A stretch of 37,957 nt of DNA. It comes from Bacteroidota bacterium. GTDB lineage: Bacteria; Bacteroidota; Bacteroidia; Chitinophagales; Chitinophagaceae. A model generated the notes under the pieces. The model made no database searches, was not told where the DNA came from, and saw only the letters and a program-made list of their open reading frames with translations. Made by a program: the position numbers and the translations under genes. Every line of letters begins with the position of its first letter. The first letter of the stretch is position 1. The stretch covers positions 1 through 37,957 of the forward strand of contig JABDFX010000018.1 of the NCBI GenBank assembly GCA_013286315.1. Reading direction: 5' to 3'. Shown one piece after another: positions 1 through 37,957 of the stretch.

Positions 1-87
1 TATTATTTTATAAGTAATAACGGAAATATTCTAAATCCGGACATGATCACGGATTCCCTTAAAGTAATTACAGGTCAGTTAAGATAA
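1..87 (+). CDS. C-terminal end of an unidentified protein (partial)
   Basis: An open frame enters from the left edge and ends at TAA (85-87), giving the last 28 residues of a protein that ends in VITGQLR. There is too little sequence to name a family. The frame is believable as a gene end because a 7-bp tandem array starts six bases after the stop, the same arrangement seen after most other stops in this window. Its start lies outside the window. Confidence 0.45.
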   Translation, partial: YYFISNNGNILNPDMITDSLKVITGQLR

Positions 88-92
88 TTGTA

Positions 93-120
93 AATTGTCA
101 ATTGTTAATTGTCAATTAGG
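93..120. repeat. AT-rich heptamer array (AATTGTC/AATTGTT)
   Basis: Four consecutive 7-bp units occupy this stretch: AATTGTC, AATTGTT, AATTGTC and AATTAGG. It begins six bases after the stop of the partial left-edge gene. Confidence 0.75.
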
Positions 121-147
121 GTGCCTTAGCCTCAGCCTTCGCCTCCT

Positions 148-245
148 GCCTCCTGCATCCAGCCTCCTGCATCCAGCCTCCTGCATCCAGCCTCCTGCAT
201 CCAGCCTCCTGCATCCAGCCTCCTGCATCCAGCCTCCTGCATCCA
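148..245. repeat. Seven perfect copies of a 14-bp tandem repeat (two heptamers)
   Basis: The 14-bp unit GCCTCCTGCATCCA is repeated seven times without error. On the minus strand it is two heptamers, GGATGCA and GGAGGCT. The array ends three bases from the stop codon (249-251) of the leftward permease, so the G-rich strand is the sense strand in that gene's 3' untranslated region. Perfect identity of seven copies suggests recent expansion by slippage or recombination. Confidence 0.95.
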
Positions 246-248
246 GCC

Positions 249-2642
249 TTACTCTGCCTTCAAACTCTTTACCGGATTTGCCATTGCAGCCTTTATACTC
301 TGAAAACTGACCGTCATGATTGTTATAATGATCGCGGAAATACCGGCGAGGGCAAATACCCACCAGGATATGTCTGTGCGATAGGAATAGTTTTGCAGCC
401 ATTGATGCATGAAATAATAAGAGACTGGTATAACTATGACCATGGCGATCATCACCAACACCACAAAATCCTTTGATAACAATTTCCACACAGAGAAAAC
501 GGATGCCCCCAATACTTTTCGCACGCCGATTTCTTTGGTTCGCTGTTCGGCTACATAAGACGCGAGACCGAATAATCCGAGACAGCTGATGAAAATGGCC
601 AGTACGGCGAAAAATCCGGAGAGTTGACCGATACGCGTTTCGGCGGCGAATTTGGCGGCAAATTCACTGTCGGCAAATTTATAATCGAAGGGAGCGGAGG
701 GAATGATCTTTTTGAAAATGGATTCGATTTTTGCGATGGATTCCGCTGCACTTTTACGGGGATTCAGTTTGAGATCCATCCAGTTCACATTTTCATAATC
801 CATGAAATAGAATGTGGGGTTCACCGGATCGTAGGGTGATTGCATAATCATGTCCTTGATCACACCGATCACAATTAGGTTTTTACCCGGCCTGGCCGTC
901 CACGTGACGATTTTACCAAGCGGATCTTTTAAATTCATAAATTTTACAGCTGCTTCATTGATCACGATGGCATTGGAGTCTGTTGTAAACGCCCTGGAGA
1001 AATCCCTGCCCTGTATGAATTGCCAGCCCACCGTCTTTCCAAAATCATGTGTAACCCAGATATTATCAAAGGCGCCGTTCACCGAAGGATCCTTCCCCTG
1101 CCAGCTGAATCCGTCGTTATTGGAATAAACTTCGGTAACAGGACTGGAAGATTCTGCAAAATTTGTAATAGCCCCGGCTCTCTCCATTTCGTTTTTCAGC
1201 AGATCAAACTTGCCATAAAATTCCGGCGATTTCATGCGGATCATCATGAGTCCATTCCGGTTATAACCAATGGGCCTGTTCCTTGTGTACTGAATCTGAT
1301 TGTAAACGATGACTGTTCCTATGATCAATGCAATTGAAATGGTGAATTGAACAACTACCAGTACTTTACGCGGAACTGATGCCAGCCGGCCGGTTCTGAA
1401 TGCGCCCTTGAGTACTTTCACCGGTTCAAAAGATGACAAATAAAGCGCAGGATAACTTCCGGCGACCGCAGTCGTAAAAATTGTGAAAGCCAGACAAAAT
1501 ATCCAGAACCAGATATTCGTCCAGGGAATAAACATTTCTTTGCTGGCCATATGATTGAACCAGGGCAGGAAAAGTTTTGCCAGTAATAGTGAAAGTCCGA
1601 ATGAGCATAAAACGACCAGCAGGGATTCAGTATAAAACTGACTAACCAGATTTTTTCTCAGCGACCCGATGGCCTTTCTGATACCGACTTCCCTGGCTCT
1701 TTTTTCAGACCTGGCGGTGCTTAGGTTCATAAAATTGATACAGGCAAGCAGCAATATAAAAACACCGATGATACCGAATAGTCTTACATATTCAATCAGT
1801 CCGCCGGTTTGAATTCCGTTTTCCCATTGCATCCGGAGATGCCAGTCTTTCATCGGTGCGAGAAAAAGTTTTGTCTTGTAGTGCTTGTCTTCCGGAATAT
1901 CCCGGATGAATTTTGCATCAGCGATATTCTTATCCACTGTAGCGAAATTTGTATGATCGGCGATTTGCACGAACAGCTGGAATGAGCTGTTTTCCCATCG
2001 GTCTTCGGTCCATTTGATCCATGTTTCAGAAGTGACATACAAGTCCCAGGGCGAAATAAAATCGAGATCACCAAATTCTGAATTGTGTACGAAGTCCTTA
2101 TAAACACCCGTAACCTTCACATCGAGTTTGCTATCGATACGCATGAGTTTATTCAGGGGATCGGCATCTCCAAACATCGCTTTGGCCGTTGATTCGGAAA
2201 GTATGATCGAATGTGGATCTTTTAAAGCGTCACGGGTGCCTGCCAGCATTTGCAGCGTGAACATATGCGGCGCTTCGGCCTGCATATAAATTCCTCTCTT
2301 CGAAAGATTTTTGCCGCCGGAAGAAATGATATGATCTCCGGTCCAAGAGGAGCTGATCACGTATTTGAAATTATTTCCGTAGCGGTTTCTCAGTTCCGGG
2401 GCCAGCGGTTCGGGCATGGCATTATATGTATGGATCTTTCCGTTCGATTCCTGGTTTTGCATCATCAGGCCGATGCGGTCGTAGTTTTCAAAGCTTTTAT
2501 TGTAGGAGATTTCATCCCAGATCCAGAGACCGATCAGCATGGCGACCGCCATTCCGATCGCCAGTCCACTGATATTTATAAAAGAAGAGGTTTTGTTTTT
2601 CAGCAGATTTCGATATGCAATCTTGAAATAGCTTCTAATCAC
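249..2642 (-). CDS. MacB/FtsX-type ABC transporter permease, paralogue A
   Basis: A 797-residue inner membrane permease of the large Bacteroidota type with two FtsX modules in one chain. A first membrane helix at about residues 20-43 is followed by a MacB-like periplasmic domain to about 280, then three helices. These carry the cytosolic motif REVGIRKAIG at about 317, thought to contact the ATPase. A fifth helix (about 430), a second periplasmic domain and three more helices with KEIGVRKVLG near 704 follow. The start is GTG; the leader is an AT-rich heptamer array. No ATPase gene is adjacent, so it must pair with one encoded elsewhere. The transported substrate cannot be read from sequence; lipoproteins, peptides or drugs are typical for the family. 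It is closest by eye to paralogue D (7876-10257) and is divergent from paralogue B. Confidence 0.9.
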   Translation of the reverse strand: MIRSYFKIAYRNLLKNKTSSFINISGLAIGMAVAMLIGLWIWDEISYNKSFENYDRIGLMMQNQESNGKIHTYNAMPEPLAPELRNRYGNNFKYVISSSWTGDHIISSGGKNLSKRGIYMQAEAPHMFTLQMLAGTRDALKDPHSIILSESTAKAMFGDADPLNKLMRIDSKLDVKVTGVYKDFVHNSEFGDLDFISPWDLYVTSETWIKWTEDRWENSSFQLFVQIADHTNFATVDKNIADAKFIRDIPEDKHYKTKLFLAPMKDWHLRMQWENGIQTGGLIEYVRLFGIIGVFILLLACINFMNLSTARSEKRAREVGIRKAIGSLRKNLVSQFYTESLLVVLCSFGLSLLLAKLFLPWFNHMASKEMFIPWTNIWFWIFCLAFTIFTTAVAGSYPALYLSSFEPVKVLKGAFRTGRLASVPRKVLVVVQFTISIALIIGTVIVYNQIQYTRNRPIGYNRNGLMMIRMKSPEFYGKFDLLKNEMERAGAITNFAESSSPVTEVYSNNDGFSWQGKDPSVNGAFDNIWVTHDFGKTVGWQFIQGRDFSRAFTTDSNAIVINEAAVKFMNLKDPLGKIVTWTARPGKNLIVIGVIKDMIMQSPYDPVNPTFYFMDYENVNWMDLKLNPRKSAAESIAKIESIFKKIIPSAPFDYKFADSEFAAKFAAETRIGQLSGFFAVLAIFISCLGLFGLASYVAEQRTKEIGVRKVLGASVFSVWKLLSKDFVVLVMIAMVIVIPVSYYFMHQWLQNYSYRTDISWWVFALAGISAIIITIMTVSFQSIKAAMANPVKSLKAE

Positions 2643-2650
2643 GCTTTAGT

Positions 2651-2670
2651 TATTAGTTATTAGTTATTAA
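2651..2670. repeat. AT-rich heptamers (TATTAGT) upstream of permease A
   Basis: TATTAGT, TATTAGT and TATTAA are arranged at 7-bp spacing. On the minus strand they form the leader directly before the GTG start of permease A. A similar array precedes the start of permease B on the other strand (2881-2904). Confidence 0.6.
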
Positions 2671-2690
2671 CTCACTGGATAAGGCGACCT

Positions 2691-2705
2691 AAACTGTGCC
2701 GGATT
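2691..2705 (-). promoter_or_regulatory. AAACTGTGC motif upstream of permease A
   Basis: AAACTGTGCCGGATT lies about 49 bp upstream of the GTG start of permease A. A near-identical AAACTGTGCGGAATT is found 38 bp upstream of permease F (18561-18575), and AAACTGTGT lies 16 bp upstream of the helical-repeat gene (14712-14720). Read in the direction of the gene the shared core is CACAGTTT. It could be a regulator binding site or part of a promoter. This is inferred from recurrence alone. Confidence 0.35.
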
Positions 2706-2782
2706 TGGATATCATTGTAAATCAGTCAACTGCTTCCTGAAACAGCAATCTGTTTTAATAAAATCGTACGGTTTTTGTCACG

Positions 2783-2801
2783 AAACCGGACAGTCCGGGT
2801 T
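2783..2801. promoter_or_regulatory. Palindrome CCGGAC-A-GTCCGG between divergent permeases
   Basis: A perfect 6+1+6 palindrome (CCGGACAGTCCGG at 2786-2798), extended by two further A-T pairs outside one mismatch, lies in the spacer between divergent permeases A and B. Its position suits an operator acting on both genes. No regulator gene is nearby to pair it with. Confidence 0.4.
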
Positions 2802-2880
2802 TTGTTTCCTGAATTAATAATCTGATTTGTATGAAGTTAACGTGATGGCACTCAGTTTGACTCTTTGTGCTGTGAGTTAA

Positions 2881-2904
2881 TAACTAATAATTAATAATTA
2901 ATAA
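2881..2904. repeat. AT-rich heptamers (AATTAAT) before permease B
   Basis: AATTAAT units in tandem run to the base before the TTG start of permease B. The leader is nearly all A and T and has no Shine-Dalgarno-like sequence, as is common in Bacteroidota. Confidence 0.65.
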
Positions 2905-5289
2905 TTGTTCAAGAACTATTTCAAAATAGCGCTTCGCAGTCTCTGGAAGCATAAAGCATTTTCTTTAATCAATATTCTGGGACTTGCAGTCGGTATGACG
3001 GCCTGCTTCCTGATATTTTTATACGTGCGCTTTGAAACGAGTTTTGATAATTTTCATTCGAAAGCCGGTCGTATCTACCGGGTTGTTTCTGAAGTCAGAA
3101 CGCCCACCGAGACCATCAAAATCGGCCTGACGACGACGCCCGTCGCCGTCAATATGAAACGGGATTTTCCGGAAGTGGAAGAAGCCGTGCGACTGGGAAG
3201 AGATGGCTTGCTGGTGCGGAAAGGGGATACCAAGTTTCAGGAGACAAATACTGTGCTGGCGGATTCCGGTCTTTTTAAGATTTTTGATTTCCCGCTGATC
3301 GAGGGTAACCGGAATACCGCGCTGAAGGAACCGATGAGTGTTATTCTATCACAAAGCGCGGCAAAAAAATATTTTGGAAATGGTAAGGCTTACGGACAGC
3401 ATCTTTTACTTACCGGCGCCGCCATCAATTCCACGGTGACCGGAATCATGAAAGATATTCCACGGAATTCACAGATCCAGGCAGACATGATCGTGTCGCT
3501 GTCTTCGTTTCAGGCTATTTATGGTCGCCCGATCAGCGACAGCGAATGGACCAATCATAACTACTATACATATATTTTACTGGCACCGCATGCGGATGCA
3601 AAAGCACTGGAGGCCAAACTTCCGGCATTTCAGGAATTGCATCATGGAGCAGAAGCGAAAAAATTGCAGATGCAGGACTATCTGAGCCTGGAACCTCTTC
3701 GCTATGTGTACCTGAGATCCAAACTCGATGGATTTGTAACGGGAAGTATTACCAATGTGTACATATTTTCCATCATTGCGATATTTATTCTTTGTATAGC
3801 CTGTATCAATTTTATCAATCTGACAACTGCCCGAAGCGTAGAACGCGCAAAAGAAGTGGGCATAAGGAAAGTCATTGGTGCGGTCAGGTCCCAGCTGGTC
3901 GGACAATTCATCGGCGAATCAATTATTATCAGTTTACTGGCATTTGTATTTGCCGTATTTCTGAGTTCTCTTCTGCTGCCTTTATTTAATCAGGTGGCCG
4001 GAAATCAGATCAGTGAAAGTATTTTCAGAAACCCCACTGATGTTGTTGGACTTTTTTGTCTGTCTTTGCTTGCCGGATTCCTGGCAGGCACTTATCCATC
4101 GCTTGTATTGTCTTCTTTTAAACCGGTGGTCGTTTTGAAAGGAAGGTTTTCAAGCGGTACAAAGGGCATGATTTTAAGAAAGGGGTTGGTGGTTTTCCAA
4201 TTTGCCATTTCGATCATTCTGATTGTGGGAACTCTGGTTGTTTATGCACAGTTGAGTTATATGCGGAAGCAGGACCTTGGGTTTTCGAAAGACCAGACGA
4301 TGGTGATCTTCACCAATTTTGATAAAAACAAGGAAGCTTTCAAACAATCACTTTCTATGATTCCCGGTGTGATGTCGAGTACTTTTTCTTCCGGTGTGCC
4401 GGGCGGCGATCATAATTCTGCCTATACACAGATTGAAAATAAGAAGGGTGAAATGCAAAAGACAAACCTTGACGGATATTTTGTGGACTTTGATTTTATA
4501 AAGCAATATGGATTTAAGATTGTCGCGGGTCGTCCCTTATCAAGAGAATTCAGAACGGATAGTTCGAAGGCCATGCTCATCAACGAAACGGCGGCAAAAA
4601 TGCTGGGTTATCAAACGCCGCAGGAAGCGGTCGGTCGTAATTTTGATCAGTGGGGCAGGCAGGGAAAGATCATCGGTGTGCTGAAGGATTTTAATTACGA
4701 ATCATTACAACAGAATATCAAACCCTTCACGATGCGGTTTGAATCATGGGGGTTCGGCACCATTTCAATCAAGATTTCATCTACGATGATGCCGGAAACA
4801 ATCAAAGCCATTAGTGATAAATGGGCACAGACCATACCCAACCGCCCATTTGAATATAATTTCCTGGATCAGCAATTTGATCAGAAATACCGGGCGGAAG
4901 ATAAATTTGGAAATTTATTTTTCAACTTTGCTGTATTGGCTATATTCATATCATGTCTTGGACTACTGGGGCTTGCCTCCTATAGTACGATTCAGCGTAC
5001 AAGAGAAATCGGTGTCCGGAAAGTGCTGGGTGCAAGCGTTTCGAACATAGTAAATTTGTTGTCTGTAGATTTTATCAAACTGGTATTGATTGCTTTTGTG
5101 ATAGCGGCACCCATCGGATTATTGGGCATGAATAAATGGCTACAGGATTTTGCCTATCATATTCATATTTCCTGGTGGGTGTTTGCTGTGGCGGGCATGA
5201 TTTCGATTGCTATCGCTTTTTTAACGATCAGTTTCCAGGCGATCAGGGCAGCGGTTGCGAATCCGGTCACCAGCTTACGGTCGGAGTAA
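2905..5289 (+). CDS. MacB/FtsX-type ABC transporter permease, paralogue B
   Basis: A 794-residue membrane permease with the same layout as its five paralogues: an N-terminal helix (about 20-42), a periplasmic MacB-like domain, three helices with KEVGIRKVIG at about 314, a helix near 420-440, a second periplasmic domain, and a C-terminal FtsX module with REIGVRKVLG at about 698. The start is TTG, giving the family N-terminus MFKNYFKIALRSL; no ATG fits. Permease C follows 81 bp downstream on the same strand, so B and C probably form one transcript. TGGCAC-N5-TTGAC at 2846-2861 resembles a sigma-54 -24/-12 element but lacks the expected GC at -12, so I do not call it. No ATPase gene is nearby and the substrate is unknown. 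Confidence 0.9.
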   Translation: MFKNYFKIALRSLWKHKAFSLINILGLAVGMTACFLIFLYVRFETSFDNFHSKAGRIYRVVSEVRTPTETIKIGLTTTPVAVNMKRDFPEVEEAVRLGRDGLLVRKGDTKFQETNTVLADSGLFKIFDFPLIEGNRNTALKEPMSVILSQSAAKKYFGNGKAYGQHLLLTGAAINSTVTGIMKDIPRNSQIQADMIVSLSSFQAIYGRPISDSEWTNHNYYTYILLAPHADAKALEAKLPAFQELHHGAEAKKLQMQDYLSLEPLRYVYLRSKLDGFVTGSITNVYIFSIIAIFILCIACINFINLTTARSVERAKEVGIRKVIGAVRSQLVGQFIGESIIISLLAFVFAVFLSSLLLPLFNQVAGNQISESIFRNPTDVVGLFCLSLLAGFLAGTYPSLVLSSFKPVVVLKGRFSSGTKGMILRKGLVVFQFAISIILIVGTLVVYAQLSYMRKQDLGFSKDQTMVIFTNFDKNKEAFKQSLSMIPGVMSSTFSSGVPGGDHNSAYTQIENKKGEMQKTNLDGYFVDFDFIKQYGFKIVAGRPLSREFRTDSSKAMLINETAAKMLGYQTPQEAVGRNFDQWGRQGKIIGVLKDFNYESLQQNIKPFTMRFESWGFGTISIKISSTMMPETIKAISDKWAQTIPNRPFEYNFLDQQFDQKYRAEDKFGNLFFNFAVLAIFISCLGLLGLASYSTIQRTREIGVRKVLGASVSNIVNLLSVDFIKLVLIAFVIAAPIGLLGMNKWLQDFAYHIHISWWVFAVAGMISIAIAFLTISFQAIRAAVANPVTSLRSE

Positions 5290-5293
5290 AGCA

Positions 5294-5328
5294 GGATGCA
5301 GGATGCAGGATGCAGGATGCTGGACGCG
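5294..5328. repeat. GGATGCA heptamer array after permease B
   Basis: Five 7-bp units (GGATGCA three times, GGATGCT, GGACGCG) begin four bases after the TAA stop of permease B. The G-rich strand is the sense strand. Confidence 0.9.
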
Positions 5329-5342
5329 AGAGGCAGTCGTTA

Positions 5343-5366
5343 ATAATTAATAATTAACAATTAATA
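5343..5366. repeat. AT-rich heptamers (AATTAAT/AATTAAC) before permease C
   Basis: AATTAAT, AATTAAC and AATTAAT occur in tandem and end a few bases before the GTG start of permease C. This is the same kind of leader as before permeases A and B. Confidence 0.6.
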
Positions 5367-5370
5367 AGTC

Positions 5371-7764
5371 GTGTTCAAAAATTACCTGAAAACATCGCTG
5401 CGCGCTTTGCTAAAGAACAAAACATATAGTTTTCTGAACATCTTTGGCCTGGCGATCGGCATCGCCTGTGCCGGACTGATATTTTTATGGGTGGAAGATG
5501 AACTGCATTTCGACCAGTTTAATGTTAAGAAAGACAGGTTATACTTTGCACGTGTAAATTCGTTTTTGAATTCGGGTGTGTTCACGCACGGATCAACACC
5601 TGGCGTTATGGCTCCCGCCATACAGGCAGAAATTCCGGGTATCGCCAATACCTGCCGCGCGTCTGAAAATGACACCAGGCTCTTATTTTCTATAAATAAC
5701 AAACCAGTGTATGCATCGGGAAAATATGTAGAGCCCTCTCTGTTTAACATGTTCACATTACCTTTTGTGCAGGGCAATCCAAAAACCGCCTTTGCACAAT
5801 TATATTCTCTGGTGATCACGGAGAAAACGGCGAAGAAGTTTTTTGGTAATGAGAAAAACGTGATCGGGAAAACGGTGCGTGTCGACAACAAACAGGATTA
5901 TGTGATCACCGGGGTGCTGAAAGATATCCCGGAAAATTCTTCTCTGAGATTTGAATGGGTGGCGCCTTTTCAAATCTGGTATCAGCAGAGTCCCTGGGCA
6001 TATGAATGGGGGAATAATTGCTTAAGCACTTATGTTGAATTAAAGCCGGGAGCCAGTCTGGATGCCATCAACAAACAACTCTTCAATTTTGTACAAAAAA
6101 GAGCACCTACGTCTACGGGACATGTCGTGCTGTTTGGTATGAATAACTGGCAACTATATGGTGACTTTGAGAATGGTAAACCCACGGGTAGTGGTCAGAT
6201 CGTTTATGTTCGGCTGTTTGGTATGATCGCCTGGATCATTTTGTTTATTGCCTGTATCAATTTTATGAATCTGGCCACGGCGCGGAGCGAGAAACGTGCC
6301 AGGGAAGTGGGTGTACGTAAAGTGATGGGTGCCGGAAGAAGAAAACTGATCGCTCAATTTATTGGCGAAGCTTTGTTTATGGCATTGCTGTCGGCCATTG
6401 TGGCAATTGTGATTATAGCAGCTTCATTGGGAGCATTTAATTTGCTTGTTCAGAAAAACCTGTCGCTGGAATTGAACAACCCGGTGCATTGGGTGGCTTT
6501 ACTAATGATCACGTGCATTTGCGGTGTTGTTGCAGGCAGTTATCCATCGTTGTACCTGTCATCGTTCAATCCCGTGTTTGTATTAAAAGGAATCAAAGTG
6601 AAAAGCGGCAGCGCTTTGTGGATCAGAAAAGGGCTGGTGGTGACTCAGTTCACCGTTTCCATCGTATTGATCATTGCCACGATTATTATTTTTCAACAGA
6701 TACAACATATTAAAGACAGAAACCTGGGATTTAACCGGAACGGTCTGCTCGAGTTGAGTATGCAGGGTGATATGAATAAACATTACGAATCCATCAAACA
6801 GGATCTGATGCAAACGGGACTTGTTCAGTATGCGGGATTGGCAGATCATCCAACCATTTATGGAGGAAATAATACGGATGGCCTTGCCTGGCAGGGAAAA
6901 GCGCCCGGCAGTAAAATTCTGATTTCGTGGAGAAGCGTGGACCCTGATTTTTTCTCTACGATGGATTTGAAGGTAATTGAAGGAAGAAATTTCTATGTGA
7001 CGGACACGTTGAATTATGATAATAAATCTTTGCATGCCAGTGCGATCATTACCGAGTCCCTGGCAAAACTCCTCGGACAGGGAACAGCGATCGGCAAAAC
7101 CATTTATGATGAGAACGATACCCTGCTTCATGCAACGGTGGTGGGTGTGGTGAATGATTATGTATATGGAAATATGTATGGCAAACCCGATCCGGTGATT
7201 TTTTTCTGTACGGCGCCGAGATTTGAGAACACCCTATACCTGAGGACCAAAGCAGGAACGAACGCAGAACATTTATTAACAGGTATTAAAGCAGTGATGA
7301 AGAAAGACAATCCGGCCTATCCGTTCGAATATCGTTTTGTGGATGATCAGTTTAATGACATGTTTCAGTCAGAAATGCTGATGAGCAAACTGTCGCGTGT
7401 ATTTGCGGCACTGACGATCCTGATTTCCTGTTTGGGTTTATTTGGTCTGGCAGCATATACGGCAGAGCGAAGGATTAAAGAGATTGGCATTCGTAAAGTG
7501 TTGGGTGCAACGGTAGTGAGTCTGGCTGGTTTGTTATCTATTGAATTTTTAAAACTGATATTGTTTTCCCTGCTGCTGGCATTTCCGCTGGCCTGGCTGG
7601 CGATGCATAAATGGTTGCAGAATTATGCCTATCGTGTCAATATCCATTGGTGGGTTTTTATCATGGCGGGCGTTGCAGCTATTCTGATCGCTATTATAAC
7701 CGTCAGTTTTCAGGCGATCAGGGCAGCGGTTTCGAATCCGGTTAAAAATTTACGGACTGAATAG
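5371..7764 (+). CDS. MacB/FtsX-type ABC transporter permease, paralogue C
   Basis: A 797-residue double-FtsX permease. Helix 1 spans about residues 20-42; the first periplasmic domain runs to about 280. Three helices with REVGVRKVMG near 309, a helix near 425-445, a second periplasmic domain, and a final FtsX module with KEIGIRKVLG near 702 follow. The start is GTG, giving MFKNYLKTSLRALLKNK, almost identical to the start of paralogue E. It lies 81 bp downstream of permease B and is probably co-transcribed with it, perhaps as partners in a heterodimeric transporter (inference). It converges with permease D, and the space between their stops is filled by a long hairpin. Confidence 0.9.
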   Translation: MFKNYLKTSLRALLKNKTYSFLNIFGLAIGIACAGLIFLWVEDELHFDQFNVKKDRLYFARVNSFLNSGVFTHGSTPGVMAPAIQAEIPGIANTCRASENDTRLLFSINNKPVYASGKYVEPSLFNMFTLPFVQGNPKTAFAQLYSLVITEKTAKKFFGNEKNVIGKTVRVDNKQDYVITGVLKDIPENSSLRFEWVAPFQIWYQQSPWAYEWGNNCLSTYVELKPGASLDAINKQLFNFVQKRAPTSTGHVVLFGMNNWQLYGDFENGKPTGSGQIVYVRLFGMIAWIILFIACINFMNLATARSEKRAREVGVRKVMGAGRRKLIAQFIGEALFMALLSAIVAIVIIAASLGAFNLLVQKNLSLELNNPVHWVALLMITCICGVVAGSYPSLYLSSFNPVFVLKGIKVKSGSALWIRKGLVVTQFTVSIVLIIATIIIFQQIQHIKDRNLGFNRNGLLELSMQGDMNKHYESIKQDLMQTGLVQYAGLADHPTIYGGNNTDGLAWQGKAPGSKILISWRSVDPDFFSTMDLKVIEGRNFYVTDTLNYDNKSLHASAIITESLAKLLGQGTAIGKTIYDENDTLLHATVVGVVNDYVYGNMYGKPDPVIFFCTAPRFENTLYLRTKAGTNAEHLLTGIKAVMKKDNPAYPFEYRFVDDQFNDMFQSEMLMSKLSRVFAALTILISCLGLFGLAAYTAERRIKEIGIRKVLGATVVSLAGLLSIEFLKLILFSLLLAFPLAWLAMHKWLQNYAYRVNIHWWVFIMAGVAAILIAIITVSFQAIRAAVSNPVKNLRTE

Positions 7765-7781
7765 ACGGAAGGTGGGAGGCG

Positions 7782-7871
7782 GGAGGCAGGACGCAGGACG
7801 CATGACGCAGGAAGCAGGACGCCAGAAGAATTTTCCTGCTTCCAGCGTCATGCGTCCTGCCTCCTGCGTCC
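7782..7871. terminator. Long hairpin between convergent permeases C and D, built from heptamers
   Basis: The left arm 7782-7819 and right arm 7834-7871 pair over 38 positions with three mismatches, around a 14-nt loop (7820-7833). The inner 24 bp (7796-7819 with 7834-7857) have a single mismatch. Both arms consist of GGANGCA-type heptamers. The hairpin starts 17 bp after the stop of C and ends four bp before the stop of D, so it could end transcription or stabilise mRNA ends from both sides. There is no long T-run, so a classical intrinsic terminator is uncertain. Confidence 0.7.
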
Positions 7872-7875
7872 AGCC

Positions 7876-10257
7876 TTATTCCGTTTTTAAACTTTTCGTC
7901 GGGTTCATCAGTGCTGCCGTGATACTTTGGTAGCTCACGGTTAACAAAGTTATCAGAATGGCGCCTGCGCCTGCTGCCCCAAATACCCACCAGGGCATTG
8001 ACGTACGATATTCATAATGCTGTAGCCATTGCCCCATAAAATAATAGGCCACCGGAGTAGCAATACATAATGAAATAATGACCAGGTTAATAAAATCCCT
8101 GCTCAGTAATCGCCATAGACTAAAGACAGATGCACCGAGTACTTTTCGAACGCCGATTTCCTTGATGCGTTGTTCGGCGGTAAATGTGGCCATTCCGAAT
8201 AAGCCCAGGCAACTGATAAAGATGGCCAGTACTGCGAACAGACTGGCGAGTTTACCTATGCGTTCCTCGTCACTGAATTTTTTTGCATACGCTTCATCCG
8301 CAAACTGATAGGAGAAGGGAACGGAAGGACTATATGATTTACATACTGCCTCAATTTTTTGGATGGCATCATGCGCGCTGATATGGGGATTGATTCTGAT
8401 AATCACATAGGAAAAATCTTCGTGGGTAATGTAATAAATAGTCTGTTTTGCCGGTTCATAAGGCGATTGCATCACCATATCCTTTACAACACCAATTACG
8501 TGATAGTCCTTTCTCCCAACCCGGATATTTTCTCCTACCGGATTTTTAAGACCCATATATTTGACGGCGGCTTCATTGATGATCAATGCGGAAGAATCTG
8601 TCAGATATTGATTTGAAAAATCTCTGCCATCGGTAAATTGCCAGCCGACCGTTTTTCCATAATCAGTAGTTACACGGATATTGCCAAAATCATCTGTCAT
8701 AGCGGGATCCTTTCCCTTCCATTGTAATCCGCTCCGGTTATTCTCGATGCCGGTGGTCGGGCTTGAAGACTGAGCCATATACGTTACTGCTCCGGCACTT
8801 TTCAGATCCGCACTCACCGCATCGAAATGGTCGTGCAGGTCGTTCGTCTGCATTCCAATATAAAGCAACCCGTTTCTGTTATATCCAACGGGACGATTCC
8901 TGGCAAACTGGATTTGATTGAAAACAACAATAGTACCGACGATCAGAACGACGGAGACGGTGAATTGCAACACGACCAATGCTTTTCTTGGTATGGCGGC
9001 AAGTTTCCCCGCTTTGAAAACACCCTTCAATACTTTGACCGGTCTGAAAGAAGAAAGATATAGTGCCGGATAACTTCCAACGATCAGCGCAGTAAATAAT
9101 GTGAATCCTGTGCATAGGATCCAGAACAAACCATTGCTCCAGAGAATGGTCATTTGCTTATCGGCTAATTGATTAAAAGATGGCAATATCAGCCAGACCA
9201 GCAGCAGTGAAAATGCAAAAGCGAAGAGAGTGGTCAGCAGGGATTCACAATAAAACTGAATGATCAGTTGCGATCTCAGTGAACCGACCGCTTTACGGAT
9301 GCCTACTTCTTTTGCCCGCTTCTCACTGCGGGCCGTGCTCAGATTCATAAAATTAATACAGGCCAGCAACAATACGAATATTCCTATGATTCCGAACATC
9401 CATACATATTGTATCGCACCACCGGTATTCACACCATTTTTAAATTCGCTGTACAATCTCCATTTACTCATCGGCTGCAGAAAAATCGCCGGTTTAAAAC
9501 GTGCATCCTCCTTGCCTGAATGGTCCAGCACTATATTTTTTATTTTTTCCGTAACCCTGTTCATATCCGCATGATCTGCCATCTGAACATACATCTGCCA
9601 GCTGTCATCGCCCCAGTCTGAAAGAACACGTTCGGGTATGAATGTTTTCAAATAATAATCCCAGGGTGCGAGGAAACTCAGGTCGTGTAAACTTGAATTG
9701 GAGGGTATGTCCTCATACACACCGGTCACCTTAAAATTGTTTTTATTATCGAGCATGATCGTTTTGCCCGTTGGATCTGCGTCACCAAAAAGAGCCTTTC
9801 CTACGGATCGCGAAATCAGGATCGATGCCGGATCCTGTAAGCCATTGCGACTTCCTTTCAGCATCTGAAGAGAAAAAATTTCCGGACCTTCTTTATCCAT
9901 GAAAGTGCCCTTGAAGGATAATTTTTTTTCGTCAACCGTCAGAATATGTGAATCCGTCCATGATACCATGGCGATATGTTTGAAATCACTGCCATAACTT
10001 TTTCTGATGGCTGCATCCAGTGCGATGGGGATGGCCACAAACGTCGACGTATTGTCATTAAAATTCTGATCCAGCATCACCTGGGCGACCCGGTCGTAGT
10101 GCTGATGATATTTGTTGAAGGAAAGTTCATTCCAGATCCATAACCCGATCAGTATGGCTACGGTCATTCCGACAGACAATCCTGCAATATTGATAAAAGA
10201 ATGCGCTTTGTTTTTGCGTAAATTTCTGAGAGCCGTGATTAGATAGTTTTTGATCAT
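7876..10257 (-). CDS. MacB/FtsX-type ABC transporter permease, paralogue D
   Basis: A 793-residue double-FtsX permease starting at ATG (MIKNYLITALRNLRKNK). Helix 1 spans about residues 20-43. A MacB-like periplasmic domain, three helices with KEVGIRKAVG near 317, a helix at about 430-450, a second periplasmic domain and the C-terminal module with KEIGVRKVLG near 700 follow. It is the nearest relative of paralogue A in this window (both read GLWIW.E at the end of helix 1). It lies 163 bp downstream of paralogue E on the same strand, so E and D may be one transcript. The spacer contains a 14-unit GGTTGRC array ending eight bases before this gene's start. No promoter is evident in that spacer. 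Confidence 0.9.
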   Translation of the reverse strand: MIKNYLITALRNLRKNKAHSFINIAGLSVGMTVAILIGLWIWNELSFNKYHQHYDRVAQVMLDQNFNDNTSTFVAIPIALDAAIRKSYGSDFKHIAMVSWTDSHILTVDEKKLSFKGTFMDKEGPEIFSLQMLKGSRNGLQDPASILISRSVGKALFGDADPTGKTIMLDNKNNFKVTGVYEDIPSNSSLHDLSFLAPWDYYLKTFIPERVLSDWGDDSWQMYVQMADHADMNRVTEKIKNIVLDHSGKEDARFKPAIFLQPMSKWRLYSEFKNGVNTGGAIQYVWMFGIIGIFVLLLACINFMNLSTARSEKRAKEVGIRKAVGSLRSQLIIQFYCESLLTTLFAFAFSLLLVWLILPSFNQLADKQMTILWSNGLFWILCTGFTLFTALIVGSYPALYLSSFRPVKVLKGVFKAGKLAAIPRKALVVLQFTVSVVLIVGTIVVFNQIQFARNRPVGYNRNGLLYIGMQTNDLHDHFDAVSADLKSAGAVTYMAQSSSPTTGIENNRSGLQWKGKDPAMTDDFGNIRVTTDYGKTVGWQFTDGRDFSNQYLTDSSALIINEAAVKYMGLKNPVGENIRVGRKDYHVIGVVKDMVMQSPYEPAKQTIYYITHEDFSYVIIRINPHISAHDAIQKIEAVCKSYSPSVPFSYQFADEAYAKKFSDEERIGKLASLFAVLAIFISCLGLFGMATFTAEQRIKEIGVRKVLGASVFSLWRLLSRDFINLVIISLCIATPVAYYFMGQWLQHYEYRTSMPWWVFGAAGAGAILITLLTVSYQSITAALMNPTKSLKTE

Positions 10258-10265
10258 AGCTTTTT

Positions 10266-10363
10266 GGTTGGCGGTTGGCGGTTGGTGGTTGACGGTTGAC
10301 GGTTGACGGTTGGCGGTTGGCGGTTGGCGGTTGACGGTTGACGGTTGACGGTTAGCGGATGGC
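10266..10363. repeat. GGTTGRC heptamer array, 14 units, between permeases E and D
   Basis: Fourteen contiguous 7-bp units occur on the plus strand. In order they are two GGTTGGC, one GGTTGGT, three GGTTGAC, three GGTTGGC, three GGTTGAC, GGTTAGC and GGATGGC. Variants come in runs of three, as if multi-unit blocks had been duplicated. For the leftward permease D the sense strand is the C-rich one, unlike arrays that directly follow stop codons. Confidence 0.95.
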
Positions 10364-10390
10364 GGAAATTCTTTGACTCAATACTTCCAT

Positions 10391-10404
10391 CCCGCATGTG
10401 CGGG
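10391..10404. terminator. Short GC-rich hairpin after permease E
   Basis: CCCGCA-TG-TGCGGG is a perfect 6-bp stem, extended by one T-A pair on each side, 16 bp past the stop of permease E. A two-base loop is too tight for the full stem, so the end pairs would open. It may be an mRNA-end structure; no T-run follows on the minus strand. Confidence 0.4.
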
Positions 10405-10420
10405 ACAGTCTTCCAGACTT

Positions 10421-12844
10421 TCATTCTTGCTTCAAACTTTTTGTCGGATTCGCAACTGCGGCTTTTACCGCCTGGAAGCTCACTGTGAAGAAAGCGATCA
10501 ATATGGCGATGAGTCCGGCCAGCGCGAACATCCACCAGGTGACGGGCACCCGGTAGTTGAAACCCTCCAGCCATTTGTTCATGGCCCACCAGGCAAGTGG
10601 TGTAGCGATCACAATGGAAACCAGCACCAGTTTTAGGAAATCTTTCGACAAAAGAGCAACTATCCCCGAAATACTTGCTCCCAATACTTTCCGGATTCCG
10701 ATTTCCTTGCTGCGCTGTTCGGCGCTGAATGATGCGAGTCCGAAAAGACCCAAACAGGAGATCAGGATCGCCATCAACGTAAACGAATTGATAATATTTC
10801 CCAGCGTGACTTCCGCTTCGTATTGTTTTTGCACCACATCATCCATAAACATAAATTCAAACGGGATGCCTGGCAAATGCTGGTTCCAGATAGATTTCAT
10901 TTTTGACAACAAGGATGAATAGTTACTGCTATTCGCTGCAACCACCAGGATATCCATTCTCTTCCAGTCATTTTGATATTCAAAAAAGAAGGGTTTGACA
11001 TCGATATGCAGTGAACTGTAATTAAAGTCTTTCATCACGCCAACCACCTCTACAAAGGTTACCGGGTCAGGTGCATATTGTGTATAGAGCCGGGTGCCCG
11101 GTGCGGTTTCCGGCTTAAGCCCCAACCTTCGGCAAAGGGTCTCATTGATGAGCACACGACCCGTATCATTCCGACGAAAATCACGGCCGGAAATAATTTG
11201 AATGCCATTGGTATGCAGGAAATGTTCATCGGTTGCAATATTCTGTGCGTCGATGGATGTGGCCATATTGCCTCCAGGTGGATATACACCATGATCACGC
11301 ATCACCAGGGTTCCGAGGTAAAGATTGGAAGTGCTTGCATCTTTTACTTCAGGAAGTTTCAGCAGATCATCTTTCAGTGACGCCATCTTGCTTTGGGTTT
11401 CTTCTGTATAAAAATCAAAAATGAGTTTCTGATTTTTGTCAAATCCCAAATCCTTGTTTTTGATATAATTGAGCTGACTATAAATGATGATGATGCTCGT
11501 GATAAGAACGATGGAAAGTACGAACTGGAAAACCACCAGCGAACGGCGAATGGCGGTAGCCGAAATCTGATTAGTAAAATTTCCTTTGATTACTTTCACC
11601 GCCTGAAAAGCAGAAAGATAGAATGCGGGGTAACTACCAGCGAGTAGTCCGGTTAAAATAACCAGTCCAAAGAGGAAAAGCCAGAGACGATAATTGGAAA
11701 AAAGTGAAAGTCGGATATCTGCCTGCGTGATCTGATTCAACAGTGGCATGGCTAGCATCAGCAGCGGTACCGCTATCAGAATTCCTATCAGAGACAATAT
11801 GATGGATTCTGTAAGGAATTGCCTGATCAATGCCTGCTTGCCAGCACCGATCACTTTTCGGACTCCAACTTCCTTTGCGCGTTTCGATGCACGGGCTGTG
11901 GAGAGATTCATGAAGTTGATACAGGCAATCACCTGTATCATTACAGCGATCAGGATCAGGATATACAAAAAGGAACTGCTTGTCGTTTTGCTGATCTCCA
12001 CTTCATAACCTCCAGTCGTGTGTACAGAATGCAAGGGCTGGATATGTAAGGCTTTCTTCATTCCCATTTCACGCATCTGGTCGCCGCCATATTTCAGGAG
12101 GAAAGCCGGTAATTTTTTTTCCAGGTCCGCAGCATTTGCATCCGGACGGATTTTAATATAGCTATAAGTGAAATTATTACCTGCAAAAAAATGATTATCG
12201 ATCACGTAACCACCGATGCCTCCGCTGTTCATGGTGATAAACATGTTGGCCTCGATCTGCGTTCTGCCCAGACTTTCATTCACTACAGCAGTTACTTTAA
12301 AATCCGTTTTACCATAACCATTGTGCAGGGTGATCGTTTTCCCAACGGGGTCATCATTTCCAAAAAATTTGTTCGCAACTGACTGCTGAAGTACGATGGA
12401 GTAAGGCTCTTTAAGAGTCGTCGCAGGATTGCCATAAACAAAATGGTAATTGAACACATTAAAGAAAGTGGAGTCAACAAAAAATGCGTTCTCCTCGTAA
12501 AACGATTTTTCTTTGTACGTCATGAGGTGTTTTACAACACCAAGTGTAGGTACCACGCGGACAAACTGGATCACTTCTCCAAAATCTTTTTTCAAAGTGG
12601 GAGCGATCGGAGGCGAACAAGTTGCGTTGTGATGCCTGTCGCCCGCAAGTTCCAAATCGCAAGTGATACGATAGATGTTCTTCGCATCCCGATGATGCAG
12701 GTCGTAACTGTACTGATCCGCGACGTACAGAATGATATACACACAACAAAGTGTGCCCAATGCCAGTCCGAAGATGTTGATGAAGCTATAGGTTTTGTTT
12801 TTTGATAAAAACCGCAGAGAAGTCTTCAGGTAGTTTTTGAACAC
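10421..12844 (-). CDS. MacB/FtsX-type ABC transporter permease, paralogue E
   Basis: An 807-residue double-FtsX permease with the family layout: helix 1 about 20-42, first periplasmic domain, three helices with KEVGVRKVIG near 323, a helix at about 440-460, second periplasmic domain, and a C-terminal module with KEIGIRKVLG near 715. I place the start at GTG 12844, giving MFKNYLKTSLRFLSKNK, which lines up with paralogues B and C. The in-frame ATG at 12904 would add 20 residues that are mostly translation of the upstream heptamer array (QPSTVNRQPST) and is almost surely wrong. Permease D follows downstream. No ATPase or adaptor is adjacent. Confidence 0.88.
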   Translation of the reverse strand: MFKNYLKTSLRFLSKNKTYSFINIFGLALGTLCCVYIILYVADQYSYDLHHRDAKNIYRITCDLELAGDRHHNATCSPPIAPTLKKDFGEVIQFVRVVPTLGVVKHLMTYKEKSFYEENAFFVDSTFFNVFNYHFVYGNPATTLKEPYSIVLQQSVANKFFGNDDPVGKTITLHNGYGKTDFKVTAVVNESLGRTQIEANMFITMNSGGIGGYVIDNHFFAGNNFTYSYIKIRPDANAADLEKKLPAFLLKYGGDQMREMGMKKALHIQPLHSVHTTGGYEVEISKTTSSSFLYILILIAVMIQVIACINFMNLSTARASKRAKEVGVRKVIGAGKQALIRQFLTESIILSLIGILIAVPLLMLAMPLLNQITQADIRLSLFSNYRLWLFLFGLVILTGLLAGSYPAFYLSAFQAVKVIKGNFTNQISATAIRRSLVVFQFVLSIVLITSIIIIYSQLNYIKNKDLGFDKNQKLIFDFYTEETQSKMASLKDDLLKLPEVKDASTSNLYLGTLVMRDHGVYPPGGNMATSIDAQNIATDEHFLHTNGIQIISGRDFRRNDTGRVLINETLCRRLGLKPETAPGTRLYTQYAPDPVTFVEVVGVMKDFNYSSLHIDVKPFFFEYQNDWKRMDILVVAANSSNYSSLLSKMKSIWNQHLPGIPFEFMFMDDVVQKQYEAEVTLGNIINSFTLMAILISCLGLFGLASFSAEQRSKEIGIRKVLGASISGIVALLSKDFLKLVLVSIVIATPLAWWAMNKWLEGFNYRVPVTWWMFALAGLIAILIAFFTVSFQAVKAAVANPTKSLKQE

Positions 12845-12859
12845 GTTGATATTTTTTAT

Positions 12860-12894
12860 GGTTGACGGTTGACGGTTGACGGTTGACGGTTGAC
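12860..12894. repeat. Five perfect GGTTGAC heptamers upstream of permease E
   Basis: GGTTGAC is repeated five times exactly. The array lies 15 bp upstream of the GTG start of permease E, so its C-rich complement would be in that gene's leader. Confidence 0.95.
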
Positions 12895-12903
12895 AGGAAA
12901 ACA

Positions 12904-12920
12904 TTAAGCTTTACGCTTAA
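12904..12920. promoter_or_regulatory. Inverted repeat TTAAGC-N5-GCTTAA upstream of permease E
   Basis: A perfect 6-bp inverted repeat with a 5-base spacer (TTTAC) is located 60 bp upstream of the start of permease E. It could be an operator half-site pair or a small hairpin. Related GTTAAGC units form an array at 34391-34420. Confidence 0.3.
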
Positions 12921-12974
12921 AATCGTTCAATTAAAATGCCGGGTTGTAAAGTCTTATTTATGAAGGAATTGAAT

Positions 12975-13030
12975 TTGAGCCATTATTACGAAGATGTTCG
13001 GAATCGGACAAAAAGTGTTCGTCGGCTCAA
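12975..13030. other. Nested inverted repeats between the helical-repeat gene and permease E
   Basis: TTGAGCC (12975-12981) pairs with GGCTCAA (13024-13030). Inside, CGGACA and TGTTCG pair across a 5-base loop with one G-U pair. The segment lies about 60 bp past the stop of the leftward 13092-14696 gene, so it may form that transcript's end structure. Confidence 0.35.
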
Positions 13031-13091
13031 TTTGTCTTTGGGATGCTGTAAGAAATATCCAGGTTCACAAAAGGATAATAGATTGCAAAAA

Positions 13092-14696
13092 TCAAGCGCT
13101 AACCGTCTTTTCTGAGGATTTTAGAATGAACGGGCGTTCAGCTCTAACCTTCCTGGCCTTGCGTCTCAGATACTTTGTATGAATGATTTCGCTCATGGTT
13201 TTATCCTGCAGTTTACTTTCGAGCCATGAAATGATATCGAGATAGGCGAAGGAGCGGGTTTCGATATGATTATATTCCAGGTGTTTAATTTTACTCAGCA
13301 ATTTTTCCAGTTCAGGCTTGATTTCCCTTCTTGAAATCTGGAAGCTTTTTCTCAAAAATTTAAACATCTCTTCTTCTACCACCGTCAGGTTTTTCATTTT
13401 CGCCATGAACCGGTAAACGGATTTTGTCAGCGATTCCATCAGTTCATAATTCCCGAGTTCATAATGCGCCAGCAAATGCACCAGTCGTGCATAACATTGA
13501 AGATCGTACCGGAGATCAATATGATCATTTATAATTGACTGCAGGTAGTCGATTGACCGGCTGTAATCACCGCTTCCGAAATATAAAGTGGCGATTTTAT
13601 AATTGAAAACCAGCGTACGATGATGATCAATATAAATTGCATATTCAACCAGCTTTTTTGAAATATCAGGAACCAGCTCCAGCCCCTCTTTGAATGTTCC
13701 GGTCATCAGGTGCCAGTTGATTTTCGCCAGGTGAATGTATACCCAGGTATGTATCCTGAAATTATCATGATGTTGCCCCTCTGGCGTATTATAGTATGCT
13801 TCAAATTTCTTCAGGATCACTTCGAATTTGCTGAAATGCCGCAGATCAAAAAGGGCATTGAGCAAATTATGCATGCCTTTTACGTAGTGACCCGTTTCTA
13901 CCGTAATCATCAACGGTTCCTTTTCGAAAAGATCGATCCATTTCTGTGCATACCGGTAATACATGATGAAGTCCTGCCGGATAAATGCAAACCAGCTATA
14001 GCTCTGATAGAGATAAAGTTTCTCATAAAAATCGTCCAGATGTGACGTATCGGGGAGCGTATTCTGTTTGAAAAAATCCCGTAGCCTTTTTTCATCCGCT
14101 TCATTGCGTGCGTGCCCAAACTCCACATACCAGCGATAGAGTAATAAGGCCAGGTTGGAAAGGCGCGTCACGCGATCTATATGTTCACTGATTCCCCTTG
14201 CCTCACGCGTAAGTTGTTCTGTCTTTTCCAGCGAGGTTCTCGTGATATGAAGTGTCTCGATTTTCTTTTCAAGAGAAATCAGCTGCGCAAGAAAATTCAG
14301 TTTATTATTTGCCTTGGCGATTTCTTTTGCTCTTTCAAGAATCTTCAGTGCCTGATGTTTCAATCCTTTATTGTACAGCAGCCGCGCATTGTCCATATGC
14401 TCGCTCAATTGCAGATCTGTATTTTCTGTTGTTTTGAGCAGACGAAGACTGGCAAGTAATTGTTTGTAGAGATGCGTTTTTAGATTAGATAACTGCGATT
14501 TGGTGAAAGGAAGTTTCTTTAGCAGGAGTTTTTCGTCATAGTCCTGCATCTTATCGAGCGCATCAAATAGTTGAACAATTTTCAGGTCCTCATTTCCGGA
14601 ACTCCTCTTAATATAGAGCTTGAAATGCCTTTTTTCGGATTTTTCCAGTGAACAAATTAATTGAAATAATATATCGGTTGAACGGTTGGCCATCAT
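13092..14696 (-). CDS. Helical-repeat (TPR-like) protein of unknown function
   Basis: A 534-residue protein with no signal peptide and no membrane helix, so probably cytoplasmic. It is rich in amphipathic helices throughout; segments such as IATLYFGSGDYSRSIDYLQ (about residue 380) resemble tetratricopeptide repeats. The N-terminal part (SLEKSEKRHFKLY) is charged. The last 25 residues are strongly basic (YLRRKARKVRAERP), which might allow nucleic acid contact, although that is only a guess. I know no function for it. Two adjacent ATG codons (14696 and 14693) could start it. It sits alone between permease E and a candidate small RNA transcribed divergently. The motif AAACTGTGT 16 bp upstream recurs upstream of permeases A and F. 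Confidence 0.8.
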   Translation of the reverse strand: MMANRSTDILFQLICSLEKSEKRHFKLYIKRSSGNEDLKIVQLFDALDKMQDYDEKLLLKKLPFTKSQLSNLKTHLYKQLLASLRLLKTTENTDLQLSEHMDNARLLYNKGLKHQALKILERAKEIAKANNKLNFLAQLISLEKKIETLHITRTSLEKTEQLTREARGISEHIDRVTRLSNLALLLYRWYVEFGHARNEADEKRLRDFFKQNTLPDTSHLDDFYEKLYLYQSYSWFAFIRQDFIMYYRYAQKWIDLFEKEPLMITVETGHYVKGMHNLLNALFDLRHFSKFEVILKKFEAYYNTPEGQHHDNFRIHTWVYIHLAKINWHLMTGTFKEGLELVPDISKKLVEYAIYIDHHRTLVFNYKIATLYFGSGDYSRSIDYLQSIINDHIDLRYDLQCYARLVHLLAHYELGNYELMESLTKSVYRFMAKMKNLTVVEEEMFKFLRKSFQISRREIKPELEKLLSKIKHLEYNHIETRSFAYLDIISWLESKLQDKTMSEIIHTKYLRRKARKVRAERPFILKSSEKTVSA

Positions 14697-14782
14697 TGAT
14701 AAATTTTGCTGAAACTGTGTCCAGGCAACACTTCCACGAAAAGATACACAGTTTTGACATGATTAAAACACCTATAAGATGG

Positions 14783-14814
14783 TTTGAAATGAATCCCACA
14801 CACCCTTAATTTTG
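14783..14814 (+). promoter_or_regulatory. Bacteroidota-type promoter (TTTG-N20-TAATTTTG)
   Basis: The -33 box TTTG (14783-14786) and -7 box TAATTTTG (14807-14814) are separated by 20 bp. This matches the established Bacteroides/Flavobacterium primary sigma consensus TTTG-N19-21-TAnnTTTG. Transcription would begin near 14820-14822. No open reading frame of meaningful size follows before the terminator at 14946-14980. Confidence 0.65.
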
Positions 14815-14820
14815 TAAAAG

Positions 14821-14980
14821 CAATTAAGAAAAGAATACAGCAGGCAATCGTTAGGAAGTAAATCGTTAGAGGTCAAGAGGAACAAACTGCAGCATTCTAA
14901 TTAAAGTCGAATACTACCTTTTTTCATATGGCAAGCAATCGTTAGAGGTCAGCTGTTTCTACAGCCGACCTTATTTTTTT
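14821..14980 (+). ncRNA. Candidate small RNA, about 160 nt
   Basis: A full-consensus promoter lies directly upstream and an intrinsic-terminator-like hairpin ends the unit, with no sizeable coding frame between (the longest ATG frame near the end is MASNR). The 15-base sequence AATCGTTAGAGGTCA occurs twice (14861-14875 and 14937-14951), with a third partial copy AATCGTTAG at 14846-14854. The second full copy overlaps the terminator stem. AGAAT...GCAG (14832-14843) can pair with CTGC...ATTCT to form an imperfect helix. It does not show the closed end-to-end stem expected of 6S RNA, nor the SRP RNA signature, so the family is unknown. The boundaries are predicted. Confidence 0.5.
14946..14980 (+). 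terminator. Intrinsic terminator of the candidate small RNA
   Basis: AGGTCAGCTGT (14946-14956) pairs with ACAGCCGACCT (14961-14971) in 10 of 11 positions around a TTCT tetraloop. The sequence TTATTTTTTT (14971-14980) follows. Stem plus T-run is oriented to the plus strand only. Confidence 0.75.
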
Positions 14981-15080
14981 ACGGCTAGGCAAAGATAAGG
15001 GTATTTTTTTATTTTCCAATCGCTTTTTCTTCTTTAACTGGTTCAGTTCCAACGGATTCCAATTTATTTTAATATGTTTT

Positions 15081-15181
15081 TAAGGCTAAGGCTAAGGCTA
15101 AGGCGTAAGGCGTATGGCAAAGGCAAAGGCAAAGGCTAAGGCTAAGGCTAAGGCTAAAGTAAAGGCTAAGGCGTAAGGCTT
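15081..15181. repeat. AAGGCT/AAGGCA/AAGGCGT short tandem array
   Basis: About 16 consecutive units of 6 or 7 bp with variants (AAGGCT, AAGGCA, AAGGCGT, TATGGCA). The mixture of unit lengths sets it apart from the strict 7-bp arrays. It lies between the candidate small RNA and the methyltransferase gene. Confidence 0.9.
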
Positions 15182-15289
15182 TCCGGTAATAGATCCATAT
15201 CTGATTGATTTCGGATTATTCTGATTTTATTTAATAATAATAGTACCGAAAGTGTTTTGACGGTCACTTTACCCTTTAAGCTTTAAGCT

Positions 15290-15297
15290 TATTTTTG
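15290..15297 (+). promoter_or_regulatory. Possible -7 promoter element for the methyltransferase gene
   Basis: TATTTTTG matches TAnnTTTG and lies 38 bp upstream of the ATG at 15336. No convincing -33 TTTG is found at the right spacing, so this is tentative. Confidence 0.35.
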
Positions 15298-15335
15298 CGC
15301 TCCTTCCTGATAAATAAACTTCGGGGTTATTCTGA

Positions 15336-16067
15336 ATGAAACTTAGAATCATCAAATTCTTCAAGGATTTTCTTTTATGGAGTGGCATTCTGCGATTGCT
15401 CTCCCCTTTCAACCGACTTTTTTTCTTCCTTCGAAACTTTAATGTCCTGCGTGCGTGGATTAGCCTGTCCAACCGTACTGACTTGTTAATCAATGACTTC
15501 TATTCATGGAAACGAGACTATCCCAAGCGATATACATTATATGATACCGTAGCAGTTCATTTTGAGCTCGCGACGAAAGATATTCTTTACCTGGAGTTCG
15601 GGGTGGCATCGGGTAGTTCCTTTTTCTGGTGGATGAAAAAAAATACAAACCCGGAGTCTTTATTTCGGGGATTTGACACATTTGAAGGATTACCCGAAGA
15701 CTGGGGTGGTTTTAAAAAAGGAGCCATGGCTTTTGATCAGGCGCAGATTAACGATGGCCGGGCAGAATTCATAAAGGGCATTTTCCAGGATTCACTGTTT
15801 CCATTTGTTGAATCAAATAAAAGTCTCCTCACCACAAAGCCCAAGGTTATCCATATGGATGCGGATCTTTTTTCCTCTACCATTTTTGTACTTTCCCAAC
15901 TTTATCCTTATCTCAAAAAAGGTGATATTATTTTCTTTGATGAATTCAATGTCGCTAATCACGAATTCCTTGCCTTTAAAATATTTACCGAAGCGTTTTA
16001 TGTGAAGCTACGCCCGGTTGGCGCGGTGAATAACTTCTACCAAACTGCTTTCATCGTGGAATCCTAA
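15336..16067 (+). CDS. TylF/MycF-like class I SAM-dependent methyltransferase
   Basis: A 243-residue protein. LEFGVASGSS (residues 86-95) matches the glycine-rich SAM-binding loop. FDTFEGLPEDWGG (113-125), HMDADLFSST (173-182) and DIIFFDEF (197-204) match the acidic and metal-binding motifs of the TylF/macrocin O-methyltransferase family, which methylates sugar hydroxyls in antibiotics and surface glycans. The first 50 residues are hydrophobic and basic. No glycosyltransferase or biosynthetic genes are adjacent, so the acceptor is unknown; a cell-surface sugar is a guess. It stands alone, converging with permease F across an AT-rich hairpin. Confidence 0.8.
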   Translation: MKLRIIKFFKDFLLWSGILRLLSPFNRLFFFLRNFNVLRAWISLSNRTDLLINDFYSWKRDYPKRYTLYDTVAVHFELATKDILYLEFGVASGSSFFWWMKKNTNPESLFRGFDTFEGLPEDWGGFKKGAMAFDQAQINDGRAEFIKGIFQDSLFPFVESNKSLLTTKPKVIHMDADLFSSTIFVLSQLYPYLKKGDIIFFDEFNVANHEFLAFKIFTEAFYVKLRPVGAVNNFYQTAFIVES

Positions 16068-16080
16068 CTAATTATTAATT

Positions 16081-16133
16081 ATTAGTGATTAATTATTAAC
16101 GAGGAAAAAAAACGTTAATAACTAATCATTAAT
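16081..16133. terminator. AT-rich hairpin between convergent methyltransferase and permease F
   Basis: Arms 16081-16101 and 16113-16133 pair over 21 positions with one mismatch and one G-T pair, around the loop AGGAAAAAAAA. The arms consist of ATTAATT/GTTAATA-like heptamers, and the repeats extend over 16068-16147, filling the whole gap between the two stops. This likely ends or protects both transcripts, like the hairpin between permeases C and D. Confidence 0.6.
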
Positions 16134-16147
16134 CGTTAATCATTAAT

Positions 16148-18523
16148 CTAGTTCGCTTTCAAGGCATCTGTGGTCTTTGACCGCAGAACCATCCAGACTC
16201 TCGCACCAATGGTGCCTGCGCAAATTATCAGAACACCGGCGAATGAAATAGCCAGTGAATTAGAACTGACGCCCGCATTGATCCGGAAAATCAGATCCAT
16301 CAAAAGTTTGGAGAGCGCATAACCTCCATAACATCCGATGATAGCAGATAATAAAATGATCCATGAATAACCCTTCAATACGAGTTGGAATATATGTCTG
16401 TCTTCCGCACCCACCACTTTCCGGATGGCTATTTCTTTCGATCTTTTTAAAACATTCAGAGAGACCAGAGCAAACATACTGGTCGACGCCATTAATACAG
16501 AAATGATAGCGAACCATTTAAATATGATTGCAATACTCTCATTCACACTGGCCGCCTCGGATGCGACTTCATCCTGATAATACCCTCTGAATGGTTTTGT
16601 GGGATAAAGTTTAGCCCAGGCTGTTTTGAGACCGGCATACACGGTGTTGATCGTTCCAGGTTTTGCGCGAACAATGATCCTCGCATATTTGTCCGGCGAA
16701 GTCAACATCATCGCCACAGGTTGTATGGGATCGAACACCGTGCTTTGAGTAAAATCCTTCACGACACCTACGATGGTACATGAAGATGTATCACTGGTCC
16801 TGACTAGTTTTCCGATGGCGTCATCCGGTTTCCAGCCAAATAAAAATGCAAGTTTTTCATTGATGACTATTGTTTTTTCATAGTCACCCGTGCCTTCCGC
16901 ATTAAAGTTGCGGCCGGCAACCAGTTTGAATTTCATCAAATCAATGTAGTGAGCGCCTGTTCGCAGAAAGATGCTTTGAATTTTTTCCCCCTTCGCCTGA
17001 AGAGGAATACTGTAATACCAGAACCCGATATTATTTACAGTGCCTGCCATTTGATCAATACCGGGAATTTTGTTGAATTCGTCCCGTACTGCAGGAAAGG
17101 CAGATTCATTTTGCAGATCTACTCCGATCACATTTACTTTATCATAGCCATAGTCGAGTTTACTTTGAAAAACGGAATTTCGCGAAAATGCCACAGCGGC
17201 TATAACAGTAATAAAGGAAATGGCTACCTGCAATCCAAGTAAGATCCTGGAAAAAAGATTACTTCCGCCAAATTTTACCGAACCCCTGAAAATATTGGTT
17301 GCATTAAACCGGCTGATATAGAATGCGGGATAAGCTCCTGCGAGCAGGGTGACCAGCAGAAAAATAATACCGATTGAAATTATCAGTTTGAAATCGCTCA
17401 AATAATGTGCTTCCAGTTTTACGTTCCTGAACATACTGTTGAAGGTGGGCAACCAGAAATTGTTGAGGAAAACGGATAGAACTATAGCAAATAAAACAAT
17501 AATGGCGCATTCCATCAATTGTTGCAGCATGATCTGTAAGTAAGAACTTCCCATTACTTTCCGCACTCCCATTTCTTTGAGTCGGCGATTGCTTTGTGCA
17601 ACGGAAGTATTGGCAAAATTCAAACAGGCAGAAAGAAGTATAAGGATCGCAAGAACGATAGGACCAAAGGCTGCAGCATCAGTGGGCCTGCCCGATAATC
17701 CGTCGTTGTCGATATTGAATCCGTCGCAAACCTCGGCAAGGGGTTGCAGCGAAAAGGATTTAATTTTGATATCCTGTCTTGCAGATTGCTGAAGCGGAAC
17801 ATATCTGTTGAGTTCTTTACTTACTGTAGCTGCGTCGCCCGGGTTTTTCAATTTTACAAATACTGCGTCTGACATCCATACCCAGTCATCATTTTTTATC
17901 GGGGATCCGTCTGCCTTCAATTGATTTTCAGTATTGGTGATCAGATCGAACAGGATAGAAGAGTTCGGTGGCGGATCTTTTAATATACCGGTAACAGTCA
18001 GTGGTTTTTTAAATGGCTCATCAGAATATAACAGCAGGATTTTTCCTATGGGATCTACATCACCGAAGAATTTTTTTGCGGCACGTTCCGTAAGCAATAC
18101 GGTTGACCGGTCCTGAATCTGATTGGTTCCCCGTGTCAGCGGAAAATTAAACAGGTCGAAAAAGGACGCGTCGGTAAAATGAGCACCTGTTGCAAACGGA
18201 TCATTCTGTGGTGCTTTGACATTTAACCCGCGACTGTCCCATCTCACCGTCTGCGTTATAGCCGGGAAGTCATTTTTGGCAGATGCTGCCAGGTATTCCG
18301 GACAGTATCCATTCAGGTTATCACTGCCCGCCGTCTTTGTGAGTACGCGGAATATATTTTTTCCATCTTTATGAAAACTGTCATAGCTGAAAGAGTATCT
18401 GTAATCCTGTATCCCCCATACTATAGAAGCGATCCCAACCGCCAGGCTGATGACGTTGATGAACGTATATAATTTATTCTTCCAGAGATTCCTGAAAATA
18501 ATAGAAAGGTAGTTCCTGATCAT
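16148..18523 (-). CDS. MacB/FtsX-type ABC transporter permease, paralogue F
   Basis: A 791-residue double-FtsX permease, the most divergent of the six. It starts at ATG (MIRNYLSIIFRNLWKNK). Helix 1 spans about 20-36. The periplasmic domain is followed by three helices with KEMGVRKVMG near 318, a helix at about 425-445, a second periplasmic domain, and a C-terminal module in which the usual KEIGVRKVLG reads KEIAIRKVVG (near 698). It stands alone, with AAACTGTGCGG 38 bp upstream. No ATPase or adaptor gene is nearby. Its separation from the other five by three unrelated transcription units suggests an independent copy. Confidence 0.9.
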   Translation of the reverse strand: MIRNYLSIIFRNLWKNKLYTFINVISLAVGIASIVWGIQDYRYSFSYDSFHKDGKNIFRVLTKTAGSDNLNGYCPEYLAASAKNDFPAITQTVRWDSRGLNVKAPQNDPFATGAHFTDASFFDLFNFPLTRGTNQIQDRSTVLLTERAAKKFFGDVDPIGKILLLYSDEPFKKPLTVTGILKDPPPNSSILFDLITNTENQLKADGSPIKNDDWVWMSDAVFVKLKNPGDAATVSKELNRYVPLQQSARQDIKIKSFSLQPLAEVCDGFNIDNDGLSGRPTDAAAFGPIVLAILILLSACLNFANTSVAQSNRRLKEMGVRKVMGSSYLQIMLQQLMECAIIVLFAIVLSVFLNNFWLPTFNSMFRNVKLEAHYLSDFKLIISIGIIFLLVTLLAGAYPAFYISRFNATNIFRGSVKFGGSNLFSRILLGLQVAISFITVIAAVAFSRNSVFQSKLDYGYDKVNVIGVDLQNESAFPAVRDEFNKIPGIDQMAGTVNNIGFWYYSIPLQAKGEKIQSIFLRTGAHYIDLMKFKLVAGRNFNAEGTGDYEKTIVINEKLAFLFGWKPDDAIGKLVRTSDTSSCTIVGVVKDFTQSTVFDPIQPVAMMLTSPDKYARIIVRAKPGTINTVYAGLKTAWAKLYPTKPFRGYYQDEVASEAASVNESIAIIFKWFAIISVLMASTSMFALVSLNVLKRSKEIAIRKVVGAEDRHIFQLVLKGYSWIILLSAIIGCYGGYALSKLLMDLIFRINAGVSSNSLAISFAGVLIICAGTIGARVWMVLRSKTTDALKAN

Positions 18524-18560
18524 GATGATTTTAATTAAGACTCATTAGCAGATAAATTCC

Positions 18561-18575
18561 AAACTGTGCGGAATT
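18561..18575 (-). promoter_or_regulatory. AAACTGTGC motif upstream of permease F
   Basis: AAACTGTGCGGAATT lies 38 bp upstream of the ATG of permease F. It matches AAACTGTGCCGGATT upstream of permease A at a similar distance. A third relative, CTGTGCG-GATT-CGAACAG with near-dyad symmetry, lies at 18675-18692. Confidence 0.35.
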
Positions 18576-18674
18576 AATTAGCCTCACACACAATATATGC
18601 CGGTCATGAGAGGCTATGATTATCAAGGGATTTGAAGGAAGGCGTTAGAATGTAAGCATGATTTTGATACAGGT

Positions 18675-18692
18675 CTGTGCGGATTCGAACAG
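18675..18692. promoter_or_regulatory. Near-palindrome CTGTGCG-N4-CGAACAG
   Basis: Two 7-bp arms match in six of seven positions around GATT. The left arm shares CTGTGCGGA with the motif just upstream of permease F. It lies about 150 bp upstream of permease F and just past the feoB 3' end, so it may be a distal regulator site. Confidence 0.3.
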
Positions 18693-18707
18693 TTTAGAGC
18701 ATGTGAC

Positions 18708-18797
18708 GCGAGGCGTGAGGCAGGAGGCGTGAGGCACGATGATGAGACGCGAGTGGTGATTCTTCATGCATCCAGCATCCGGCATCCTGCATCCTGC
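18708..18797. repeat. GAGGCGT and GGATGCA heptamers after feoB
   Basis: The plus strand first shows GAGGCGT, GAGGCAG, GAGGCGT and GAGGCAC units. The part nearest feoB reads, on the minus strand, GGATGCA, GGATGCC, GGATGCT and GGATGCA starting five bases after the TAG stop. The G-rich strand is sense for feoB. The two parts lie on opposite strands and could pair imperfectly. Confidence 0.8.
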
Positions 18798-20900
18798 CTA
18801 TTTCAGCAACTGGTAGGCGATCAAACTGGCTACATATGCCAACCCTGTCATATAGAACACCTGAATCAAAGGCCATTTCCAGCCCCGGGTTTCTCTCCTG
18901 ACTACCGCCAGTGTACTCATACATTGCATGGCAAATGCATAGAAAATCATCAATGAAACACCGGTTGCGAGGGTATACACTTTAGCTCCGTCATCAGTTC
19001 TGGCAGAATCCATCCTCTCTCTCAGCGTTTGTGGATTGGCATTCTTACCGCCTTCCACGCTGTATAAAGTGGCCATGGTTCCGATAAATACTTCGCGGGC
19101 GGCAAAAGAAGTAATCAAAGCGATACCGATTTTCCAATCATACCCCAGCGGTTTGATGGCGGGTTCGATGGTCCTTCCTAAAATGCCGGCGTAGGAATTT
19201 TCCAGCAAAGCCGCATTTTTTGCTTTCATTTCGGAAGGCGGAGCATTTTTATATTTTTCTGCTACAGCATGCATCCGGCCTGGAGGGCCATAGGTACTCA
19301 GACCCCAAAGAATCATGCTGATCACAATGATCACTTTACCCGCATCACGTACAAATATTTTTGCTTTGCTGACCATCGTAATGGCCACATTTTTCCAGCG
19401 TGGTGCTCGGTAGGTCGGCAATTCTAATATGAAAAAACTTTTTTCGGTGGAATGGATAAATTTTTTGGCAACATAAGATACGATCAGGGCTGCCACGATC
19501 CCCATCAGATACAAACCCATCATGACCATTCCCTGACTGTTGAAAAACCCCCATACTTTGTGATTTGGAATAACCAATGCAATCAGCATGGTGTATACCG
19601 GTAACCGGGCGCTGCAACTCATCAGGGGTGTTACCAAAATCGTCAGCAACCTTTCTTTTTTATTTTCAATATTCCGGCTGCTCATAATGGCAGGCACGGC
19701 ACAGGCAAATCCGCTGATCATGGGCATCACCGATTTGCCATTCAATCCTACTTTTCGCATAAGCTTATCAGTTAGAAAACTGATGCGGGCCATATAACCT
19801 GTATCCTCGAGTACGGTTATCAGCCCGAAGAGAATCATGATCTGGGGAATAAAAACCAATATGCCACTCAGTCCGGCCAGCAGTCCGTTCACCATCAGAT
19901 CCCTAAACCATCCATCCGGCAATTGAGCTGAAACCCAGGTACTCATTTTGGTAAATGCCCAATCCAAACCATCCATAGGGAACTGGGCAAGCCAGAACAC
20001 ACATTGAAATAGTAAAAAAAGTACAGCCAATAAGATCACATAACCCCAAACGCGGTTCATCAGAATATTATCAAGTCTCTCCGTAAAAAGTGTTCTTTGA
20101 AGGGGATCGGGCTCTGAAATGGTTTGCTGCATCACTTGCCGGATGCGGTTATACCGCTGCAGGATTTCCTCTGCCTGTACCCGGGTATGATTGAACTGAT
20201 TGGCTTCCTCAATATTTTCGATGCGATGGTGCTGGTCCCGCGAGAAGTGGAAGGACTCATGGTTAATCAGGTAATGCAAAGCACTGTAGTCGCTGATCTC
20301 GGGCATCATCTGTCTCATCTGGGAAACTGCATCCTCGGCCAGTGCCCGGTTGGGAATGAAATCACGAACCGGTGCCTGGTGTAATTGCTGGGCGCGCTGC
20401 GCAAGAATTCTTTTCAATTGAACCATGCCCTTGTTCTTGCGTGGATTTACCGGCACCACAGGTACGCCCAGTTCTCTTTCCAGTCCCGGCACATCAATTT
20501 CAATCCCTTTTTTCCCCGCAAGGTCCATCATGGTCAGGGCCACGACTACCGGAATTTTCAAATCGATAATCTGGGAACAAAACAGCAGATTTCTGCGCAG
20601 ATTGCTGGCGTCCACAAGCAGGATCACCATATCCACTTTCACGTCTTCATCCTGGTGAAGAAGTATTTTATATGTCACCCACTCGTCAGATCGTTTGGGA
20701 TACAAACTATATGTACCGGGCAGATCAACGATCTGTGCCAGTTTCCCGGAACCCAGGTCACTGGAACCTGTTTTCTTATCAATCGTAACGCCTGGAAAAT
20801 TCCCAACTTTCTGGTGAAGGCCGGTCAGGGCATTAAAAAGAGAGCTTTTCCCGCTATTCGGATTGCCAACGAGACCAATATGTATTTGACGTTTATTCAA
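18798..20900 (-). CDS. feoB: Ferrous iron transport protein B
   Basis: A 700-residue inner membrane ferrous iron transporter with an N-terminal G-protein domain. The P-loop GNPNSGKSS (12-20), switch region GVTIDKKTG (37-45) and G3 motif DLPG (59-62) are present. The G4 motif, normally NxxD, reads TMMD (123-126). The core follows with Gate repeats, including GFACAVPAIMSSR and MSCSARLPVY, and AREVFIG near the C-terminus. The start is TTG at 20900; no upstream ATG is in frame. No feoA or feoC lies alongside, so the small partner must be encoded elsewhere. A TAAATTTG -7-like element lies 24 bp upstream. The stop codon is followed directly by heptamer repeats. Confidence 0.95.
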   Translation of the reverse strand: MNKRQIHIGLVGNPNSGKSSLFNALTGLHQKVGNFPGVTIDKKTGSSDLGSGKLAQIVDLPGTYSLYPKRSDEWVTYKILLHQDEDVKVDMVILLVDASNLRRNLLFCSQIIDLKIPVVVALTMMDLAGKKGIEIDVPGLERELGVPVVPVNPRKNKGMVQLKRILAQRAQQLHQAPVRDFIPNRALAEDAVSQMRQMMPEISDYSALHYLINHESFHFSRDQHHRIENIEEANQFNHTRVQAEEILQRYNRIRQVMQQTISEPDPLQRTLFTERLDNILMNRVWGYVILLAVLFLLFQCVFWLAQFPMDGLDWAFTKMSTWVSAQLPDGWFRDLMVNGLLAGLSGILVFIPQIMILFGLITVLEDTGYMARISFLTDKLMRKVGLNGKSVMPMISGFACAVPAIMSSRNIENKKERLLTILVTPLMSCSARLPVYTMLIALVIPNHKVWGFFNSQGMVMMGLYLMGIVAALIVSYVAKKFIHSTEKSFFILELPTYRAPRWKNVAITMVSKAKIFVRDAGKVIIVISMILWGLSTYGPPGRMHAVAEKYKNAPPSEMKAKNAALLENSYAGILGRTIEPAIKPLGYDWKIGIALITSFAAREVFIGTMATLYSVEGGKNANPQTLRERMDSARTDDGAKVYTLATGVSLMIFYAFAMQCMSTLAVVRRETRGWKWPLIQVFYMTGLAYVASLIAYQLLK

Positions 20901-20923
20901 TAAGGCTCAGTATGAAGGGGAGG

Positions 20924-20931
20924 CAAATTTA
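20924..20931 (-). promoter_or_regulatory. Possible -7 promoter element of feoB
   Basis: Read on the minus strand, TAAATTTG matches the TAnnTTTG consensus 24 bp upstream of the TTG start. The expected -33 TTTG is not clear. No Fur box is evident to me. Confidence 0.4.
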
Positions 20932-21070
20932 ATTCTTCATTTTCTTATTCCTTTACGAATTGCGGTAAACCGAGCTTAACAATGTGGTAAATGTGGAAGT
21001 CTGGTGATGAGGGAATGTGAAAGATAAATGTGGATATGGCAATGTGGAACGGTGATATCGGCAACAAACA

Positions 21071-21156
21071 ACTGTCAACGGCCAACCGCCAACCCCAACC
21101 GCCAACCGCCAACCGCCAACCGCCAACCGCCAACCGCCAACCGCCAACGGTCAACG
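21071..21156. repeat. CCAACCG/CCAACCC heptamer array after the ChrA gene
   Basis: About eleven 7-bp units, mostly GCCAACC, with one 6-bp slip at the CCCCAACC junction. The array ends one or two bases from the TGA stop (21158-21160) of the leftward ChrA gene. The G-rich complement GGTTGGC is the sense strand. Confidence 0.9.
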
Positions 21157-21157
21157 A

Positions 21158-22402
21158 TCAAATGATCCATCCCAATAATAAGCAGATCATTACAATCACA
21201 GGAGAAGGTAACTTGCTGTAAAGCAATAGAATAAACGTCAAAATCCCCACCCCGATATTAATCCAGAATATCAGGCTCGAAGAGGGCGTAAAGTCCTTCA
21301 TCATATAAAAGCAACTGGCTATCATGATACCCACCACAACTGCATTAATACCTTCCAGGGCCCGGTAGACCGTCGCATATTTCTTGAGATTGGACCAGAT
21401 CGGAAAAAAGAATAACACAAGAAGCGCGCTGGGTAAAAAAATGGCCAGGGATCCGACGATACAACCGATCACCTGCATAGAAAACCCGAGATCCTTCATG
21501 GCGATACCACCCATATAGGATGAAACAGAAAAAACGGGTCCGGGTATGGCGCGTACAAATCCGGCACCGGTATAAAAATCTTCCTTGTTGATCTTTACGA
21601 TATTGGGATTCCGCTGGATGAGTTTTTGTGATTCGGGCCTGGCAACAAACTGTTCATACATCAAAGGGATCAACACCTGGCCACCTCCAAAAACCAGGCT
21701 TCCAAAGCGGTATGTATTTTCAAAAAGATTAATGGGCCGGCGGTGAGGCCAGTTATTTTTCCTGGCCATTTCGCTCGATATTCCTGCCAGAATAAAAATA
21801 AAGGCGAAGAGCCATATATTGGCCCACTTAATTTTTCTCGTAATTATTTCTGTCTGCGGAATGCGTTTGCTGCTGATATTGGTAATCAGACCACCGAGCA
21901 CAATCACAATCGGGAAGATCCAGGGAGTTTTGAAAAGCAGGAAAGTAGCAATCGCTGAGACCGCCATAATAAAATGGGTGATGGTATTGTGTACAGAAAT
22001 CCGGAAAGCCTTCCACGCCGCATAAGCAAGGAATCCGACGGTCATCGGTTCCACAAAACGAAAAAGATCTGCGCTTCCATTTTTATGATTGATATATTCT
22101 ATAAAGAATGAAAATACACCCATGATGACGCAGGCCGGAAGGATCCAGATGATCAGGGTGAGCACAGCCAATGGAATGCCGCCTCGTTTGTATCCAATCA
22201 GTGTAAGGGTTTGTGTGGAAGAAGCACCTGGCAGCAACTGGCAGAATGCATTGTAATCCATCAGTTCTTCCTGCGTAATATCCCGCCGCCGATGGACAAA
22301 AGTTTTCATCATCATGCCGATATGTCCCTGCGGTCCGCCGAATGCAGAAATGCTGTGTAAGAAAACTGCTTTTAAAAATGGGATATGCCGTAGTAATTGC
22401 AT
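21158..22402 (-). CDS. chrA: ChrA-family (CHR) membrane transporter
   Basis: A 414-residue membrane protein of the two-domain chromate ion transporter family. The N-terminal half has FGGPQGH (21-27) and LPGASSTQ (57-64); the C-terminal half has the matching [10 protein letters not shown] and [15 protein letters not shown]. About ten membrane helices are visible. Family members export chromate, but many have other or unknown roles, so chromate resistance is not proven here. I chose ATG 22402 ([13 protein letters not shown]). The in-frame ATG at 22429 lies inside an AAAGCCC repeat array and would add nine unlikely residues. No chrB-like regulator is nearby. It is leftward, between feoB and a secreted protein gene, with repeats on both sides. 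Confidence 0.8.
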
Positions 22403-22422
22403 GAGGGAGCAATTTAATCTAA

Positions 22423-22497
22423 AGCCCAAAGCCCAAAGCCTAAAGCCTAAAACTTAATTTTGAAAGCCTAAAGCCCAAAGCCTAAAGCCTAAAACTT
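22423..22497. repeat. AAAGCCY heptamer array upstream of the ChrA gene
   Basis: Two successive blocks of AAAGCCC/AAAGCCT heptamers, each ending in AAAACTTAATTT, form a direct duplication. The second block (22466-22497) is also the left arm of a perfect 32-bp inverted repeat with 22570-22601. Confidence 0.9.
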
Positions 22498-22569
22498 AAT
22501 TTGAGAATTTTTAAATTAGTAAAAGTGAAAATGAATAAAGAGTTTCATAAGAAATCTGCAACACTAAAA

Positions 22570-22601
22570 AAGTTTTAGGCTTTAGGCTTTGGGCTTTAGG
22601 C
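22570..22601. repeat. Inverted copy of the AAAGCCY array
   Basis: This is the exact reverse complement of 22466-22497 over 32 bases. It abuts the TAG stop (22602-22604) of the next leftward gene. The 72 bp between the arms (22498-22569) are AT-rich with no gene. Confidence 0.95.
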
Positions 22602-23462
22602 CTAATGCAACGCATTAGGAGTAGGAGTGGGTTCTTCCTTTCTGGCCGGCTGCCTTTGATAAGAACGTTGTCTTTTATAATCCTGGTAAGCGAGTTTGAT
22701 ATAATCAAAGAATTCGTAATCAGTGGCGATCTTGGTGAATTCGTATGAAGGACGGAAACGAAACATGAAACTGTCTGCAGCATCCCCGGTGAGGCCGGTT
22801 ATTTTTTTCACGATATAACGTGTGAACCGATGATCGATGAATTTATCCTGTTCATCTTCTATTAATCTTTTCTGAAATGCAAGCATGCGCCTGTTCTTTT
22901 TAAAATTGAACATATTGATCAGCGCATCTAAATCAAGACCGGCATTGCCATTCGCTCCTTCCGTTATTTCCAGACCGGGTTTTTTGAAATTAAAAATTTT
23001 CTCATAGTCTTTCCGGTTTTGCAGGGAATCCAGATAATAATTTTTGGGTGCCACCCGCACTTCGGCCAGTTGGGTTGGATTTACATGGAGGGCGATATCG
23101 AATCCAGTTGTGGAATTCATCATATTTACAGGGAAGTACTGGGTCGCGCGGCCGAGATATGAAAAACGGAGGGAATCATTGGCGTTTACCCGGATCATAT
23201 AATTTCCGTTTGAATCGGTTGTGGTACCACTTCCACAACTGCATAAAACGGTTACAGCATCCAGGGGTCTTGTTTTATACATATTAAATACGGTACCATG
23301 GATAGTAACCTGCTGTGCATCGGCTCTTACTGTACAAAAAGCCAGAAGAACAAGGAAGATCGATATTCTGAGATATGCGTAAAAACGGGCCAAACAGGAT
23401 AATTTAAAAAATAGGAACGCCAAAATAGGACGAAGGGTTCTAACAATTATGATTTTATTCAA
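22602..23462 (-). CDS. Secreted protein with carboxypeptidase-regulatory-like domain
   Basis: A hydrophobic signal region (ISIFLVLLAFCTVRADA) is followed by a beta-sandwich typical of CarboxypepD_reg-like domains: VTIHGTVFNMYKTRPLDAVTV, then TTTDSNGNYMIRV, about 90 residues. The remaining 150 residues are charged and helical with no recognised domain, and the C-terminus is proline-rich (EEPTPTPNALH). It is likely exported to the periplasm or outer membrane. Similar stand-alone proteins are common and uncharacterised in Bacteroidota. The first possible start is TTG 23462; TTG 23393 (MARFYAYLRISIF) would place the signal peptide more normally and give 263 residues. The stop codon is part of a small inverted repeat (22603-22618). 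Confidence 0.7.
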   Translation of the reverse strand: MNKIIIVRTLRPILAFLFFKLSCLARFYAYLRISIFLVLLAFCTVRADAQQVTIHGTVFNMYKTRPLDAVTVLCSCGSGTTTDSNGNYMIRVNANDSLRFSYLGRATQYFPVNMMNSTTGFDIALHVNPTQLAEVRVAPKNYYLDSLQNRKDYEKIFNFKKPGLEITEGANGNAGLDLDALINMFNFKKNRRMLAFQKRLIEDEQDKFIDHRFTRYIVKKITGLTGDAADSFMFRFRPSYEFTKIATDYEFFDYIKLAYQDYKRQRSYQRQPARKEEPTPTPNALH

Positions 23463-23483
23463 ACTTAAGGAAAGCTTTATGAT

Positions 23484-23515
23484 AGTATGGAAGTATGGAA
23501 GTATGGAAGTCTGGA
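23484..23515. repeat. Octamer array AGTATGGA
   Basis: Three AGTATGGA units and one AGTCTGGA in tandem, period 8 bp. It lies just upstream of the leftward secreted protein gene and next to the large CCAACCG array. Confidence 0.85.
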
Positions 23516-23543
23516 AGTACTAAATCACTTAAACTTAATCACA

Positions 23544-23698
23544 AACCGCCAACCGCCAACCGCCACCGCCAACCGCCAACCGTCAACCGCTAACCGCCAA
23601 CTGCCAACCGCCAACTGCCAACCGCCAACCGCCAACCGTCAACCGTCAACCGCCAACCGTCAACCGTCAACCGCCAACCGTCAACCGTCAACCGCCAA
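23544..23698. repeat. Large CCAACCG/TCAACCG heptamer array overlapping the end of purN
   Basis: About 22 units of 7 bp (mostly GCCAACC and GTCAACC), with one shortened unit near 23563. It is the longest array in the window. The right end extends 15-18 bp into the purN reading frame, whose TGA stop (23681-23683) is part of a GGTTGAC unit. The sense strand for purN is G-rich. Confidence 0.95.
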
Positions 23699-24301
23699 AA
23701 TGCTTTCCAGCCAGCGGGCTATCTGCTCGGGATAATGCCTGTGTTCCAGAATATGAATTTTTTCAGCCAGTGTTTCCGCCGTTTCTTCCGGAGAGAGGTT
23801 GACGCTGGCCTGAAAGAAGATTCTTCCGTGATCATATAACTCGTCAACATAATGTATCGTAATACCACTTTGATATTCACGGGCACCAACCACCGCTTCA
23901 TGTACAGCTTTTCCATACATACCCTTTCCTCCATAGGCCGGTAAAAGGGCCGGGTGAATATTCAGGATCCGGTCAGGATAAGCTCTGATCAGTTCTGGTG
24001 GAATTTTCCAGAGAAATCCCGCAAGTACTATGAATGAAATATCCCTGTCCGCAAATTCTTCCAGATAATGAGATCCACGAAAGAATTTTTCCTTTTCAAT
24101 GAGTAGAGCAGGTATACCGGCTGCCCTGGCAATATCCAGAATTCCTGCACCGATTTTGTTACAAACGATCAGGCAAACCTGAACCCTTCGGTTCAAAACC
24201 AAATGTCCCTCTTCATGAAAATAACGGATGATTTCCCGCGCATTGGTACCCTGTCCGGAAGCAAAAATGGCCAGTCGGACAGGAGGTAATTCTTCCTTCA
24301 T
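23681..24301 (-). CDS. purN: Phosphoribosylglycinamide formyltransferase
   Basis: A 206-residue enzyme of purine synthesis. It transfers a formyl group from 10-formyltetrahydrofolate to glycinamide ribonucleotide. The N-terminal substrate loop FASGQGTN (13-20), NIHPALLPAYGGKGMYG (114-130) with likely catalytic N114 and H116, and GITIHYVDE (146-154) with likely D153 are all present. I start it at ATG 24301 (MKEELPPVRLAIF), which fits family length. The in-frame ATG at 24394 would add 31 residues without family resemblance. The last five codons (LAVDG) and the stop are written by the heptamer array, so the C-terminus appears to have been altered by repeat growth. It is divergent from the act operon. 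Confidence 0.93.
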   Translation of the reverse strand: MKEELPPVRLAIFASGQGTNAREIIRYFHEEGHLVLNRRVQVCLIVCNKIGAGILDIARAAGIPALLIEKEKFFRGSHYLEEFADRDISFIVLAGFLWKIPPELIRAYPDRILNIHPALLPAYGGKGMYGKAVHEAVVGAREYQSGITIHYVDELYDHGRIFFQASVNLSPEETAETLAEKIHILEHRHYPEQIARWLESILAVDG

Positions 24302-24673
24302 ATAAAAAAACTTGAACCGGGTCTTTATGATTACCCGAACCGGGGCCCTTAATGAATAAGAAATGTTCCTGAAACCCGGAACGATTTCCAACATCTTTGA
24401 ACGGCTCGTTTATAATTAATATCTAATAATTAATAATTGCTGTAAAGATGTGGTAAAAAAATGGTTTGAATAACGGGCTTTTTAACATCGGAATTCGCGC
24501 AGAAACGCGATGACAATGCAATGACATTCATCTTTTAAAAAATTGTATAATCGGCTGAAATGCAGGCCAGATAAGGCAAAAAAAAAATTCAGCATGTTGG
24601 TATATTGTTAATTTCCTGACTTACTTTTGCAGCCAACCGAGATGATTTTTCACATTTATACATTGTTGTATAT
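24302..24673. other. Divergent intergenic region between purN and actA, 372 bp
   Basis: It contains a GC-rich segment just upstream of purN (24316-24346) with a possible CGGGT/ACCCG stem followed by seven T's on the minus strand, a short AATTAAT-type AT-rich run (24413-24437), and the act promoter (24597-24629). I see no gene or RNA in the rest. Confidence 0.5.
24597..24629 (+). promoter_or_regulatory. Promoter of the act-cta respiratory operon
   Basis: The -7 box TACTTTTG (24622-24629) matches TAnnTTTG exactly. The -33 region has TTGG (24597-24600), 21 bp upstream, one base from TTTG. Transcription would begin near 24636, about 38 bp before the actA start. Confidence 0.6.
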
Positions 24674-25942
24674 ATGCATCATAACAGACTAAGTGCTTTC
24701 CGAATATCCTTCATTTTTTTTCTCACTGCATTTTTCCTGTTTTCCGGTAATTTATCGATGGCTCAGGATGGTAAGGCTTTATTTCAAAGCGATTGCGCCT
24801 CCTGCCATAATCCGATCAAACAAGTAACCGGTCCTGCCTTAAAAGGAGTGACCGCCCGTGTGCCCGATCAAAAACTTCTTCATGCCTGGATCCGGAATAA
24901 CTCAGCCGTCCTGGCATCCGGTAATAAATATTTTAACGACCTCTATATTCAGTTTGGCAAAACGCCCATGAATACATTTCCGCAACTTACGGATGCGGAA
25001 ATTGATGCCATTCTGAAGTATGTAGAAACCTATCCCGAACCCGGAGGCGGTGGCGCTAAAAATCCAAATGAGGGTCCGGCCACACAAACGCTGGAATCCG
25101 ATAATAGTCTCCTGTACGGCATTCTTACCCTGATTCTGGCCGTCATCATGCTGGTCCTTTTACAGGTCAACAGCAACCTGAGGAAACTTTCTGATGATAA
25201 ATCCGGTGTTCCATCCCACGATCCCATTCCATTTTACCGCAATAAAGTTTATCTCACCTTCCTGGGACTTGTTCTCTTTGTGATAGGAGGATATTATATT
25301 GTACAGGCTGCCATCGGACTGGGACGTCAACAAAATTATCAACCGGAGCAGCCGATTTTCTTCTCCCATAAGGTTCATCCGGGAACCAACCAGATCAGTT
25401 GCCTGTATTGTCATGGTGGTGCCTGGGATTCAAAAATGGCCGGGGTACCCTCTCTGAATGTTTGTATGAACTGTCATGCAGCCATCAATGATTACAAAGG
25501 GGAACCACTTTATCGCGCGAACGGCAAGGAAGTGGATGCCACCGGGGAAATACAAAAACTCTATTCATACACCGGCTATGATCCCAAATCCGGCAAATAC
25601 ACAGAGCCCGGTAAACAGATCGAGTGGGTAAAGATCCATAATCTGCCCGATCATGTATATTTCAATCATTCCCAGCATATCCGCGCAGGCAAAGTCCAGT
25701 GCCAGACCTGTCATGGAAGCATTACTGAAATGAACGAAGTGAAACAATTCTCCGAACTCAGCATGGGCTGGTGTATTAACTGTCACCGCACTACAAAAGT
25801 CAATTTCCCGGATTCTGCCGGTAACGGAAATAAATTCTATAGCATTTACGAAAAATTCCACCAGAACCTTTCAACCGGAAAAATGGATAGTGTTACGGTG
25901 GAAAATATCGGGGGGACGGAGTGTCAGAAATGTCACTACTAA
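24674..25942 (+). CDS. actA: Alternative complex III subunit A, hexaheme cytochrome c
   Basis: A 422-residue membrane-anchored cytochrome of the quinol-oxidising alternative complex III. It has a signal peptide ending at SMA (30) and a class I cytochrome c domain with CASCH (41-45) and a likely methionine ligand in KTPMNTFPQ. Two membrane helices (about 142-165 and 188-212) follow, then five more CxxCH motifs (243, 264, 343, 367, 417). The pentaheme part matches ActA; the N-terminal monoheme domain is an addition relative to the simplest pentaheme form. It passes electrons from the FeS/quinol part to the oxidase. It is first gene of the operon, with its own promoter. An AGTATAAG octamer array separates it from actB. 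Confidence 0.92.
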   Translation: MHHNRLSAFRISFIFFLTAFFLFSGNLSMAQDGKALFQSDCASCHNPIKQVTGPALKGVTARVPDQKLLHAWIRNNSAVLASGNKYFNDLYIQFGKTPMNTFPQLTDAEIDAILKYVETYPEPGGGGAKNPNEGPATQTLESDNSLLYGILTLILAVIMLVLLQVNSNLRKLSDDKSGVPSHDPIPFYRNKVYLTFLGLVLFVIGGYYIVQAAIGLGRQQNYQPEQPIFFSHKVHPGTNQISCLYCHGGAWDSKMAGVPSLNVCMNCHAAINDYKGEPLYRANGKEVDATGEIQKLYSYTGYDPKSGKYTEPGKQIEWVKIHNLPDHVYFNHSQHIRAGKVQCQTCHGSITEMNEVKQFSELSMGWCINCHRTTKVNFPDSAGNGNKFYSIYEKFHQNLSTGKMDSVTVENIGGTECQKCHY

Positions 25943-25951
25943 CTAACTATA

Positions 25952-25991
25952 AGTATAAGAGTATAAGAGTATAGGAGTATAAGAGTGGAAG
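25952..25991. repeat. Octamer array AGTATAAG between actA and actB
   Basis: Four full 8-bp units (AGTATAAG three times, AGTATAGG) and a degenerate fifth (AGTGGAAG). It starts ten bases after the actA stop, inside the operon. Confidence 0.85.
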
Positions 25992-26040
25992 GCATTCTAA
26001 TTTCGAATGTAACGTTTTGGATTTTCAAATTTGAATCTCA

Positions 26041-29000
26041 ATGAGCGAAAAAAAGTACTGGAAAAGTTTTGGGGAACTCAACCTGTCTGAATCTTATAAA
26101 AAAGATCAGGAGAATGAATTCCGGGAAGATCTTCCAAGCGTGTTGGATGATGGAAAGGGGATGATGGATTCAAAACATCCACGCCGTGACTTCCTGAAAT
26201 ATCTTGGTTTCAGTACTGCCGCTGCCACACTGGCTGCGAGTTGTGAAATGCCCGTAAGACATGTGGTGCCTTATCTTGTTAAACCGGATAACATGGTTCC
26301 CGGGGTGGCAGATTATTATGCGACTACTTTTATTTCCGGCGGCGATGCGGTTTCCATCGTGGCCAAGGTAAGAGATGGCCGGCCAATCAAATTGGAAGGA
26401 AATGAATTGTCGGGTGTTACCAAGGGCGGGACTTCTGCACGCGTACAGGCTTCGATCCTCGATCTTTATGATACTGCCAGGCTTCGTTATCCGGTACAAA
26501 TGGTCAATAATGTTCCACAGGAAGTCACCAGCTTTGAAGCTTTTGATAAACTGGTTTCTGATTCCATGGCAGGACAAAAAGGAACGTTCGTCCTGCTTAC
26601 ACCCACCATTACTTCTGTTACTACAAAACTGGTGATCGCGGATTGCCTTTCCAAATATCCGGGCAGCCGGCACGTACAATACGATGCAGATTCTTTTAGC
26701 GGTATGCTGCTGGCCAATGAAGCATCTTTTGGCAAACGGTCGATTCCTTCATACCATTTCGAAAATGCGAAAGTGATTGTAAGTCTGGGCGCCGATTTCC
26801 TCGGAACCTGGCTTTCTCCTATAGAATTTGCCAGGCAATACGCTACCGGAAGAAAAATTGATGAGAAAGCACCGGCTATGAACCGTCATTATCAATTTGA
26901 GTCCCTGCTCAGCATGACGGGAGCCAATGCGGATGTTCGTTATACACATAAACCTTCTGAAAGCGCCGCCGTAGCACTCGCTTTACTGGCTGCAGTCGGC
27001 GGAGCTGTTTCCGCTCCGTCACTTCCGGAAAATTTAAAAGCCGGAGTGAGTGTAGCTGCCAGAGATCTGCTCGCAAACAAAGGAAAATCATTGGTTGTTT
27101 CCGGATCAAACAGCAAAGAAGTTCAGACGATTGTAAATGCGATCAATGAAGCCGTCGGGGCGAATGGAACAACGATTACCTGGGAGGCAGAGAACCTGAC
27201 CCGTCAGGGAATTGACAGTGAGTTCGCCAAATTGGTGTCGGATATGAATCAGGGTGCGATCAGCACACTACTTATATATGATGTGAATCCGGTTTACGAC
27301 AATCCAAATTCAAAAAATTTCAAGGCAGGTCTTGCAAAGGTCAAGACGACTGTTTCTTTTTCGGGACGCCTGGACGAAACGACGGAATTGTGTAAATACA
27401 TTTTGCCTTCCCCTCATTTTCTAGAACGCTGGGGTGACGCACAGCCTAGAACCGGCTCTGTATCGATGATGCAACCTGTGATTGCTCCGTTGTTCAGGAC
27501 CCGGCCATTCGAAGATTCACTGATGATATGGTCGGGTAATAAAACTTCTTACGACAATTTCTTCAAACAATACTGGACAGCCAAATTAGGTGGCTATAAC
27601 GGATATGAAAAAGCCCTGCAGGATGGTGTGGTAGATCAAATGACTACGCTTGCGGGTGTAGTTGCTCCGCTCACCGGAGCAAAATATAATGCCGGGTCCT
27701 TAGCGGCCGCAGCCTCAGCTATTTCTTCGATGAAAAAAGGCGGGACTTACGAAATGATCTTGTATCAGCAAGTGAGTATGGGAACAGGTGCCCAGAGTAA
27801 TAATCCCTGGCTTTTGGAATTGCCCGATCCCATCACGAGGGGAACCTGGGACAATTATGCCATGGTTTCGCCAAACTTCATTAAAGAACAATATGGTATC
27901 AACCTGAGTGATCATAACCAATCCGACAAATTCGAATCGCACCCCGAACGTCAGGTAGTACGTCTTAAAAGCGGTAATTCAGAATTATTGATTCCGGTTG
28001 TTGCCGTTCCAGGTATGCCGGACGCTGTGTTTGCAATTGCAGTGGGTTATGGCCGTGAAAGTGCAGATCCAAAAAATACGGGTGCTTATATTGGCCTGGC
28101 TGCAGTGGGTGCCGGCAAAAACGTTTATCCTTTTGCATGGGATAATGGCACTACGGTCGAATGGATCGTGCCTGAAGTTAGTTTTGAAAAAACAACCGAG
28201 GTATATAAAGTGGCACAGGTGCAGATTCATGGTTCCTATGAAGGTCGGACTTCGGTGATCAAGGAACTGGCCCTGAGTGAATTTGTGAAAGAACCTGAAG
28301 AGATTCTGGACGACCGGAAAAAAGAAATGTCCAAATTCGGGGGTATTGAAAATTTCGAAAAAGAAGGAACGCTATATCCATATGCCGATAAACCCGGTAT
28401 CCACTGGGGTATGCAGATCGACCTGAATTCCTGTGTGGGATGTGGCGCCTGTGTCGTGGCTTGTCATGCAGAAAATAACGTGAGCATCGTAGGTAAAAAC
28501 GAAGTTTTGCGCTACCATGATATGCACTGGTTACGCATTGACCGGTATTTCACCGGCAACCTGGCGGATCCCAATAGTATCGAAACCGTATTCCAGCCCA
28601 TGCTTTGCCAGCATTGCGATAATGCACCCTGCGAAAATGTTTGTCCCGTTTCAGCAACAAATCACAGCACGGAAGGACTGAACCAGATGGCTTATAACCG
28701 TTGTATTGGTACCCGGTATTGCGCGAATAACTGTCCGTTTAAAGTGCGCCGCTTCAATTGGGAAGATTATACAGGGGCTGATAGTTTCCCAAACAACCAG
28801 GATCAAAATGGAGTTGGAAAACTAAATGAATCCGTGTTGATGATGAATGATGACCTGACCCGTATGGTTTTGAATCCCGATGTGGTTGTGCGTTCAAGAG
28901 GTGTAATGGAAAAGTGTAGTTTCTGTGTGCAACGTTTACAGGACGGTAAGCTGAAAGCCAAAAAAGAAAACCGGGTATTCACTGACGGCGATGTAAAAAC

Positions 29001-29196
29001 AGCCTGCCAGCAGGCTTGTCCGACCGAAGCTATTGTATTCGGAAATATTAATAACACTAAGAGTGCGATTGTGAAAGCAAGACAGGAAAACGAACACCGT
29101 CTATATCATGTGTTGGAAGAGTTGCATGTATTACCAAATATCAGTTACCTGGCCAAGGTCCGTAACCCGGAATCTGAAGCTAAAGAGAAAGCATAA
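26041..29196 (+). CDS. actB: Alternative complex III subunit B, molybdopterin oxidoreductase-like iron-sulfur protein
   Basis: A 1051-residue fusion. A twin-arginine-type signal (RRDFLKYLG, about residues 43-51) directs export. Residues about 70-780 form a molybdopterin oxidoreductase-like domain, which in characterised ActB carries no molybdenum cofactor. The C-terminal ferredoxin-like domain has four cysteine clusters: CVGCGACVVAC (798-808), CQHCDNAPCENVC (856-868), CIGTRYCANNC (888-898) and CSFC (959-962) with CQQAC (989-993). In known structures these bind three 4Fe-4S and one 3Fe-4S clusters. The subunit relays electrons from the quinol site to the ActA hemes. It is flanked by actA and actC as in the typical gene order. 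Confidence 0.95.
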   Translation: MSEKKYWKSFGELNLSESYKKDQENEFREDLPSVLDDGKGMMDSKHPRRDFLKYLGFSTAAATLAASCEMPVRHVVPYLVKPDNMVPGVADYYATTFISGGDAVSIVAKVRDGRPIKLEGNELSGVTKGGTSARVQASILDLYDTARLRYPVQMVNNVPQEVTSFEAFDKLVSDSMAGQKGTFVLLTPTITSVTTKLVIADCLSKYPGSRHVQYDADSFSGMLLANEASFGKRSIPSYHFENAKVIVSLGADFLGTWLSPIEFARQYATGRKIDEKAPAMNRHYQFESLLSMTGANADVRYTHKPSESAAVALALLAAVGGAVSAPSLPENLKAGVSVAARDLLANKGKSLVVSGSNSKEVQTIVNAINEAVGANGTTITWEAENLTRQGIDSEFAKLVSDMNQGAISTLLIYDVNPVYDNPNSKNFKAGLAKVKTTVSFSGRLDETTELCKYILPSPHFLERWGDAQPRTGSVSMMQPVIAPLFRTRPFEDSLMIWSGNKTSYDNFFKQYWTAKLGGYNGYEKALQDGVVDQMTTLAGVVAPLTGAKYNAGSLAAAASAISSMKKGGTYEMILYQQVSMGTGAQSNNPWLLELPDPITRGTWDNYAMVSPNFIKEQYGINLSDHNQSDKFESHPERQVVRLKSGNSELLIPVVAVPGMPDAVFAIAVGYGRESADPKNTGAYIGLAAVGAGKNVYPFAWDNGTTVEWIVPEVSFEKTTEVYKVAQVQIHGSYEGRTSVIKELALSEFVKEPEEILDDRKKEMSKFGGIENFEKEGTLYPYADKPGIHWGMQIDLNSCVGCGACVVACHAENNVSIVGKNEVLRYHDMHWLRIDRYFTGNLADPNSIETVFQPMLCQHCDNAPCENVCPVSATNHSTEGLNQMAYNRCIGTRYCANNCPFKVRRFNWEDYTGADSFPNNQDQNGVGKLNESVLMMNDDLTRMVLNPDVVVRSRGVMEKCSFCVQRLQDGKLKAKKENRVFTDGDVKTACQQACPTEAIVFGNINNTKSAIVKARQENEHRLYHVLEELHVLPNISYLAKVRNPESEAKEKA

Positions 29197-29246
29197 AGAT
29201 TTTTAATTAATCCCGCTTTTAACGGGAGGAAAAGTGATAACCCAGT

Positions 29247-30695
29247 ATGTCTTCATTAAAGTACGAATCACAGGTAAGGCCGCCGTTGGTATCAGGTGAT
29301 AAGAGCTATCATGATATCACAGTAGATATCATACGCCCGATCGAAAACCGTCCTTCCAGGCTCTGGTGGATCGGATTTCTGACAGCCGTGCTCCTACTGT
29401 GTTTTGGTATTTTCTCTGTTACAAGGGAAGTTATTTATGGTGTCGGGCAATGGAATCTGAATAAGACTGTTGGCTGGGCATGGGATATTACAAACTTTGT
29501 ATGGTGGATCGGTATTGGTCATGCCGGAACACTGATCTCTGCTATTCTTTTACTATTCAGACAGCAATGGCGAACCGGCGTAAACCGCGCTGCGGAAGCG
29601 ATGACCATTTTTGCGGTTTTATGCGCCGGACAATTTCCGATCTGGCATATGGGTCGTGTGTGGGTTGCTTTCTTTACGCTACCCTATCCGAATACCCGCG
29701 GTTCACTTTGGCCCAATTTTAATTCACCGTTGTTATGGGATGTATTTGCGATCTCAACTTATTTTACTGTTTCCTTATTATTCTGGTATTGCGGATTACT
29801 TCCGGATCTGGCCACCATACGGGACCGTGCCAAACTAAAATGGAGAAAGTTCTTTTATGGCGCTGCTTCTTTCGGATGGTCTGGTTCAACGAAGCACTGG
29901 CAAAGGCATGAGGCCCTTTCCCTGGTACTGGCCGGTTTGAGTACGCCGCTGGTTCTTTCGGTTCATACCATCGTATCCTTCGACTTTGCCACTTCGGTGG
30001 TGCCTGGTTGGCATACGACCATCTTCCCGCCATATTTTGTAGCTGGTGCCGTATTCTCGGGATTCGCCATGGTGCAGTCCCTGTTAATTATTACACGCAA
30101 AGTGTTGAAACTGGAAGAATATATTACTATTGAGCATATTGATGTGATGAATAAAATCATTGTGCTCACGGGTTCCATTGTCGGGATTGCCTATCTGACC
30201 GAACTTTTTATTGCCTGGTATGGCCAGAACCCGTATGAAAGCTTTGCTTTTTTGCAAAACCGCGTGAATTTATTGTCCCCCTATGGATGGGCATATTATA
30301 TTATGATGGGTTGTAATGTGCTTTCTCCCCAGATCTTCTGGTTCCGTAAACTGCGTAGAAATTTAGTGGTTACCTTCTTCATGTCGGTAATAGTAAATAT
30401 CGGAATGTGGTTTGAACGTTTCGTGATCATCGTCACCTCTGTTTACCGGGAATATATTCCCAGCGGCTGGAGTACTTATTATACCCCAACGATCTGGGAG
30501 ATCGGATTTTATATGGGAACATTCGGTTTGTTTTTTACCTTCTATTTCCTTTTCTCGAAATTCTTCCCGGTCGTAGCCGTGGCGGAAATCAAACATATTC
30601 TGAAAAAGGCAGGCGAAAATTATAAAGCAGAGATGGGCCCGGAAGAAAAAGAATCCATAGAAGCATTTGCTCATGAATATGAACACGCGCATTAA
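29247..30695 (+). CDS. actC: Alternative complex III subunit C, NrfD-like membrane protein
   Basis: A 482-residue polytopic membrane protein of the NrfD/PsrC family with about ten helices (first at about 38-60), starting from a cytosolic N-terminal segment. In alternative complex III this subunit holds the quinol-binding site on the periplasmic side next to ActB and may take part in proton movement. Helices such as IGHAGTLISAILLLFRQQW and the C-terminal MGTFGLFFTFYFLFSKFFP fit the family. The C-terminal 40 residues are charged. It follows actB by 50 bp, and the gap includes a small CCCG/CGGG stem (29213-29227); actD starts 20 bp after its stop. Confidence 0.93.
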   Translation: MSSLKYESQVRPPLVSGDKSYHDITVDIIRPIENRPSRLWWIGFLTAVLLLCFGIFSVTREVIYGVGQWNLNKTVGWAWDITNFVWWIGIGHAGTLISAILLLFRQQWRTGVNRAAEAMTIFAVLCAGQFPIWHMGRVWVAFFTLPYPNTRGSLWPNFNSPLLWDVFAISTYFTVSLLFWYCGLLPDLATIRDRAKLKWRKFFYGAASFGWSGSTKHWQRHEALSLVLAGLSTPLVLSVHTIVSFDFATSVVPGWHTTIFPPYFVAGAVFSGFAMVQSLLIITRKVLKLEEYITIEHIDVMNKIIVLTGSIVGIAYLTELFIAWYGQNPYESFAFLQNRVNLLSPYGWAYYIMMGCNVLSPQIFWFRKLRRNLVVTFFMSVIVNIGMWFERFVIIVTSVYREYIPSGWSTYYTPTIWEIGFYMGTFGLFFTFYFLFSKFFPVVAVAEIKHILKKAGENYKAEMGPEEKESIEAFAHEYEHAH

Positions 30696-30715
30696 ATATC
30701 TTCTAAAGCGATTTT

Positions 30716-31306
30716 ATGTCTATTAAAAGATTTGTTGTAGGAAGTTTTGATGATGAAGCGGTCCTGTTTCCAGCCGTGAAGAAAGTACGCGTTGCAGGAT
30801 ATAAAATTCATGATGTGTATACTCCCATGCCGATCCATGGCCTGGACACGGCGATGGGTTTGAGAGATACGAGTATTCACACGGCCGGATTTCTTTACGG
30901 AATCACGGGAACAACGACGGCACTGAGCGGAATCAGTTATACATTGATCTACGACTGGCCGTTAAATTTTGGCGGCAAGCCGCATTTTGCTTTACCGGCC
31001 TGGATTCCGATTACATTTGAGCTGACGGTGCTGTTTGCTTCTGTAGGCATGGTGCTGACCTTTTGCTATCTCTGCCAGATGGCTCCGTTTGTCCGGAAGC
31101 ATCATTTCAGTCTGCGATCAACAGACGATTTATTTGTGATGGTGATTGAATGCACACCAAAAACGAATGTGGCCGATCTGGAAGCTTTTATGAAAACAAC
31201 GGGCGCCTCGGATGTACATGTACAGGACGCAGAGACAGGTTGGTGGCTGGGAACTTATAGCAGGAATATTCCATCTGTTGATAATGCAAAAACTATTCTG
31301 GTATAA
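30716..31306 (+). CDS. actD: Alternative complex III subunit D (DUF3341)
   Basis: A 196-residue protein with a cytosolic alpha/beta N-terminal part (VVGSFDDEAVLFPAVKKV) and two membrane helices (about 57-80 and 96-122). A C-terminal region with DVHVQDAETGWWLG follows. This layout is that of DUF3341/ActD, which anchors on the cytoplasmic face and contacts ActC. It sits between actC and actE with 20-bp and 4-bp gaps, so translation is probably coupled to actE. Confidence 0.93.
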   Translation: MSIKRFVVGSFDDEAVLFPAVKKVRVAGYKIHDVYTPMPIHGLDTAMGLRDTSIHTAGFLYGITGTTTALSGISYTLIYDWPLNFGGKPHFALPAWIPITFELTVLFASVGMVLTFCYLCQMAPFVRKHHFSLRSTDDLFVMVIECTPKTNVADLEAFMKTTGASDVHVQDAETGWWLGTYSRNIPSVDNAKTILV

Positions 31307-31310
31307 CCAA

Positions 31311-31967
31311 ATGAATGTTGTAATGCGGATCTGTAAAAAAATAATTCCTGTTTGTTTATCCCTGGCGATGCTGGCGTCCTGTAGTGACGAACCCAGACGC
31401 GATACGGGAAGAATTTATATGCCGGATATGACGTATAGCCGCGCCTATGAAACGTATGCTGTAACTCCCGAAGAAAGAGATGCCTTGTTGAAAAAAGGTA
31501 TTCATTACAGTAATATACCGGTTGCGGGAACCATGAAACGGGGAGCCATTTTCCCTTTTGACATTATGCAGGACGCGGCGGGTGACACAACTAATTATGT
31601 GGCTTCGAAATCTGTAAAAAACCCATTGAGTGGTTTGGATGATGCGACCATGACAGAAGCCAATCGTTTATACCTGGTGAATTGCGGTATTTGTCACGGA
31701 ACGAAACTGGATGGCAATGGCCCTCTTTACAGAGGAGGCGACGGTCCTTTCCCCGCAAAACCTGCCACGCTGGTAGGTGATGTAAAATATGAATCGATGC
31801 CTGAAGGGCAGATGTATTATTCTGTTACTTACGGAAAAAATAAAATGGGGAGTTATGCTTCTCAATTAGACACCCGGCAGAGGTGGATGGTGATTGCCTA
31901 TATAAAGGCAAAGCAGGCAGCTGCTCATCCGGCTCCGGCATCTGATTCAACAGGCAAGAAAAATTAG
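31311..31967 (+). CDS. actE: Alternative complex III subunit E, monoheme cytochrome c lipoprotein
   Basis: A 218-residue lipoprotein. The signal CLSLAMLASC ends in a lipobox cysteine. One heme motif, CGICH (125-129), and a likely methionine ligand in KNKMGSYA follow. In alternative complex III this subunit carries the exit heme that hands electrons to the oxidase. I start it at ATG 31311, four bases after the actD stop; ATG 31323 is also possible. The in-frame ATG at 31212 lies inside actD and would bury the signal peptide, so I reject it. The last 15 residues are rich in Ala, Pro and Ser. Confidence 0.93.
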   Translation: MNVVMRICKKIIPVCLSLAMLASCSDEPRRDTGRIYMPDMTYSRAYETYAVTPEERDALLKKGIHYSNIPVAGTMKRGAIFPFDIMQDAAGDTTNYVASKSVKNPLSGLDDATMTEANRLYLVNCGICHGTKLDGNGPLYRGGDGPFPAKPATLVGDVKYESMPEGQMYYSVTYGKNKMGSYASQLDTRQRWMVIAYIKAKQAAAHPAPASDSTGKKN

Positions 31968-31992
31968 CTGAGCACTATAAAAATTATTACGA

Positions 31993-33219
31993 ATGACACT
32001 TAAAGAACGTTTTGAAATTCCTTCCGGTTTCAGGATGTGGTCAATGGGGTTAATGGGTGCCGGGGTTCTATCCCTGATCGTCGGTTATTTTATGTATGGC
32101 AGGGGTGATGAGGCCCAACAAATCCGGTTTTGGGCTGCTCTGTTACAAAACAGCGTTTATTTTCTTCTGGTAGTAAACGCAGCGATGTTCTTTTTTACTG
32201 CCGTTACCCTGGCGATGGGCGGATTTCAAATGGCATTCCGTCGCGTAACTGAGGCCATTTCAGCTTGTGTTCCGGTAATAGGCGGAATCACTTTTGTAAT
32301 CCTGATGGTCCTGGTGCTCCGTCACAAAACTTATATTTATGAATGGCTGGACAAAGAGTTGGTTGCCAAAGATCCCATACTGAATGGCAAGAAAGGATTT
32401 CTGAATCCGACATTTTTTATTATCTGGACCACACTGACCATTGGACTCTGGACCGTGCTGGGTTATAAAATGCGCAGCCTCAGCCGGGAAATAGATGATC
32501 ACCCGTTGTCGTCGATAGAAGAAGGGAAAAAATATATCTTTAAAAATACGGTATGGTCCGCAATCTATATTGTGTGGTTCGCACTTACGGTGGCTTCCAC
32601 CGTTCCCTGGCTCTGGCTGATGAGCACCGCTCCCCACTGGTTCAGTACCATGTATAGCTGGTATACTTTTGCGAGCACATTTGTAGCCGGAATCGCCCTG
32701 ATCACCCTGTTTGTTATTTATCTGAAAAACAAGGGTTATCTGGAATACGTAAACAAGGAACATCTCCATGACCTGGGCAAATTCCAATTTGCATTTTCGG
32801 TTTTCTGGACCTATCTCTGGTTCTCCCAGTTCATGCTGATCTGGTACGCGAATATTCCGGAAGAAACGACCTATTTCAGACCCAGGTTTGAAGGCGCTTA
32901 TACCGGGTTATTTTATCTGAACCTCTGCATCAATTTTCTGGCTCCCCTTCTGATCTATATGACCAGAAGCGCCAAGCGCAACTATACTATATTAACCTTT
33001 ATGTCTGTAGCTTTGCTATTGGGTCACTGGGTGGATTTCTACCAGATGATTTTCGGTACCCTGGTTCCGGATCATGTTCCGATGAATCTTTTTGATGTCG
33101 GCATTGCGGCGGGTTTTGTCGGACTGATTATCTATCAGACCGGTAATGTGCTGGCCAGGTTCCCTTTGTTGGCGAAAAACCATCCGTTCTTTAAAGAGAG
33201 TATTATTCACTATACTTAG
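31993..33219 (+). CDS. actF: Alternative complex III subunit F, membrane protein
   Basis: A 408-residue integral membrane protein with about ten helices, distantly related in fold to ActC but shorter. Characteristic stretches are MRSLSREIDDHPL on a cytosolic loop and YLWFSQFMLIWYANIPEET in the second half. ActF completes the membrane part of the complex and contacts the oxidase in supercomplexes of related bacteria; it may contribute a proton channel. The gene follows actE by 25 bp and precedes ctaC by 50 bp. Confidence 0.9.
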   Translation: MTLKERFEIPSGFRMWSMGLMGAGVLSLIVGYFMYGRGDEAQQIRFWAALLQNSVYFLLVVNAAMFFFTAVTLAMGGFQMAFRRVTEAISACVPVIGGITFVILMVLVLRHKTYIYEWLDKELVAKDPILNGKKGFLNPTFFIIWTTLTIGLWTVLGYKMRSLSREIDDHPLSSIEEGKKYIFKNTVWSAIYIVWFALTVASTVPWLWLMSTAPHWFSTMYSWYTFASTFVAGIALITLFVIYLKNKGYLEYVNKEHLHDLGKFQFAFSVFWTYLWFSQFMLIWYANIPEETTYFRPRFEGAYTGLFYLNLCINFLAPLLIYMTRSAKRNYTILTFMSVALLLGHWVDFYQMIFGTLVPDHVPMNLFDVGIAAGFVGLIIYQTGNVLARFPLLAKNHPFFKESIIHYT

Positions 33220-33269
33220 TCGTTCCGTTATCGATAAGGATTTAAAACGATTAAATTTTTTTAAGTATC

Positions 33270-34319
33270 ATGTCCAGCTATTTTCTGTTAGCGATTTTAT
33301 TGTTGGGATTTGTGATCACGTTTCAGATTGCGAAAGCCAGTGAGTATGTAGGCATTCTGAGAGGGGAAAAGAAAAATAATGAATCGAATAACAGGATCAA
33401 TGGATTCCTGATGATTGTCTTCCTGGTGCTCGGCCTGATTGGTGTTTACTGGTGTAATGAATTGTTTAAAGGTAAAATACTTGGAAAAGCCGCATCCGAT
33501 CATGGGGAGAAAATCGACCAGATGCTCTACATTACAATTGTCATCACAGGGGTGGTATTTTTTATTACACAAATCCTGCTGTTCTGGTTTTCTTTCAAAT
33601 ACCAGTTTTCTGAAAAAAGGAAGGGTTATTATTTCCCGCATAATAATAAACTGGAGGTTATCTGGACCGTTGTTCCGGCGATCGCACTGACCGTGCTGGT
33701 TGGTTTTGGACTGATGTACTGGTTCCAGATCACCGGCGAAGCGCCAAAAAATGCACTCCAGGTTGAAATTACGGGGAAGCAATTCGGATGGATCTTTCGT
33801 TATCCGGGAAAAGATAATGTGTTTGGAAATAAATACTATAAGAATATCAGTGACGCGGAAAATAATTCTCTCGGTTTATTATGGGACGATCCGAAGACGC
33901 ACGATGATATAGTTATAAATTCTACCATGTATGCTGTTGTGAACCAACCGTTGAAACTCATTATCAATTCCCGCGATGTGATTCACGATGTAGGTCTGGC
34001 TCATTTCAGAATGAAAATGGATGCAGTTCCCGGCACACCCACCACTATGTGGTTCACGCCGTTGTACACGACAGAAGAAATGAAGAAATCAACCGGTAAT
34101 CCGGATTTTGAATATGAAATTTCCTGCGACCAGATGTGTGGCCGGGGACATTATACGATGAAGGGAATTATAAAGATTGTTACGGCAGAAGAATTTATAC
34201 TGTGGAAAGCAAAACAGGTTTCGAATTATGCACTGGTGATGAAAGATAAATTACCGGCAGCTGATTCAGTTAAGACGACTGCTGTGAGTATGCCTGCGAA
34301 ACTGATTGCGTCTAAATAA
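33270..34319 (+). CDS. ctaC: Cytochrome c oxidase subunit II (CuA)
   Basis: A 349-residue subunit with two to three N-terminal membrane helices (about 4-24, 50-70 and 90-115) and a periplasmic cupredoxin domain. The CuA ligands are visible: H239 in DVIHD, then C286, C290, H294 and M297 in CDQMCGRGHYTM. The residue between the cysteines that is usually Glu is Gln288; its ligand is the backbone carbonyl, so copper binding should persist. There is no C-terminal cytochrome c domain, so this is not a caa3 subunit; electrons would come directly from ActA/ActE or from a separate cytochrome. Heptamer repeats begin two bases after the stop. Confidence 0.95.
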   Translation: MSSYFLLAILLLGFVITFQIAKASEYVGILRGEKKNNESNNRINGFLMIVFLVLGLIGVYWCNELFKGKILGKAASDHGEKIDQMLYITIVITGVVFFITQILLFWFSFKYQFSEKRKGYYFPHNNKLEVIWTVVPAIALTVLVGFGLMYWFQITGEAPKNALQVEITGKQFGWIFRYPGKDNVFGNKYYKNISDAENNSLGLLWDDPKTHDDIVINSTMYAVVNQPLKLIINSRDVIHDVGLAHFRMKMDAVPGTPTTMWFTPLYTTEEMKKSTGNPDFEYEISCDQMCGRGHYTMKGIIKIVTAEEFILWKAKQVSNYALVMKDKLPAADSVKTTAVSMPAKLIASK

Positions 34320-34320
34320 G

Positions 34321-34380
34321 GGTTGGCGGTTGGCGGTTGGCGGTTGGCGGTTGGCGGTTAGTTGGCGGTTGGTGGTTGGC
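34321..34380. repeat. GGTTGGC heptamer array between ctaC and ctaD
   Basis: Eight or so 7-bp units (GGTTGGC five times, a shortened GGTTA, GGTTGGT, GGTTGGC) begin two bases after the ctaC stop. The sense strand is G-rich. Confidence 0.95.
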
Positions 34381-34390
34381 AGTAAAAGGC

Positions 34391-34420
34391 GTTAAGCATT
34401 ACGCGTTAAGCGTTAAGCGT
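34391..34420. repeat. GTTAAGC heptamer array between ctaC and ctaD
   Basis: GTTAAGC, ATTACGC, GTTAAGC, GTTAAGC: a second heptamer family placed directly after the GGTTGGC array in the same 136-bp gap. Confidence 0.85.
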
Positions 34421-34455
34421 AGAAAGTTGATGAATTAAACAATGATAAAATTTTA

Positions 34456-36282
34456 ATGATGAGTACTGATTTGACGATACATGGACACGGTGAGGCAGTC
34501 GTTTCGCACGATACCCATGGTGGAGAACATGAAGTCCATCATCACAAAGAGACTTTCATAACCAAATATGTATTTAGCCAGGATCACAAAATGATCTGCA
34601 AACAATTCCTGATAACGGGAATGATCTGGGCGATTCTGGGTGGTTTGATGTCGGTGCTGTTCAGACTGCAACTGGGGTATCCGGACTCGACTTTTCCCTG
34701 GCTGGAGGATGTTCTGGGCAAATGGGCCAAGGGCGGAAAAATCCAACCAGAAGCTTATTATGCACTCGTTACAATGCATGGCACCGTGCTTGTATTCTTT
34801 GTATTGACAGGCGGACTCAGCGGAACTTTTGCCAATTTCCTGATTCCCCTACAGATCGGAGCGCGTGATATGGCTTCGCCCTTTCTGAATATGTTATCCT
34901 ACTGGTTTTTCTGGATGGCGAGTGTGGTAATGATTACCTCATTATTTATTGAAACCGGTCCGGCCAGCGGGGGATGGACGATTTATCCACCATTAAGTGC
35001 TTTGGGTGATGCGAATATGGGATCCAAAGGGGGAATGGATTACTGGATCACGGCGATGGCATTATTCGTGGTATCATCCCTGTTAGGCGGATTGAACTAT
35101 ATTACGACGATACTCAATATGCGGACGAAGGGAATGAGCATGACCAGGCTTCCTCTTACGATCTGGGCGATTTTCTTTACCGCGACCCTGGGTGTACTTT
35201 CCTTCCCGGTGCTTCTTTCGGGATTAATATTATTATTGTTCGACCGGCATGCCGGCACCAGCTTTTACCTTTCCGATATATTTATTGCGGCAACCCAAAA
35301 AGCACTTCCCAATGAAGGCGGGTCCCCGATTTTATTCCAGCATTTATTCTGGTTCCTGGGGCATCCGGAAGTGTATATCATTATCCTTCCCGCGATGGGC
35401 CTTGTGTCGGAAGTTATGGCGATCAACTCGCGTAAACCGATTTTCGGTTATATGGCAATGATTGGTTCTTTGTTCGCCATTACGATCCTGGCATTTCTTG
35501 TATGGGCGCATCATATGTTTGTAACGGGATTAAATCCTTTTCTCGGGTCGGTATTCGTTTTGCTGACGCTCCTGATAGCCGTGCCTTCGGCCATTAAAGT
35601 TTTCAACTGGCTTACGACACTCTGGCGAGGCAATATCCGGCTAACGCCTGCGATGTTATTTGCCATCGGGTTTGTAAGCATGTTTATTTCCGGCGGACTG
35701 ACCGGTGTGTTCCTGGGTAATTCAACACTGGATATCCATTTGCATGATACTTATTTTATCATCGCACATTTTCATATTGTGATGGGTGTGTCTGCTTTCA
35801 TGGGCATGTTCTGCGGTGTGTACCACTGGTTCCCGAAAATGTACGGGCGGTATTTGAATAATACCATGTCCTATATACATTTTTGGGTAACATTTGCCGG
35901 GGCCTACCTGATTTTCTGGCCAATGCATTATGAGGGATTAGCGGGTATGCCACGCCGTTATGTAGAATACCAGGGATGGGCGTCATTTAATCAGTTTGGA
36001 GATCTCAACAGATTCATATCAACCGTTGCCATGGTGGTATTCGCCGTGCAACTGATGTTTGTATTTAACTTTTTCTATTCCATTTTCAAAGGAAGAAAAG
36101 TAACCACACAAAATCCATGGCAGGCAAATACGCTGGAATGGACAACACCGATCCATCCAGGTCATGGTAACTGGCCCGGAGAAATTCCGGAAGTTCACCG
36201 CTGGGCTTACGATTATGGTAAGGACGGAAAGGACTTCATCCTTCAAACAGAACCACTTGGAGCCGATGAACAGCACCATTAG
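34456..36282 (+). CDS. ctaD: Cytochrome c oxidase subunit I
   Basis: A 608-residue heme-copper oxidase catalytic subunit with about 12 helices. Ligands seen: H108 (low-spin heme, MHGT), H303 with the cross-linked Y307 (GHPEVY), H352 and H353 (CuB), H438 (high-spin heme) and H440 (low-spin heme) in HDTYFIIAHFHIVMG. The GHPEVY motif marks an A-type oxidase. The N-terminus is His-rich (about ten His in the first 31 residues), which is unusual and could bind metal. Two adjacent ATG codons (34456, 34459) are possible starts. The end overlaps the first codons of ctaB. Confidence 0.97.
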   Translation: MMSTDLTIHGHGEAVVSHDTHGGEHEVHHHKETFITKYVFSQDHKMICKQFLITGMIWAILGGLMSVLFRLQLGYPDSTFPWLEDVLGKWAKGGKIQPEAYYALVTMHGTVLVFFVLTGGLSGTFANFLIPLQIGARDMASPFLNMLSYWFFWMASVVMITSLFIETGPASGGWTIYPPLSALGDANMGSKGGMDYWITAMALFVVSSLLGGLNYITTILNMRTKGMSMTRLPLTIWAIFFTATLGVLSFPVLLSGLILLLFDRHAGTSFYLSDIFIAATQKALPNEGGSPILFQHLFWFLGHPEVYIIILPAMGLVSEVMAINSRKPIFGYMAMIGSLFAITILAFLVWAHHMFVTGLNPFLGSVFVLLTLLIAVPSAIKVFNWLTTLWRGNIRLTPAMLFAIGFVSMFISGGLTGVFLGNSTLDIHLHDTYFIIAHFHIVMGVSAFMGMFCGVYHWFPKMYGRYLNNTMSYIHFWVTFAGAYLIFWPMHYEGLAGMPRRYVEYQGWASFNQFGDLNRFISTVAMVVFAVQLMFVFNFFYSIFKGRKVTTQNPWQANTLEWTTPIHPGHGNWPGEIPEVHRWAYDYGKDGKDFILQTEPLGADEQHH

Positions 36283-37210
36283 TTCCGGGGATAAACCCTA
36301 TCGCCTGATGTCGCCCGAAACTATCAAACAATCCGGTTCTTTCAAGATAGCGGAAAAGTTGAAAGACTACATGCTGCTGGTTAAATTCAACCTCAGCTTC
36401 ATGGTTGTTTTTTCAGCCGTGATCAGCTATTTGCTGGCACCGAAGGTGAAAGAATATGACTGGAAATCCATCATCCTTTTGTTTATCGGTGGCATGCTGG
36501 TCACCGGCAGTGCGAACGCCATCAATCAGGCCGTAGAAAAACAGACCGATGCCATGATGAAGCGCACCGCCAACCGGCCCGTTGCGTCGGGAAGAATGTC
36601 TCCCGCCGAGGCAACATCATTCGCTGTGATCTGTGGATTAGCGGGAACCATGCTGCTCTGGCATTTTAATTTTCTGACCGCTTTTTTATCAGTCGTCAGT
36701 TTATTCTTTTACGCGTTTATTTATACACCCCTGAAGAAAGTAAGCTCGGTAGCCGTATTGGTAGGAGCCGTGCCGGGGGCAATGCCTTGTTTGATCGGAT
36801 GGGCCGCAGGTAACGATAGTTTGAGTGCCGGCGGATGGATACTATTTGCGTTGCAATTCTTCTGGCAATTTCCACATTTCTGGGCCATTGCCTGGATTGC
36901 ACATAAAGACTATACTGCTGCCGGGTTTAAGTTATTGCCATCAGGCGAAGGACAAACAAAATATTCAGCCCTGCAGGCGGTTATTTATTCACTGTTACTT
37001 TTACCGGTAGGTATTATGCCTTATTTTAATGGCATGAGCGGCAGCGTGAGCCTGTTGATTGTATTGGTAGCCAATTTTTTCATGATCGGTCAGTGCGTTC
37101 GTTTATACAGGGAAATGACCATTCAGTCGGCGAGAAGAGTGATGTTCAGCAGTTATATTTATCTGCCAGTGGTATTGCTGGCTTTGCTGATCGATAAAGT
37201 GGCTAATTGA
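36266..37210 (+). CDS. ctaB: Protoheme IX farnesyltransferase (heme O synthase)
   Basis: A 314-residue UbiA-type membrane prenyltransferase that adds a farnesyl group to heme B to make heme O for the oxidase. The prenyl-diphosphate motif region NAINQAVEKQTDAMMKRTANRP (positions 84-105) and the second motif region HFWAIAWIAHKDYTAAG are present, with about nine helices. I favour ATG 36266, which overlaps the end of ctaD by 17 bp and has GGAG just upstream. ATG 36308, 26 bp after the ctaD stop, would give 300 residues and also fits family length. A longer frame from 36164 lies inside ctaD and is rejected. No ctaA (heme A synthase) is in the window. Confidence 0.93.
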   Translation: MNSTISSGDKPYRLMSPETIKQSGSFKIAEKLKDYMLLVKFNLSFMVVFSAVISYLLAPKVKEYDWKSIILLFIGGMLVTGSANAINQAVEKQTDAMMKRTANRPVASGRMSPAEATSFAVICGLAGTMLLWHFNFLTAFLSVVSLFFYAFIYTPLKKVSSVAVLVGAVPGAMPCLIGWAAGNDSLSAGGWILFALQFFWQFPHFWAIAWIAHKDYTAAGFKLLPSGEGQTKYSALQAVIYSLLLLPVGIMPYFNGMSGSVSLLIVLVANFFMIGQCVRLYREMTIQSARRVMFSSYIYLPVVLLALLIDKVAN

Positions 37211-37220
37211 AATATATCAA

Positions 37221-37802
37221 ATGATTCCGAGTTTAGAATTTAAAAGTGTGGTTGACCAGAATAAAAAAATACATCCCCATAAGTTTATTTTATGGGTAGC
37301 CATCGGCAGTATCATTATGATGTTCGCCGGTCTGACCAGTGCCTATATTGTAAAAAGAGAGCAACCGGGTTGGACAACCTATACCACACCACTGGCTTTT
37401 TATTATTCAACGGCTGTGATACTGATCAGCAGTCTGACTATTTTTTTAGCCGGCAAATCATTCACGGAAAGGAGAATGATCCGGTATAGAAAAATGCTGG
37501 CCGCGACCCTGATTTTAGGATTGGTTTTTATATTGTTACAGTGGCTGGGATTCCGTCACCTGTGGGCAACAGGCACGACCTTTCATGGATCCGGTGCAGG
37601 TCAGTTTTTGTATATCATTGCCGGACTACACGCGCTGCACGTGTTTGGCGGTGTCATTGCCCTGTTCGTATTATGGCTCAGGGCAAGAAATACGCGGATC
37701 CGGAGTTATAATATGGTGCCTGTGGATGTGGTGAGTACGTATTGGCATTTCGTGGATCTGCTTTGGATTTACCTGTTTATTTTCTTTTTAATGGTGCAAT
37801 AA
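37221..37802 (+). CDS. ctaE: Cytochrome c oxidase subunit III
   Basis: A 193-residue membrane protein with five helices, starting at ATG ten bases after ctaB. It matches the short bacterial subunit III form. The ending WHFVDLLWIYLFIFFL is the family signature, and GLHALHVFGGVIALF lies in the preceding helix. The subunit supports proton uptake and stability of subunit I. A second subunit III-like gene begins 48 bp downstream. Confidence 0.93.
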   Translation: MIPSLEFKSVVDQNKKIHPHKFILWVAIGSIIMMFAGLTSAYIVKREQPGWTTYTTPLAFYYSTAVILISSLTIFLAGKSFTERRMIRYRKMLAATLILGLVFILLQWLGFRHLWATGTTFHGSGAGQFLYIIAGLHALHVFGGVIALFVLWLRARNTRIRSYNMVPVDVVSTYWHFVDLLWIYLFIFFLMVQ

Positions 37803-37850
37803 AGTATGCTTATTCTTAGATAAATTTGTGAACCTGTTCAAAACAATCTC

Positions 37851-37957
37851 ATGGCACATACTGTTCCTGTAGGTCAAAAATGGTGGAGTGGAGGTAGAAG
37901 CCCCTTCAATATTGAATATGGTAAACTCATGATGTGGTATTTCCTCATGAGTGATGC
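37851..37957 (+). CDS. Second cytochrome c oxidase subunit III (start only)
   Basis: An ATG frame runs off the right edge, giving 35 complete residues that begin MAHTVPVGQKWWSGG and end KLMMWYFLMSD. The K-x-x-M-W-x-F-L-x-S-D pattern is that of the first helix of heme-copper oxidase subunit III. A pair of subunit III genes in tandem is common in Bacteroidota oxidase operons. The rest of the gene is outside the window. Confidence 0.8.
   Translation, partial: MAHTVPVGQKWWSGGRSPFNIEYGKLMMWYFLMSD

Follow-up and report, generated by a model that had tools for sequence, protein, structure and literature searches.

Tandem arrays at the gene junctions of the window

The window analyzed here, a 37,957-nucleotide stretch of DNA from a member of the Chitinophagaceae (genome G000), carries several MacB-like genes, feoB, a chromate transporter gene, purN (23681 to 24394, a formyl transferase), and an act-cta operon whose actB has its nearest relatives in Bacteroidota/Chitinophagaceae MAGs. 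An earlier note, made by inspection of the sequence, had claimed that all gene junctions from the left edge of the window to purN carry short tandem arrays, as do two junctions within the act-cta operon. Tandem Repeats Finder output compared with the list of open reading frames (ORFs) bore this out at 12 of 12 junctions and at both operon sites (Table 1), with an extra array in the interval between purN and actA. The array at 12860 to 12894 lies within an ORF as called (10421 to 12904), at its 5' end, and homologues of that ORF align only from about residue 20. The period is mostly 7 bp, with two 8-bp arrays and one that mixes 6 and 7 bp, exactly as had been described, and all of the units listed in the note were found. 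Its statement that a different unit occurs at nearly every junction was too strong, as a few families recur both in the window and genome-wide.

Five of the 20 window arrays with a score of at least 13 have an inverted partner, and together these give three hairpins, whose predicted RNA folds are included in Table 1. The earlier note had described neither the inverted partners nor the hairpins. For the other 15 of these stronger arrays, no partner arm was found within 150 nt. An intrinsic-terminator scan of positions 7600 to 24700, which covered loops of 3 to 8 only, listed none of the three hairpins.

Table 1. Tandem arrays and array-arm hairpins in the window
Position	Feature	Unit family	Context	Inverted partner, fold, or source
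86-117; 133-249	AATTGTC array; 14-bp CAGCCTCCTGCATC array	AATTGTC; GGANGCA type	Adjoins stop of MacB-like gene (249-2642, -)	No inverted partner within 150 nt
2646-2669	TTAGTTA array		Divergent junction	No partner within 150 nt
2877-2906	TTAATAA array	AATTAAT type	Divergent junction shared with 2646-2669 array	No partner within 150 nt
5291-5324; 5340-5367	GCAGGAT array; TTAATAA array	GGANGCA type; AATTAAT type	First array begins 1 base past stop codon	No partners within 150 nt
7777-7876	Hairpin, GCAGGAC-type arms	GGANGCA type, at 7782 and 7834	Between two convergent MacB-like genes	Arms 43 nt, loop 14; RNA fold of 7766-7880, -80.8 kcal/mol, z -10.3
10266-10365	GGTTGRC array, 14 copies	GGTTGRC		No partner within 150 nt
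12860-12894	GGTTGAC array, 5 perfect copies	GGTTGRC		No partner within 150 nt
15081-15180	TAAGGC array, 6 and 7 bp mixed			Tandem Repeats Finder
16069-16148	Hairpin, TAATTAT-type arms	AATTAAT type, at 16069 and 16115	Convergent genes on either side	Loop 11; RNA fold -22.3 kcal/mol, z -7.2
18710-18797	GAGGCGTGAGGCAG and TGCATCC arrays	GGANGCA type, at 18767	End at feoB stop (feoB 18798-20900, -)	
21076-21148	CAACCGC array	GGTTGRC (reverse)	Adjoins stop of chromate transporter gene (21158-22429, -)	No partner within 150 nt
22419-22601	Hairpin, (GCCTAAA)n/(TTTAGGC)n arms	AAAGCCY	Ends at stop of gene 22602-23462 (-)	Best stem 22466-22601, 32 bp, loop 72; RNA fold -61.3 kcal/mol, z -10.4
23484-23519; 23544-23698	8-bp AGTATGGA array; AACCGCC array, 22 copies	Second array, GGTTGRC (reverse)	Second array spans purN stop	No partners within 150 nt
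24412-24438	ATAATTA array		purN/actA interval	Tandem Repeats Finder
25952-25986	8-bp AGTATAAG array		actA-actB junction, 9 nt past actA stop	No partner within 150 nt
34321-34380; 34389-34420	GGTTGGC array; GCGTTAA array	GGTTGRC; GTTAAGC	Between COX2 and COX1 genes	No partners within 150 nt

Period, placement, and unit families across the genome

A sample of 807,066 bases from the window's genome, a bin of 202 contigs that is 58.8% complete, contained 102 arrays with a lag of 7, 33 with a lag of 8, and 4 with a lag of 6. No arrays were found in this sample at lags 3 to 5, 9, and 10, and one second-order Markov shuffle of it yielded zero arrays over lags 3 to 24. The arrays are more than chance would give. 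Lag-7 arrays are about four times as dense in the window (17 arrays over 38 kb) as in the remaining sample (85 over 769 kb). The gene-end placement proposed in the note held in this genome, where 75 of 122 arrays lay within 10 nt of a stop codon (27.1 expected), but proximity was not strong in G014 (4 of 29 arrays, with 2.6 expected).

Several units recurred among 147 arrays of the window's genome, such as AAGTATGG (17 arrays), AAAGCCT (16 arrays), and AACCGCC (15 arrays). All eight unit families that have at least two hairpins in this genome show a single arm polarity, the 5' arm always having the same one of the two sequences (P about 1e-6 if independent). The note had favored one mechanism acting on many seeds over one mobile repeat. 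The recurrence of units at many loci and the single polarity of each of the eight families speak against that view, since independent seeding would not yield a fixed polarity.

Inverted pairing of arrays

The two arms of every hairpin are tandem arrays built on a single 7-bp (or 8-bp) unit and inverted with respect to each other. An inverted partner within 150 nt was found for 64 of 147 arrays in the window's genome, 10 of 12 in G007, and 32 of 35 in G014, compared with 3, 0, and 1, respectively, in reversed-sequence controls, and neighboring pairs of 8-bp arrays were inverted in 11 of 11 cases. Inverted pairs outnumbered direct pairs at 0 to 130 nt (33 versus 7) and showed no excess beyond 700 nt (20 versus 20). 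At 300 to 700 nt there were 4 inverted pairs versus 2 direct ones, and 3 of the 4 were at S23 genes.

The loops of 27 empty hairpins that were compared are unrelated, with one 17-nt exception. No S23 remnant was found in these loops, so nothing shows that empty hairpins derive from filled ones, and the idea that they are deleted S23 elements was rejected. A mirrored order of variant units between the two arms was convincing by eye, but permutation of the unit order did equally well on average and mirroring was not above chance (P ≤ 0.1 in 4 of 53), the in-register comparison being biased because the register was picked as the best one; this feature was dropped.

S23 genes enclosed by array arms

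Other members of the hairpin class carry a gene for an S23/IVP four-helix-bundle protein (PF05635) in the loop. Genes of this family are familiar from 23S rRNA intervening sequences. A gene was counted as enclosed when an inverted repeat between its flanks scored at least 12. Within the order, 38 of 50 S23 loci were enclosed, and in a phylum-wide set 15 of 30 were, the other half being without arms. All 12 plasmid loci, in four phyla, were enclosed. The corresponding control values were 12 of 326 for ordinary genes, 7 of 150 for mismatched flanks, and 0 of 29 for neighboring plasmid genes. The best lag of the arms was 7 at 47 of 53 S23 loci. At three of the positive loci (L137, L213, and L229), more than 130 nt separate the stop from the right arm, and two loci (L166 and L175) are not independent, their left arms being identical.

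The window's own contig gave no match in a PF05635 search. Elsewhere in its genome, S23 genes do lie in the loop (for example, L135, L140, L145, and L149). Five of the six matches there were examined, and these cassettes have the units GGTTGGC, AAAGCCT, AATTGT, GCAGGAC, and AACGC, like the window families, and share the arm polarity of the empty hairpins of that genome. Among 24 genomes of the genus as labeled, all 6 that are rich in GGTTGAC arrays hold S23 genes, versus 4 of the 18 others (P = 0.0016). G009 and G020 have at least six S23 matches each, yet one array each (80 and 40 kb), G002 has one S23 gene and zero arrays in 40 kb, and G022, which is 78% complete, gave no S23 match although hairpins are present. 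Genes for GxxExxY nucleases were considered as a second cargo, with flanking inverted repeats (score of at least 12) at 3 of 6 loci tested, and were rejected because they occur only in G014 among five genomes searched.

The same junctions in related genomes

Hairpins with and without an S23 gene alternate at the same sites. The murB junction, compared in 12 genomes, has an S23-filled hairpin in two, an empty one in four, and none in six, and the moxR junction, compared in eight, is filled in three and empty in two, has an S23 gene without arms in one (G020), and has neither in two. At the three filled moxR sites, the S23 proteins are 62 to 76% identical and both arms differ in unit. The 3' flank of the gene at 22602 to 23462 has hairpins with other arm sequences in five other genomes, and the actA-actB junctions of L029, L030, and L031 hold 8-bp arrays of other units. 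Constancy of the period despite a changing unit, as observed earlier, also holds between relatives at one junction.

Comparison with known repeats

In Coxiella, the 23S rRNA intervening sequence (IVS) has complementary ends that form a long stem, an S23p ORF in the loop, and, ahead of the S23p start codon, tandem heptameric repeats whose copy number varies among strains; the function of S23/IVP proteins is said to be not known (PMC4990558, as excerpted). The three window hairpins have the same kind of long stem, but they lie between protein genes and not in a 23S rRNA gene, their loops are without an S23p ORF, and their arms are themselves arrays. No Rfam match at gathering level was found in the window.

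Cyanobacterial STRR are likewise 7-bp intergenic tandem repeats able to form hairpins (PMC2670836 and PMC2408588, as excerpted), as do five of the 20 stronger window arrays. Nostoc N6 and ATCC 53789 have S23 arms whose unit is also that of STRR csR4 of Nostoc PCC 7120, ATTGCGAATTGCGAATTG, and heptamer arms enclose the S23 genes on Nostoc plasmids too, which strengthens the comparison with STRR that the earlier note had drawn. The hosts differ in phylum, the window's host not being a filamentous cyanobacterium, and S23 is not mentioned in the excerpts of those two accounts. The note had also held that no counterpart is described in Bacteroidota; however, intergenic arrays of the heptamer TAACTGA are reported from five Bacteroidetes as well as cyanobacteria (PMC4679880, in excerpt). 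Those repeats have one unit and lie mostly just upstream of start codons in the main genome, whereas the arrays here are stop-proximal and TAACTGA is not among the window's Tandem Repeats Finder rows. In Xanthomonas and Nostoc, heptameric repeats with a proposed G4 structure resemble the present arrays in lying nearer to the 5' neighboring ORF than to the downstream one, but differ in that structure and in having a G-rich unit per genome (PMC4692102, in excerpt). A link between S23 and heptamer arrays was not recognized among the matches listed for literature on Bacteroidetes heptamers, convergent-gene hairpins, S23 in combination with tandem repeats or hairpins, and four-helix bundles in connection with STRR.

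Origin of the arrays

In our view, the arrays are probably the arms of intergenic hairpin elements that make up a dispersed class, some arms being intact and others single. For most window arrays, the tie to this class is one of unit family and placement alone, because S23 genes are absent from the window and the stronger arrays have so few partner arms.

A local origin would explain the hairpins differently, as 3'-end terminators or mRNA stabilizers under selection, with polymerase slippage favoring 7-bp units and so producing periodic stems, at which S23 genes merely insert. Such an origin fits the position of arrays after stops and their scarcity between divergent genes (13 of 135), the strong RNA folds, and the unrelated loops. 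In addition, according to the excerpted PMC4679880, the Mrazek 2007 survey found heptamers to be the commonest of the long simple repeats for most of its genomes. We judge it unlikely, since unit families recur with fixed polarity, the S23 association spans four phyla, many arrays are single, and 77 convergent junctions hold only 24 stems. Binding sites of a regulator, held at 7-bp spacing as suggested for TAACTGA repeats, would fit the strictness of that spacing, and heptamer-binding proteins are discussed for TAACTGA in the same excerpts. Many units within one genome, and arrays that follow stops rather than precede starts at tandem junctions (57 versus 25), make this quite improbable. REP/BIME elements are dispersed intergenic palindromes. 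Their dispersal and fixed polarity recall the present elements, and they would be mobilized by RAYT, a Y1 transposase, but the arms here are periodic, being tandem arrays with a changing unit. A Y1_Tnp search found none in G000 (58.8% complete), G005, G007, or G017 and three matches in G014; RAYT as the mover was rejected on its absence from G000 at that completeness, and kinship with REP/BIME elements is very improbable. That short-read metagenome binning created the arrays, as the state of the window's genome and an N run within its moxR array might suggest, is scarcely credible and for the class as a whole already largely refuted, like architecture being present on complete plasmids and in the single-contig genomes G279 (L227) and G398 (L238).

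If the arrays are arms of a dispersed hairpin class, a small hairpin element would have been copied around the genome, whether or not it held an S23 gene. Copy number would change through slippage at the short repeat unit, and the arms would be kept alike through selection for pairing or arm-to-arm copying, so that the unit could drift in concert while the period and the hairpin persist; GGTTGAC, GGTTGAT, and GGTGGAT may be successive single substitutions of this kind. A single array would be a member whose second arm has disappeared or was never there. As RNA, the hairpin would form a long duplex at the mRNA 3' end, where, by analogy with 23S rRNA intervening sequences, cutting by RNase III, transcript protection, or termination might follow. 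What we say here on mobility, on processing by RNase III, and on the function of S23 is inferred. It is also possible, and is offered tentatively, that the heptamers of cyanobacterial STRR, the TAACTGA-like and Bacteroidota arrays, and the 23S rRNA IVS form one multi-phylum hairpin class to which S23p belongs as the class's own protein. The arms would then be copied or rewritten by S23p itself or by a reverse transcriptase working together with S23p, hence the constant 7-bp period and the varying unit; Avd of diversity-generating retroelements resembles PF05635.

The cause of heptamer repeats is not agreed upon. Enclosure of S23 genes by heptamer-array hairpins in four sampled phyla gives S23 and these repeats a shared context, and together with the alternation of filled and empty hairpins at the same junctions it makes the tie between S23 and the arrays directly testable. 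A hairpin class with S23-carrying relatives may tie together repeat types that have hitherto been described separately.

Heptamer arrays in the window and the genome

The earlier note had described short tandem arrays at all 12 junctions between the left edge of the window and purN, plus two within the act-cta operon, and Tandem Repeats Finder, read against the ORF list, confirmed them, with a period that was, as claimed, mostly 7 bp (8 bp in two arrays and a mixture of 6 and 7 in one). The window's own genome, G000, is a 202-contig bin, 58.8% complete, from which we sampled the longest contigs and the window, 807,066 of 3,314,637 bases. At a fixed score, lag 7 had 102 arrays versus none in a single second-order Markov shuffle (empty at lags 3 to 24). 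Lag 8 had 33 arrays, lag 6 had 4, and lags 3 to 5, 9, and 10 had none in this sample. The window contributed 17 of the 102.

A slightly lower score threshold, applied in the later counts, gave 147 arrays, 110 of 7 bp and 37 of 8 bp. The recurrent units were AAGTATGG (17), AAAGCCT (16), AACCGCC (15), and AACGCGT (11), followed by others. These arrays lay in tandem (84), convergent (38), and divergent (13) junctions, within called genes (10), and at an edge (2). Proximity to stop codons, put forward in the earlier note, held against random placement: 75 of 122 arrays were no more than 10 nt from the relevant stop codon, where uniform placement within each array's own intergenic region predicts 27.1. 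Among 82 arrays in tandem junctions, the closer gene end was the upstream stop for 57 and the downstream start for 25, gene starts being approximate because the gene calls come from a simple custom script. Two relatives gave 5 of 9 versus 1.6 expected (G007) and 4 of 29 versus 2.6 expected (G014); tandem-junction arrays of G014 were on the stop side in 20 of 25.

The window region 249-18523 holds six MacB/FtsX-like permease genes. Outside the window, an array stood within 200 nt of one or other gene end in 6 of 11 such genes versus 74 of 317 other genes longer than 900 nt. A 534-aa ORF at 13092-14696 had no Pfam match at E 0.001.

Hairpins formed by array pairs

Neighboring arrays no more than 150 nt apart made 58 pairs in G000: 43 both of 7 bp (23 inverted, 12 direct, 8 undecided), 11 both of 8 bp (all inverted), and 4 mixed. 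An inverted partner within this distance was found for 64 of the 147 arrays, and a direct partner for 14; a reversed-sequence control gave 3. The corresponding inverted fractions were 10 of 12 in G007 and 32 of 35 in G014. Intergenic stems numbered 71, 18, and 77 in G000, G007, and G014, against 3, 0, and 2, respectively, in one shuffle. Three hairpins are intact in the window, with fold z-scores of -7 to -10, and 15 of 20 window arrays scoring at least 13 have no partner arm. All eight unit families with at least two hairpins in G000 keep a single polarity (P of about 1e-6 if independent). Among 27 hairpins compared, no loops were related apart from one pair with 17 nt in common. A test for mirror order of variant units between arms was negative. 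A nonperiodic hairpin family, whose copies have a common start like TAGTGTGGTGAAT, occurs three times in G000, always in convergent junctions.

Locations of intact window hairpins and of nonperiodic hairpin copies in G000
Feature	Location	Folding energy
Intact window hairpin	7777-7876	-80.8 kcal/mol
Intact window hairpin	16069-16145	-22.3 kcal/mol
Intact window hairpin	22466-22601	-61.3 kcal/mol
Nonperiodic hairpin copy	C7:6632-6782	
Nonperiodic hairpin copy	C9:26217-26367	
Nonperiodic hairpin copy	C6:10839-11002	

S23 genes inside inverted arrays

Three families were tested as hairpin cargo. Y1 transposase (RAYT) had no match in the 58.8%-complete bin, and GxxExxY nucleases matched only in G014 among the genomes searched. 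Inverted repeats surround the gene at three of six GxxExxY (PF13366) loci tested there (L150, L151, and L154), and two of the arm sequences look like empty hairpins of that genome. The third family, S23 (PF05635, the 23S rRNA IVP four-helix bundle), had six matches in G000 and 26 over G000 and four other relatives, with none in the window's own contig; it occurs in 162 of 198 genomes of the order and 193 of 247 of the phylum. P0001, taken as a representative, was assigned to TIGR02436; it also matches 2rld_A, a solved chain of an uncharacterized protein.

Enclosure, taken as an inverted repeat scoring at least 12 between the 250-nt flanks of a gene, was found at 18 of 20 S23 loci from G000 and the four relatives (20 of the 26 matches), the arms being inverted 7- or 8-bp arrays. 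It was found at 20 of 30 further loci from the order and at 15 of 30 phylum-wide, the other half of which lack arms; these 80 loci are best-scoring matches rather than a random sample and include a few near-copies. By comparison, 12 of 326 ordinary genes of 250 to 900 nt were enclosed, one of the 12 itself an S23 gene, and mismatched flank pairs gave an inverted repeat in 7 of 150. Across the 53 positive loci, arm self-match averaged 60% of positions at lag 7 versus 23 to 31% at lags 4 to 6 and 8 to 12, and the best lag was 7 in 47, 8 in 5, and 12 in 1. No S23 remnants were found in the loops of empty hairpins.

A P0001 search hit 25 plasmid records, of which Nostoc accounted for 11. In the 12 listed, from Nostoc, Dolichospermum, Euhalothece, Bernardetia, Treponema saccharophilum, and Monoglobus, inverted repeats (score, 13 to 41) surrounded every S23 gene, and lag 7 was the best match for the left arm in 11; ten of these loci also supplied 29 other genes, and not one of those was enclosed. 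At the Monoglobus locus, the type I restriction genes hsdS and hsdR flank an S23-like ORF that is absent from the gene table shown and is enclosed by 7-periodic arms. On one Nostoc plasmid (L268), a XisI gene adjoins the S23 gene; an excerpt of PMC4679880 likens the distribution of XisH/XisI to that of TAACTGA repeats.

One site, several states

Downstream of murB, 12 genomes, including G000, showed S23 in an array hairpin (2), an empty hairpin with other arms (4), or neither (6). Between moxR and the next gene, eight genomes with a close moxR had an S23 hairpin (3), an empty hairpin (2), an armless S23 gene (1), or neither (2). The filled moxR hairpins have arms about 420 to 470 nt apart, built of GGTTGGC, GGTTGAC, and ATGGTGG, and their S23 proteins are 62 to 76% identical; therefore, both arms seem to have changed unit together. 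In G000 (L140), the gene that follows moxR seems to have its start repeated in inverted form across the S23 cassette, at the far end and beside an N run, possibly reflecting an assembly fault. At the window junction 22419-22601, a hairpin stood within about 70 nt past the gene's aligned end in 6 of 20 genomes, including G000, and the arms were of four or more types; the other 14 with this gene had no hairpin at that place.

Among 24 genomes labeled as one genus, S23 genes occurred in all six rich in GGTTGAC arrays versus 4 of 18 others (P = 0.0016). G009 and G020, which have S23 genes, showed few arrays in the short stretches sampled; G022 has hairpins and no S23 match.

Proposed mechanism

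Heptamer repeats are already known, as are STRR that form hairpins and, separately, IVS with S23p; among the open-licence full texts listed, we saw none that tied S23 genes to intergenic heptamer arrays. The Coxiella IVS, as described in an excerpt of PMC4990558, has the same parts as the elements here, including heptameric repeats ahead of the S23p start, and is cut by RNase III in vitro. According to PMC10053308, PF05635 resembles Avd, a protein of diversity-generating retroelements, a likeness that suggests, and no more, a part for S23 in copying nucleic acid. Several results weigh against the model proposed here: the window's contig has no S23 match, most window arrays are single, empty loops show no S23 remnants, mirror order was not supported, S23 genes and arrays do not go together in G009, G020, and G022 as sampled, and half of the phylum-wide S23 loci lack arms. 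Beyond the architecture, placement, polarity, S23 enclosure, and alternation of states observed here, we infer that a small hairpin element may spread with or without S23, that slippage would set the copy number of array units, and that the two arms would be kept complementary. The RNA hairpin may be processed, or may protect mRNA 3' ends.
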